A DNA stretch of 64,000 bases from Tribonema minus. Lineage: Eukaryota > Sar > Xanthophyceae > Tribonematales > Tribonemataceae. Below the pieces are notes generated by a model. The model made no database searches. It saw nothing but the letters and a program-made list of their open reading frames with translations, and was not told the DNA's origin. Below are positions 1 through 64,000 of this stretch, piece after piece. A program made the translations under genes and the position numbers. The stretch's first letter is position 1; each line of letters begins with the position of its first letter. The stretch is taken from contig JAFCMP010000002.1 of the NCBI GenBank assembly GCA_017506865.1, forward strand, positions 930,001 through 994,000, written 5' to 3'.

Positions 1-360
1 ATACATACATCCTTCCGTGCGCGCGTGGCTTCGCGTCGCGCCTGCACCCCAGCATCACAGTCAGCATCATCACTGAGTTTTGGCAACGATACACAAACCT
101 CTCAAGTACTTCAGTACGACTTACCAGCATGAATATGTACACACATACTCCTCCGTGCGTGCAGCTTTGCGCTGGGCTTGCGAGCCACAATCATAGTCAG
201 CGTCATCGCTGAATGTGGCCACAATACAGAATTCAGGGGATACTAGCATGTAAGTAGTACTTGAGTACATGCATACTCCTCAGTGCGTGCAGCCTCGTGC
301 TGGGCCTGCACGCCCCAGGACAACAGACAGCGCCACCACTGAGCAAGGCCATGCTACAGA
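1..360. repeat. Three tandem units of about 130 bp
   Basis: Three related units start near 1, 137 and 263. Each carries a core like CTCCTCMGTGCGTGCAG, then a GCGCTGGGCYTGC-type stretch, then CAGTCAGCRTCATCRCTGA and a sequence ending near AATACAG. The units have diverged by substitutions and small indels. No coding frame is conserved between them, so this is treated as non-coding tandem duplication, possibly in an intron of the gene whose exons start at 1283. Confidence 0.6.
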
Positions 361-1282
361 GTATAGGCTGAGCAACAAAAAAAAAAAGCGCTCCTACGCA
401 TATGAAGCAAGAAGTATGCTCTCACATTTGGAATGTTTTTACGAAAACAAATCAGCTTCCGCGGATTAGGGCTGCATTTTTATTACACACATAGGTCACG
501 GCCCTAACCCTAGTCGTTCCCAAGCGGCGCTGACCTGTTCCGCAACCTTTGCCAGTGCCACCCTCTCGTGGCGCTCTGCATCTGCCCTCTCAGCCTCAGC
601 TCTGAGACAGACACAAACACAATTGGGTTAGGTTTAGGGTAAGAATCAGAGGCAGACACTGACACCATCAGAACCAGACACCAACAACGACGGCAAGGGT
701 CAGGATCAGAACTAGGGGTAGTGTTAGCTCTGAGGCGGACACGACACAAATGGGGGTTGGGACAAGGAATACACTTAGGGTTCAGGCTTAGGCCAGCCCT
801 GAGGCAAAACAGAGCTCAATCAGGGTTAGGGCAAGGACGAGGGTTAAACTAGGGCTAGCTGTGAGGCGGACACTGCTACATTCACAGGCAATCGATGCAA
901 CCTTTTGAAGAGGGTTACAGCGAGGGCTAGGGTGGAAGCACGTCAACTCAAGGGTGAAGAATGAAGGCAGCGGGGTCTCTACTACTGCCTCACAGCGCGC
1001 GCAACATGCCAAGAGTAGTGCATGCAAAGTGGTACCTTGGTTACTCCAGTTTGGGAGACTGACATTCTGTTCTGCGCCACGTCATACACACACATATGCA
1101 AGCTGAGTAGTTCACATATGCAAGTTGGAATAGCTTTATCCCAGATTGGCGTGCTGTCAGCGCCGCACTCAACACACATACGTGCACAGAGCGCACGCTC
1201 CCAGCGCAACACAACACACGCACACAAAGAACTCGCTCAGACAGTTGTGGTTGAAGTTGTGCTCCAGGTTCAGACAACTCAC
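361..1282. other. No gene seen; degenerate GTTAGGG-rich sequence
   Basis: Scattered GGGTTAGG and GTTAGGGT fragments occur (for example near 625, 775, 825 and 845), with no regular array and no convincing exon. If the coiled-coil gene continues to the left, this would be intronic. Confidence 0.4.
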
Positions 1283-4200
1283 CTGGCCCGTGCGGCGTCT
1301 ATCTGCTGCTGCCGTATCCTCCTTTCCTCTGCGTGCCGCTCCTGGATCTTTGCGCGCGCGGCCGCCTGAAGGTGGCAGTTACAGGTGGCAGTTACAGGGG
1401 GGATGCAGACGTGAGTCGCGAGCCAGTGTGAGGCAGTATCGATAGGTTCAAGTTTAGCAGGGGTCAGAGCTGCGCACTGCAACAGAAGGGCCTGCCAGGA
1501 TTGTTCTGAAGGCGGTACTCCAGGGCTGGAATTGTTAGGGTTTGGGTTAGGCTTAGGGTTAGGGTTAGGGTTACCCTAACCCTAACCCGGGGCACATGGA
1601 CCACGCAGTGAGTGTTGATGTTATTTGCTTGTTGATGCTTATTGATATCTCGGCACTTAGGGTTAGGGTTAGGGTTAGGGTTAGGGTTAAAGTTAGGTAT
1701 CTCGGCACTATCGGCGGCGGCGCTGGGTCTCGGCTTCACCCTCAGGGGCAACGTTAGAGTTAGAGCCAGGGTCAGGGATAGAATAACAGATGCAGATGGG
1801 GCTAGTGGCCTGCGGGTCGCGCTCGGCTGCGTCGTGGTAGCGTTCGCATCAGGGTAGGCATCAGCATTTTAAAAATCAGGGCTATCACTAGGGTTAGATG
1901 CAAGGGTCAGAGGTGAGGTTAGGGTTGGCACCTGCTTGGCGTCCCACTGGCGGCGGCGTTCCGCCTGCGCATCGAGCTCGTCTTTGGTGTGTAGGATTCA
2001 CACCCGGTTACGTATTGAGATTAGAGTTAGGGTTAGGGCTATGGTTAGATACAAGACTCAGAGTTTGAGGTAAGTGGGGCTAGGGCCAGGGGCTAGGGTT
2101 ACGTCAGGGTTAGGGTTAGGGTTAGCACCTGCTCTGCGTCCCACTGACGCCGGCGCTCTGCCTGCGCATCGAGCTCGGCTTGGCGCTCGAGGGCCGCCTG
2201 CTGCTCGCGGCTCATGTGGTCCCGCACCTGCCGGGACAGGCGCACCGATGTCAATCACATTGTTAGGTTTGAGCTTCAGGTTGTGGTTAGAGCTTTGCGT
2301 CAGGGGAGAGTAGGGTTAGGGTTAAGTCATGCGGTCCTACACGTGCCACAAGAGGCGCATTGCCAGGTTGAGCTTCAGGTTGGGGTTTGACTAAGTAGGG
2401 TTAGCCTGCTGCTCGCGGCTCATGTGGTCCCGGACCTGTCAGGACATTCGCACGGACATCAATTACAGTATGGCTCGTGAGTCATGCAGATGTGATGGGT
2501 CGCCATTCATGAATGCACCGACATCAACCAACTACGGAGTGGTTCGTGAATTACGCAGAAGTGTAATGATGGGTGGCTATTCATCAAGGCCCATGTCATC
2601 GTGCACACCTGCCAGATTGACCTTCAGGTTAGAGCTAGGGTATAAAGGGTCAGGTGGTGCTGCTCGTGCCAGACGGACGTAGGCGCGCCTGCTCCAATGA
2701 AATAGCAAGGGGGTAGGTAGGTACGGCTGGGGGAGCATAGGTATACCTTTCTGCTGCGCTGGTGCTCCAGCGCTGAAACAGCAAGGGGATAGGTACCCAA
2801 GACCAGGAGGTACGTAGGTAATACCTGTCCTCTGAGCTGGTGGCGCATACTACTACAGCAAGGGGGCAAGTAGGTGAGGCCAGGGGGTATGTGGGTGTAG
2901 TTGTGGACTTGTAATTACAAATACTCCGTCCTATGTATTGCATTTCCAGGGTTTACGCCCATGCAGCAGCTGAGCCTGCAAGGAGGTGCACCTGTCCGCT
3001 GAGCTGGCAACGCAGGCATACTGCTCCAGCGCTAAATTAGCAAGGGGTACGTGCGCAAGGCCGGGGGGTACGTAGGTATACCTGTCCGCTGAGCTGGTGA
3101 CGCAGGCGCGCCTGCTCCAGCGCCGCGCGCATCTTTTTGCGCGCCTGCGTGTCCTCAAACTCAATCTGCGCATAATCAGAGGAACGGTGCAGAATGTTCC
3201 AGCAGCGCAGGTTTAGATGCACCAGCAGGAAGGCACCAATTGATCAAAGAGGCTTTGCCCAATGGCGAGGATGCAATGCAGGTGGATTTGAAAGACAGGC
3301 TACTTGAATGAGTGGTGATTGGCGCAGCGAACGCTCTCCCTCCCTTGCGAAAGTCTATGTGCGCTCTGCCTTTTGCTTTTGCATGCTAGGGGGGGGGGGG
3401 ATGAGAGTATCTGCTATCCCCCTTTGAGTCACAAGTGCGAGAGCACCAGGTGTGAACTCTCGATGAACAGTCATCCTGACCGCATGGGCTTGCAGGCTGC
3501 CACGAGGTGCTTCAGAACTACGCATGAAGCTCCCTGCTGTGCCACATCAAGGGTTAGTGGTTTAGGGTTGGGGTTATGGTTTGATGTAGGGCTAGGGTTA
3601 GGGTGAGCGAAAGTCGCATGCCATGCATACATACATACGCACTGTGCCCCAACCGTCCGTATACGCGTACCAGTGTCACACTTCAGACTTATAGCCTTGT
3701 CAAGACCGCGTGTATGCTATAGCACAACCATATATACTTCAACGTGTACTTCAACATGAAAGTGTCTTGAACGACCTTTTACTGCGTGATTCGAGCTGCC
3801 AGGTCATGTCAAAAGCAGCCCGTCAGCCGCGCCTGCCAAAGTACCTCATTTTCTACTTCAACAAATACTTGAAATACAGGTTGATGCGTCGCCTGCTTGG
3901 CCATGTCAAAGGCACGCCAGTCGCGTGCGAGATCGTCCGCGCTGCCAGAGGCACTGCCACGGTACTCGAGGACTTGTGTCCATACAGGTCTCAAGGAAGG
4001 CCCAATGTCCTATGCAATTGTAACATTTACTCCCCCACGCAGCAGCCTCGTCTGCACTGCGCCCTCAGACTGCCACAGAACTTCGACGTATAAACTTAAC
4101 ATTCAGAGGTCAACTGGTGCGTCACCTGCTTGGCCATGTCGAAGGCACGCCAGTCGCGTGCGAGATCGTCCGCGCTTGCGCCCGCGCTGCCGCCCCTGGC

Positions 4201-6206
4201 GTCGCCGGCGCTGCCGCCCATATGCTGCGATTTCAATTGTGAAGTTTGAGCCAGCGTATTTCATGTCAGCAGCAATCATTTGAGGGGGCTTGGCTGTAGC
4301 ATAGTTGTCAAGTTTAAGGCAGCGCACTTCATGTCAGTGGTAATCATATGACTGCGGGCTTGGTTAAGGGTTGAGATTGAGGTTCGGAACTGGCGCCTCT
4401 AAGAAGAGTTTTGTGCAGGGTGTGCGCGTGCCACGGATGAAGTACGAGCAGAGAGGAGGCGACGCTCCTCTATGGGGATGGGTAATGTATGGCGTGAGCG
4501 CTCTGCAGCACTGTCAGTTCTCACTTGTGCTCTCATCTCAACCTGCGCAACTCTGATTGATGCGTGCAGAGTGGCGAGGCAATGCATCAGGGTCGTCAAC
4601 TGCAGTCTAAGTGGGCACCAAAGAAAACTTGTGTGCGCCAGGGGCTCCATGCATCCAGAGCTTTTGAGTGTTCTTACAACGGCCACTCACGCTGTCATCT
4701 CAACCTGCGCGAGTTGAACTGCTGCGTGCAGAGTGGAGTGACGATGCAACGATCGCAGGCACCTGCGCTGATGTACGCCCGCTAACTGGTCAATCCCCTG
4801 ACAAATCAGGACAACTGTCGTCCCTGCAGATTTTGTATCATCCTTAAATCCCACTCTCCCCCTGGCTGCGGCAGCAACTGCGCAAGCTGGCGTGCCAGCT
4901 ATGCTCTGGAGGCCTACACGACAGAGCCTTGGTCAAGAAGTACGACTTGCGCTCCCGCCACATTTTGCGCAAGCTCTCTTCAACATCCTGAGTCCTTGTG
5001 CTTCAACATCTTGAGTACTCGTGCTCACTGACACGGTCTTACACTCTTGGATGTACTGTTTTCTGCATGGTCTTGTGCTTGAAGACACAGTCACAGACTG
5101 GTAATGTATTCTCACCATCTGATCGCTCCCGCTTGACCCCCCCTGGAGGCCCCCGCTGCCAACTCCCCCCCGTTGCGCCCCCCCTCGCCCTCCCCCTGCG
5201 GCAGTGCTCACCCCATACATACCCTTCACATGCGCCTCCAGCTCAGCTAGGTCGGCGGCGGAGGGTTGAAGTTGGCGCTTGAAGAGATCCGCCACCGCCG
5301 CCTCCACTGCGTGCTCATGCCTGTAGTAAAAGAGGATTGCATATGCTCAAAATTGAATGGTAAGGCAGGCATTATTGCATGTCGTGAACTCGCCTGCATC
5401 AGTTGTATACCGTCCGTCCGTTGCGGCAAAATGCGCGGAGCAAGGCAGCTCCTGGTGCGTCACATGATCCTTGTAGTTGCAAGTTGATGTCGACAGTCCA
5501 TTTGTGCTCTGTTCAGTGCATACTCATCCTCAATAAAGCGTCATACTGAGCACTGAACAGCAAGAAGAGCATTCTGCAGTTTCTCGCATTTCAACGCAAC
5601 AGTTGTATCTGTAGGACGGGGTGGGAAGAAAGGTGGTGATGCTCGATCGACACCTTTGCTTTTTCCACTAGTCAGCGACGTGCTGCTGCGTAATCTGCCG
5701 CATTTCAGTTTTGATCTTTGCAGCAGTTGAGTGTCTTGATGTTCCAAACAGGCCATGAAGCTTACATAAAAGAAGTTCAGCACCACCACGAAAACACCAT
5801 TGCACACCCCAAACAATTGCGGCAGCGTCAGTCCCAGGCTGAGTGAAGGAGCATGATTGCTCACCTGGTTCCGTACTGCGCCACGAGTGTCTTGACTAAA
5901 GTGGCGGATTGCCGAGCGGCCTTCTCTTTGATCATCTCCCTTTTCTGTAGTGCCTCCAGCTTCTTGCGCTGCGCCGGCTGCTTGAAAGAGAAAAAAACAC
6001 GCACATGACATGTGAAGCAAGCACGAGGCGGCCAGCAAATGAGCCAGCGTGCGCAAAATAATACCTGAGGAAGGGCACAAAACACGACTGGTATGGTTGA
6101 CATAGGCTTCAGACGTCACGATGCATGCAGTTGAAAGAATGACTTGGCCCATCGCCTCAGCGGCAGAATCCGTACGTACCGAAGTCTGCGGGCGCATGCT
6201 CGCCAT
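1283..6206 (-). CDS. Cilium-type coiled-coil protein, seven exons, 3' end not in window
   Basis: Exons read from high to low coordinates: 6206-6180, 5980-5865, 5320-5212, 4224-4126, 3165-3082, 2227-2129 and 1365-1283. Every junction is GT-AG and every phase agrees (0, 2, 0, 0, 0, 0, then phase 2 open), giving 205 residues so far. The ATG at 6206 has A at -3 and G at +4, with an in-frame TAA upstream. Exon 2 is Lys-rich (KKLEALQKREMIK). Exon 3 is a helical stretch ending in LEAHVKGMYG. Exon 4 has a Gly/Ala/Ser linker, then DLARDWRAFDMAKQ. Exons 5-7 form a charged heptad-like coil with HQLSGQ, AELDAQAERRRQWD and ERRIRQQQI. The pattern of a W-containing segment followed by QVR and a RxxQI coil resembles flagellar TPH-type proteins. 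That family assignment is inference; the splice model is seen in the sequence. Several exon ends recur as extra copies in the introns. Confidence 0.8.
1553..1690. repeat. Interstitial telomeric repeats, partly head-to-head
   Basis: At 1553-1588 a TTAGGG run turns directly into CCCTAA repeats, making an inverted junction. About 70 bases later (1657-1690) there is a second TTAGGG run of more than five units. Shorter runs follow near 2028, 2107 and 2310. All lie in introns of the coiled-coil gene, so they are interstitial and not a chromosome end. Confidence 0.85.
1932..1990 (-). repeat. Donor-side copy of coiled-coil exon 6
   Basis: On the minus strand this copies the last third of exon 6 (DELDAQAERRRQWD, then AAGCAG) followed by GTGCC, as in the true donor at 2129-2128. 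It lies about 200 bases downstream of the real exon end. The reading frame is preserved and the last residues differ only slightly (AKQ against AEQ). Confidence 0.8.
2330..2440 (-). repeat. Acceptor-side copies of coiled-coil exon 6
   Basis: At 2435-2406 the minus strand reads CAG, then GTCCGGGACCACATGAG and GAGCAGCAGGC, a near-perfect copy of the start of exon 6 (VRDHMSREQQA) with its own AG, breaking off into TTAGGG-like sequence. A more decayed copy (CACGTGTAGGACCGCATGA) lies at about 2330-2370. Both are upstream of the real acceptor at 2228. Confidence 0.75.
2655..3060 (-). repeat. Four donor-side copies of coiled-coil exon 5
   Basis: Downstream of the real exon end at 3082, four further copies of the exon tail and donor occur, ending at 2992, 2825, 2747 and near 2660. 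They keep GCGCTGGAGCA at the start, CAGCTCAGCGGACAG-like sequence before the GT, and about 50 bases of intron (GTATACCTACGTACC and CCCTTGCTA). The copy at 2992 has a one-base deletion relative to the exon, so it is frameshifted. Confidence 0.8.
3886..3990 (-). repeat. Donor-side copy of coiled-coil exon 4
   Basis: The minus strand repeats the last half of exon 4 (SADDLARDWRAFDMAKQ) followed by GCGACG instead of the real GTGACG. The copied donor is therefore broken (GC). It lies about 230 bases downstream of the real exon end at 4126. Confidence 0.8.
4238..4760. repeat. Two intron tandem duplications
   Basis: A unit of about 65 bases at 4238-4295 (AAGTTTGAGCCAGCG, then TTTCATGTCAGCAGC) recurs at 4305-4362. 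A longer unit around 4530-4600 (TCTCATCTCAACCTGCGC, then GCGTGCAGAGTGG) recurs around 4695-4745. Both lie in the intron between exons 3 and 4 of the coiled-coil gene. No coding sense is evident. Confidence 0.6.
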
Positions 6207-6259
6207 GATCACTGAGTCGGCTGCTTCTGCGGAAGCTGACGATGAGTCAGGATGCAGTT

Positions 6260-7330
6260 ACCAACTTAAGCACTGCGAACGAAAGCCGCTTCTCTCACCC
6301 TAGGGCAGGCCCCGAAAAATGCCGTTACGGTCCCGGGACCCAGGATTGTCACTCATAAGGCAGTGCTCAGGACATCCTCTTCGAGCTTTGCTTCATGTGC
6401 ATACCCCCCGATGCCATGTAATGTGTAGTGGGCCTGGAAGTGGAGAAGGTGGCCCATAGACAATGCATCAAGAGTCACTTGCTTCAACCCAGCATGAAGG
6501 CGTCCGAGGGTCCCGACTGTGGCACACCAACATAGCGCCGGCTGCTGCCAATCAAGCATACCTCTTCAGGACCACCGCAGCTGCACCCACAAAAAGCTGC
6601 ACCTGATATGCAAACAATGATTTGCGCAGGAGGCTTTCAACTGTGGCGTTGCTGAGCAGTATTCCCAAGACAACCTCTGCCAACATGGGCACGACTAGCC
6701 AAAGCTGACTTAATGTCAGCAACATTGCCTTGCAGCGAGTTCTTAAGCACCATCCCCAAGGGACTTGTCATACTCGCTGTCGTAATGAACTGAGTTCTTG
6801 TTCTTGCAGCCGTAATTTGATCGGCTTGCATTTATACGCTATAAGCGAGGCTGGCCTCCTGGTGTGTACCAATAGTCTTGTTGTACAGAGGGACACAATT
6901 TACGCTATACTCAACGCCATAATGACCTACCTTATTCCCCCCCCCCCCCCCCCTTCCCCCATCTACGCCTTGCTCTGCAAGCTCTGGCTTTGCAGTTCAT
7001 GTCCCGCGGAAGGCACCACAAATATGTGTCCTGAAAGTATGCACCTTCGAAAGCCGGCCGTGCGATTGCTTCCTCAGCCTCAGTGGCCCAGGTTGGTGAG
7101 GGTGTGATGTGAGTACGTATGGACTTGTATTTATAAAGGCCCAAGGGAGGCCGGGTTGCCTATGCAATCGAAAAGCTTGCGTCAACGCAGCAGCCTAGTC
7201 TGCGCTGTGCCCTAGGAGCTTGGATACCGGCGCCGCAACACAGCCCAGCATTCGCGCTCCACGTGTGTACGCCATGACGCGCTCCGCCAACTCCTGCGCC
7301 AGCGATATGCTCAGCTCAATGTGGATCTGA
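6260..7330. other. No gene recognised
   Basis: This stretch has only short unsupported ORFs and a run of about 20 C at 6936-6954. It separates the start of the coiled-coil gene from the decayed retroelement. Confidence 0.4.
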
Positions 7331-7337
7331 CGCTTAG

Positions 7338-9249
7338 CTAACCCGGCCTTGCGTAACACATCTGCCTTCCCCCCCCCTGAGCACAGTGCTGAGTGCATTG
7401 CCAACTCCTTAACAAAATACTTGTCTGCTTGCCCAGCCGTCCGTACGACTCCTGCACGAATGGCACAAAAGCCCAAGATGACGTCAAGGTGCCGGTGTGG
7501 TGCTTGACCTTCGCGTCCTCCCCCACCCCAGCAGCATAGCCGTCCGTGTTCGAGGCATTTGTTTTGCCTGTCAGGTACGAGCTCGCCGTGGGCGCGCGCA
7601 CACTTGTGTTTAGCACTAGTCCCTTGTTACGGTATGCACTGCTAAAGTGCAGACACCCTGGGTCAATGACTGTGTCCGCCCGATACCCTGTTAACTTGAA
7701 GACGCTAGCGTCCTCATTGCGGACAATAGAGACATGGTGCTGTCTCAAGATGCGCTGCAGGCACCGCTTTTGGGCAGTGTGTGTCGCGTTGTGCCCCCGT
7801 ATGTGCTGGCTGGGGCAGCTGATCGCATGCGTGGAGGTGGGGCTCACGTCACTGCACCGCCATGGGCACACCTCGCCCTGTATGCCCCACCCGTCTATAA
7901 TGATTGCAACCAAAATCATCGTGGCTGCTGCCATACTGGACATGGGCGCCGCACCCGGGCGGTCATTGGCAGCGGGTGGCACGCTCATCCACGCCATTGC
8001 CCCGGACGCACGCTGGCTGCGCAGCTGCGCCAGGACCCGCGCGCTAGCCTGTTGGCGGCGGCGGCTGGTGTCGCGCGAGTCACCAACAAGTGCAGCCTGC
8101 GTCGGCTTGCCCACGACACCAGCCGAGGCAGCCTCTAGGTCCTCCACCAGGCAATCCTCGTATTGACGTCGAAGAACATTTGAAAGGCCGGCTTGTAGTC
8201 CGTGCGTGAAGTGACCGTGCCGGCGGCGGGGCACTACCTTCCTGCAGATCTCGTCAGCATAGGCCTCCCAGTCGTCGTCGTCGTCCTCCTGCCCGCCGCT
8301 GCAGCTGCTGTCTTCCGCGCTAGTTTGTGTTTTAGCGGGCGTGGAAGAGGCAGCAGCCGCGGCAGCGGCTTGAGGGCCAGATGCGGTCGCCGCCGCAGCG
8401 GCCGCCTCGGCGCCAGGCACAATGCCGTGGGTGTGTGGGGGCTGGCTCAGTGGTCACCGTCTCCGTGACGGCAGTTGCGGCGTAGATCGCTTGCACCGCA
8501 GTGGGGAGCGTCGACGCTGCGGCCGTCGTATCTGCTGCCCACCGTAGCAACGATGCTGGGAGCTGCTCGGCCACAGCTGTGCGTGATTTTTTGCCGCCAT
8601 CAGATGTCAGCGCTCGCGTAGAGCGTCGCACGGCCTCGATGATTGGCGGCAGTCCCTGGTCCTCGCGTATTGCGCATGAGTGCTGCGCGAACCAGGTGAC
8701 TGCGCCGTGTTCGTCAGTGCCGAGCCTCAGGGCCCCTGCTGCCACAGTGGCATGAATTATTGCCGGCCGCAGTTTTGTGCATGCCTGGACCGTGTATGCG
8801 GCTGGTGCCAGTAGCCCCAAAAGCGGCATGCCCAGACCGCCTCGTCGCTGCGGCAACCGTGACGCCCGCAGTGGCACTGCGATGTCCGTGAGTTCTGGCG
8901 GGCCCAAGCGCGGCAATACCAGCACCGTGACGCTGCCACTGCTGGCTTCCTCATTGTCACCAGCAGTGCAGGCGGCCAGTAGGTGTGACTTCATGGCTGC
9001 CGCGGTAGCGCAGCCGTGCAGGTGCAGCATGCGTTCGAGCGTCCATGCACAGAACCCGTCAAACGCGTGCAACCATGTCTCACTCAAAGCTGTGTCAACG
9101 ACCCGAGCTAAGAAGCCCATGCGCTTCGTCAGTGACCTGCGCAGAATGAACTGTGCTGCCTGTAGGTGATGCCGCGCCATTCCAGCTAGCTGCCACGACA
9201 ATCGCCATGTCCCTGCGTCAACAAGATGCCTGCTCATGGCAGCATGCAC
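7338..9249 (-). pseudogene. Retroelement C-terminus: GGLGM box, zinc finger, RLE remnant
   Basis: Positions 9249-8332 carry LPQRRGGLGMPLLG, the thumb-side box typical of this RT class. The frame changes near 8340-8420. The second ORF has a CPWRC...HAISCP..H..GHN zinc finger, then a PD-(D/E)XK-like pair: YRADTVIDPG, followed by LVLNTSV. Related elements have D where this copy has N (AAC codon), so a presumed metal-binding residue of the nuclease is lost. This fits the broken RT upstream. Confidence 0.75.
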
Positions 9250-9255
9250 ATACTA

Positions 9256-10231
9256 TTAGGCTGGGTGCCCTACCGGTACCCCGACCGACGTAAAGCCCTG
9301 AATGGATTCTGGCATGGTGGCGTCCACAAACGGTATGTCAAGGGCGCGCAGGCGTGCTCTGGCCGCTTCATCAAACACTGTGCCGCGCATGGCGATGGCC
9401 AGCGACTCGGACTTGTCTGGTCGAACGCGTAGGCCCCCTGCCGCAAGCCGGCGGATCACCTCTGCCACCCCAGCGGCCGCTGCATCATCGAACTAGGCAG
9501 CTTGCAGCACGTTGAGGTCATCCAGGAAAGCGCAGTGCGGGGCTGGCGGTTCCGCTGTGCTGTGGCCGTAGGCCGGCATACTGCCGGGCGTCGCATTCAC
9601 TCCATCAGGGTAGAAGAGTATACTATAGGAAGGCCGCTGCCACTGCAAAGTACAGCGGCCCTAGAGGGTCCCCTTGCTGGCACCCTAGGTGGGAGCAGAT
9701 AATGCGAGCTTCACCGTTCACCTCCACTCGCATCTCTGGGGCAGTGTCACCACAGTATACGGAGTCCGACTCAAAGTGCGGGAGCAGCTCCGGACAGAAG
9801 AGCATAAGCCCCCGCACAATGGCGGCGCGATCCACACTGTTAAATGCGTTCGCACAGTCCAGCTGGATTGTGGTGCCATACAGCTCGTGCCACACGCGCG
9901 CGCGCGCTGCCACATGCTCGACGCCAGACCGGTATCCTACTACTAGGCCAAACTGCGACATGGAGGCCAGCAGCCGCCGGGCCGATGTTTTGCCCTTGAC
10001 ACTCCGTGCCGCTGTGGACCCGAGGAGTCTGCGCCAGACACTGTAGCAGGCGATCGGACGCCGCTTCTGTCCTATGCCTGAGAGGGCCGCGGCGCGGAGA
10101 AGCCGTAGGAGGGAATTATTTGAAACAATCCGCCAATTCTTGGAGGGCACCACGGGTTTGAGGCCGGCGGACACGCCCTGAGAAATTGTCCAGAGGCCGA
10201 AAAAGGGTTGATACCTTTTACACTTTTTCAA
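9256..10231 (-). pseudogene. Reverse transcriptase domain, broken
   Basis: Motif A is TIQLDCANAFNSVDR and motif B is GCQQGDPLGPLYFA. The frame then shifts near 9610. The catalytic box reads AFLDDLNVL at about 9528-9505, so the usual Y/F-x-D-D aspartates are present. A TAG stop follows at 9495-9493, and after it the frame continues to GVPVG near 9256. The two aspartates survive, but the stop and frameshift make a functional polymerase very unlikely. Confidence 0.85.
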
Positions 10232-10335
10232 AATTTAAACTACAACATCCTCTCCGCGATCCGGGAAAATGTTGTACTTCAAGTTGAAGTTGAAGTTGAA
10301 GTTGAAATGAAAATTGAAGTTACCAAATCCTGAAG

Positions 10336-11700
10336 TTATCCGTTGTGGCAGACTTTCATAAAATCGAAATGTGTGAGGCCTCGATCGAGCCCATCGGCAA
10401 TTACCCAGGACGCCCACGCCTGCCGAAACCTCGTGGCGTGTCTTGATAATTCGCGGATTGTATCAAAAAATCCCCTCCTCCGTTGCGATTGCTCCGGCAG
10501 CAGTCCGGGCTCAACAAGCAGCGTCGTGAACACCTTGGCCAGGTGATGGGCGAATGCCGGTTCCATCACATCTGATTCTGAATCACCAGCTAGTCCTGGC
10601 GAGGCACTGCCCACGGGGCGGGTGGCTGCTTTCACTGGTGCACCAGGCCCAGCGGCCATCAAGAGGTGTTCATAGCATAGGCTGTCCAGCCCTCCTGCCT
10701 TCCCCGCCCCTGCTGCGGACAAGGTCGACAGTATGTCTGTCGCCTCCGCCTCGAGGCGCCGTCCGGCTGCGCTGGCAGCATCCTCAGGCCTATCGCTGTG
10801 ATCATGCGCCTGACCCGATTCGAAGACAGGACTGCCGCTGCCAGCGGGCCCGGCGGTCGTTGCCACCCCTGCGCTGTGCCAGCAGTGCCGCCGGGCGTCG
10901 CGTACCAGGCCGCGCACTTGCTCCATTGGCGTATCGACTACCCCCGGCCGGGTGCCAGTTTCAGGGTGCTTTGCTGCTAGCACCTGTGCCGTGACCTCGT
11001 CTGCTGGGGCGCATGCTTCGCGCGCCTCTAGTCGTGCGGCAGCCAGGCCTACCCCCCGTCGCTTGCCTGAGAGGGCAGCGCATGCTGTTTGCTGCCTGGA
11101 GTCAGCCTCCGTCCAGTCGGCATCGAAATTCGTTTGTGCCGACGCCGTAGCTGCGTTGTTTGGTTTGGGGGCCCGCAGCGCCGCTGCTGCTGACAGCGTC
11201 TTTCTCAGTAGCTCCGCAAACTTTAAGTCGCCAGACAGCAACGCTGCCAGCCGGGCCGCAGGCGGCATACCGGTTCCCTCCGGTTGCCTACCAAAGGCCA
11301 TTGCTGCTAGCAGGTGCAGCAGCCTGTGGCCGCGCTGCACTAGAGTCTGAGAAACCTGATGAGCAAACGCCCCTGCACCATGGTGGAGGCGCACCCGTGC
11401 CGCCTCACGTGCACTGTCTGTGGCGTCCGCCAGTAGTCGTGTGGCGTGCTCCACTAGCCGTGCCCACTGGGTGCACTGCAGCTGAGTGCGGAAGGGGTTG
11501 GCAGTCGTGGTGAACCGCAGCAGCAGTAGATCCGCCTCATTGGTATGGTCAAGTGCGTGGACGACCGAGGGCGTCGAGAGGTCCCAAGCCAGGGATGCTC
11601 GTGCCTGGGGCTTTGAGGGCCTGCCACTGGTGGTGGTGGTCGGGGGGCCCCGGGCGGTGACGCGGCATCGTCCGGCGGGTCCACGTCCATGTCCGCCCAT
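10336..11700 (-). pseudogene. N-terminal part of decayed retroelement ORF2
   Basis: This is a 454-codon open stretch rich in Ala, Arg and Gly, ending just before the insertion at 10235-10335. A segment near the end (AGKAGGLDSLCYEHLL) resembles the start of an RT domain, where the intact element has AAGPSGLRNSHLQQ. The first in-frame ATG is at 11700; the minus strand upstream to 11953 is Arg/Pro-rich and its role is unclear. Confidence 0.65.
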
Positions 11701-11953
11701 CCCACGGCCGTCCCGTAGGGGGGGCTGCTGTCCTGCAGCCTCAGGCTGTCAGACTGAGTGCGGCTGCCGGCGCTGCCAGGCGGTGCCGCAGCAGCTGCCG
11801 TTCGGCGCCGGCGTTGCGCGCCGGTTGCCGTGGCCGCCGGGCGTTTCTTGCTGGACCTCGAGTTGGCAGCGCCACTAGCCGGCAGCGCCGGTGGCTTTGG
11901 AGGTGTCGTTGTGGCAGCCCCCGCCGCCGCGGCCGCGCCGTCGCTACCCGCAC

Positions 11954-12600
11954 CCCCGCCCTCGGACTGGCCCGGGGGTACTGCCGGGCGTGCGCGCGTG
12001 GGGGCGCTTCAATGATTCCGTCGGCACGTGTGGCATGGCGAGGTCAGCGCGCATTGCCTCTGCCCCGCGCTGGCTGACATATGGACCAGACCGCAGGCAC
12101 CTGTGCATGCACTCAGCTTCCTTACCGCCCGTAGGCAGTCTTCTGCCGTGCAACCATACATAATGCTCATCTCCTGCACACGCTTGGCATGGTGTGCCCC
12201 AGTGCTGCAGGTACTGCTGCCTGAAGGGGCACGGTCACCGGATGGGTCGTGATCAACCTGCTGCCGGATGCCCTTGGCGTATACTGCCGCCGGATTTTGC
12301 TGACAGTGTGATGTGCTCGCCTCAGGGTTCAGCATCGACCTCCTGCAGCTACCACCGTTGAAGTGGGCCACTACCGGTGCCATGCGGCTCGCAGCTGACA
12401 GTTTGCCTCGCTGTTTGCTGTCCTCTTTCTGACCAAGCTGCCAAAATGCCAGTGTGCATAGTGAACACCTCAGTCACTGTGGCTCAGGCTGCTGTGGCAA
12501 CTGCAGCGCAGTACGGGGCTGTGTCCGACTCGTCCAATTAAAGGGACTTCAGACATTAAAGAAGCCTTGCTGTGACGGGTACGCTTCTTTCTGCCCTCGT
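11954..12600. other. No gene recognised
   Basis: GC-rich flank of the decayed element up to about 12100, then unremarkable sequence. No element terminus or target-site duplication could be identified by eye. Confidence 0.35.
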
Positions 12601-13540
12601 CAGCAAAACGTTTGAAAATCGTCACCGGTGACGCTCTGCTGGACAGACGCCTTCTGAACGTGTTGAAAGCAAGGCGTCAGGGCAGGCACACAGTGCCCGC
12701 GCTGAAGGGCCAAATACCAAGTGCAGTTGCCATACACCTCAACGCCTTGTGTTTCACTCGGAGACGCTTTCGTGTAGGGCAAATTTGGCGTAAACGTCTT
12801 ACTGACGCCTTATTCGTATCTCGGCGAAAAGCACCGAGGAAGGAAACATGCCGTTGGACAACGCCAACGCCTTCAAGTTCCGCTTGCCTAGGCATGCGCC
12901 ATGTAGGCTGCGATGAAGGCATGCAAGTGTCTACGCCTTGCGTAACAGTAGGCGACGCCTTCGCCTTGGGCTGAAGTACAGTTGACGCGTATTTGGGCAA
13001 GTTGAACAAACGAGGCGAAACGGTCCGAGGACGTTACATGTAATTTGTGTTGCTTTGACGTGTTGCGCTGCACGAGGTAACGCTTTCAAGCAGGCAGACA
13101 ATTGCAGTCGACGTGTTCACCAACGCCTTGCCTTTCACGAGGCTACGCCTGCGTGTAGGCGCGCTATTGCAGCCAACGCTTTCACCAACGCATTGTGTTT
13201 CACGAGAGTACGCCAGTGTGTAGGGCGCGATTGCAGCCAACGTCTTCGCCAACGCCTTGTCTCTCACGAGGCTACGCTTGCGTGTAGGGCGCAGTTGCAG
13301 CCAACGCTTTCATCAACGCCTTGCTAATTGCGGGGTCACGTTTGCATGCTGACCCTCCGCCTTCTCCTTTACGAAGCCGCGCCTGCATGTAGGGCTTAAA
13401 ATAGAGTCGAAAGCGTACACTACGCATCGTGTGAACGTGTACACTACGCATTGTGCTTCAGTAGGCGACGTGTTGCTGCAGGGCACCCAGTGCAGGTGAG
13501 AGCGTTCAGTACGCACAGAGCTTCACAAGGAGACATGTTC
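12600..13540. repeat. Satellite with a 64-bp unit
   Basis: The clearest units are anchored by TTGCAG at 13102, 13167, 13231 and 13295 (spacings 65, 64, 64). Each contains CCAACGCTTTCACCAACGCCT-type sequence, TTTCACGAGGCTACGC and GCGTGTAGGGCGC. Degenerate units extend left to about 12600 and right to about 13540. No conserved reading frame was seen. Confidence 0.8.
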
Positions 13541-13799
13541 CTGTTTGTTCATACACCAGGTGCAGGCACGTGCTTACGTCCATTATACATTTGCTACATT
13601 GCCTAACCGTCTCACCATCTGTGCTGCCTCCTGCACCACTGCTGCTGCCCTAGCAGGGACGGCCTAATAGCAACGGTGGGCGCCTGCAGGCGCGCACAGC
13701 ACCAGAAGTGGGACGTGGCGTACACGCTGACTGACGGCGCGCGGCACGAGGCACAAGGATGAGTGACACGTGACGCACGTGACGCAGTGGTGCATGGCA

Positions 13800-14350
13800 T
13801 GCACTAGAGCCCACGAAGCAAGCAAGGGCGCTAGAACCCATTGTGCATTAGCGGGCAGGTCACCATGGTGTGTGCTCGAGCCCATTGCGCCTACTGTGGC
13901 AGGCAGGTGAGCACGGTGTGCGCTTGAGCCCGTTGCGCAAGTGGGCTCTGCGGCAGGCAGGTTAGCACGGTGTGCGCTTGAGCCCGTTGCGCAAGTGGGC
14001 TCTGCGGCAGGCAGGTTAGCACGGTGTGCGCTTGAGCCCGTTGTGCAATTAGGCTCTGTGGCAGGCAGGCAGGTCGCCGTAGCATGCGCTTGAGCCCATT
14101 GCGCGTACTGTGGCAGGCAGCGTACCACGATGTGCGCTTGAGCCCATTGTGCAAGTAGGCTCTGTGGCAGACAGGCATGTTGCCATGGCATGCTAGAGCC
14201 CATTGTGCAAGTAGGCTCTACTGCGGCAGGCAGGTTACCACGGTAAGCGCTAGAGCCCATTGTGCAAGTAGGCTCTACTGCGGCAGGCAGGTTACCACGG
14301 TGTGCGCTAGAGCCCATTGTGCAAGTAGGCTTTGTGGCAGACAGTCCAGT
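13800..14350 (+). repeat. Satellite array 1, 48-58 bp unit with dyad symmetry
   Basis: About ten units are anchored by GAGCCC (13878, 13926, 13980, 14034, 14092, 14140 and on) with spacings of 48, 54 and 58. The fullest unit reads GAGCCC, then GTTGCGCAAGT, then GGGCTC, followed by TGCGGCAGGCAGGT and a CACGGTGTGCGC spacer. The GAGCCC/GGGCTC arms and inner TTGCGCAA make a nearly complete palindrome. The same unit recurs at 18.1-18.6 kb in the same orientation. Confidence 0.85.
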
Positions 14351-14399
14351 ATCCTCAAGGCAGCTAGGACACACGTAGTGACGGAGCACGTACAGCATC

Positions 14400-15560
14400 A
14401 CGTAATATAAACATCACTGTGTAAATGGAAACTAATGATTCTGTAGATGCTTTGAGCCAATGCTGCCATGCATCTAGAGACTCCAGTGCCACACTGTGTA
14501 CTGGCACCAACGATAATCAATTGTTTCAATTGACACTCACGTTTGCCCGGGTGCACAGAATAGCGGCAGTGTCTTCACGTGCTCTAGCGCAGCCGGCAGT
14601 GCTAGTGGCGGCTATTGGTACTGTTGGCACAGGGATCACCGAAGGTGAGGTGGTCTTCGACCACCCATAGCAATGTACACTTTTGTCACAATTGATGCTA
14701 TTGACGCAAGTGAGTCAACGCTGCCACCATTGCCGCTCTGGAAAGCATATATTCGATTGAGTCAAAGGTGCGCGTTGGCGTGACCGAAGGCCGCACAACA
14801 CTCACCCCTGCGGCGTCTGTTAACAGAGGCAATTTGCGCATATCGCGCAGTGTCGCGAAGTGTCACCGCAGTCACATGTTACACGCACATGCCGCTGGCA
14901 CATTCAAGTGAATCCATTGTTTCATGGCGGCACAGGAATCACTCGCGTCCAGTTCACATGCAAGCCTGCCAAGACCACTCGAACAGTGCCAATTGTGGAT
15001 CACCAACGGTGATGTGGGCGAAGTGTGGGCGAAGTGTGGGCGAAGCCCACGTCGTGCGGCTCTTAGGCCGCGTCGCCGAAGGCGACACTTCGCGACCCCC
15101 ACGTCGTGCCGCGTCGCCATAGGCGACACTTCGCAACACCCACCCTATTGCGTACTATGAAGTTGGCGGCCAGTACGTGCAGGATTCGCAAGAGCAGTTC
15201 ACCACCATCAATTTAAGCGAAATGACGCTCAAGCAACATCCAGCTTTGATGCAACAAAGTCAAGAGAGGCACACATAACACTGTTCACTGAAGTGGCACA
15301 TCGTTCAAGTCGATGTCCTCATTGGTTGAAGCACGGCAGGGCGTGGGGTGATCCTGTAAGCCTGTGTGACACGCCTGACGATTTGAGACCAGGTGCAGAC
15401 ACGGCGAGCACATTACATTACTGTTGCTACACTGCCGATCAGCGCAGCTCTCTAGGCTCGATCAGTCTGCAAGCGCGCATCTTTGCCCGCATGTGTAGCT
15501 ACAAGCAGCTACAGGCCATACCGGCTATACACCAAACAACAACCCACTTTCACAAGGACA
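14400..15560. other. No gene recognised; short tandem repeats at 15010-15140
   Basis: There is a GTGGGCGAA triplication at about 15013-15045. Two copies of a unit with CACGTCGTGCSGC, GCGTCGCC and GGCGACACTTCGC follow at 15050-15130. The rest shows no splice-flanked coding segment that I can support. Confidence 0.45.
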
Positions 15561-15576
15561 GGAATCAGCAGCTAGG

Positions 15577-17298
15577 CTACCGACGCGACCGTACAACGCG
15601 CAGGCCAGCAGACGCGCCCTTCAACTCATGGGTATAATCACGTGGTAGATGGAGCTCTGTAAGTGTGCTCGGCAAGTGCGGAAGCTGATGCGTGTATGCG
15701 GGGTTGTTGATGACAAGTTTCGTCAGGCTCGGCGACAGTGCGCCGAAAGGATGATTGAAGCTGTGACCAGTGCTTAACGTCTGCAGCAAAGGCGGGAAGT
15801 CTTCGAACGAGCAGTTATAGTCATAAGACTCGAGACTCAGCTCCAATAGTCCATGCGGCAGCGTGCCAAGGGGACGGGCAAAGCGACCCTGGTGATGGAC
15901 CGACAACCGCTGCAGCGTTTGCGGCAACTGTCCAAGTTCTTGGTCAAATCCTCTTCCCAGCCTTAGCACCTTGGCGCATATGCGTGATTGCGAAGAGGAA
16001 AGGAGAGAGAGAGAGAAAGACGCAAGGGCCTGTAAGGAACGGATATAGAAAGATGCTGGCGAGTGTGCACATCAGGCACACGTTTGTTGGCGTGTGTAGC
16101 AATGCCCAACCGCCAGGAAGAGAATACGACAGCAGTCATCACGCCACTGCAGCGCATGCATATAGACTTGCTATCAGGCTGCCACCATCAAAGGGCCTGC
16201 ATCACACGAGTGCGCAGCTGATCTGCAAAACAACAACGCAACTCTGACGACAGAGCTTCATACCTGCAGCCCCGGGGGGAGGTCACGCATCGGCTCGTTA
16301 AATCGGGTGGTGTTGCTCATATCCAGCCTCACAAGCTGTGCCGGCACGTTTCCGCCTTCAAACATCGTAGTGTAATTGCCGACAATAGTCAGATCTGTAA
16401 CCGTTGGCGGCAGAGACAGGAGTGAATTGCTGTCGATGCCCAGATCGCCGTCGTCGTTCTCGTTGTTGATGACGATAGTTAGTGGTGATAGTACGTTGGC
16501 GCTGTTTGAGCCGTCGCCGGCGCCGTATTGAATCAGCCGGAAGCCGTCGACCCAGGTTGTATAGTCAAGCTGGAATGTGCGCAGGCTTGTAGGCAGCACC
16601 AGCTCCTGACCCTCCAGGCGCATGCTGTAGACAATCAGCTTGCACAGGCCGCGCGGGAGCTGCAGGGCCGGATAAGGCTGGAGCTTCCACTCACGAGTCT
16701 TGCGATAGCTGACGTGGCCGCCGCCGGAGGCTTGGACGTGCAGCTCGGTCAGGCCTGGCGGCAGCTGTGCCAGCGCCGCCGCGGCGCAGTCTTCATCCTC
16801 CATGTTGTCGACGAGCAGAAGCTTCAGCCGCGGCGGCAACGGCAGCGCCTGCGGCACCAGGCCCGGGCCGTCGAGCATCAGGGCGCTGATGCGGGTGGCC
16901 CAGTGCGGGCTGTCCTTGACGGCGCTGAGCACTTGCAGGGCGTCGGCGACGACGCCGCGTTTGGCCTGAAGGACAAACTGCTCCACGTTCTTGGTCAGCA
17001 GAATGCCGGCCATGCAGGTCTGCGAAGGAAGTCCTCCGTGGGACACGGTCAGCTTGATTGCCGGCTTGACGTCGGTGTGCATCTGCTTGTTGAGAGCCCA
17101 CGCGTTCTTGGGGAGATAACGCCCATTGGCCATGATAGTCCAGACGCGTAGAAAGGAGGTGGCTGCAGGTGCAGGAGTGACATCAGATGTTGTTGCCGCG
17201 ATTGCTGATGCAGGCGCTAAGTCTGCGAGCACTGCTGCCGCGTGTGCTGCCGCAAGCCTTGGCCGAAAATAGGTGTGCTTGCTGCTGCTGGTGCCCAT
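15577..17298 (-). CDS. FNIP-repeat (LRR-like) protein, two exons
   Basis: Exon 1 is 17298-16264 (345 codons) and exon 2 is 15969-15577 (130 codons plus stop), giving 475 residues. The 294-base intron starts GTATGA, ends CCAAG behind a CTCTCTCT-rich tract, and is phase 0. The join falls inside a repeat (LPPGLQ, then VLRLGRGFDQELGQLP), which supports the model. Successive FNIP-type units (F-[ND]-x-P/E-L-x-x-LP-x-x-L-x-x-L) cover the last 170 residues, for example FNEPMRDLPPGL and FNHPFGALSPSL. The N-terminus MGTSSSKH fits an N-myristoylation signal (Gly2, Ser6). FNIP proteins are known from amoebae, algae and giant viruses, usually as protein-interaction scaffolds; the role here is unknown. Unlike its neighbours, the intron has no copies of the exon ends. 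Confidence 0.87.
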
Positions 17299-17489
17299 GG
17301 AGGAAGCTGGATGATGGGTGTGAGAGTGTGAGGAGTTGGTTGTGAAAGCGCTGTGAGCTGAGAAGAGAAATAATCAAGAGAAAAAATTCAAAGAAAAAGT
17401 GTTGAAAAACTGCGTAGGGCCGCGAGGAATGTGGAACATCAAAAGGCTCGTTGCTCCGTTAATCGTCAGTCGTCTCCCCTCTTCAAGTC

Positions 17490-17990
17490 ACTCAAGCAGC
17501 AATCGGCACAGCATCAGCAGCAGCAGCAGCACAGTTGCAGCAGCAGCACAGTTGCAGCAGCAGCACAAAAGCAGCGGCAGCAGCAGCAGCAGCAGCAGCG
17601 GCAGCAACAGCAGAATCACTCTGCCACAGCATCACCCACAACAACAAATGCAGCAGCAGCAGGTCTAGGGACGAGGGTGTTAGCCACAGCAGGACGACAG
17701 CTGCATCCGGGCAGTAGCACAACCAAAGGGCAACAGCAGCAACGAGCAGGTCAGCAGCAGTCATGCAGTTGCAAGTTCATCTCATGCATGACAACGCATG
17801 GTGGGGTGCACTTACACGGCGGCACATGACAGTTGCTTTACTGCAGCACGCGTTTCCATGTTCTTACCCTGCTCCACTTGCACCTTCAAACTGATGTGTG
17901 TCTTCATGTTGCTACCACTGCATCAACAGCAGCGGTAGCTTCAGCAGCAGCACTGAAGCAGCAGCAGCAGCAGCATGGCGAGGGCAAAGA
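17490..17990 (+). repeat. CAG/GCA microsatellite clusters
   Basis: Dense CAG triplets with interruptions lie at 17510-17610 and 17640-17770, with a second cluster at 17920-17975. Short ORFs here read as poly-Gln, poly-Ser or poly-Ala depending on frame, as expected of any CAG tract. No flanking domain supports a gene. Confidence 0.8.
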
Positions 17991-18109
17991 GGTCCGCTTC
18001 TGATGCCAGTGTAGATGTTCGCGCCGGGAGGGCTGCGTCACACACTGGAGCAGCTGCAGGCACAGCAACGGCGCCGCCCGCACCTGCCTGCGCCCCCGCC
18101 GCCGCAGTG

Positions 18110-18584
18110 GCATGCAGGCTTTGCGGCAGGTAGGCAGGTCACCACAGTGTGCGCTCTCTGAGCCCATTGTGCGAACAGGCTCTGTGGCAGGCAGGCAGGT
18201 TACCACAGTGTGCGCTTGAGCTCGTTGTGCCTACTGTGGCAGGCAGCGTACCACGGTGTGCGCTTGAGCCCGTTGTGCTAGTAGGCTCTGCGGCAGGCAG
18301 GCAGGTCGCCATAGCATGCGCATGAGCCCATTGAGCAAGTGGGCTCTGCAGCGGACAGGCAGCGTACCACGGCGTACGCTAGAGCCCATTGTGCCTACTG
18401 TGGCAGGCGGAGTAGCACGGTGTGCGCTGGAGTCCATTGTGCCTATTGTGGCAGGCAGGTCGCCGGACCATGCGCTTGAGCCCATTGCATGTACTGTAGC
18501 AGGCAGCTTACCACGATGTGAGCTTGAGCCCGGTGTGCAAGTAGGCTCTGTGGTGGGCAGGCAGGTCGCCGTAGCATGTGCTTG
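18110..18584 (+). repeat. Satellite array 2 (same family as 13.8-14.35 kb)
   Basis: About eight units carry TTGAGCCC, ATTGTGCAAGTA, GGCTCTGTGGCAGGCAGG and GTYRCCRYRGYRTGCGC. The array stops abruptly within one unit (GTAGCATGTGCTTGG), and coding sequence of the SprB-repeat fragment begins at about 18585. The two arrays flank the FNIP gene in the same orientation. Confidence 0.85.
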
Positions 18585-20107
18585 GTTGCGCGTACTAACA
18601 CATACTCGGTAGTGATCGCCGACTCGGTGGGCGCGACAATCACCGCAAGTTTCACAATAACCCAAAACCCTGTCATATCCTACACTGGCGGAACTGTGAC
18701 CAATGTGCTGATCAATGGCCAGAGCACTGGTCAGATCTCAGCGTTAACAGTCACCGGCGGCTCTGGCACTGGGTATGCGTACGCTTGGGGTGCCGGCATT
18801 GCCAACCCCACCGTCAATGCTACCAAGACTGGACTTGTGGCCAACACGTACTCATTAGTCATCACCGACTCGTTGGGCGCGACAATCACCGCAAGTTTCA
18901 CAATAACCCAAAACCCTGTCATATCGTACACTGGCGGAACTGTCACCAATGTGCTGATCAATGGCCAGAGCACCGGTCAGATCTCAGCACTGACAGTCAG
19001 CGGCAGCTCTGGTACTGGGTATACGTACGCTTGGGGCGCCGGCATTGCCAACCCCACAGTCAATGGTACCAAGACTGGACTTGTGGCCAACACGTACTCG
19101 GTAGTGATCACCGACTCGGTGGGCGCGACCAAGTCTGCAAGTTTCACAATAACCCAAAATCCTGTCATAACTTACACGGGCGGTACTGTCACCAATGTGC
19201 TGATATACGGCCAGAGCACAGGTCAGATCTCAACACTGACAGTCAGCGGCGGCTCTGGCACTGGGTATACATACGCTTGGGGCGCCGGCATTGCCAACCC
19301 CACAGTCAATGCTACCAAGACTGGACTTGTGGCCAACACGTACTCATTAGTCATCACCGACTCGGTGGGCGCGACCAAGTCTGCAAGTTTCACAATAACC
19401 CAAAATCCTGTCATAACGTACACGGGCGGTACTGTCACCAATGTGCTATTATACGGCCAGAGCACAGGTCAGATCTCAACACTGACAGTCAGCGGCGGCT
19501 CTGGTACTGGGTATACGTACGCTTGGGGCGCCGGCATTGCCAACCCCACAGTCAATGCTACCAAGACTGGACTTGTGGCCAATACGTACTCGTTAGTCAT
19601 CACCGACTCGGTGGCTGCAACCAAGTCTGCCAGTTTTACCGTCACACAAAATCCTGTCGTATCGTACACTGGCGGAATGTGCTGATCAATGGCCAGAGCA
19701 CCGGTCAGATCTCAGCGTTGACAGACAGCGGCGCCTCTGGCACTGGATATACGTACGCATGGGGCGCCGGCGTTGCCAACCCCACCGTCAATGCTACCAA
19801 GACTGGACTTGTGGCCAACACGTACTCGTTAGTCATCACTGACTCGGTGGGTGCAACCAAGTCGGCAAGTTTCACAATAACCCAAAACCCTGTCATATCG
19901 TACACTGGCGGAACTCTCACCAATGTGCTGATATATGGCCAGAGCACCGGTCAGATCTCAGCACTGACAGTCAGCGGTGGCTCTGGCACTGGGTATACGT
20001 ACGCATGGGGCGCCGGCATTGCCAACCCCACAGTCAATGCTACCAAGACTGGACTTGTGGCCAACACGTACTCGTTAGTCATCACTGACTCGGTGGGCGC
20101 AACAAGG
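18585..20107 (+). pseudogene. Fragment of SprB-repeat protein, 246-bp repeats, frameshifted
   Basis: Six 82-residue repeats are seen. The anchor ATCAATGGCC or its variants falls at 18711, 18957, 19203, 19449, 19685 and 19931, so all spacings are exactly 246 except one of 236. Each unit has GQSTGQISALTV, GSGTGYTYAWGAGIANPTV, TKTGLVANTYSLVITDS and SASFTITQNPV. This is the signature of SprB/gliding-adhesin-like repeats known mainly from Bacteroidota surface proteins. A 10-base deletion at about 19677 removes part of TGGTVTN and shifts the frame. No start codon, signal peptide or anchor is present: the left end begins in mid-repeat beside a satellite and the right end degenerates at about 20108. 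It is an orphan fragment of a larger gene, perhaps of bacterial origin. Confidence 0.85.
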
Positions 20108-20740
20108 CTCCTCCTCTCTCTCTTCACCAAGGGGCCTCTGGGCCTGCCTCAATGCTGAAACTCACAGGTGACATATGACTAAGTAACATAGGCTGTCTAG
20201 TGAATCTGTAGGCAGTCCGGATCATTAGTGTGAAAAGCAGGATGTAAGAATGTGCCTCATGCTGCCCAAAAGCATAGCGAACAAGTGTTGCGTGTAGCGT
20301 GGTGCAATCAGTGCTCAACAATGCGTTCAAACACTCTATTGTATTGCACAGTACTGGGTTCGGCGGAGTGTGACAATTAAGGATTACATGATGACAATGC
20401 CGGGTGCAATAATTGCTGCGCAATGTGCACTTCACATGCGTGAAGCGCAAAAAGCCTCTGCTTGTACTTGCTGCAGTCAGCTATGCATGCTGTATGCATC
20501 CCCTCTTACTGTTGAGGTGCTTGCTCTTGTTTGTGCTGCAGAGTTCTTGGGCCCAACTTCTGCGCTGCAGCTCAGACAGTAATCTTGCTTTTATTACTCC
20601 TGCATATGGAGCGAGAATGCTGTGTTTCAAAGTCCCAACTCTAATTCACTACTATGATGTTGCAAGTTTGCTATGACTATCGTGTAAGCTACTTCGCAAT
20701 TTCGCCCAGATGGTGAAAAACTGCACGGAAACACAAGAAC
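20108..20740. other. No gene recognised
   Basis: AT-richer sequence with short unsupported ORFs. It has a CTCCTCTCTCTCTTCACC tract right after the SprB fragment. Confidence 0.35.
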
Positions 20741-20749
20741 ATCTGCTAC

Positions 20750-21548
20750 GCATACAACAACCATCTCACCTGCAGCCGCGGCACCGCCAGTGCCACTGCC
20801 AGCGCCAGCTCCGGCTTGCGCAGCACCTGAGGGTAAAGACAGACAAGGCAAGAGGCAAAAGGAGCAGGCAGGGCGTGGGATAAGGCATTTATGCGCATGG
20901 TGTGTATGTGCAACATGAGCTGGCAAGCAACAGCAAAACGAACCTCAATGTGCCAGCAGCCACATGATGCTACACAACACACCAGCTCAGAAACAAGGTT
21001 TCAGGCGCGCTCACACGACAGCAGCAAAATGATGCAACATTGTGGTGACCAGGTGCACGTGAGGTGGGGACCTGGACAGTTGCCAACAACTTGGCAGCAT
21101 GCAGGAAATCAAGCCAGTGACCAGCGCTAGCTTATGCACGCCGAAATGCAGCGCACAGCAATGATCAAATCGAATGAGCCTCCCAAGAGTTATGACATCA
21201 TGTTAGCAACTGTGTCACTTACAGCTAGGGTTGTGCCGAGAGGATGACGTGTATACATATGCGTTTTGATTCGTCATACATTATATATACGCTTACAGGT
21301 ACAAAGCTTATGAACTCTACACATTTTAATTCATGCTGCACTCAGGTTTTGACGTGTTCTCCACCTCATGGTGTAGCGTGTATACTACCCAGTATAATGG
21401 CCATTGGGTTCAGGTTCTCTTTCGCAAGGGATATCGGCAGACCAGCTGATGGTGATAAGTGACTGAGATATACATGTAGCCGCTGCTGCTACTGCTGAGC
21501 AGCTGCCACTTGGCAGGCCCCATCCTGCTACTACAACAGCGCTTTTGT
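20750..21548 (+). repeat. Duplicated segment, copy 1 (3' tail of Gag-like unit)
   Basis: This matches 37255-38160 over most of its length with scattered substitutions. Shared blocks include CTCACCTGCAGCCGCGGCACC, ATGCGCATGGTGTGTATGTG, CACATGATGCTAC, TATGACATCATGTTAGC and GACGTGTATACATATGCG. The match ends with CTACAACAGCGCTTTTGT, whose reverse complement holds the last codons and TAG of the Gag-like ORF. Copy 2 has about 110 extra bases at 37445-37555. Confidence 0.85.
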
Positions 21549-23642
21549 GAGCTCCGCAGCCTCCTTGAGGTTGAGCTTGCACAGTGCAAGCTCGTCGGGG
21601 GGCAGCGCCTTGTAATAGTCGTTGACGCGCCTGACCATCGCGTTCCAGTCCTCATTAATAAAACGGTTCTCGTGGAACTTGCTGCGGATGGGCTGCGCCA
21701 TGCGCGCGTAGAACTGGGTACGCAGCAGGTTGGTGTCGATAGCGACGCCTACGGGGCCGGCGCGCTGTGCGGCGTGCAGCAGCGCGTCGCCGAACTCGCG
21801 CGGGGTGTGGTCCGGGTGCCAGAGGAGGTCCGTGACTTCCGTCATCGCGTCGGCACGGCTGGCGAGGTCGTTGAAGCGGCTGATCGCCCCCCACATCTCT
21901 TCGTACGTCATGTCACCGCATGCTTGTACGTGCTCGAGGCCGGTGACGGGGTCCTTGCGAGTTGTAATCAGCTCGTTTTGCTGGTCCGGGGTCAGGCACC
22001 GCCGGAGAGCAAAGGCCCAGTGTTCGCGGGGGACGGCGTTGTAGGCCGCTGCCTGCTCGAATAGGCGACGTGACGTGGCGACGGCGCCAACGCTGAAGAT
22101 GATAGGGATGGCTGTAGGCGTGAAGTACCGCTGCCAGCTGGGGTCGTCGCGGCTCGCGCGCGCAGCAGCAGCATAGGTCGGAGGCGCGGCGAGCGGGTCG
22201 ACGGGTGGCGCGTGCGCGGCGCCAAGGGCGCCGTCTGCGTCGGCGGCAGGCGCGGGGGCGTAGAAGTTGCCGCAGCCGCCGATGTAGCTGTTGGGCGCCG
22301 GCGCGAAGGGGTAGGCGCCCATGTTCGGGGGGTACTGCTGCTGAGCGCTGGGGTACGGCTGCTGAGCGCTGGGATACGGCTGCTGAGCGCTGGGGTATGG
22401 TTGCTGAGCCGGTTGCTGAGCGCTGGTGGGCGGTTGCTGGGCGCCGAAGAGCTCGTGGCGCGCGCGCTGGGCAGCGTTGGCTAAGAGCGCCGGCGCCGTC
22501 TCGGTGACGAAGCGGGCCAGGTCGTCCGGCCCAGCGCGGCGAGCTGCGATGGCGTAGTCCCTGTAACGGGCGAACCTCTGGGCGCGGTCGCCGTAGCGCC
22601 GCACATCCGCCATGAGCTCGTCACGGCGGCGACGCTCCGCGTCGATGCGAGTGTCCCACTCAGCTTCGGTAGCTGACTCCATGGCGAGCAGCACAGGCGT
22701 GAGCGGAGCCATGGGCCTAGGACGCCTGTTGCGCTCTTGCTGCATCGCCCAGGCCCTGGTGTCGCTGGCTTGCACACCGCGGTTGGCCTCGTCGCGGGCG
22801 GCGGAGGCTAGCGCCAGGTTGCCCTCGATCTCCGCATCGATGTCGCGCGCGGCGTGCTCGAGGTTCTCGCGGTGAAAGGTCGGGTTGACGGGGGCGACGG
22901 CAGGAACAGCGCTGGAGAAGCGAGGAAGGTTGAAAGGAGGAGCGGGGGCGCGGCTCATAGTGGTGTGCACGCTCTCCGCAGCATGGCGCACCACCGCGTT
23001 GTCAACGCCCGCTGGAAGGGCGTTACGCAGTTCCCTGACAATGTTATCCAGCTGCACAGGCCCGACGCTGGGCGTCGGCGCAGTTGCAGCAGACGTCACG
23101 ACCGGCAGGTTTCCCAGCGTCGCGGGGGTACTAGCGGCGGCAGCAGTCACGGCAGGCGGGGTGGTAGTCGCGGCGATCCCAGCACTCGGGGGGGGCGAGA
23201 CGACCGAGGCGATCGCGGCTGACGTACCGGCCTGTTCAGCTGGAGGCGCTGACACAGGCTGCGCAGGGGGGAGCTGCGCCTGGGTGCCCGCACTGCTGTT
23301 TCCACCTTCACCACTAGCTCCCGCGGCTCCAGTTTCCCCTTGGGCGGCTTCGCTGGCCACAGGCTGCCCGGCGTTACCAGCGAGGTTTGCAGCATCTCTC
23401 TGAAGCACGAGAACGGGACAGCAAATCGTCACAGTGTGCATTTTTTGGCGAGCGGGCAAACGCTCAAAACATGCACGTTGACGGCGTGCTGGAGCACTCA
23501 AGATTTTCGCTCTAGGCAGCGTGGTCTGCTCAAAGGTTATGCAGTTCTGCTCAAAGGTTATGTAGAAATCATCCCCCCTCCACTTAAGAAGTGCTGGAGG
23601 ATCCGCAGGGTCTGGTCTGGACAGCGTACAACAACTCCACAT
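21531..23642 (-). CDS. Retrotransposon Gag-like capsid ORF (703 codons)
   Basis: A long open frame has a Pro/Ala/Thr-rich first third, a coiled stretch with many Arg, Asp and Glu (about residues 240-370), a QQPYPSA tandem repeat, and a helical C-terminal region. The last part reads DMTYEEMWGAISRFNDLA, DLLWHPDHTPREFGDALL and FYARMAQPIRSKF, which is how Gag capsid C-terminal domains of LTR-type elements look. No zinc knuckle, protease or polymerase follows, so the unit would be non-autonomous or a relic. Several in-frame ATGs exist; the one at 23642 is simply the most upstream. The stop lies in the segment duplicated at 37-38 kb. The family call is from motif appearance only. Confidence 0.65.
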   Translation of the reverse strand: MWSCCTLSRPDPADPPALLKWRGDDFYITFEQNCITFEQTTLPRAKILSAPARRQRACFERLPARQKMHTVTICCPVLVLQRDAANLAGNAGQPVASEAAQGETGAAGASGEGGNSSAGTQAQLPPAQPVSAPPAEQAGTSAAIASVVSPPPSAGIAATTTPPAVTAAAASTPATLGNLPVVTSAATAPTPSVGPVQLDNIVRELRNALPAGVDNAVVRHAAESVHTTMSRAPAPPFNLPRFSSAVPAVAPVNPTFHRENLEHAARDIDAEIEGNLALASAARDEANRGVQASDTRAWAMQQERNRRPRPMAPLTPVLLAMESATEAEWDTRIDAERRRRDELMADVRRYGDRAQRFARYRDYAIAARRAGPDDLARFVTETAPALLANAAQRARHELFGAQQPPTSAQQPAQQPYPSAQQPYPSAQQPYPSAQQQYPPNMGAYPFAPAPNSYIGGCGNFYAPAPAADADGALGAAHAPPVDPLAAPPTYAAAARASRDDPSWQRYFTPTAIPIIFSVGAVATSRRLFEQAAAYNAVPREHWAFALRRCLTPDQQNELITTRKDPVTGLEHVQACGDMTYEEMWGAISRFNDLASRADAMTEVTDLLWHPDHTPREFGDALLHAAQRAGPVGVAIDTNLLRTQFYARMAQPIRSKFHENRFINEDWNAMVRRVNDYYKALPPDELALCKLNLKEAAELTKALL

Positions 23643-23648
23643 TGTTAA

Positions 23649-24463
23649 CTCAATGCCTTGGGGTGATCAGTCCCGCAGCAATCAAGTTGCACGCTGTGCG
23701 CAATTTTGTGCCAAGCATCAAGTGCACTTCAGTCAGTTTGTGCTCACACTGACTGATCGAGTACCGCTGTTTGCATAGTTGCGCGTCTATGCTCACGGCA
23801 TTCTACAAGCAGCTGCAGCAACTTAGTTTTATGCTCGGCGGCTGTTGTGTTTCGACGGAGCGCGAGGCTAGGTTTTCGTTGCTAACTATGTCGTCGTGTG
23901 CAGGGAGACACGACTTGCCATGACCATGACAACTGATGGATCCTGACGCATCAAGTTATACCTCAGCATCCCTATGGCTTCCTCCGTGCTGCCATCGCGA
24001 CAACGTATTCGCGGCCGCTTCACTTTGGAATGCCCTTCGTGTCTAGTTGCACGGTTGCGGAGAGACTAGTGACGAGTTCTAGCTTGTTCTGGTGCTAACG
24101 CTGTCGATAACAAGTTGGAGCTGAAACCATCTGATACAGCAAAACGGCCTGGCTTCCATGCTGCCAAAGGCAGATGGGCTGTAGTGCTGCTGGCAAGATC
24201 AGGGAGCAGCCAACTTGCTGGACAGACATTAGCAAAGCAAGGGAAATGGGACACACCTCTGCGGACATGGACGAGAAGCCACTGAAATGGCTCAGCTCCA
24301 GAAAGCTTGCTCTCTCCCAGCAGGATGTCTCTCTTGCCCAGGGCCAGAACCAAGTGAGCAAAAGAGCCTTGTCCTCTAGTGCTGGCCAGGACTTGAAGTT
24401 GTATATTATGTCCTGGACCGCATGGGCTGCGCGCACGATAAATCGGGCTTGCAATAACTAAAT
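23649..24463. other. No gene recognised; 3' flank of retrotransposon
   Basis: This sequence follows the stop of the RT ORF on the minus strand and may hold its 3' untranslated region. No poly-A or microsatellite tail marks an element end. Confidence 0.35.
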
Positions 24464-27400
24464 CTACGGAGGAGCCGGCGGTTCGGCGCTGGCCGGCGAG
24501 GGCCGCGGCACTTGCAACAGTGCGATGCGGCGGTAAGCGCTGACGTCGCCATCAGGGGCAATGACTGCGTTCCAGTTGTCGATCACGACACGTGTGAGCG
24601 CGCGCTGTAGCGCGAGGGAGGTGCGGCGGCGCCAGAAGGCAACGCGCTGCGCGAGATTGTAGCTGCCCTGCGAGCTCTGCTCGGCGAGTGCGTGTAGCAG
24701 CGCTTGGGTGTCGCGTGACATAGCGCCGAAGTGGTCAAAGGCTGCGGAAAATAGGGTGTGTGTAGTGGGGTCCAGGGCCCCTGAGACTACGTATGTGTCT
24801 ATCTTTTCCTGCGAAGCCGATTCAAGCACGCGCTGCACATCGCGCGCGCCCCCCTGAGCCTGACGGAGGCGGGAGGGGCATGAGCTGTCACGTATGGTGA
24901 CGTCTATGCAACAAGCTACTTCAAAGCCGCCGCGCAGTTTAGTGCACCGGCCTGCTGCTACCGCGTCGGCGCTCGGCTGCACTTTAGGGACTGGAAGGCA
25001 GACCTGGTTGCTGCCAAAGACGATGTCCATGAACTTGTTGAACCCGTGGCGCGCCGCGTAGCGGCGGAAGGGGGCAAGGGTGTCCCGGTCGAGACCGCGG
25101 AGGTGGGCCACCTGCTTGAGCAGCTGAAAGAGCGCGTCTGCGAGCAAGTTGTGTCGCGTGACGTTAAGCCCTTGTGTGCAGCGGCGCAGGTGGGCACCCG
25201 AGTCCACTGGTCTATGGCACTTGGGGCACCGCGCCGCAGCGGGGGCGGGGCGCTCCACGCCCAGGTGGCGCCGCAGCGTCTCGCGGAATTCCGGCGGGGA
25301 CATGGTCTCCGCTGGGTCAGTGCTCGGCAATTGCGCCAAGAAACCCATGGCCCCCTTAGAGGCGCCGCTGCGCCACGCCGCGACTGCTTCCAACGCATTT
25401 GCTGCTTCAAGCCGACGCAGCTGCGTGGCGGCGAGCGCTGCGTCTAGCACCCGTGATAGCGCCGCTTGACGCCGCGGCAGCACGGCGGCCGGCGGGGCCT
25501 GGGCAGAGCCTGGCTCGCGCGCCACCGCTGGCGCAGCAGCGCGGCGCGCGCCGGCGCGAGTCCGCATGCCCGGCCCCGCAGCTCCGCCTGCCCGTTGCAG
25601 CAGATCGCGCAGCGCCCGCCATGCGCCGTCGTCCTGGCGCCAGTCCTGGTACCAGACCGTGGGCAGGAGCAGTGCGAGGGCCGCTGCAGCCTCATCGCTG
25701 CCGCTGCGCAGCTGCTGCAGGCAGGTAGCTATCTGGGTGAAGGTGAAGCCATAGCGGGCATGCTCTAGGACGCGGCTGCGTGCCGCGACTGGAAATGCCG
25801 CCAGTGCCGGCCCCATGCACTCGAGGGAACGTGCAGCAAATGCGGCACATGCACGGGGCGCCGCGCCCAGCACGCCAAAGCCACCACTCCCCAGCCGCAG
25901 ATGCACGCGTACCTGCTGATGTGCTGGTAGCGTCACTGGGGCCTCGCCACCCCAGTCGGCGCCGCGTACCCATGCCACTGCCGCCGCCCACAGAGAGGGC
26001 GGCGCCGCCGCCGCCGAAACCGCCGGCGGGCCGCGGCAATCGTCACCCGCCGCCGGCGCGCGCTGGTGGGCCGGCGGCGTAAGACCCGCCGATGGCTCCT
26101 GCGCCAGCGCGGCCACGGCCGCTAGCGTGATGGCGTCGAAGCGCCGTAGCTCCTCGTGCGTGAGGGATGGCGCTGTATTGCGCGAGACATGCCCTGCGCG
26201 GGCGGGGACGGCAAGACGCAGAATGGAGAAGGCAGCCTGCACATCCTCCATCTGCACAAGCTCCGCAACCAGGCGGTCGGTGCCGGGGGCACGAAGGGTC
26301 GCCGCCACTTGCGCGCGCACGAAGCCCTCGGTGCCGACCGGCACCCCCATCAGCGTGATGCCGTCGTCACATACTGGTACGGGGACATTGGCGGCGGCAA
26401 AGACGGCGGCGGCGCGCTCGCGGGCGCCGCCTGAGGCCGGCACCACCGCCGCGCATTTCGTGACGTTGACCTGAATGTTGAGCTCGCTCAGCGCCTGTTG
26501 TATGAAGCAGAACGCGCGGCCAACGTGGTCGAGCACCGGCGCGTCACAGCTGGGCGTCATGATGGTGAGGTCATCGAGGTAGCCCGGAAGCGCCAGTTGC
26601 GGGAACTTGGCGCGGGCAGCCACCATGGTGCCGCGCAGTGCCAGCGCGAACAGCAGCGGCCCCAATGGGTCGCCCTGCTGCACGCCCTGTTGGGAGAGGA
26701 TGATGGCGGCGTCGGCGTGCCCATCTAGGCCAAATTGTAGCCAAGGGGCCCGGCCGGGGCCGTAGATGTGCTCGACGTAGCCGTACAGGCCAGGCAGATG
26801 CTCGGCCACCGCGGTGAGGACTGCCGAGCGCGACAGCGCGTTGAAGGCATTACTGCCGTCAATGGCAAGGAGCACGCCGCCGCACTCATGCGTGAGCTGC
26901 GCCATGAGCGCCACTCTCTCTGCGCCCCCCCGCGCGCCGACCCCAAACTGGCCAATTGGTTCCAGCAGCGCGGAGACGCGGTCCCGGGTGTCCGTGCAGA
27001 AGGTGCGGGCGAACAGGCGGCGGATGGTGTCGCCGCACGCGATGGGGCGCGCCTTCTCGCCCACAGCGCTGAGGCGCGCGGCCGCGTGAAGGCGCCAAAA
27101 GGGGGCGGGCAGCGCGGCGGGGGTGGAGTACACCGCGGTACCCAGCCACGCCAGCAGCTCAAGGAGCCAGTCAACCGTGCGCCCCGACGTGTGCGCCGTG
27201 TGCCGGACGCACTGCTGGAGGTGGGAGTTGCGCAGCCCAGAGGGACCGGCGGCCGAGCCAGGGTTGGCGGCGAGGATGGCCTCGCGTAGCCCGTCCGCCG
27301 TGAATGAAGCGCAGTTGAGTGGTGCCGGCGCCGCCAGCGCCGCCGCCGCCACCAAGCTGCGCGCCCGCGATGCCGCGGCATCCAGCTTCGCAGACGCATC

Positions 27401-28630
27401 GCCAGCTGGGTGTTTAGCCTGCAGTTTATGCAAGGTAGCAGAGTCGCGGGGGGCAGATGTGTCAGCACCCTCCGCCAGCAGCCGCGCGGCGCGCCCGACG
27501 CCGCCCGGCTGCCGCGCCGTCGCCGCCGCGCGTTCCCGCACTGCCGCCGCCGCCTCCGTCATAGACCTAGCGCGGCGCGTGCACGCACGGGCGGCGCCGC
27601 GGCGGCAGAAGGCCAGCGCTGTGCGCGTGAGCAGGTCCAGGTCGCCTGCCACGAAGGCCGCAAAACGGTGCGCCCGCGGCAGGGAGCCGTCGGGTACAAG
27701 CAGCAGGCACGGCAGCAGATGCAGCAGCTTGCACCATGCACCGGCTGTGGCGGACGCCTGTGCCGCTGCCTCAACCCCGTGTGCCTGCGCTACCGCCGTC
27801 TGCGCTTCCCGGAGGCCCGCCAGCGTGGCCGTCAAGGCGGCTGTGAAGTCCGAGCGGTGCTCCAGGCGAATGCGGCGGCCGACCACCAGTTGCTGCTGCA
27901 GAACATAGTCAAAGGAGAGGTCGTCAAGCGCTGCGCGCGCGGGCGAGAGCGGCGCCAGCGTCCAGAGCGGAAGCGCGCTGCGCCATGTTGGCCCTGCCGC
28001 AGCCACAGCGGCAGCTGCGCGGGCGCCGGGGCCGCGCGCGCCGCCGCTGGCTGTAGAGAGGGGGAGGATGGGGGGCAGAGGCGCGACGCGGGGCCCGTGT
28101 GGCCGCTGCGTTGCGGCCGCCCCCCGGGACTTGTACAGGTGGTCGCGCTGGTGCAATTTCGTGCGCACGCACCCTGGCTCGCCGCACGAGGCGCATGCGC
28201 AGAGTAGCAGCTCGGGTTCCACGGCGTAGTAGGTGCCCGCGCCGGCTCGGTGGAGAGTCAAACACTCATCGTCGACCGCCTGCATACGCGCGAGAAAGTC
28301 GGCAGGCACATTCGGATGCTCGCGGCGCTGGTGATCCGCCAGCGTCGTGGCGATGCGGCGCGCCAGCGCCAGCGACGCCGACGTCTGCGCCGTGAGCGTG
28401 TTCGCCTCCCCGTTCCGGCGGAGGCGCGGTTTGGGCACTGGCACCCGAAAGAGGCAGCCAGTGTCATATAAAGGGCAGCGCGGATAGATGGCAGCTGTTG
28501 CAGGCTGAGCGGGCGCCTGCACTGCCTCAGGCTGCGCAGGGTCTATGCCCGCCGCGGCAGCCGCTGCTGCAGCAGCAGCTGCCGCAATGGCCGCCGGTGC
28601 GGCTCCCCCTGAAGTAGAGTCAGACATCAT
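24464..28630 (-). CDS. ORF2: zinc finger, reverse transcriptase, zinc finger, RLE nuclease
   Basis: 1388 residues. The N-terminus is poly-Ala, followed by a possible Cys2His2 finger (CPLYDTGCLF near residue 52; HQRREH near 101) and CACASCGEPGC. R2-type elements use such fingers for target binding. RT motifs: LLAIDGSNAFNALSR (near 593), QQGVQQGDPLGPLLFA (near 652) and the catalytic box GYLDDLTIM (near 683), then GVPVGT. The C-terminal finger is CPKCHRPVDSGAHLRRC with TRHN (near 1140). The restriction-like endonuclease has VQPSADAV (near 1220) and CCIDVTIRD (near 1242), matching the PD...D-V-T-I pattern. The RNA would be copied at a nicked target by target-primed reverse transcription. The start at 28630 is the first of two adjacent ATGs. 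Confidence 0.9.
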   Translation of the reverse strand: MMSDSTSGGAAPAAIAAAAAAAAAAAAGIDPAQPEAVQAPAQPATAAIYPRCPLYDTGCLFRVPVPKPRLRRNGEANTLTAQTSASLALARRIATTLADHQRREHPNVPADFLARMQAVDDECLTLHRAGAGTYYAVEPELLLCACASCGEPGCVRTKLHQRDHLYKSRGAAATQRPHGPRVAPLPPILPLSTASGGARGPGARAAAAVAAAGPTWRSALPLWTLAPLSPARAALDDLSFDYVLQQQLVVGRRIRLEHRSDFTAALTATLAGLREAQTAVAQAHGVEAAAQASATAGAWCKLLHLLPCLLLVPDGSLPRAHRFAAFVAGDLDLLTRTALAFCRRGAARACTRRARSMTEAAAAVRERAAATARQPGGVGRAARLLAEGADTSAPRDSATLHKLQAKHPAGDASAKLDAAASRARSLVAAAALAAPAPLNCASFTADGLREAILAANPGSAAGPSGLRNSHLQQCVRHTAHTSGRTVDWLLELLAWLGTAVYSTPAALPAPFWRLHAAARLSAVGEKARPIACGDTIRRLFARTFCTDTRDRVSALLEPIGQFGVGARGGAERVALMAQLTHECGGVLLAIDGSNAFNALSRSAVLTAVAEHLPGLYGYVEHIYGPGRAPWLQFGLDGHADAAIILSQQGVQQGDPLGPLLFALALRGTMVAARAKFPQLALPGYLDDLTIMTPSCDAPVLDHVGRAFCFIQQALSELNIQVNVTKCAAVVPASGGARERAAAVFAAANVPVPVCDDGITLMGVPVGTEGFVRAQVAATLRAPGTDRLVAELVQMEDVQAAFSILRLAVPARAGHVSRNTAPSLTHEELRRFDAITLAAVAALAQEPSAGLTPPAHQRAPAAGDDCRGPPAVSAAAAPPSLWAAAVAWVRGADWGGEAPVTLPAHQQVRVHLRLGSGGFGVLGAAPRACAAFAARSLECMGPALAAFPVAARSRVLEHARYGFTFTQIATCLQQLRSGSDEAAAALALLLPTVWYQDWRQDDGAWRALRDLLQRAGGAAGPGMRTRAGARRAAAPAVAREPGSAQAPPAAVLPRRQAALSRVLDAALAATQLRRLEAANALEAVAAWRSGASKGAMGFLAQLPSTDPAETMSPPEFRETLRRHLGVERPAPAAARCPKCHRPVDSGAHLRRCTQGLNVTRHNLLADALFQLLKQVAHLRGLDRDTLAPFRRYAARHGFNKFMDIVFGSNQVCLPVPKVQPSADAVAAGRCTKLRGGFEVACCIDVTIRDSSCPSRLRQAQGGARDVQRVLESASQEKIDTYVVSGALDPTTHTLFSAAFDHFGAMSRDTQALLHALAEQSSQGSYNLAQRVAFWRRRTSLALQRALTRVVIDNWNAVIAPDGDVSAYRRIALLQVPRPSPASAEPPAPP

Positions 28631-28663
28631 TACGGTGGATGAGGGGAGCGCCGCACCGGCGGC

Positions 28664-31423
28664 TTACAGGCCCGAGGCGCCGCCGCCTCCCTCCGATGCC
28701 GGCGGCTGGGCCGTCGAGGTGGAGAGGAAGCGGTCGGCGGCGGACTGACCTTGGGGCAGCCCGCGCGCGGGGCGTGCAGCGGGGGGTTCCGCCGCCGAGC
28801 CCGGCGTGCGCTCAGCAGCCGTGCGCTTGCGGCTGGCGCGGGGTGTGCCACTGTCGGACATAAGCGCGCTGCTGTCACTGGCAGGCATGGGGGGCTGCCT
28901 ACTGCGCGAGGGGGAGGCGCTGCAGTCGCTGCCGTGCCGAGCCGCTGGCGACGATGCGCGCCGACACCGCGAGCGCCCGCGTGAGCAAGAGCGCGGCGGC
29001 TGCCGCGGCGCCGCCGCTGCCTCCAGTGCCACCGCGGGGTCCGCTGCCGCGCTTGCGGCCGCTGCCGCTGCCGCGCTGGCAGCGCCTACAGCAGGCGGCG
29101 GCGCGCCCGCCGCCGCCGCGCCTGCCGCCGCCGCGCCCGCCGCCGTTGCCCCGTCCGCCGCCACCGCCGCCGCAGCGCCAGCCGCTGCAGAGCTAGCCTC
29201 AAGGTCTCCCGCCACGGGCGTGGTGGCCACCGCGCCGGCGGCGTCCGCCGCCGGCACCGCCACGCTCGCAGCGCGCGCCGCTTCCGCTGTCAGCTGCGCC
29301 TCGAGTCGAGCGGTCGCCGCAGCGTTGCGCACCTGCTCTCCTTCGCGCAGGCTCCGTTGCTGCGCCGCCAGCCGCTCCGCACGAACTTGCTCTGCCAGAG
29401 ACCGGTCGCGATCGGCCTCAGCAGCCCGCTTTCCCGCCTCGGAGGCTGCCAGCAGCTTTGTCAGTGCCTTGACCTGCTGCTGCAGCCCCTTCCGCGCGGT
29501 CCTCCCCTCCAGGATGCCCCCCTGCAGCTGCTGAATGCGCTGCTCCTGGCCCAGCTGCGCAGGGTCCGCGTCGGCCGCCGGCGGCGGCGGCGAGGCGCCC
29601 GGCGACGCGCTCGCCAGCGCGGGCGTCGAGGCGGCGGCAGCGTCCGTCGCGGCGGCGCCGGTCGCCGCCGGCGCTGGGGGGTGCGAGGCGGCGGCGCCGG
29701 TGGGCGCACGCTGCGTCGCGGCGGCTGCCGCCGCGGCGGCTGCAGCCGTGGCTACCGCAGGGGCACCGGCGGCTGTGCCAGTGGCGGCGGCTGGCGTGGT
29801 GCAGGCCGCGGGGAGCGTGGTGTGCGCGCAGCGCGTTGCCCGGCACTGCTGACCCGGGCGCGTGAAGTGCCGTCGCAAGCAGGACGGGCACGCTGTCAGA
29901 TTGTCAGGGCCCAGCAGCCGCAGCGCTACTTCCGTGCCGTCCACCGCGCATAGGACCGAGTGCGCGAGTCGCCGCGCAACGCCGCGGACCACTGTTAGCT
30001 CCCAAACACCCGCGGCGCCTGGCGATGCCGCCGACGCCGGCGCCGCGGATGAGGCCGCACCGTTAATGCCTACGCCGCAGGTCTTCAGAGCGCTGGCCAG
30101 CAGCAGAAAGGCGGCGGAAGTGCCGCCGCCGCCCGCCCGCAAGCGCACCGGCGCGATGGGCATGCCAGGAGCTGCGAGTGCGGGCGCAAGCAGCATTGCA
30201 AGCTGCGCTGCAGACCACGCCGCCGGCGCGCCGCGCACGGTGACCGTGACCGGGGCGCTCATGTCACCAGCGCGGGTGATGCGCAGGCGGAAGCCGCTGA
30301 AGCTGAAGTCAGCGGAGTCGCCGACCGTTCCGAGCGCCGCGTCAACGAGCGCGGCCGGCGCCCGCAAGCATAGCGTGCGGAAGTCATCGCGAGGCGACAG
30401 AGGCCCCAGCGTCTCTGCACCCTTGAATAGGGACGCAAGTGTGGCAGCGTCTCCAGCGCCGGCCCTCGCCGCGTCGTGCATGTGCGTGAGCGCCGCCGCT
30501 AGCAGCTGCTGGCGCCCCCGCGTGAGTCGGGCGCGGCGCTGTGCAGCCGCCGCAGGGGTGCTGCGCTCGCGCTCGTGAGGCTGACGGGCCGGCGCGAGCT
30601 CTGCTAACAGTGCGCGGACGCTGGCCGGCAAGGCAGCCAAGTGCTCCTGGGTGTAGCAGGTGACTGGATCCACCGTAAACGAGACTAGGTCTGTGCCGGC
30701 TGCCGCCGCCGGCGGCACAAATGGCTGTCCCTCCGCTGTCGGACGGCCCTGCACGCGCGCCGCCATCGCCATGAGGCGGCCCGCAGCGGCTCCACCCTGG
30801 CGCCCCACCGCCGCGACAGCGGGGGGCACGAAGAAGTACTGCTCCTGTTCCGCGGCGTGGAACATCTCGCTCGCCTGTTGGTATAGCTGCCCTGGAGTGA
30901 GGGCGGATGGGGCTGGGGTTGGCGTGTAGCTGCCTCGGGGAGTGAAGTAGGCTCCATCGTGGCCGTGCAGCAGCCGTGCCTCCTCCCGAAGCAGGTTGCT
31001 CTTCGCTGTAAGCGACGGGGGTGTTGTCGCAGTTTTGGCGGCTTTGGCCGCCCACGAGGCAGCAGCAGCAGGAGGGGTGGCCGCGCGACCATTTGGGCCA
31101 GCTGGCGTGTCGCCAGTCGCCGCTGGCAGCACCACCTCCATCGCTTCGGATGGCATGAAACGACTTGAAGTTGAAATGGGGCGGGCCCTGCCCCGCCCCT
31201 GGGACACGGTGGCGGCTGCCCCTCGTGGAGGGTGCCGAGCGTTGGCTGAACAGCAGGCACACAGGGTGGGAGTCACCAACGTGGCGCCAGCAAAATCCAC
31301 CCAGAAACGTTGAAGTTGAAGAACAGTCCCAGGAATGGCCCGGTTCAAGAGCGACTCCCCTGGTGCTCTGTACTGAACTAGCACGGAAAACAGAGAGCTT
31401 GTATCACAATCACTGAAAAGCAT
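28664..31423 (-). CDS. ORF1: nucleic-acid-binding, coiled-coil protein of the retrotransposon
   Basis: Up to 919 codons from the ATG at 31423; MPSEAMEVV at 31156 is a likelier start because the preceding region is not Ala-rich and lies beside TTGAAGTTGAA motifs. The middle has a Cys-rich finger, CPSCLRRHFTRPGQQC with a following CRATRC. A long coil (about 100 residues from QEQRIQQLQGG to AEAARAASV) follows, then an Ala-rich tail with Arg/Ser clusters. This layout fits an ORF1/Gag-like chaperone that would coat the element RNA. It has no homology to the Gag-like ORF at 21.5 kb that I can see. Confidence 0.78.
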   Translation of the reverse strand: MLFSDCDTSSLFSVLVQYRAPGESLLNRAIPGTVLQLQRFWVDFAGATLVTPTLCACCSANARHPPRGAAATVSQGRGRARPISTSSRFMPSEAMEVVLPAATGDTPAGPNGRAATPPAAAASWAAKAAKTATTPPSLTAKSNLLREEARLLHGHDGAYFTPRGSYTPTPAPSALTPGQLYQQASEMFHAAEQEQYFFVPPAVAAVGRQGGAAAGRLMAMAARVQGRPTAEGQPFVPPAAAAGTDLVSFTVDPVTCYTQEHLAALPASVRALLAELAPARQPHERERSTPAAAAQRRARLTRGRQQLLAAALTHMHDAARAGAGDAATLASLFKGAETLGPLSPRDDFRTLCLRAPAALVDAALGTVGDSADFSFSGFRLRITRAGDMSAPVTVTVRGAPAAWSAAQLAMLLAPALAAPGMPIAPVRLRAGGGGTSAAFLLLASALKTCGVGINGAASSAAPASAASPGAAGVWELTVVRGVARRLAHSVLCAVDGTEVALRLLGPDNLTACPSCLRRHFTRPGQQCRATRCAHTTLPAACTTPAAATGTAAGAPAVATAAAAAAAAAATQRAPTGAAASHPPAPAATGAAATDAAAASTPALASASPGASPPPPAADADPAQLGQEQRIQQLQGGILEGRTARKGLQQQVKALTKLLAASEAGKRAAEADRDRSLAEQVRAERLAAQQRSLREGEQVRNAAATARLEAQLTAEAARAASVAVPAADAAGAVATTPVAGDLEASSAAAGAAAAVAADGATAAGAAAAGAAAAGAPPPAVGAASAAAAAAASAAADPAVALEAAAAPRQPPRSCSRGRSRCRRASSPAARHGSDCSASPSRSRQPPMPASDSSALMSDSGTPRASRKRTAAERTPGSAAEPPAARPARGLPQGQSAADRFLSTSTAQPPASEGGGGASGL

Positions 31424-33205
31424 GGAGTAGCAGTGCTACTTTAGCATGGCACTGAAGTGAACATTGTGGCCTGCTACTTCCTGCTGAGTGTGGGCTGGCC
31501 TATTGCTGAACTGGCCTTAACACTCCCAGTGAATGGAGCCTTAAGTAGCATATCTCCACACTGTAACAGTTAGGTATGGCCATAGTGGGCAGCAAGTTTT
31601 ATGAGGCGGCTGCACCCAGCCATTCTTTCTGTTATCGTTGAAAAATCCTCAATGAAGCATTGCAACAGCAATTCATGTCGAACGTTCATTGAGCTTGAGG
31701 CCACTGACCACTGGCGCCGGGAAGGTTGCAGGCTTACATTGTAAGGCATCCATCACTGAGGCATGAGCAGTTACAAGTGCATGTATTACCGTCGTGCAGG
31801 TAAGAGAGGTTTGTGTGCACTGCCCAGACATCGGTGACCCTCATTTTGCGCAGCAATGTTGCACTGCGCAACAGTTGGCCAGGCAGAGTAGAACCAGGAA
31901 GCTGGCACACGGCAATGTAACAGGTAGAAGTGATGTCGATTATGTAAGGTAGAGCATGGATTAATGTAACTGTAGGCTGTCAGTAACTTGTGTAAGCACT
32001 CAGTTGCTGTGCCAACAGCAGTTGGTGTGTGGCCAATGAGAGTCAAAGAGACAGTTACGCAAGGCAAAAGTGGCCCAAAACGGGACCGATATATGCGCAG
32101 CTTCCCACAACAGGCATTCAAGTTAACCACTCGGCATCATGCCACCCTATCAGATAGGTTAGCTGCTACGCCGTTTAGGGACGTTGGTCGTTGACACAGG
32201 TGGGCGCACACTAGTGCCTCCTTTGCCGCCGTCCCCAAACCCACTTCAAGAGCTCCGCCACATAGACTACTACACAAAACAAGATGACAAATAGCGGCAC
32301 ACAAGATCAGGGTTGATGACGTGCTACTTGTACACGCGGGGAGCAGGGTTGTTTCGCTGCGAACAAGGCGCTTGGGCGGCGTCGTCCACAGATTTCGATT
32401 TTGTCACACAAAGGCAACTGACTTCCGCGGCCCTTTCTAATGTCACGTACAGGCACAACCTTTCTGGCTTGTGCAGACCGACATGCATCATTGTGTACTC
32501 TGAATTACTAGACCATTCCACCATCGCTTGGTTGGATGCCCGTGTGGCAGCAGCAAGCTACTGCACCTGACTGTCAGGCTTGCGTGCAGGAAGTATAAAT
32601 ACTCCTGTTTGAGATCGTCTATCTCTCTGAAGACGTGGTTTATTTTGGACGTAAAAGTACCTTCATTGAAGTGTTGATGAATTGATGTTGTGACAAAGCC
32701 CTGCTCATCGTAGTGCTACCGTCGCATCTCATCTTGCAGCATCTTGAAAAACAAGGCACACGATAAAACTTCTTCAGAAAAGCGTCGTGACACCTAACAG
32801 GTGCGAGAGCAACGGCGGCACGCAGTGGCACCTCGAGCGTCAACTTCGGCCAATATGCCATTGAGTAAGTGACAGCCGATATATGTACAGACCAGCGAAG
32901 CATGCATGTCTGGCAGTTGCCTGTGAGTCAACAAGCCCCGAAAGGCAAGTTTAGCCCCCAAGACAGTCACCGAGCAGCTGCAAGCTTGAGCACACTGCAG
33001 GGGTCTGTCTGACTGACCAGATGAAAGAGCTGCACTGCAAGCAAAGCTTGAGCATCAGATGGAGGTTGCGAATTGATAAAGACTGCATCACACATCAAGT
33101 GATGTCACCGCCACCGAAGCAAAGCAATCAATTTCGTAGTAAATGGTGCAGACACGGTACAATCGTGCACTGTGTAACAGAGGCATGCATGGTTTGGGTG
33201 TACTC
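31424..33205. other. No gene recognised
   Basis: Sequence of lower GC without supported exons. The 5' boundary of the retrotransposon may lie in the first few hundred bases. Confidence 0.35.
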
Positions 33206-33210
33206 ATGGC

Positions 33211-36200
33211 CTATACGTACATGGATGCATAGGCGTTGCATGCAGCTGCAACAGCCGGTCTACCATGTAGGCTTTGGATGAACTGCGCCAGTGTATATGC
33301 TCGCAGCTCAGAGGGCTCCAACAAGCCCGTCAAATCATCCACATTTGCGACATCCTGCGTATCTGACGATTCAAACACCAAACGCTGCCTCTTGACTGGG
33401 GGGGGAGCCTCCAAGCCCTCATGTGGCACCACACCAGCTGCTAGGTCTGTGCGCTCGCTTTGCAGGATGGCATCGAAAAAGCCCCAGGCAAGCTTTGCCG
33501 AGTCGCGGTCAAGTTCGATGTAGTGCAGTGTGCGGCCGTCCAACCAGTAAAATGCGTAGTCGCCTCTTAGGTCCGTGAGTATGACGATGGGCTTCAGCCT
33601 GAGTCAAAAAGGGAGAGCAATGTAATCAGCCAATAAGGCGTAGTAGGACTTTGGCAGGTGACAGATCCAAGTCATACACCGCAGCATGTGCAACAACATC
33701 CCACAGTCATTTATCGGACAGATTGTATGACAAAAGAAGCAGGTGCAACAAGACACATATGGCGTGCATGGCTGCAAGGATGGTTAAGAAGTTATCGTAC
33801 CTAGAAGAGTGGTAGTTGGCCAGCACCAGAGTCACCATTGCTTGGTAATGTGCAGCGGCATTAAGCTCTTTCTTGAGCTCGAAGACCACACGTAGGGCAG
33901 TCTGAGAGAGGTGGACGAGGAGAAGAAGTGCAATATAGGTATGAGTGATGGCTGTGCTGTAGGTACAATGAGTGATGGCTGTGCTGTAGCGACGTTTGGT
34001 CGGCAGGATGTGTGGATGGGAATGCTGATGCAATCTTTACCTCGTTTAAAGCATGTATGCTGCAGGCACATGATGGTTGTACCTGAGGGGAAAGCCGGCT
34101 TCCGCGGAGAATGAGCACTGCATCGGGTTTCCCATGGAAGTCATAGCCCAGGATGTCCGCAACTCCATCCACATTGAGAGAGCAGTGCTGATTGCCATCC
34201 AAAAGCTCAAAGGACCTGTCAATTTCAACAATAGAACAGTCAATGGCTAATTTTAGAGGGCGTGTCAGGCGTTAGCATCAGCATCTGCGGATGACTTCTT
34301 TTTGAACAGCAGTTGAGCACACTCCATAGCCAATATGAATCCGGATAGGTTGCACCACTGTGTTCAGCTGCAAAACATGCCTCTCTGGGCTCAGCGGCAC
34401 GTGGTATAAATATTAACTTCAAGCGCTGCCAGTGCTTGTGGGATGGCTGTAAGAATGGCACTACAATGCTCTGCTGCATGGACATACCTGTCTTGGGGGC
34501 TGATGAGTGCTTTCAAGTAAGGCATGTAGCGATCTGCCTGTGCTTTCTCCACCCTGTCATCCCACCCGAACGGCTCAATGGTAGCACGGCGCGGTTCAAC
34601 AGCCAACGGGGCTGTGTATAGCATCACCTCTAGGCCTGCATGTAAGTAGATATTGCAATGATAGCACATGGGCAGCTTTAGCGGACAGGTTGAGTTGATA
34701 ATGCAATGCGCATCAAAAGTGTGCACTGCATGCATTGATGGAACGCTTATGAAAACAAGCAAGCGCACTTGTGGCCTGCTCACCTGTTTTCCGCCTCATT
34801 ATGTTCCACACTTCTGTGTTTGCGTCGGAGATGGTCTTCCATTTGGAGCCAGTCTTGTTGTCCAGCAGCTGGCGAAGCATCTCTTTCATCTCTGACACAC
34901 AGCAACAGGGCATCACGATCACGTAGGCATGACTGAACAGAGAACGCCTGGTTCGGTAATACAGGCACCCGCCAGATGTGATAGTGACAATAAAGAAGAA
35001 ACCCTGTCGACGCCTCCATCGATGAACATGCGGGCAAAATCATGTTGATAAGAAAGCCACTCAGGATGAACGATATGCCTCGTTGCCTGCGTTCATGATA
35101 ATGTTGCGCATAATTGAGCCCGACACTCAGGTGTTTTGCTCGTGTGCCATGTGGATTGATGTGCTAAACAAGCAATTACTGCACTAGCCCATTTCGAATA
35201 TAGGTAAGTAGGATATCCATGATGGTACAGGGAACCGTTGGCAGAGGCACAGAAGATCGGAAAGTTACTGATTTGCATTGCCGTTGTAGCGCAATTGTAG
35301 AGAAGGTACCACATGTAACAATGGGGCAATTAATGGCCTACGATGACCATCGATGCCCAATGATCAGCTGGTATGGGCAGTGTTCAAGATGTTATGGCTA
35401 TTGATGTGGACAGAGGGAGTGGAAACCAAGCAGCAACAGCTACAACATGGAACTGAACAAGTGACAGATTGTAGTTGGGCTTTGCATCACTGGCAGTAAG
35501 CCTGCGCTTCGCTGCTATTCATATGCAAGACTTGAATAAAGCACGACCGGTGACAGTAGTCAAAACAACGCGGTTTTGCTGACGAACAAACCATACATGG
35601 ATTACTGATTGCTTACCCTTGTCCATTGCAAACACAAGTGCCTGCCACCCGTGTGATTCAAGCTTACCTGTGAAGTGTGCACCAGCACCAGCGTCAAGGC
35701 CGACTGAAGAGGCCGTGGGAGCATAAAACAAAAGGTGCAGAGGCACAATGAGAAGACAGAGAATAGCTTTCACACAATTGACAAGTGAATAGACTGCTGC
35801 TGCGGAAGCAGCCCTGAGCCAAGGGCGTGCAGCACAAGCGTCCGACAGCACACCCTAAATCTTAAAAGTGCGATGCTCGTATTTTACGGGCACTTCCGGC
35901 ACAGGTCACATGGTTATACCTACGATGATTGACCCAAATAGTGCCATGGTATCAAGTGCGCATGCAGAAATGCACAGGGCAAAAGGGCGGACAACAGCAC
36001 CAAAAGCGAATGTGTGTGCGTCAGCTGTGCCTGACAGTGGAAGTCATGCGCTGCCACTTGAGGTAACTGTTCTTGATATTGACCTCAGCAATCCACAACA
36101 AATGTGACACACCACACCAGCGAGGTTGGCAGACTACCTACATGAAGTGAGCGATGGGCACATGCATACTGCCTGTAAGCTGAGTGCAAGTCGTACAGCA

Positions 36201-39050
36201 TGAACAAACATGGCTACCCTGCTGTGCACTGTGCCAGTACTACTAGCCACATAACACGCCATCAGGCGCTGAGTGACGTTGACGCACTGCACCACATGCA
36301 ACTTCTGCAGCCAAACGCAAGAGGCATGCTATGCTTGCAACAGTGATATCACCTATGCCTGCTCTGTTGCCAGCACCAGCCTGCGCAGCCACTAAGAGGA
36401 AATAGGGACAAGGGGGAAGGCGCAGAGGCTTTAATGATACGTGAGCTGAACAGCACCAACGGCTGCAGGACGACTCGAGTCAAACATATGCAACGCAAAC
36501 GCCGCCCTCAGATGGCGCACCACACTCAATTATGAAATATATTAATACTTGACAACGTGCCGGGAGCGGCATATTTGAAACGGGCGGCATTGGCGCACGA
36601 TGCCACAGAGCACACATTGGCATGAGCACAAGCAAAAGGGTGGCTGTGATATGAGGCAGAGTCGCTCCGTATAATTCTTACACAGGGTACAAAAAGTGTG
36701 CACTGCATGCGCAAGCTGTGCGGCAACGGCGAACACTCATACTGATACTACTGTGCATGCGATTGTGCCTGTGCCCGCTGGGAGGTGAGGCTCCCAAGGA
36801 TGCCCTGCAAGCGACCCTGCTCGTCCTGCAGCTTTTCCAACACCCTACTCTCCCCTACTTATGTGATCCCCAAATACTTTCTTTTGAGGAATCACTTAAG
36901 CAGCATTAATTCGATCAGAGCGCGCATGCTGAGAGCACATGGGCACCAGGAGCAGAAGGCAGCGCGTGCCCGCCGAGAAAGCCAGTGCCCACTGAATGCT
37001 CCTGCGCACGTCCGGCGCGCCCATTAAAGTCCAAGACCATCAGCATTTCTCAACAGCCAAAGCGTAACAGCTTCGAACTGCTGCTGATATGGGATGCACC
37101 TATGGGGCACGTAGTGGTAGCAGCCCTCCTCACCTGCTTGCCATTGTGTCTGTGCCGCTTAAAGGTCAGAGTAAGAATCTCGAGACCTCCGAGGGCACGA
37201 GTGATTGTCACTGCGCATGTGCAACCTCCGCCGGGAAACACAAGAATGAATGCAACGCATACAACGCCCATCTCACCTGCAGCCGCGGCACCACCATCGT
37301 CACTGCCAGCGCCAGCTCCGGCTTGTGCAGCACCTGAGGAAAAGACAGACAAGGCAAGAGGCAAAAGGAACAGGCAGGGCATGGGATTAGCCATCATGCG
37401 CATGGTGTGTATGTGCAACATGAGCTGGCAAGCAACAGCAACGAACCTCAATGACTCTGCTTTGCAGCTATACACATTCACCAGCATTTAGAGCCGAAGG
37501 CATTTGCAGAGGAGAGCTGAAGTGGAAGGTGCAAGCCAGCAGCAGGCAGGAAAGCAGGCCCCAATGTGCCAGCAGCCACATGATGCTACGCAACACACAA
37601 GCTCAGAAACAAGGTTCAGGCGCGCTCACACGACAGCAGCAAAATGATGCAACACTGTGGTGACCAGGTGCACATAAGGTAGGGACCAGGAAAGTTGACG
37701 ACAACTTGGCAGCATGCAGGAAATCAAGCCAGTGGCCAGCGCTAGCTTATGCACGCCGAAATCTAGTGCACAGCAATGACCAAATCGCACGAGCCACCCA
37801 AGAGTTATGACATCATGTTAGCAACTGTGTCACTTACAGCTAGGGTTGTGCCGAGAGTATGACGTGTATACATATGCGTTTTGATTCGTCATACATTATA
37901 TATGCGCTTACAGATACAAAGCTTATAAACTCTACACATTTTAATTCATGCTGCACTCAGGTTTTGACGTGTTCTCCACCTCATAGTGTAGCGTGTATAC
38001 TACCCAGTATAATGGCCATTGGCATGGCCATTTCGCACGGGATATCGGCAGACCAGCTGACGGTGATAAGTGACTGACACATACAGTAGCCACTGCTGCT
38101 ACTGCTGAGCAGCCGCCACATGGCAGGCCTCCATGCTGCAACTACAACAGCGCTTTTGTTTTAATGCCAGTTTCTGTTGTTGCCTGTTCTGCAACGCTTG
38201 CACTGTATGCTACTATAACGATCCTCACATATTTGAGCTAAAGAAAATCACACCTGACCCGCTCATCTCATGTGAGCATTATGTTATTCGGAATCTAATG
38301 CGAACAAAGTTGATGTGAGCAGGCATGTAGTGTCATTGCCTCAACATGCGAGACAAGCTGACATGCATGGATTACACAAAGCGCCCTTTGACTTCAAACC
38401 AAAAAATGATGGTCGGCATGGGCAGCCCAAATTATGCAGTTTTTCTTATGATTATTATGATTATGCTGCACTGTGCTGCCCTCTATACCGTGCAATATCA
38501 GTCAGAACATGTGACATGCTGTTGTGAACCATCACAGGTAACTCAGTGAACTTCAAGTAGCTTGCTTCGTGCTCCAAATAAACAACTTGAATCGCAGGAG
38601 ATGTAGTCGCTCGTCGGGGAAAGCGTCTTTTGGCGCTTGCGCCACGCCACCAGTGGACTACTTCGAATGCTAGTTGCCCAGGCATGGCAAGCTACAGGGC
38701 TGGTCCAATACTCCCACACGTGTGCATACGGGAGGTACACAGTATCAGCTGGAAGCCCACCCACCTGCTTGCGCCTGTGCCTGTGCCCGCTGGGAGGTGA
38801 GGTTGTCAAGGATCCGCAGCAGACGCTCCTCCTTCGCCTCCAGCCGGTCCAAGGCCCGGTCCTGCTCTTCCTCGGTCCGGTATTTCGGCAAAGGCACAGG
38901 TGGAGTTGCTTCCCTTGCGATGTAGATGGCTTTGATGGCCTCCTTGGCGTCATTGAGGTCCTGCCGGAATGCTGCGATCTGATCATCGATCACGCTCAGC
39001 GCAGCAGGTGGCCCGCCGCCAGCAGCAGCGGTGTCGCCTGCTTCAGTCAT
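33211..39050 (-). CDS. Crinkler-like protein with PD-(D/E)XK-type C-terminal domain
   Basis: Six C-terminal exons join in phase: 35086-34969, 34891-34784, 34635-34488, 34215-34083, 33901-33801 and 33598-33211 (stop TAG), encoding 331 residues. All acceptors are AG and all donors GT; the first donor (GTGCCT) is weak. Within this part, HPEWLSYQHDFARM is followed by GKPDAVLI (D156) and, across an intron, VVFELKKEL (E177, K179). That is the PD-x(n)-E-x-K arrangement of restriction-like nucleases. KPIVILTDLRGDYAFYWLDG comes next. A likely first exon is 39050-38765 (95 codons from MTEAGD), an acidic coil ending EERLLRILDNLTSQRAQ with donor GTGGGT. Small linker-like exons (35705-35670 and relatives) lie between. 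N-terminal coil plus nuclease-like C-terminus resembles Crinkler-type proteins; that is inference. The middle of the gene is not resolved. Confidence 0.65.
36756..37200 (-). repeat. Two decayed donor-side copies of the Crinkler-like coil exon
   Basis: At about 36845-36756 the minus strand reads LEKLQDEQGRLQGILG then SLTSQRAQAQ. At about 37200-37125 it reads LGGLEILTLTFKRHRHNGKQ followed by GTGAGG. Both correspond to the end of the exon at 38765 (RLLRILDNLTSQRAQAQ). Each is accompanied by a linker-like segment rich in GAGAG codons (near 36353-36394 and 37273-37333). Confidence 0.65.
37255..38160 (+). repeat. Duplicated segment, copy 2
   Basis: Second copy of 20750-21548 in the same orientation, about 16.5 kb away, inside the Crinkler-like locus. 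It ends at ACAACAGCGCTTTTGT, so only the last codons of the Gag-like ORF are present. This is the picture of a 5'-truncated element copy, or of a host segment captured with the element. Confidence 0.82.
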
Positions 39051-39059
39051 GTCAGCTAG

Positions 39060-42000
39060 CCAGTGAGCACACCTGTGAGGCCATAAAAACGGCAGCACAT
39101 CATGCAAAGTTGATCATCAAGCGGGGACAGCCCAAGTCCCCAGTTGCTGGTATGACATTCGCCCAATCAGCTTCGCGCTGAACAAGTCCTGGGCCATTGA
39201 AACAGTCGAACTGCACCTGGCGCCAGGATCGCCCGCTGATCATCGTCACCAATTTTGTCCAACAGCGCATCCAGTCCAGCACCCTTGATGCAGCCATCAC
39301 TCAGCCACCACATCCGTGAAGTGAACGCCAAACACTGAGAAAAACGTCAATTGTTATGCGCACAAACTGCAAGGCGGAGAGGCAGCAGTGGGGAACAAAG
39401 GAATGGCGTAACCCGCAGCACTAACCCGCCTCAGCTGCTTGAGCCAAGAAGCTTCAGCTTTGAACCAGAGCCGATCCCACGTGAGCCCTGCTGCCTACCT
39501 GGTGTGGTTGCAGGAGTCTACTCAACGCTCCGCCGCTTATGCTTTTTGCAGCAGGACGCTTGCGCCATCAGGCAGCTTCCCGCAGCACTGCCTCCAGCGC
39601 CCCCAGACTTCTGCTTCCTGTCGGATAACGCCTCTAGGCACGCACTTTGGGCAGTGCAACACATCTCTGTAAAAAGCTCACCTATGCGTGTGGGTGATGG
39701 TCGGAGCTGGCAGCTCCCAAGAAGGCGCTCTCCAAGTAGCGATGGCGTGTGTGGTGTGGTGTGTGATGTGCCGCGGCGCGGTCTCAAGACTGTAGGTATG
39801 TGCAGGTATGTAAGGTAGGTATCACCACTTTACCGGCGAGCTGAAATTTATAGCGTGTGCCAAACGCCGGATATCTCCTTGGATGCGACGAGGCGCACGG
39901 CCAACTTGCGCTCAAACCACCCCCCGACAGGCGCGTGATTCGCGGAGAGTCTTCGCTGCCTGCGTGCGAAGCTTCCAGCAGGGAGTCGCGCCACGATCGG
40001 CATAACCGAACGCCGAGCAAAACAAGTATGGGGTTGCTCGAGAGTGCACAACGCCCCTACTCATTTTGAGTACATGAGCTGCGGGGTCAGCCCTGTCGCT
40101 GTCCTACGCGAGTCGATAGCTTTGCGACGTCGCCCACACGTGAACGAGGTGTACAGCAGCTGACGATACTGCCACCGCTGCTGGCGCCGAGAGCGTGGCT
40201 GAACTGCCGCTGCTGCCGTGTGCGCGCGTGTCGCAAACGCGCACAGAACGAGACGCCGCTGCTGCCGGCGCTGAAACCGCTGCTGACATGTCGCCGCTGC
40301 CGTGCGCACGCATGTCGCCGCTGCTGTCGTGCGCGCCTGTGTCGCTGCATGTGTGCGCCCAGGTGGTCAATGCAACGCATTTCGACCTGTACGACAATCA
40401 CAAACCCACCCGCCCACCCTTTAGTTTTGTTTCAGTTGTACATGCGCACCTCTTCTGCGTGTGCTACACAAACGCTGGGGGGGAAAAGTGCGCAGTGCCA
40501 ACATGTCGGGGGCGGGTGGGTTTGTGCGCCCAGGTGGTCAATGCAACGCATTTCGACCTGTACGACACATGCACGCATGGACGGAAGCGCCGCCGCTGCC
40601 GGCGCTGAACACGCGGCTGACCCGCTGCCGCTGCTGTGCGCGTCCCTGTCGCAAGCGCACGTAGATGGAAGCGCCGCTGCTGCCGGCGCTAAAAGCGCAG
40701 CCGAGCTGCCGCTGCTGCCGCGAGCGTCCCTGTCGTGAGCGCACGTAGCCTCTGAGATGAAGGCACCGCTGGTGCTGCGGTGAGCGCTCCATGCTGTACT
40801 TTTATTAATTTCGCTTCGCAAGGGGCGTGAAAAGCCCTCTCTGTGGATGTGCACTCAATGCAACATTCCTTCTCCGAAGAGAGACTCAAACGTAAACAGG
40901 CTTCCCCCTCTTCACACTACCACCAACACCCCACAACCAAACCCTACTTAGGGTTGCCCAGCCGTGAGGCACACTTGTCCCATCTTGGAAAAGATTTATG
41001 CAGGCCTGGGTCGCCTTTGACAGCGCCCAGAACTGACTTAAGTGGTGGGAAGGGAAGAAATGTTCTTTAAACTAAACAATCCTTCTTTAATCCAAGCTCC
41101 GTCACTAAGAAGCATTGTGCACAGTGTTCGCGTTGTGCCGGGCATCTGGGTTAGCCCTCACACATAGCACAGCACAACACCGCGAAGCGCAAGCACTGCA
41201 ACAGCACACGGGTTAGGCGACGCACCAAGCGACGCCCACAGGGCAAGGCCCTGCACTACAACAGCACTGCGGCTTAGGTCACGGCCTGCAAGGCACCGAC
41301 CGCGCACAGCGCCAGCATCAAGGCCACACCTCAGGTAAGCCCTGCATTTCTAGCGCTGTGAGGGCACTGCCATGCCTAGCGCACACACTATAAGCACCCA
41401 TATAGGCTTGATGGTGGCACTAGACGCGCTTGCTTGCTTGGCGCTGCAACTATAAGCCGTCATCAAGGTACAATCTGAACACCAAGCTGCGTTCCTGCTG
41501 TAGGTCTGGCACTGTAAGCGCTGTCCGGGCACCATCAGGCTTAGCGCATGCACTAGCAGCACCCACAGAGGCTTGATGCTGGAACTAGACGCGCCTGCTT
41601 GCTTGGCGCTGCCACTGCAAGCCGCTACATGGCCAAAGCGCCGGCACCAACAAGAGTTCGCGAAGTTGCTGTATTGTAAGGGCCCTTGCGGGCTAAGCGC
41701 ATGCACTACGAGTTCGTGCAGAGCATTAGTGGTATCACTATACACTGCATCATGCATTGACGCTGCCACTATAAGGCGCCAAGCGGTACAGCGCAGAGGC
41801 GAGTCACCTTCACTAACTGCACTTTGTCCGCGTTCCACATGATGGCCACAGGTGACAGGCAATTGGCTGCAGCTGCATAAACACGCACAGAGAGCCACTA
41901 AAGGGTTTTTTTTGAAGACAGATGCGTTCAATCACTGTTCACACACTGGCAATGCGTTGGTGGCCTCGACGCTGCACTTGTCACAATTTACACTAATGAA

Positions 42001-42070
42001 AATCCACGATGCGAGTTCTTCGACGAAATTTCGCTGCGAGTTCTTCGCTGAAAAATTTATTGCATAAGGC
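39060..42070. other. No supported gene; local duplications
   Basis: A 44-base block, GTGCGCCCAGGTGGTCAATG followed by CAACGCATTTCGACC and TGTACGACA, occurs at about 40362 and again at about 40536, amid GCCGCTGCTGCCG-rich repeats (40190-40740). A unit of about 169 bases with CTAGACGCGCYTGCTTGCTTGG occurs at about 41417 and 41586. I see no complete exon set. Confidence 0.45.
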
Positions 42071-42080
42071 AAAATTCACC

Positions 42081-42088
42081 TATATAAA
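42081..42088 (+). promoter_or_regulatory. TATA box
   Basis: TATATAAA lies about 93 bases upstream of the ATG at 42181, in an AT-rich stretch that gives way to coding GC content. Spacing suits transcription start at about 42110-42120. This is the clearest core promoter element in the window. Confidence 0.6.
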
Positions 42089-42180
42089 ATTTCACCCCGA
42101 CCTGACAAATGTTCATTCACTCACAACCTTGACAGGAACGGCAACACAGACACACGGACACGGCAAGCGCACAGGACACC

Positions 42181-44672
42181 ATGGGATCACGCCGTGAGAA
42201 GGCGTTCGACCCGTACGGCATCAAGGCATCCGAGTTTGGCAAATACCAGTACAACAACAAGACGACCTTTGTGGGCGACTATGACGCGGCGCGTGCAAGC
42301 ATGAGCGTCGCCGATGCCAACGAGGTCGTCATCAAGGCTCGAACCACCACTTCGCGCCCTGTGCGCATCACACTCCCCACCAACGAGGCCATCATCACAA
42401 CACAGGTATGCATTGCACGCTTGCCCTGACCACAATCACATGCGCCAATTTATGCAGCTGCAACACCATCACGCAAGTGCACCTTCCATCACCCATAAAG
42501 CTGATGCTGTCCTCACATGCCATCTGGCTGTCTGCACACACGTCCTCACATGCCATCTGGCTGTCTGCACACACGCCCTCACCCTGCAGCTGAGCTTTGA
42601 AGAGACCGAGAACTTCTGCGCGCCATTCATGGACCTCGATGACGGGCGCAAGATGTGGTCCACACCAGGCCCACGTGACAAAAACTTGGTGTGGTTGATG
42701 GACGCCTACCGCGCGATGGACCCTCACCTAGTAGTACTCGGCATCTGCGTCGGCACACGCCTTCGCGACGGAGGTGTCATTGTTGGCACGGAGGGCATGT
42801 ACTTCAAGATAGCGTACGGGCTGTCCGACAGTGCGGTGGCCGCGCTTCGCAAGGACGCTGCGGCCGCCAAGAAGTCTGCCGCCAACGCTGCCGCTGTCAA
42901 GAAGTCCGCCGCCAACGCCGCCGCTGCCAAGAAGTCCGCCAAGAAGTCCACCACCAGCACCAGCACCAGCGCAGCCACCGCAGACACCGCAGCCACCGCA
43001 GCCACCGCAGCCACCGCAGCCACCGCAGCCACCGCAGCCACCTCAGCCACCGCAGCCACCGCAGCCACCGGCTCACCATTTGCGTCGCGCATCCCGGCAC
43101 CTGCTGTGACATCTGCTCCATCTGTCGCGGCACCGGCATCAGCGCACGTCATGAGCAGCCACCCTGCTCTAAAAGCTGCGCCACTCGTCCTCAAGAACAA
43201 GCCAAGCGACGCCTTCCTCCGCAGCAACAGCGTCCTGGGGCTTCGCATCCTTTACGCTTGGGACTATGGCGACTCCATCAGCTGGGCCGAGGGCGTCATC
43301 AGCATGTCCATGTCCGGCAAGCGCATCAAGGGCAAGGACAAGCCACCCAGGGCGCAGGCGGAGGGAGCGCCGACATTGGAGGTGCTCTACAGCGGCAAAG
43401 ACGGGGGCGCCTTCGACCAGAGCCTCGTGGCTGCCAACTACTCCACCACCGCCATCCCATCCAAGGCCGGCCAGTGGTGCCTGGCCGGCAAGAGAGAGCA
43501 GCTGCTTCAGGTCGAGCTAGATTCTACGGCGGCAGCAGCGGCTGACGGTGACAGCGACAACGACAGCGACAACGACAGCGACAACGACAGCGGCAACGAC
43601 AGCGACGATGACGACGTGCCCCCGCGCATGGACGAGGAGGATGAGGAGGTTGTGGACGAGGATGTCGTGCCCCCGCTCATGGACGCGGAGGACGCGGAGG
43701 AGGACCTCTTCACCGGCGTCAAGGCGGCGGATGGCAGTGACTGCAGCTCTGGGGGCAGCGGTGTTGACAGAGGCGGCAACGCGGTCAAACTGTGGGGGCT
43801 CACATTCGTGTTGCGTAACGCAGTGCCGGGCCAGGGCGTCATGAGTGAATGTACTGCGTGGCGGCACCTTCTCTGCGTTGTGCTGGCAGCATGGATGGAG
43901 GCGATTGCGCTCGTTCATAGGTGAGTCACCTTACGGCACAACCACAACATGCAGTATTTCGCCAACGACGCATCTCCCTCACACGCCATAGTTGTAGTCT
44001 ACACATATGTGGCACGTGTTCACATGGCTAATCCATCACTTTTGCACCCACAAACGGCATGCGCACACGCTGGCAGGCACATCATTCACAATGTTCACAA
44101 GCCTATTTCATTGCTTTTTAACTCACAAACGGCATGCGCACACACTGGCAGGCGCATCATTCACAATGTTCACAAGCCTAATTTTTTGCTTTTTTACCCC
44201 ATGCGCATACACTGGCAGGCACTGCAATGACCCGGCTAAGAAGAGGCGCGCCGAGCACACATGTGACCCAGACAAGTGTCTGCGAGAGACCAAGTACAAG
44301 GCCGGCGAGACGGCGCCGGAGGAGAGGACTGGCGGCCTGGCGCAGGCTGCAGTGCAGCAGCTGCGCTGCAAGGACCTGCTCTGGCCCGGCGACCACCGCT
44401 ACCCAAGAGCGGACGACAAGCTGTTCCTGGAGTACTGCTGGCCGACGCTTGACTGGGAGGACTTCATCGCGTACGAGCTCTTGGCACACCCCAGCAAGTC
44501 TATCGATCCCACCAACAACAACGGCGCGGCGGACGTCATCAAGCTCCTACTGACGGCGTCAACCCTCAACCGTCTCCCCACTTCCAGCACACTCTACATC
44601 CCGCTCAACAAGTCGGTGACGTGCGGCAGGGTCCAAGCTTGGTACCCGTCGGCCAAGCGCAAAGCACCGTGA
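42181..44672 (+). CDS. Orphan acidic protein, three exons, 669 aa
   Basis: Exons 42181-42405, 42590-43920 and 44219-44672. Donors are GTATGC and GTGAGT, acceptors CTGCAG and TGGCAG, phases 0 and 2, all consistent. The ATG has A at -3 and G at +4. The first 165 residues look globular (KASEFGKYQYNNKTTFVGDY; NFCAPFMDLDDGRKMW). A Lys/Ala/Thr low-complexity stretch follows (AAAKKSAAN, then TAATAATAA coded by a 9-bp minisatellite at about 42970-43070). A second globular part (LRILYAWDYGDSISWAEGV) leads to an Asp-rich tract (DSDNDSDND; EDEEVVDED). The last exon has HTCDPDKC and ends LNKSVTCGRVQAWYP. I do not recognise the family; the order folded-acidic-basic suggests a nuclear or nucleic-acid-associated protein, as inference only. 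Intron 1 ends with a perfect 33-bp duplication. Confidence 0.85.
42508..42572 (+). repeat. 33-bp perfect tandem duplication in intron 1
   Basis: CCTCACATGCCATCTGGCTG followed by TCTGCACACAC is present twice, immediately before the acceptor of exon 2 of the orphan gene. Confidence 0.9.
44030..44218 (+). repeat. Acceptor-side tandem copies in intron 2 of the orphan gene
   Basis: A unit of about 70 bases (ACGGCATGCGCACAC, CTGGCAG, GCRCATCATTCACAATG, TTCACAAGCCTA) occurs twice. A third, shortened unit supplies the real acceptor CTGGCAG at 44212-44218. Every unit thus carries the same CACTGGCAG/GC acceptor context. Confidence 0.8.
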
Positions 44673-46090
44673 CGCGTGCCCGATTGGGGGCAAGGGCCAG
44701 TGCACGTACCCTGCGCGCGAGTGCGCCAGCCGCCCCCAGCAAGCCTTGCCAGTGAGATCCCGTCGGGTCCCTGGGGCATTCGCTAGACTGAGCGCCCGCT
44801 GCGACAGCAGCTGCAGCAGCTGCACTGCCAGGTGTGCTGGGCACACGATCGTTGCTTGACATCGTTGCGCCGCTATCGCTAGCACGGCTTTCGCCAGGCA
44901 GCACACCCATTGTGCTGCTCCGGGTCAGCCTCGGCAGCGGCGCAACTGCCACACCGTCCAACGTAGATGCATGGGCTTGCCTGGGGTCTACCCCCAGGTG
45001 CTCGCATCCGAGGATTTTGCGTATGGGACCACATTTGCTAGCGGCGGCGAGCAGCGCGGCTGTTGGCCTCAGGCTATTCCCCCCACCAACAGCTGCACCA
45101 CCCGCTGCCGCCGCGCATGTCGTTGGTCGGGTGTGTATGTCAGCAATGTGAGTACTCAGATTTTTTTTACTCTTATCAGGAATCGGTGGGGGGGTCCTCC
45201 CTCCCCACCCCCCCACCGGTGCGCACACACCACACACGCATGCCCGTGGCCTCAGTACAGGTTGCTACTGTCGTATAGTGTCCCACGATATCGTCTGCTT
45301 CATGCCACCGGCTCGCGCGGTGTACGGCGGCTGAAAATGCATTTTTGGTGTGGCTGAATGCTTTCTGCAAGATGCAATTGCTCGCGCGTTGCCACACACG
45401 CACATATGATTGGCGCACACCATGTCAAATGTGTCCTATTATAGCCAGTCAACATCACCAGCTGCAACGTGCATGCTCTCGCTGTGTGTTGCAGCTGCTG
45501 TACGCTTGTTGTTGAGGGCGCCTGTTGCAACAACCTCAAGAAAGCACGATGAAACGATGTCGACACAGCGCGCGTTGCACTCGTAATGAGACGAATTGAT
45601 GCTATGTATCGTGGAATGTCAGCTGCTATTCAAGGCGCGCTGGCAAGCACCGTGGTGCAAGCAATAACAGGATTCGGCCTCAGAAAAAAGCGCAGAACTT
45701 CCAACGCTGGCTGCTTTTGCTGCTTGCTCGCGCCATGAAGCTGCCGGTGAGCGTTGGCAGGCTGGGCTACTTACAATACGTTGCTCCTTTGCCTTACGCG
45801 GCCTCACTAAGTGTCACTCAGCTGGTATGCTGCCCTGCGGCTCGATTTTTCTATGCGCCAGCACACTGGAAGGAGAACCCTAGTTGTGGCCCTCCTACCA
45901 ATTCTTGTTTTTGTGTCGCGCCTTATGAAACACGATGAATCGAGAGGCACAAAAATTGGAATTGGTGGGAAAGCCCTACCTTCCCCCCCTACTTAGTAAC
46001 ACCACTGATTCCAGAGAATTCCTTTTTTATTTATTTTACAGACAAGTTGCACTTGAGGTTTGCGCCAATCGTTTGTGATCTGGCACAGCA
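44673..46090. other. No gene recognised
   Basis: Intergenic region between two plus-strand genes. It has a GGGGGG/CCCCACCCCCCC tract at 45188-45217 and no supported exon. Confidence 0.4.
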
Positions 46091-49000
46091 ATGTACCGTT
46101 GCAAGGCGATACGTACAGGAGGGAAGCAGCTGCATGCATTGCTACAGAATGCGCGAACCAGCAGCTGGAGCCAGTATCTGTCAGGCGCTGCCAAGGGACT
46201 GACTTCAGCCCGCCTTGGCGGAGACAAAACGCCGCTGCTACATGTTGATTGGCGCGATGGCCATAAGAGTATCTTCCTGCTGGTCTGGCTGAAGGATCAC
46301 GCCCCCGAGGGCTATCATGCAACCACTCAGCAGAGAGAGACGGACACCTTCAGCATTCCTAGGGGAGCTGCCCTGAGCGCCAGTTCCGCGAGAGTTGAAG
46401 GTACGCTGCTGTGTGAAAAGCTGCCAATTGTTTTCAGTTCAGGCAGGCTGCGTGTTTGCTCGCACCGGAGCTGCAGAGTCTACACAACGAATTCACACAG
46501 GTCTGCATGTTAGCGACCACGTCCAATGGAAAGCTTCACTTCCGAGGTCTGCTACAGATGAACACCCGCAAGCAGCTGTAACCCTGCCGAAGTCACAGCA
46601 GGATGCGCTACCGCTATCTTGCTTTGTGACCACGCCTATTATCTGTTGATGCGCAGAGTCGCGATCCATGTGGTAAGCCTGCTGAAACATGACGTTTGCT
46701 GAGCGAGCTTGCGCTCCGGACCAGCAACTTTCTGAAGTGTATGCTGCTTGAGTCTGACTGACGAGTTGACGAGCAACGCCATTGTCTATGACCGCCTTCT
46801 TGTCTACCAATGCCGGGCAGGGACACAGGTGTTTGTATCAAAGCAAGTGTGTCACCACTTTCCCTTGCAGCCTGATGGGCTGTGCGCTGCGCTGAGGACA
46901 GCGTGGCAAACTGGATGCACGTCGCTCAGCGAACTATTGCGTTGTTGCTGACGGTTTTTAAAGCGTCATTATTTTTACTTGCAGCGTAGCTATAGCTTTT
47001 GAAGCTTTCTCAAAAAACAGGGAAAGGTCTAATTAACATGTGTGGGTTAACTGCATGTGTCGGCAGCAGCAACATTCCAAGTGCCCCTCAACATTGAATT
47101 AACAGAGAAGGTGGCTCTCTCACCTCATCAGCGATGAGCTGAGCACTGCACTCAGCAGGCATCACAAACCCTAATCCTAAGTGGCAAACCGCATGCATGC
47201 CGCTCAGCGCTTCATAGCTTTTCGCCTGCGTTTGTTACCTGCAGCACCTCTACATGCCATTGCTATCTAAACGAGAGAGAAGCCGGCCCGCTCTGCCGCT
47301 TGTGCAGTGCCGCTGTACTGAGCGGAGCACTGCTGTAAGCACTGCTGTGAGCACAGCGCCGCTGAGCAGTGCTGCGCACGCCGCCCAACAGATATCTGCC
47401 TGCAAGTGCCACATTCATCGCCTGTCAGCCTTGGTGTCACACACAGATGTGCATGCAACAGTACATGTCGGTATCAGACCATCACTGCGTGCGCGATGCT
47501 GCTGAAGTTCAACGGCGCGTGGACTTCAACAGCCACCTAATTAAACCCCCCTAGACCCTGACCCTAACACTAACCCAAAGTTTGCTCGCAAGGGCGGCTG
47601 CTGCCACGCGCACTTTTTGCTGGTGGTATGTACACGTGACACTGTGACCGGCCTCCTGTAATAGGAGCACAACCGCTGAGTGCGCAGGCTGGCTGCCGCA
47701 TCATTACTCCGTCACGCCGCGTTGGACAGGCAGCGAGCTTCTCATAGAATGGAGCGGCGCTGCAGCAAAAATGCAGGCACTGCTCAGCACATTCTTGCTG
47801 TTGTGGCTCGTATACATATGCTACAGACCTCATGCATGACCACTAGGTCTGCAGGCTGACTGCCACGTCAGCATCGCTTGTGCACATCCATCGCGCTGCG
47901 CCGAACAGGCGGCGAGCTGCTCAAAGAGCGGAGCGGCGCTGCGGCGAAAGTGGGGGCGCTGCGCAGCGCGTTGTTGCTGTCGTGGCTCATTTACATATGC
48001 GACAGGCCTCACAAATCAGCAGCACGACTGCTGAGTCTGCAGGCCGGCTGCCTTCGCTCGTTTGCACTGGTTTCAATATACTGCATCTTCAACTGAACTT
48101 TAACACAACTGCCACCACGTAACCGCCGTAACCGCCGTAACCGCTGAGCGTCTCTGCCACGCCAAATCGAACAGGGGGCGAGCTGCTCATAGAGTGGAGC
48201 GGCGCTGTGGCAAAAATGGGGGCACCGCTCAGTGCATTTCCGCTGTCGTGGCTAAGGGAGCACTGCACGTCGCCGGCGGCGCGGAGGCTGCGCACGGAGC
48301 ACGTTGCAAATGGCTGCGGGGTACCCCGGGTATGTTTGTATGTAGTAAGGCGTGTACTGCAGTGGAGTTCATGTGTATGGCTGCGAGGTACTCTCAGAAG
48401 TGAGTGTTGCACAGACACTGCGAACAGCTGCGGGATACCCCGGGTATGTATGTATGTGACGTGTACTGCAGTGGAGTTTATGTGTACTGCTGCATGGTGG
48501 ATCCTCGGAAGCGGTGCGTGGAGGACGCCGTCAATGGCTGCGGGGGTACCCCGGGTATGCATGTAGGTGAAATAATCTTTCATTAATACTCGCGTAGGCG
48601 CAAAGCAACCCAGATGGTAGATGTCCAGCTTGCTACCAGAATCTGCATGTGTCTTGTGAATATTCGAAAGTGTTCGCAATGCGCATTGGCGATCACGTGG
48701 CATGTACTGCAGTGGAGTCCATGCAACCCTGACTTCAACCGCCATCACCTCGAAACAGGTCCTCTGGGGCGCGGAGCTCATGCGCATCGAGGGGAACGTT
48801 CTGAGAACGGCGCCGGGCGCCCCAACGCTCAGCTATGCGGAAGCCATGTCGCCGGACGGCAACGGCATGGCGGCGGCGATGCGCATGCTGCGCGCCTACG
48901 GCATCGTGCTGGTGACGGGATCGCCGACCACGATGGAGGGCACGGTACGTCACACTTGAAGTGTGTCACACTTGAAGTGCACACTTTGAAGTTTGCATGC

Positions 49001-52000
49001 TGCGCGCATCCGGCATCGTGCTGGTGACGGGCTCGTCAACCACCATGGAGGGCACGGTGCATGTGCGTCACACTTTGAAGTTCACGCTTTGAAGTATACG
49101 TCATACATACTCCCCCCCGCTTATGGATGCTTTTGCGCGCACGAACGTGGTCGTCGCCTGCCACGCTAGAGCGTGCAGTTGGCCTCAGCAGACTGTGAAT
49201 GAATGTGAAATACAAGGGGAGGTGGGGGGGGGGGGGGGGGCATGTATGCATGGAGAGTGTGGTTGAAGTGGGGTGATGGGTTCGTCAATCGTGATGGAAG
49301 GCACGGTGCGCGCGGGTGCGGCTTTTGCCCTGCCTACGAGTATGCGTCATTTGCCTCGATAGTGAATTGGGCGTGGGGGAAGGGGGGGGGGGGCAGGCAT
49401 GTATGGTATGCATCGGCAGTGTAGTTTGAAGAGGTGACGGGTTTGCTGGCTTTGTGGTTAGGGCTAGGGTTAGCTAACCCTAATCCTAATAGTAAGATGG
49501 AGCGTCAAGGGCGACGCTAATTGACTGCGAAGGGGGGGCATATATGCATAGAGGATGCACTTCAAGTGAGGCGGACGGCAAAAGGCAAGTTGCAGTTGTA
49601 GTTCCATGACTGACACACTGCTACAAGTTGGTTCACTTGAAGTCTTCTTCAGGTCCTCCATGGAGATTGTGGTTTAAGTGGCGGGCGTTAAGTCCACGAC
49701 GCACTGCATTAGATTGGTTCAGACACAACATGATAGGAGGCGCTCGCAATGCGAACGGGCTGCTGCTGTAGGACCATTTTGCTCGTTTTGTTGTGTGTCA
49801 CTGGCAATTGGCGCACTTTGTGACTGAACCCTCGCCGGCGCCGCGCACGTGCACCAACTTCAACACTGCAGGAGGCGCTGGCGACGCGCATCGGCTTGGT
49901 GCGTGAGACGCTGTTCTTGCAGCTAGAATATTGATGTTTGTGAGCTGTGAACTGCTACTTCAGGTTCAGGCAGCGTGACCGCCACCGACCGACCTCAAAC
50001 GCACTGCAGGACGTCCTCGCGCATCGGCGGGTTGCACGAGATGCTGCGCCTCACTGCTCAGCAACCATACTTGAAGTATCACATGACCACGCAAACTTCA
50101 ACTTACAGGAGGCGCTGGCGACGCGCACCGGCTGCTGCCGCAAAAACGTCGGTTTCGTCGTCTGTCACCAGCAATTATTGCACTTTGTGACTGATCCCTC
50201 GCTGGCGCTGTGCGCGCACCAACTTCAACATTACAGGAAGCGCTGGCGACGCGCATCGGCGTGGTGCGCAAGACGCGCTGTACGGAGACGCAACTCAAAT
50301 GTTGGAGTTTTTGTGAGCTGATCGACTTCAAGTTCAGGCAGCGTAACTGCAACCGACCTCAAACGCACTGCAGGAGGCGCTTGCGACGCGCATCGGCGTG
50401 GTGCGCGGAGACGTTCTGCCTCACTGCTCAGCAAGCCATACTTTAAGTACTTCTACCGCAATTCATCTTCTCACGCTTTGCGTGGCGCCCCAACACACTG
50501 CAGGAGGCGCTGGCGACGCGCATCGGCGTGGTGCGCGAGACGCTGTACGGCGGCATGTGGGCCACAAGCGCGGAGGGCGCAGAGGAGGCACACAACGACA
50601 CCGCATACACGAACCTCGCACTCGGCGCGCACACCGACTGCACCTACATGATTGATCCGCCGGGGCTGCAGGTGCGAGGACTTCAACTTGAAGTAAAGTA
50701 TTCAATCCAACATAGTGGTTGTGACTGGTGCACAACGACACCGCATACACGAGCCTCGCGCTTGGCGCGCACACGGATTGCACCTACATGATCGATCCGC
50801 CGGGGCTGCAGGTCCGTGATACTGCAACTTAATGTAAAAGTATTCCATCTAAAGTATACTTCTATTCGATTCACGACTCTTGCACGATGACACTGCGTAC
50901 ACGAATCTCGCGCTCGGCGCGCACTCCGACTGCACCTACATGACCGATCCGCCGGGGCTGCAGGTGCGCGGTTTTGAGTCATGATGTTTGCACAACGACT
51001 CTGCCCGTTTCATCGGTCTATATCCCTGAGGCAGCCCATCGGTCAGCGTTGTGCTCAAGCGCCTTCGTCGTGCCTCCACTCTGCACCCTATCGAACGCAC
51101 TTAACCCCCCCTGCTGACTTCAATACGCTGCTGAGCACTGTGACAACGCGCGCTCGCTCATCGCCAGGTGTTGAACGGCGTGGCCGCAGCGCCCAAAGGC
51201 GGCACCACCACCCCTACGTCGATGTGTTGTACAACATACAGGAAGCCCGGAAAGGCCCTCAAGCGCCTTTATCGTGCCTCCACTCTGCACCCTATCACAC
51301 GAGCCCAACCCCCCTGCTTCCACTGAGCACCCTATTACACGCGCCCAACCCCGCTGCTGACCCCCGTACGCTGCTGAGCACTGTGACAACGCGCGCTCGC
51401 CTGCTGCCAGGTCTTCAACTGCGTCGCCGCAGCGCCGAAAGGCGGCACCAGCACCTACGTCGACGGCTTCGCAGTGGCAGCAGCGCTCAGAGAACAGGAT
51501 CCCGAGGCATTTGAATTCTTTGCACGCACGCCGTTCAAGTACTTCTGCCATGACAAATATCACCATTTGCTGGCTGCGGGGCCGGTTTTCACGCTCGGGT
51601 GCGGGGGGCAAGTTGTGCAGGTATGTGTGATAAGTACTCGTGTGTAACATACCCACACTCTGATCATTGCTGATGTATCTGCCGCGCAGCGTATGTTTAG
51701 ACAGGCTTACTGTGGCTGGGGCTCAAGTGATGTGGTAGCTGCGCCACTTCATAGACTGCTGTACATATGTAGAGCACATCCACTGGTTTTTTGCGTGGCT
51801 TTGTGCAACAAAAGCCGCCATGCGAAGGCAAATGTACAAAATTCAAGTACATCAATGAGTACTAGCCATTCATGATGTATACCGTACATATATAAAACTT
51901 ATTTACAGGGTGTGTCGCGTGGTAGGTGCGACAAGGACCGCCATGCGAAGGGTGCACATGTTCATACATTACCTAGTGACTGCTAGCCACACATGATGTA

Positions 52001-53338
52001 TATTTCAGAGTGCTTTCCACGTAGTGGGCTTGGCCGCACTGCAAACAACCGCTGTTTACAAAACGCAGCATGCTGCGGGCTCACGCGCTGCTCGCTGCTG
52101 TGCGTGCGAAAGTTACCCAGCACAACTTTTGTGGAGGGGGTCTTGGTGAGGCCGTGTGCAACCCCCCCTTGCCCCCCCCCCCCCCCCTCCCCCTCCCCCC
52201 CCCAAGAAGAATTGAGACAAATATCATGCAGTGGGACCATGCGTTGCTCGCCTCCGCAGGTGCATCACAGCGACTACGGCCGCGCGCCGCTCGACCAACT
52301 CAATCACGCAGTGCATCACAGGTCGATGAAGCCTCTTCGGGGCGTTGCTGCTCACTGCGCTCGAAGACCCCTCCCCCCCCCCCCGCCCCCCGCCCCTACC
52401 CAAATACGCGAGAAAGAAATGCCAAACGCGGTGTGCGCACGTTGCTCGCTGCCGCAGGTCCGTCAAGTGAAAAAAGCCACTGAAAACGAATCACACCAGC
52501 AAATCAAAAACCAGTGCATCACAGCTCCATGAAGCCGCCCCGGTCGCCGCGAAGGATACCTACTGCTGCTCACGAAAGCATTGTGCTGTGTGCGTGCGCG
52601 CAATACTCGCAGGTGCGTCACAACGACTATGATCGTGCGCCGCTCGACCACCTCCCCTACGGCGACATCGAGGCCTTCTACAAGCACCACGGCAAGCTCA
52701 CGGAGCTGATACGCGCTGAGTCTTCAATATTGAAGTTGAGGCTGCGGCCCGGGGACACGGTTATCGCCGACAACCACCGGACGATGCATGGGTAAGTGGG
52801 TTAGGGTTAGGGTTAGGGCTAGGGTCAGGGTGAGCACTAGGGTTGTCGGTTTGAGCGTCTTGCGTTATATGCGCACAGAGAATGTGCAGCAGCCTGCAAT
52901 ACTGCCATGGTTCGCAGTTGCAGACAAATGGCCGTTGATGCTGCAGATGAGCACATCTTGACCTCATGCACTTATTTGTTGATGACATACTTGCAGCGCA
53001 AGGTAGAAATGTCAGCAGATTTTATTTATCAAAATTGCATTTTGAAAACGCAAAATGTACATAATCAAATGCGTGCCCTGCCCTCAAACTCTACATTTTG
53101 CATACTACAGTACCTCCCATACCTTTGTGCAAGAAGGAAACCACGCTTGACACTGCAACGCGCCCCTCACACACCACCCTCCCTATTGCACATTTTTTTC
53201 GTCCTGTCTCCCGCTGAGCGCTGCAGCCGCGAGGCTTTCGTCGGCCGGCGGCGCATGGTGGGCTGCTACATATCGCGCGACGATCACGAGTCGCGCGCGC
53301 GCGTGTGCGGCCTCGCAGTGCCGCCCGAAGTCCTCTAG
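46091..53338 (+). CDS. TMLHE: Trimethyllysine dioxygenase, mitochondrial, seven exons, 439 aa
   Basis: Exons: 46091-46400, 48175-48329, 48759-48944, 50504-50671, 51411-51620, 52613-52791 and 53227-53338. All introns are GT-AG; phases 1, 0, 0, 0, 0, 2 agree and total 1320 nt. This Fe(II)/2-oxoglutarate enzyme hydroxylates trimethyllysine, the first step of carnitine synthesis. About the first 45 residues lack Asp and Glu and are rich in Arg, Lys and Ser, fitting a mitochondrial presequence. The N-terminal domain has VWLKDHAPEGYHATTQQRET and SWLREHC. Catalytic domain: AYTNLALGAHTDCTYM gives iron ligands H260 and D262, the distal ligand is H402 in NHRTMHGREAF, and R428 in ESRARVCGL is the likely 2-oxoglutarate Arg. 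NDYDRAPLDHLPY and GCYISRDD favour this enzyme over gamma-butyrobetaine dioxygenase, which remains the alternative. The Cys residues usual in the N-terminal WLRDHC...C motif are absent (WLKDHAPEGYH). Confidence 0.92.
47730..48000 (+). repeat. Two acceptor-side copies of dioxygenase exon 2
   Basis: Copies begin at 47730 and 47909, each after GGACAG or GAACAG, and run about 85 bases. The first reads SELLIEWSGAAAKM, then LLSTFLLLWL; the second GGELLKERSGAAAKV, then LRSALLLSWL. The real exon at 48175 reads GGELLIEWSGAVAKM, then PLSAFPLSWL. Both copies stay open and keep the phase. Confidence 0.85.
48395..48730 (+). repeat. Donor-side copies of dioxygenase exon 2
   Basis: The tail GGCTGCGGGGTACCCCGG with donor GTATGT (real end 48329) recurs ending at 48443 and at 48554, again followed by GTATG. 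Each unit also contains the intron block GTACTGCAGTGGAGTTYATG (about 48356, 48467 and 48704). The unit is about 110 bases. Confidence 0.82.
48995..49690 (+). repeat. Donor-side copies of dioxygenase exon 3, decaying
   Basis: 48995-49056 copies the last 20 codons of exon 3 (MLRASGIVLVTGSSTTMEGT) with donor GTGCAT. A weaker copy ends at about 49302 (GATGGAAGGCACG, GTGCGC). Fragments with the same intron context (TGTATGCATGGAGAGTG, TTGAAGTG) recur near 49405, 49540 and 49655. Confidence 0.75.
49872..50420 (+). repeat. Five acceptor-side copies of dioxygenase exon 4
   Basis: Copies start near 49872, 50009, 50108, 50237 and 50371; the real exon starts at 50504. Most read CAG then GAGGCGCTGGCGACGCGCAT (EALATRI) and run 25-45 bases into the exon before diverging. 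Each is preceded by an AACTTCAAC- or CTCAAACGCACTG-type intron end. Confidence 0.87.
50729..50963 (+). repeat. Two donor-side copies of dioxygenase exon 4
   Basis: Each copy holds the last 27 codons, from HNDTAYT to MIDPPGLQ including the iron-binding HTD (HSD in the second copy), followed by GTCCGT (after 50812) or GTGCGC (after 50963). The first copy differs from the exon by five synonymous and one amino-acid change, the second by four synonymous and three replaced codons. Neither has an obvious acceptor at its left edge. Confidence 0.88.
51040..51250 (+). repeat. Acceptor-side copy of dioxygenase exon 5
   Basis: From about 51170 the sequence reads VLNGVAAAPKGGTTT after CGCCAG, copying the exon start at 51411 (VFNCVAAAPKGGTST), then shifts frame. 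About 130 bases of preceding intron (CTGCTGAGCACTGTGACAAC, GCGCGCTCGC) are copied as well, giving a unit of about 240 bases. Confidence 0.85.
52020..52520 (+). repeat. Acceptor-side copies of dioxygenase exon 6
   Basis: At 52260 CCGCAG is followed by VHHSDYGRAPLDQL, a copy of the exon start at 52613 (VRHNDYDRAPLDHL). A shorter copy follows GCCGCAG at about 52458. A block at 52020-52200 (CGCTGTTTAC, GCTGCTCGCTGCTG, CACAACTTTTGTGG) recurs at 53550-53740. Poly-C tracts follow several units. Confidence 0.78.
52799..52845 (+). repeat. Telomeric-type repeat beside a splice donor
   Basis: GGGTTAGGGTTAGGGTTAGGG starts seven bases after the donor of dioxygenase exon 6 (GTAAGTG), then degenerates to GCTAGGGTCAGGGTGAG. 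Confidence 0.85.
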
Positions 53339-53379
53339 CACCCATCCTGCATCAGCGCCCCCCCCCCCGCCCCCCTCCC

Positions 53380-53800
53380 CCAAAGAAAGACCTCACATCG
53401 TGTAGCTCTGGCCCTCGCAAGGAAGACCTCACTTCTGGCTGATCACGAGTTATCTGAGCGCGCGCGTGTGCGGCCTCGCAATGCCCCCCGAAGTCCTCTA
53501 GCACCCTGTGGCAGCGCTCGTCATCATGCATCAGCGCTCCGCCATGGTGTGCAGCTGTCTTGGCCGCGCTGCCAGTTGCCGCTGTTCACTGGCAGTACCG
53601 CTGTTTACGAAGAAAAAGCGTGCTGTGGCCCCACACGCTGCTCGCTGCCACAGGTGCGCAAGGCACCCAGCACAACCTTCGTGAGGGGGGCCTTGGTGAG
53701 GCCTTGTACCCCCCTTGCCCCCCCCCCCCCCTTCCGTCCCCAAGAAAGACCTCGCATTGTCTGGCTCTGACCCCCGCAAGAAAGACCTCGATTTGTCTGG
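53380..53800 (+). repeat. Copies of the 3' end of the dioxygenase gene
   Basis: 53445-53510 repeats GTGTGCGGCCTCGCARTGCC, then CCCGAAGTCCTCTAGCACCC, which includes the stop codon of the last exon. AAGAAAGACCTC and a TGTCTGGCTCTG-like block recur near 53385, 53425, 53742 and 53778. 53550-53740 repeats the block seen at 52020-52200. Confidence 0.75.
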
Positions 53801-53849
53801 CTCTGGCCGTATGCGGGTTGTCGGTGTGCTCGTTTGCTGAGCGGTGATG

Positions 53850-56300
53850 AGCCGCAGGCGCAGCTCTCATGAGCTCGCGTCAGCACTCACCATCGGTCAT
53901 CAGCGCTCAGGCGCTGCTGAGCGTTGATGACCAGCAAGCACAGCGCTCACCAGCGCAAAATCGACCACTCTCGGGGTGCTGAGCGGTGACGACAACCGGC
54001 CAGCGAGCACTGCCAGGCAGTGCTCAGCCGGCTTCACCCATATTTCATTCCTGTGTGGGTGCTCGGCATGCTGAGGCCCGCGCCGAGTGTCGCCGAGTCA
54101 CGAGCTGCGATGTGGTAGGGCGGCCTTGCGGTGCCGCTGAGGGTCCTTGTTGAGCGTCAGACAACAGCAGCGCTCAGTCGGCAAGCGCCGCGGCAGCAGC
54201 AAGCAGCAGCGCTCGGCACGCAGCGCCGCGCATCTGCGCGCCGCGCCGCGCCGCGCCGGGCGCACACCATGCACGTGTGCACTTTGTATGCGCTTCCCCT
54301 CCCTCCAGGGAGAACCTGCATCTGCACGAGCAACGGTCGCCCGGCGGCGCCTCAAAGCCATGCCCATCGTGCCACGGCAACAGGCGTGAGAGCGCGCACC
54401 ATCCCCACGGCTGCGTTGCGCACACGCCGTCTTCTGCGGGCTGCGCACGCGCGTTTCAAAGGCGTCAAGGGCGCTGCCGGAGGAGGCACGGGCTCCTGCA
54501 GCGGCGCTGGCAAGCGCAGCGGAATAAAGCGCAGCTCAGTAGGGGGTAGCGATGGCACGTGCGGAGGCAGAATCGCCGCAGCTGTCATGTGGGCGAACGG
54601 TGGCGCGCAGCGAGGCAAAGTGTGCACTGCCTGGCCGGTCGTTGTGCAGACCACACCACAGTGCTCAGTTCGGATGCGAGGTCATGAACATCCTGAAGGG
54701 GGGGTACAGCGGAAGCACAAATAATGAAAACCATGGAGTCGTCATGATCGTCACAGGGGTGATCACCGTAACGTCATGACATGTTTGCTACGACATCCTC
54801 ACCACTGTTCATTGTAATGTGCTCACGCATGCGATGAGCTTCATTATGGGCAGCATGGTTCAAGTAGCAATCACAGATTGACGTAGCCGTTGATTCAACG
54901 CATTGTGCAGCTTTCTGTATGCCTAGCTTTGCGCACTGCGGCTGCTGTACGCCCAGCAACCGGCCCATCCTACTCACAAACCTCGCTGGCAAGAACGATC
55001 TCATGCTTCCTGTGTGGTTGATATGCTTGCGCTGCACGCACAGCGGCAGCAAGACATGCGTGCTTGCCGCTTGCTCTGTTGACAAGAGAGGGATGTGCCA
55101 ATGCTCCGGTATCGACGCTGCCGCCGCTACTATGTTGAAGTACTTGATGAGACTGTACTTAAGAACTTGCAATTGTAAAGGCGACCTGTACTCCGGCAGC
55201 AGCACCACCAGCCAGCTACCCTACCGTATGCTGAATTGCGGGGATGCCATACGGGCGATTGCCGGTGCTGCAGGTCCCTCGTGCATCGCCTTGTGCGTCT
55301 TGTACATCGTCCTGCGCCTTCACACTCCTGTCAAGCCCTCTCGTCAGCCCAATGCTGTGCTGCGCGCGCTCTGCGCTTTCGCAGGCGCTTGTCATGGCGG
55401 CGGACGTGCGCCAGGATAGTTGTGTGGTCAGGGACCAAGCCCTAGACATGCACTACGTAGTTCAAGACCTAGGCGGAGAGTCGCCGCCACAGCCCAAGTG
55501 TAAATACACCATTCAGTCTTGCTGCCAACCACAGCAAGCACTGCTGCTGCGGCCCCACCACCACAAGACAACGAGTGTCAGCCTCCCTCTTGCTCCGCTG
55601 TTCACCCACGACCATCAGCCACATGATAGTGCCTCTGCATGCAGGCCTGTGCAGGAACACTGCTGCTGTCAGAGACTCCATGAGCGCGCTCCAGCCCCTA
55701 TATCCGTGGCGGCAGCATCGGCGCTGGCAAGCGGCGGCAGTAGCAAAGTGAACGCAGGGCATTGCATGCCAGTGCTCTTGACCGCAGCAGTGGCGGAAGT
55801 GCGGCGATGGGGGTGACCTGATTAGAGCCCGTTACTCCATGCGGTGGCTGTGCCACTTGTGATACGAAAAACCATGTCAGTGATTGGTGATGATGTGTGA
55901 TGAGTGCTCATGAGACGCTATGTTCATAAAGCTGACTTTTAGTGCAGTAGGGAAACAAACAGACGTAGCTGTGGCCACAGGTGTTAGAGTACGCCGCAGC
56001 TGCTGGTCCTGCAACTTTGGCAGCTGCTGTTGCCGCCGTCGTTGCTGGAGCTGGCTGCGGCCGCTGCTGTTATTGTTGCCTCAGCTTCAAGCATACATGC
56101 AGCATTGAGATGCGCATGTTCACAATTGTGAGTTAAATATGACTTGCTCTGGGTGTCTGGGCGCAACACGTGCAAGTGCCACTTATGCTTACAGGCAACA
56201 TTCCAGCCACTGCGCACATGTACAACTACAGCAGAAACATACTATCGTAGTAGACACAGGCATACACGGGAACTAAAAAAGCAAGAGTCACTCCCACCGG
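53850..56300. other. No confident gene
   Basis: Short ORFs include one from an ATG at 55395 to 55816 (plus; MAADVRQDSCVVRD), with balanced composition but no splice support or recognised domain. The rest has GCGCTCAGC-type repeats (53880-54020). Confidence 0.3.
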
Positions 56301-56321
56301 CATTGCCATGGCAGTGGTCGA

Positions 56322-56912
56322 TCATGATGAATGCATGCATTTACCACCGGTGTCGCCGCGTTCACACAAGCCACTCGTCGCGCGCGTATACCAGCTAGAT
56401 GTGACAGCCCGATGTAGGGCGGTGAGCAAATCGTTCTCGGCGTCTCGGACTAGCGCTGGTTTTTGCACTAGACAGTTTATGAAATTCAACACAGGACGAG
56501 CCTGCTCCTCTGTGCACGAGGTTGAAAGCTGACGGTAGCTCACGTGCCATATGGTGCGCAGCAAATCAAAGCGTTTCTCGAACTTGGAGGCGCGGAAGCG
56601 CCGGAGGACCAAGCGAACTGTAGGGCGAGCCGCGACAGAGCAGCAGTCTGCACTCAGCCCCAATTTAGCCAGCTTGCAGATGGCTCTCTCCAACGACAGG
56701 ACCTTTTGCGCGAAGTTGTGAGTCTCTGCTACGAGCTTGATCGTAGCAGCCCACGCACTTGTCATTGCTTGTTTGTCCTCAGAACAAGCATTCTCCCAGT
56801 ACAGTCTCAAACCCCCCAGATGATCAGCAAGCAGCAATTCGATTACCTTCCCAAGGAAGCTCCAAAGTGACGCCTCGTACTCGTCTTCGTCACCGTCTAC
56901 GTCACCGGGCAT
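56322..56912 (-). CDS. Hypothetical protein, 196 codons
   Basis: A single open frame from an ATG at 56912 with an acidic start (MPGDVDGDEDEYE) and helix-like, mixed composition with few low-complexity stretches (LGKVIELLLADHLGGLRLYW; LRRFRASKFEKRFDLL). It reads more like a real protein than the GC-shadow ORFs nearby. No motif is recognised. It may be one exon of a longer gene. Confidence 0.4.
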   Translation of the reverse strand: MPGDVDGDEDEYEASLWSFLGKVIELLLADHLGGLRLYWENACSEDKQAMTSAWAATIKLVAETHNFAQKVLSLERAICKLAKLGLSADCCSVAARPTVRLVLRRFRASKFEKRFDLLRTIWHVSYRQLSTSCTEEQARPVLNFINCLVQKPALVRDAENDLLTALHRAVTSSWYTRATSGLCERGDTGGKCMHSS

Positions 56913-57599
56913 AAACGCCGCTCAGGCGCTTGCGCCTCCCTGGCCAACCTTTTAAAGTGAACTGCAAAGTGAGGGAGCGTCACTTCCCTTTGACGAATCT
57001 TTTCTCTGGTGCGGCCGGTGCCAGTGGTTTCTATGGGCGAAATGCCTCGTGTTTTGGCATAGAGTCAGAGGCCTACGACGACCACCACTGCCCACCATCA
57101 AAGACGATTAAAAAACCATCGGAGAATCACCCATATCCGCCACCGACAGCATAGAGTAGCTGACGACGTGGGGGGGGGAATCCAAGCAGCAGGAGTCCAT
57201 TCCTTACGTCTGTCCCTAGCCACCCATAAGTGCACAGCCAAGTGCCTGTGGCAGTCCTATAAGCTGCTTCTAGGAATCAAGCCTCACAGCAGCATAAATC
57301 AGCGACAGAGCACATCCCTGCTCCTCGTCAAAGCATCAGGCTTGGCTATGCACAGGAAGGACGGGAAGGACAGGAAGGACGGGTCCAAGTTGCTGAGGAT
57401 ACCAAGAATAGCGCTGTGCGGAAGCGCTAGAAGCATGGAGCAGGATTGGCAGCGGTGATGGCCCTGCACGCACAGTGACATAAGCACTGTGGCAACTGCG
57501 GACATTTCAGTGTTGCGCCGTCGCACAATGGACCTGGCTCAGGGGGGGAAAGAGGAGACTCCACCGTCAACAGACTCAGGACGAAGGCAGCTGTCCCAG

Positions 57600-58095
57600 G
57601 CGGCGCGCGGCGGCGATGACGCGCGCTCTGCTCAGCGCGACGGTGTTAAGACAGGGGCACTTCCAACTGTACCTCAAAGGGTTGCGTGCGCACTATCTGG
57701 TCAGACTTTCTTAGCCAGATAGCCACTTGCCTCACATGCATCTCTACCTCACAACAGGCACGCGGCGGCTATGCCATGTGCTCTGCACTGCGCAGCCAGC
57801 GGGCGCGCGGCGGCGATGACGCGCTCTGCTCCGTGCACGCTACGGCGATGGCGTGTGCTACTTCAAGTAGAAGTTCTAGCTGACGCGCGACGGCGGTGGC
57901 GCGTGCTCCGCTCTGTGCGCTCTGGCGAGCATGCAACGGCGATGGCGTGCGCTCTACAGCGCACGGCGGTTGATGACGAGCGCTGTGCTCTGTGTAAGCG
58001 GCGGCGCTGGCGCATGCTGCTTTGAGCGGATTCGCAGCGGCGATGGCGCGTGCTCTGCTCCGTTCTGCAGCCATATGCAGCGGCTATGACGCGTG
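57600..58095 (+). repeat. Degenerate GGCGATGRCGYG repeats
   Basis: The block GCGGCGATGACGCG or GCGATGGCGYGTGCTCTGCT recurs about eight times (near 57610, 57810, 57845, 57890, 57940, 58000, 58040 and 58085). No reading frame is conserved. Confidence 0.65.
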
Positions 58096-58860
58096 CTGCA
58101 CTACGCTCGGCAGGCGCAGAGCCGCTTGATCGTGACAGCTCGGTAGCTGAGGTGGCCATATGTGGGTGCTCTGGACATGCTCCCGGCTCAAATTTGCCAG
58201 TCTTCTCACTAAGTTCACTTGCATGCCAGCAGCCACAGCATGGCACTTTCTGGCCTTTTCCACAAAGTCTAGTTTGAACGCCGCTCATGCAACTCACTGG
58301 TGCTTCGCGACTCGCTACATAGGAACCTGGAAAGGGGGTTGTGGTAGCATCATGTGTCCCGTATTAAGTATGGTTAGGGCTTGCTCAGCAATGAAAAATG
58401 GGAGTCGTCACCTGCCTTGCTTGCACTTGCAAAGTGATCACTCTTGCGCGGGATCTGGTGGTGGGGCATCACCTTGCTGGCCAGTGGGCTTCTTGTGGGC
58501 CGAATGGCCCAGTGTCTCGAAATAATGTCATGGTAATTATTCCGTGACAAGAAAAAATACTTGGTACGTTCTTCCTCAAGTTCCATAGATGAAGTAGTAC
58601 ACAATTAATAAAAGTACACGGGGCGGGGTCGATGATGCCAGCGATGTGCAGGGAAATCGTGGCGGCATAGCCGCCTCACCAGGAGCTAACGAGCCACGGT
58701 GAACAGAATACAAAGCCGATAGCGGCGGCAGCGCTCAGTGCTCAGCGCGTCCGTGCCTGCAAAGTATTGAACATCATCAACTTCCACCCACGACCCCAGG
58801 GGCACGACGGTTGAGCTTTGAAGATTTTGGGGAGTTCTCGCTCAGTGATCACTGGGGCAG

Positions 58861-59075
58861 TTGATTAAGAGCATTGAGCATAACTATGTGCTGGTCGGAT
58901 CGTGCCTGGAGATGACAGGAGCCAAGGACATTAAGCGGCTGAGTCGCTGGCTGCCAGTGCGTCGCATTTTTGCAGCAGTGGTGTTCACATGGACAGCAAC
59001 GGTGCATGGCTGCAGGCTGCAGGGCCTGGACATTGGACAGTGCAATACCGATGTGGCAAATGATGAGCTGTACAG
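58861..59075 (+). CDS. Possible isolated exon
   Basis: Between an acceptor-like TGGGGCAG and a donor GTAAGC there are 71 open codons plus two bases (SIEHNYVLVGSCLEMTGAK; RLSRWLPVRRIFAAVVFTW). Composition is protein-like, and the frame would stop exactly inside the donor. No partner exon or family is recognised, so this could be chance. Confidence 0.3.
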
Positions 59076-59924
59076 GTAAGCATGTGCCGACAAACTCAAG
59101 CACTCTTGTTATTCAACAAAGAGCCTTAATCGTGATGGTAGCCCAAGCGCGCCTTTCAAGCAAGCCAATTCAGCAATTCCCTATTTTGCCTCGATAAAAT
59201 TGCTGAACTTCCAGCTTGTTATGGACCCTTTGCTTGATCACAGCCCGCCGTCAAGCAACCCATTTTGAGATTGATCGAACTTTGCCCTAGTTGTGCTTGC
59301 CTGTGAGGACACACCCTCTGCACACTGCAAATAACCATTTTTCCAGTTCTCTTCTTTTTGAAATAAGAGCACGCTGCCCAGGCGCAACACTGTGGTGTCA
59401 AAGCCTAACGTTGTTCAAAACGTTTTCACCTAGCCATGAGTCTGACCTAACCGTAGCCCCAAGCTTACCCTAATTTGTGCAACTAGCCATACGTCTACCC
59501 TAACCGTAGCCCCGAGCTTACCCTTGCTTTCTGCCTCGCCTGCAAGGCATCGAGGTTGCAGATAGCAATGCAAGCCTCGCCGTCGGCTTTGGTACACGGA
59601 GTGCCTGCTCAAGCACACGCTGCTGCCGAACAGCAGATCCCCAAAAGCACGTACCCATGCAACAGTACCATTATCGTGCCCGTTGCAGCTTTGATGTTTT
59701 ACAGGAGCAGTGCTCAGCGCGTCGCTGTGTGCGTGCCGCGTTGCACCGCCGCGTGTGTGCGCCCAGTGTTGTCGATACAACGTCATCTTGGCACTTGTAC
59801 GGTTTCAGGCGTTGTCGACACAATGCGTCTCGGTACCTGTGCGACCCTAGTACGTACAGCTAACATACCATTCATCTGGGCTTTTTCGCGCCTGAGCGAG
59901 ACTGAAAAAAAAGCACGTACAGGC

Positions 59925-60050
59925 ACCAGTGTTGGCACAAGTGTCGTACAGGTATCAGTGTCGTACAGGTACTAGTGCAGGTATCAGTGTCGTACAGGTA
60001 CTAGTGTCGTACAGGTACAGAGATGCATACAGGTACGGAGATGCGTTGTA
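59925..60050 (+). repeat. Tandem CAGTGTCGTACAGGTA repeat
   Basis: About seven short units of 12-20 bases, each carrying GTACAGGTA or CACAGGTA. Every unit therefore contains an overlapping acceptor-like CAG and donor-like GTA. Confidence 0.8.
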
Positions 60051-60208
60051 TCGACAAAACCTGGGCGCACACGTGGCCCCTGTCAGCAGAGGTGCAGTGC
60101 TCGCACCGCAATCACATCGCAGTCGTGAAAAGGAGCTTCGCAATCGCATGCAGGCACATCACACGTTGAACCGTGCGCCGTGCGCCGCTGCGCGCGGGGC
60201 TGCGGCGG

Positions 60209-61480
60209 ATGCCGTTCTGCGGCCCGCAGCTGCGGCGCGCAGTGCATCTCCAAAAACGCGCTGCCACTCCCATACTAGGGTTAGGGTTAGGGTTAGGGTT
60301 AGGGTTAGGGTTAGCGTTAGGGTTAGGATTAGGGTTAGGGTTAGGGTTAGCGCAGTCCCACCTCATCACCCTTATGACCACAGATGACATGGATTCGCAG
60401 ATGTGAAAGAAGAGGCCCCTGTGCCTGCAGGCGCAGGCTGCAGCGCATGCCACTCTGCGGCCCGTGCGCTATACATAAACCTACCCGGAGAAAAAAGATC
60501 ACAGCTCCAAGTGCCTTACCTCAACCTTCTGGTGATGCGTCTGTATCGAGCATCTCTGCGGTACACACCTTGTGTGTCGCGGTGACCATGAGATCTACTT
60601 GGCATCTCGTCGTCGTTGTGCAGCAAGTCTGCGACAGCGCATGGCAGGAAACAAGCGCCGCCCTTGCGCGGTGCCCTTGTCACAGCACATCATAACACTC
60701 AGCACTGCACGCACGGGCACGTCACGCGTTGAACTGCGCCATGCACCCCCTCCCCAGCTGCTGCATGCAGGCTGCAGCGCACGCCGTTCTGCACGCGCCG
60801 CTGCCGTGAACCATGAAGAAGAACCGCAGCTGACATGCGAGCATGTCTAGTTACTCACGTCTGGTATACTTCTGTAGTTGGCTTCGTTGTGAAATCGACA
60901 TCACATGGTTGGTTCGTTGTGAAATCGATTCACATCACAACGAAGCCAACTATACCAACCTCGACCCACGCAGCGCGCGCCCGCCGCGCAAAGGTTGCAG
61001 CTGCTGCCATTCTGCGGTCCGCATGCGCGCTGCACGCCTATTTATCTATAAATGACTCATGTGACCGTTCTGTCGGAGCACGCGCCGCTGCCGCCAATCG
61101 CAAAGAAAAACCCTCAAAGCACAATACACGCAGGGCACGTCACACATTGAAGTGCGTCACGCGCCCCCGCCTGCGCTCAGGCAGTAGCTCATGCCATTCT
61201 GCGGCCCTTACGTGCGCCACGCGTGCCTGCCCAGGCACACGCCGCTGCTGCGACCACCCTCACATATGATTCAGATATGAAACGGAAGCACGTCTGGAAT
61301 CACACTCATTTATACACTTGTAAGTCAAGCCGTGGCGCATGCCTCTGCCACACGCAGGCTTCAGCTGATGCCTTTCTGCCCGTATGTGCGCTCCACGGCG
61401 TGTTTGCCCAAGCAAGCGCCGCTGCCACCAGTCTTGAAGGAGAACCTCAACACTACACGCGGAAGAAAGCAGCACTACAC
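60209..61480 (+). repeat. Six acceptor-side copies of Frizzled-like exon 1
   Basis: Copies of the exon start (GGCTGCAGCTCATGCCGTTC, then TGCGGCCCGTACGTGCGC) lie near 60209, 60447, 60780, 61004, 61191 and 61368; the real one is near 61541. The later copies are longer and better kept: the one at 61368 runs through PYVRSTACLPKQAPLPP. Four are preceded by GGCACGTCACRCGTTGAA or a close variant. Confidence 0.85.
60275..60350 (+). repeat. Interstitial telomeric array
   Basis: About twelve TTAGGG units with two variant units (TTAGCG, TTAGGA), lying between two copies of the Frizzled-like exon start. Confidence 0.9.
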
Positions 61481-61537
61481 GCAGGGCACGTCACACGTTG
61501 AACCGCATCGCGTGCCCCCACTGCGCGCAGGCTGCAG

Positions 61538-63611
61538 CTCATGCCGTTCTGCGGCCCGTACGTGCGCTACACGGCGTGTCTGCCCAAGCAAGCGCCGCTG
61601 CCGCCGTCGCGCGACCACCCGCAGGGGCGCTGGTGGAACCACACCGTCGCGCACAAGGACGACTGGGTGCGCGAGTACTACGAGCGGGTGAGTGCGTGAG
61701 TTGAAGTTAAGATTCAAGTTGAAGTTAGGGTTAGGGTTGGGCGCTGGTGGAACCACACCGTCGTGCACAAGGACGACTGGGTGCGCGCGTACTACGAGCG
61801 GGTGAGTGCGGGAGTTGAAGTTAGGATTAGGGCAGGGGGTTAGGTTTAGGGGTAGGGTGGGTTAGGGATCAGACCGTTAGGATTGCAGGGCACTTTGAAC
61901 GTCCTCTTGAGCTGGGGCTAGGGTTAGGATCAAGACCCAGATTAGATTAAGAGGACACTTTGAACGTCCTCTCGAGCTGGCACCAGGGCAGGAGCAAGAG
62001 TCAGACCATTCGGGTTCGGGGCACTTTGAACGTCCTGTTGAGCTGCTGCTCATTGCGGGCAGTTTGCCGGTTGGGGGTTAGAGTCAGTGACAGCGATAAG
62101 CGCCACCGCTGTGCCAGAGAACGGTCAAGCAGAGACACAACGCGCGAGAGCATGCGTTGCTGACAAGTAGTGAATTAGGTGTTAGGCAACCCAGAGAGCT
62201 GTTGCTCACTGCCCTGTTGTCCACACTGGCAGAGGCAGACATCAAGCTGACTAACGCAACTGAAGACCAGCGCCAGTCGTGTGCTGGTAGAAGTGATTGT
62301 ATTGTGGTCTACAAGTGACAAGTACTTAGGGCTAACCCTAACCCTGGTAATGAGCATGTAACTGCCATATGCTCCAACAGGGACGTGCCGCGAATTGTTT
62401 GAGCACTGTGGCGCGTCAGCGCTCAGCACCTCGTCGCGCGCTTCCGGCACGTGCGTGAGTTGCCGCGCCATGCGAGCTATCACTTAGGGTTAGCGTTGAT
62501 GTTAGGGTAAGCATCGGCGCACCGCACGTGCGGATCCTCGCCAGGAGCGTCACTGTTCAAGAACAACACGGGGCGTTGCAGAATGCGGGGCGCGACAAAT
62601 CCGGGGTGCGAAGCATAGAAATGCGCACGGTGACGCTTCAGCAGTCTAACGCGTATCAGTGCTCCGCACGTGCGGATCCTCGCCAGGGGCGTCACTTGTT
62701 GAAGAGCAACACGGGGCGTTGCAGAATGCGGGGCGCGACAAATCCGGGGCGCGAAGTATCGAAATGCGCACGGTGATGCTCAGCAGTCTTATGCGCATCA
62801 GTGCTGCGCGCGCAGATTGTCGGCGATAGGGTCGCGATTGAAAAAGACAAGGCGCTGCAGAAGGCGGGCCGGGACGAGAATGAAATGAAGTATCGATCGT
62901 GCGCATGCTGATGCTCAGCAAATTAACCTGACGTGCAAGGGCGCCTTGCGCATGCGCAGATTGTTGGCGAGAGGGTCGCGATCGAGAAGGACAAGGCGCT
63001 GCAGAAGGCGCTGCAGAAGGCGGTTTGGCTCGATATTTTGAAAGCGCATGATGATGCTCAGCAGTTTAATGCACATCAGTACTTGGCACGTGCAGATCGT
63101 TGGCGAGAGGGTCGCCATTGAACAGGACAAGGCGCTGCAGAGGCCGGGCGCGACTAATCCCCTCAAATCATTGGCAAAATGCGCATGATGATGCTCAGCA
63201 GTCTAGCGTGACGTGCATAGGCGCCATTCGCGCGTGCAGATTGTTGGCGAGAGGGTCGCCATCGAGAAGGACAAGGAGGCGCTGCAGAAGGCGGGATGAG
63301 ACGAATTCGGCACAAAGTATCAAATTGCACATGCTGATGCTCAGCAGTCTAACGCAGTCTAACACGACATGCGTCGACGCCATTCGAACGCGCAGATTGT
63401 TGGCGAGAGGGTCGCCATCGAAAAGGACAAGTCGTTGCAAAAAGCGGGGCGGGATGAGTTCGGCGCGCGCGGCGCTCCCGTGCCGCGCTTCAGCAACAAC
63501 CCCGACTGCCGCGACGCGTTCCGTAATTATGCGTGCTGGACCAACTTCCCGCGCTGCATCGAGGAGACAGGGGAGACGCTCATGACGTGCCACAGCGCCT
63601 GCGAGAACATG
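61538..63611 (+). CDS. Frizzled-CRD-like protein, two exons, partial
   Basis: Exon A is 61538-61687 (or from 61531 with the upstream AG) and exon B is 63396-63611. Both junctions are phase 0, with donor GTGAGT at 61688 and acceptor CGCAG at 63395. A further donor (GTGAGC) at 63612 shows the gene continues to the right; no start is seen. Exon A carries PFCGPYVRYTACLPKQ and a Trp-rich stretch (GRWWNHTV; DDWVREYYER). Exon B carries NNPDCRDAFRNYACWTNFPRC and then TCHSACENM. The C-x7-C-x5-P-x-C...C-x3-C spacing is that of Frizzled cysteine-rich domains, so this is probably an extracellular, disulfide-bonded module. The family call is inference; the exon structure is well supported by phase. Confidence 0.7.
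61738..61803 (+). repeat. Donor-side copy of Frizzled-like exon A
   Basis: GRWWNHTVVHKDDWVRAYYER followed by GTGAGTGCGGGAGTTGAAGT copies the end of exon A (GRWWNHTVAHKDDWVREYYE, then R) and the first bases of intron. Two amino acids differ. Confidence 0.9.
62530..63395 (+). repeat. Acceptor-side copies of Frizzled-like exon B, about 140-bp unit
   Basis: Four clear copies start at 62816, 62960, 63096 and 63240; the real exon is at 63396 (spacings 144, 136, 144, 156). Each has a GCGCAG- or GTGCAG-type end, then IVGERVAIEKDKALQKA-like codons, then a GATGATGCTCAGCAGTCTAA block in the intron part. Two more decayed units start near 62540 and 62665. Confidence 0.88.
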
Positions 63612-63659
63612 GTGAGCGCTGCTGCTCTGATATGATGGTTTCATTAATGAATACACTAC

Positions 63660-63968
63660 TAACATACCACAATGCGCGCAAAAACATGGTGAGCGTTGCT
63701 TTCATGTACTTCAAGTTTAGTTGGCATGACGTGCCACAGCACGTGCGAGAATAGGTGAGCGCTGCTGCAGTGATGTGCTGTTCTCTTCACTTATTATTCA
63801 GTGGATTAGTGTACTTTATATATGACGTGCTATTTTATCTGCTTTTGTGTACTTCAAGTTTAATTTGCATGACGCGCTGCAGCGCGCCCGAGAACATGGC
63901 GAGCGTCGCTGCTTTCGTAAAGTTCAAGTCTACTGTATGTGACGTGCCACAGCGCGCGCGAGAACATG
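63660..63968 (+). repeat. Four donor-side copies of Frizzled-like exon B
   Basis: The exon end ACGTGCCACAGCGCCTGCGA, then GAACATG with GTGAGC (real end 63611), recurs ending at 63688, 63754, 63898 and 63968. Donors are GTGAGC, GTGAGC, GCGAGC (broken) and GTGAGT. TACTTCAAGTTTA occurs in the intron part of two units. Confidence 0.85.
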
Positions 63969-64000
63969 GTGAGTACTCGTTGTTATGCACATGCACACTG

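Follow-up and report, generated by a model that had tools for sequence, protein, structure and literature searches.

Introns of Tribonema minus (Xanthophyceae) carry copies of the edges of their own exons. In each copy, here called an echo, the adjoining exon edge, its splice site and the adjoining intron are repeated inside the intron. With a probability of roughly 0.7, the echoes stem from tandem duplications across an exon-intron junction and have been decaying since, with a spacing of about 75-200 nt between copies; the outer copy would be the one that is spliced, and the arrays would change in copy number. The window, the whole stretch of 64,000 nucleotides that was analysed, is C2:930001-994000 (forward strand) of the 158.18-Mb genome.

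Echoes at exon edges

As the exon reference we used public T. minus proteins or homology models, which were mapped with our own spliced aligner. Every gene model is either predicted or taken from public annotation, with exon use as annotated and splicing as predicted. Exact spliced mapping onto C2 placed P0122 with 14 exons on the minus strand (from window position 17298 to beyond position 1), P0133 with its FZ domain with 4 exons on the plus strand, P0134 with 5 exons, P0121 with 6, the flavin reductase P0123 with 11 and P0001, a hybrid-cluster protein encoded downstream of the window, also with 11. For the trimethyllysine-dioxygenase-like gene on the plus strand, a 7-exon model was built on the brown-algal protein P0136. 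GOGAT (C527) and two Hsp70 genes (C522) were modelled from E. coli proteins, so their edges are less exact, and one 30-nt GOGAT 'intron' is probably an alignment artefact. Similar Hsp70 genes on C522 form an inverted pair about 24 kb apart (C522:954201-958100 and 981401-985200; L052, L053).

The edge sample comprised ten genes, mostly from one contig, with 160 exon edges (80 donor, 80 acceptor). Up to 50 nt of each edge, at most half of the exon, was compared with the introns and with 199 dinucleotide shuffles of each, and an echo was called at p <= 0.005 and z >= 6. Edges whose half-exon fell below 20 nt were left out, as were introns shorter than 30 nt; this kept 80 of 82 introns per class. 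Right-polarity echoes, which means acceptor copies in the preceding and donor copies in the following intron, were found at 37 of the 160 edges (21/80 donor and 16/80 acceptor), whereas the wrong-polarity intron gave 1/160 (1/80 and 0/80; Fisher p 3e-11). The same test gave 1/49 matches for exon interiors, and 0/203 when an exon edge was compared with an intron three positions distant within its own gene (3/203 at p <= 0.005 alone). With this looser cut, the counts were 42/160 for the right polarity, 1/160 for the wrong one, 1/49 for the interiors and again 3/203 for the distant introns.

The echoes were distributed unevenly. Positive edges numbered 5/6 in the FZ gene, 7/12 in the dioxygenase, 8/20 in the hybrid-cluster protein gene, 11/26 in P0122 and 5/18 in P0123, but only 1/40 in GOGAT, 0/22 in Hsp70, 0/8 in P0134 and 0/8 in P0121. 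Grouped post hoc, the five echo-rich genes had 36/92 and the five echo-poor genes 1/68 positive edges. Since GOGAT and the two Hsp70 genes, with introns of a few hundred nt, are almost free of echoes, the process is uneven across genes. A copy count with a slightly different cut found 78 copies, which lie at 40 edges and belong to 7 of the 11 gene models, with up to seven copies in a single intron. Echoes were found on five contigs: C2, C527 (one edge), C36, C67 and C32.

Within the window, 34 copies were counted at 15 exon edges. An earlier note on this DNA had described tandemly repeated exon ends with their splice site and adjoining intron on both strands, more than 30 in number and with this same polarity, and all of this was borne out: P0122 lies on the minus strand, the FZ-domain and dioxygenase genes on the plus strand. 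Its figure of five genes has to be lowered to three, since edge-tied copies occur only in the coiled-coil gene P0122, the FZ or Frizzled-like gene P0133 and the dioxygenase gene. P0134, listed there as a 'Crinkler-like' echo gene, had no echo at any of its 8 edges, and the Crinkler label found no confirmation either, since Pfam matched none of three pieces of it at E 0.1. A direct 87-nt match with the two copies 2 kb apart (36754-36840 and 38766-38852) lies upstream of the annotated start of this gene. The region of the 'orphan' gene (42.2-44.7k) holds a tandem array at 44017-44220.

In P0122, exon 6 of the coiled-coil gene (2129-2227, exact mapping) has a donor-side echo at 1932-1980, seen in a self-match of 1906-1984 to 2103-2181 at 85%, and an acceptor-side echo in the preceding intron at 2404-2435 (self-match 86%). 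Exon 5 (3082-3165, exact mapping) is followed by three donor-side echoes in the copy count, at 2676-2696, 2825-2847 and 2992-3032. The donor-side echo of exon 4 (4126-4224, exact mapping) lies at 3893-3941, where 3882-3943 matches 4115-4176 at 95%. All of these are on the minus strand.

The dioxygenase echoes come from the copy count and the exons from the model on P0136, all on the plus strand. Exon 2 (48175-48329) has two acceptor-side echoes (47733-47779 and 47911-47957) and two donor-side echoes within 48409-48554, and exon 3 (48759-48944) has one donor-side echo at 49011-49056. Exon 4 (50504-50671) is preceded by five acceptor-side echoes within 49872-50413, starting at 49872, 50018, 50109, 50237 and 50374, and followed by two donor-side echoes within 50764-50963. 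Single acceptor-side echoes were seen for exon 5 (51411-51620, overlapped by a TauD Pfam match at 51405-51533) at 51168-51219 and for exon 6 (52613-52791) at 52260-52301.

In the FZ-domain gene on the plus strand, exon 2 (61531-61687, exact mapping of P0133) has six acceptor-side echoes within 60199-61403 by the copy count and a donor-side echo at 61752-61801 with a self-match of 96%. For exon 3 (63396-63611), the copy count gave four acceptor-side echoes within 62816-63275 and three donor-side echoes within 63725-63968; of these series, the annotation takes the last copy as acceptor and the first as donor.

Other features of the window were recorded as well. The P0122 model joins a long first exon (16264-17298) over a 10.3-kb intron to the coiled-coil gene (5865-5980), and two separate genes may have been fused in this public model. 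The same first exon had been taken for a separate 'FNIP gene' free of copies, a name that its open reading frame, with no Pfam match at E 0.01, does not support. Within the 10.3-kb intron there is a weak, sub-threshold reverse-transcriptase match at 9623-10231. One minisatellite unit occurs in the window in two blocks about 4 kb apart (13850-14368 and 18115-18584). A unit of 246 nt (82 codons) is repeated in tandem about six times at 18597-20100, with about 90% identity and in long open frames; related sequence is found at many genomic places with 63-76% identity. A retroelement-like open reading frame with an RVT_1 match lies at 24467-28603 (minus), flanked by large open reading frames, and a second segment at C2:1122769-1126905 (plus) equals it in length, score and opening residues. 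Against five first-order Markov samples, TTGAAGT/ACTTCAA is strongly over-represented in the window (48 occurrences vs 4 expected), in many introns and intergenic stretches, as is ACTTGAAGT/ACTTCAAGT (14 vs 0.4). Interstitial TTAGGG repeats are present at 1535-2124, 52798-52844, 60276-60350 and other places.

Structure and decay of the copies

Independently of the exon edges, the introns were searched for duplicate components, leaving out introns of less than 60 or more than 4500 nt (80 of 82 kept) and simple or telomere-like repeats. The 80 introns contained 45 direct components and 5 inverted matches, and a 284-kb stretch gave 315 direct vs 47 inverted matches. The donor is spanned by 19 of the 45 components and the acceptor by 11, each with at least 10 nt on either side, so that 30 are strictly junction-spanning; 6 more reach an exon but lack the 10 nt on at least one side, and the other 9 lie wholly within the intron. 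The spacing had a median of 140 nt with 10-90% limits of 75-202 nt, and the duplicate arms made up 24% of the intron sequence. Short duplicated segments can be assembly errors or chance similarities. Dinucleotide-shuffled introns (three shuffles each) had 0 direct components, the best-matching copies of a component are 2-32% divergent and echoes occur on five contigs, so either origin is extremely improbable. The most similar copies, at 98% identity, are in intron 10 of P0122 and intron 10 of P0123.

In 60 pairs of a real junction and its echo, one of them misaligned, the alignment runs across the junction and covers on average 47 nt of exon and 132 nt of intron. Since the alignments continue into the intron, the copies derive from unspliced sequence, either DNA or unspliced RNA. 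The exon part of the unit had a median of 43.5 nt over 30 edges, shorter than expected from uniform placement (KS p 0.005), and was at most 81 nt in 29/30 cases; in one case the whole exon of 28 nt was covered. Judged by eye, the exon lengths are often similar among the copies of one array. The public models use the outer copy, and in P0122, P0133, P0001 and P0123 the echoes sit inside one intron. Introns with echoes had a median length of 854 nt (n=31) vs 411 nt without (n=57). The arrays roughly account for this extra length, because the median length of the duplicated introns fell to 414 nt after a rough subtraction of the array spans.

Selection for spare or alternative splice sites, a cause which the earlier note had suggested, would preserve the echoes. 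In a position profile against the real exon, with one acceptor pair left out, the echoes appear conserved up to the splice site, and identity to the echoes is higher for the real exon (2930/3292) than for the adjoining intron (6399/7513). The comparator in this profile is the constrained real exon, and most of the apparent conservation was removed when echoes were compared with each other: the identity was 0.835 (1677/2008) for exon-derived and 0.812 (1759/2165) for intron-derived sequence, a difference with a nominal p of 0.056 over non-independent positions. The splice dinucleotides are intact in 52/59 echoes, which is above the intronic baseline of 0.59 but close to the more fitting exon-side baseline of 0.80 (p 0.09). 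Neither the profile nor the echo-echo identity nor the dinucleotides thus support selection on the echoes. The findings fit a decay much like that of neutral DNA, with which weak selection is still compatible. This neutral-like decay argues against spare splice sites under selection, as does the fact that the public gene models splice at the outer copy, and we regard such a role as very improbable.

Echoes were also seen in other parts of the genome. For purL, modelled from E. coli with 7 introns in a 6.8-kb stretch on C36, 3/7 donor and 0/7 acceptor edges had an echo at p <= 0.005, vs 0/14 edges in the wrong polarity. Among the 6 duplicate components of this stretch, 4 run across the end of a modelled exon; of the other two, one is intronic and one overlaps the point where the alignment begins, which is itself uncertain. 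From two gcvP paralogs, a pair chosen for differing intron lengths, one intron each was examined at the same boundary, which was placed by reading the sequence and the limits of the matches instead of a spliced model; the copy on C67 contains four donor echoes and that on C32 two. This common array suggests, as read from the sequence, that its seed predates the gene copy and that the copy number has changed since. Both the gcvP pair and the similar exon lengths within arrays fit the growth of an array from one seed per boundary, as previously proposed.

Origin of the echoes and their excess at exon boundaries

We propose that a segment straddling an exon-intron junction is likely to have been duplicated in tandem. 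The inner copy would then be removed with the intron and the outer copy spliced, which would leave the protein unchanged. As long as the mRNA is kept, a duplication at the acceptor would put the extra copy into the preceding intron and one at the donor into the following intron. A duplication wholly within the exon would alter the protein and would presumably be purged by selection. Because such a sieve would keep junction-straddling and remove exon-internal duplications, the polarity could arise without special machinery, judging from what is known of splicing. The long direct repeats would promote further gain and loss, and the arrays probably grew and shrank by unequal exchange or slippage. 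Boundary-spanning tandem duplication had already been named as the source of the polarity, and our counts are in accord with it. Three observations count against this explanation: 36/45 components touch an exon boundary vs an expected share of 0.23-0.56, the exon parts are short, and echoes are nearly absent from GOGAT and Hsp70.

Exon-like sequence at intron ends would also result if introns arose when exon segments containing AGGT were duplicated in tandem (Rogers model). That model places the head of the downstream exon at the intron start and the tail of the upstream exon at its end, with splicing between the AGGT copies. The copies found here hold the whole junction with flanking intron, up to seven per intron, which makes intron gain of this kind a most improbable source of the echoes. 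The nearest test to it, which covered edges in the wrong-polarity intron as a whole, was positive at 1/160 edges.

More weight has to be given to the reading that the junctions are true hot spots, where breaks or template switches are favoured, for example by R-loops or nucleosome edges, so that the excess would be mutational and go beyond tolerance. Under uniform placement, the expected boundary share is 0.23 at the present intron lengths and 0.39 for introns of 382 nt; the latter value becomes 0.56 with a twofold better detection of pairs that include exon. Per eligible position, with the eligible length set at 90 nt per edge, boundaries were hit about 12x as often as intron interiors (gene bootstrap 5.6-38) and about 10x as often as stretches free of coding-like sequence. 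The exon part of at most 81 nt in nearly all cases also speaks for hot spots. The GC content accounts for only about a factor of two, because coding-free DNA at 60-65% GC has 0.58 components per kb (6 in 10.3 kb); above 65% GC there were 0 in 1.9 kb, both values resting on few cases.

On the other side, the expected boundary share rises to 0.58-0.72 for introns of 250 nt and to 0.70-0.81 for introns of 200 nt, close to the share observed. When only the strict cases were used (30/39, vs 9 intronic), the p values were larger yet small at the first settings, and none was below 0.01 at 250 nt. Exon constraint lengthens the time of detection, only ten genes were sampled and 36/37 positive edges sit in five of them, and the median spacing is alike contig-wide (146 vs 140 nt). 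Four motifs had no significant association with the duplications: telomere-like repeats (P 0.09), TTGAAGT (0.92), ACTTGAAGT (0.30) and poly-C (0.19). The interstitial TTAGGG repeats of the window, in which GGGTTAGGG occurs 28 times vs about 0 expected, thus have no more than a weak, non-significant tie to them.

Stretches free of coding-like sequence contained 24 components in 96.8 kb (0.25 per kb), and the earlier statement that intergenic DNA is not hit was too strong. In an annotation-free analysis of the rest of the contig, 28/70 remaining components touch coding-like sequence vs 16.4 expected. The scan for coding potential caught 59% of the annotated exon bases, so the 'coding-free' stretches may hold missed exons and the contig result is only supportive. 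We conclude that a few-fold excess at boundaries remains unless the introns were much shorter when they were hit, which ten genes cannot settle. Introns of 200-250 nt at the time of duplication would largely remove the excess, so that targeting is no more than a possible reading. The frequent hits on boundaries that the earlier note had pointed out thus stand with the present intron lengths, whereas shorter ancestral introns could largely explain them. Hot spots in the mutational sense are a real but doubtful alternative to tolerance. It would likewise be a tentative step, and one we think rather unlikely to hold, to regard T. minus junctions as tandem-duplication hot spots whose introns lengthen mainly by budding their own ends, with intron length as a running record of junction duplications.

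Comparison with known systems

Intronic minisatellites are head-to-tail arrays of diverged units. The echo arrays resemble them in this respect, but their unit includes an exon part and a splice site. In tandem exon duplication and mutually exclusive exons, exon sequence is repeated in the gene, and the former would copy a whole exon with both splice sites. An echo has a single splice site and, over 30 edges, an exon part with a median of 43.5 nt; the one exon of 28 nt is the exception in being covered whole. Introner-type mobile introns would spread one sequence to unrelated introns; the comparison made, with introns three positions distant within one gene, gave the 0/203 (z >= 6) and 3/203 (p <= 0.005) reported above.

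One published case is akin to the echoes: a single boundary-crossing tandem duplication in a potato RdRp gene, which gave rise to a new intron and left an additional piece of exon in the mRNA (PMC4974935). The earlier view that no such system had been described has to be softened accordingly. As in potato, the tandem duplication takes in the intron tail and the exon head, and a duplicated exon edge with adjoining intron was found in 30/45 components. The potato case is one event with a new intron; in T. minus, the copies form arrays within an old intron at many donor and acceptor edges, and in the four public models named above the echoes remain within one intron. The tandem duplication of an AGGT segment is treated as a route of intron gain in the consulted passages of a review (PMC3443670). 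Like the echoes, it involves a local tandem duplication that is tolerated via splicing, but it duplicates exonic sequence into a new intron, whereas the T. minus echoes come without a demonstrated intron gain. In 12 of the 26 matching passages of a paper on Ectocarpus transposons, with a single mention of Tribonema, no such pattern appears (PMC12477816). At the level of titles and abstracts, with most subscription papers outside the coverage, we recognised no description of intronic arrays of exon edges.

The lengthening of introns is usually credited to transposons and small insertions. In T. minus, not quite a quarter of the sampled exon edges bear the mark of a local and readable process. 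Since exon and intron parts adjoin in each echo, the echoes provide datable duplications, a neutral beside a constrained clock and natural decoy splice sites, and they could make intron growth and splice-site choice testable in one genome.
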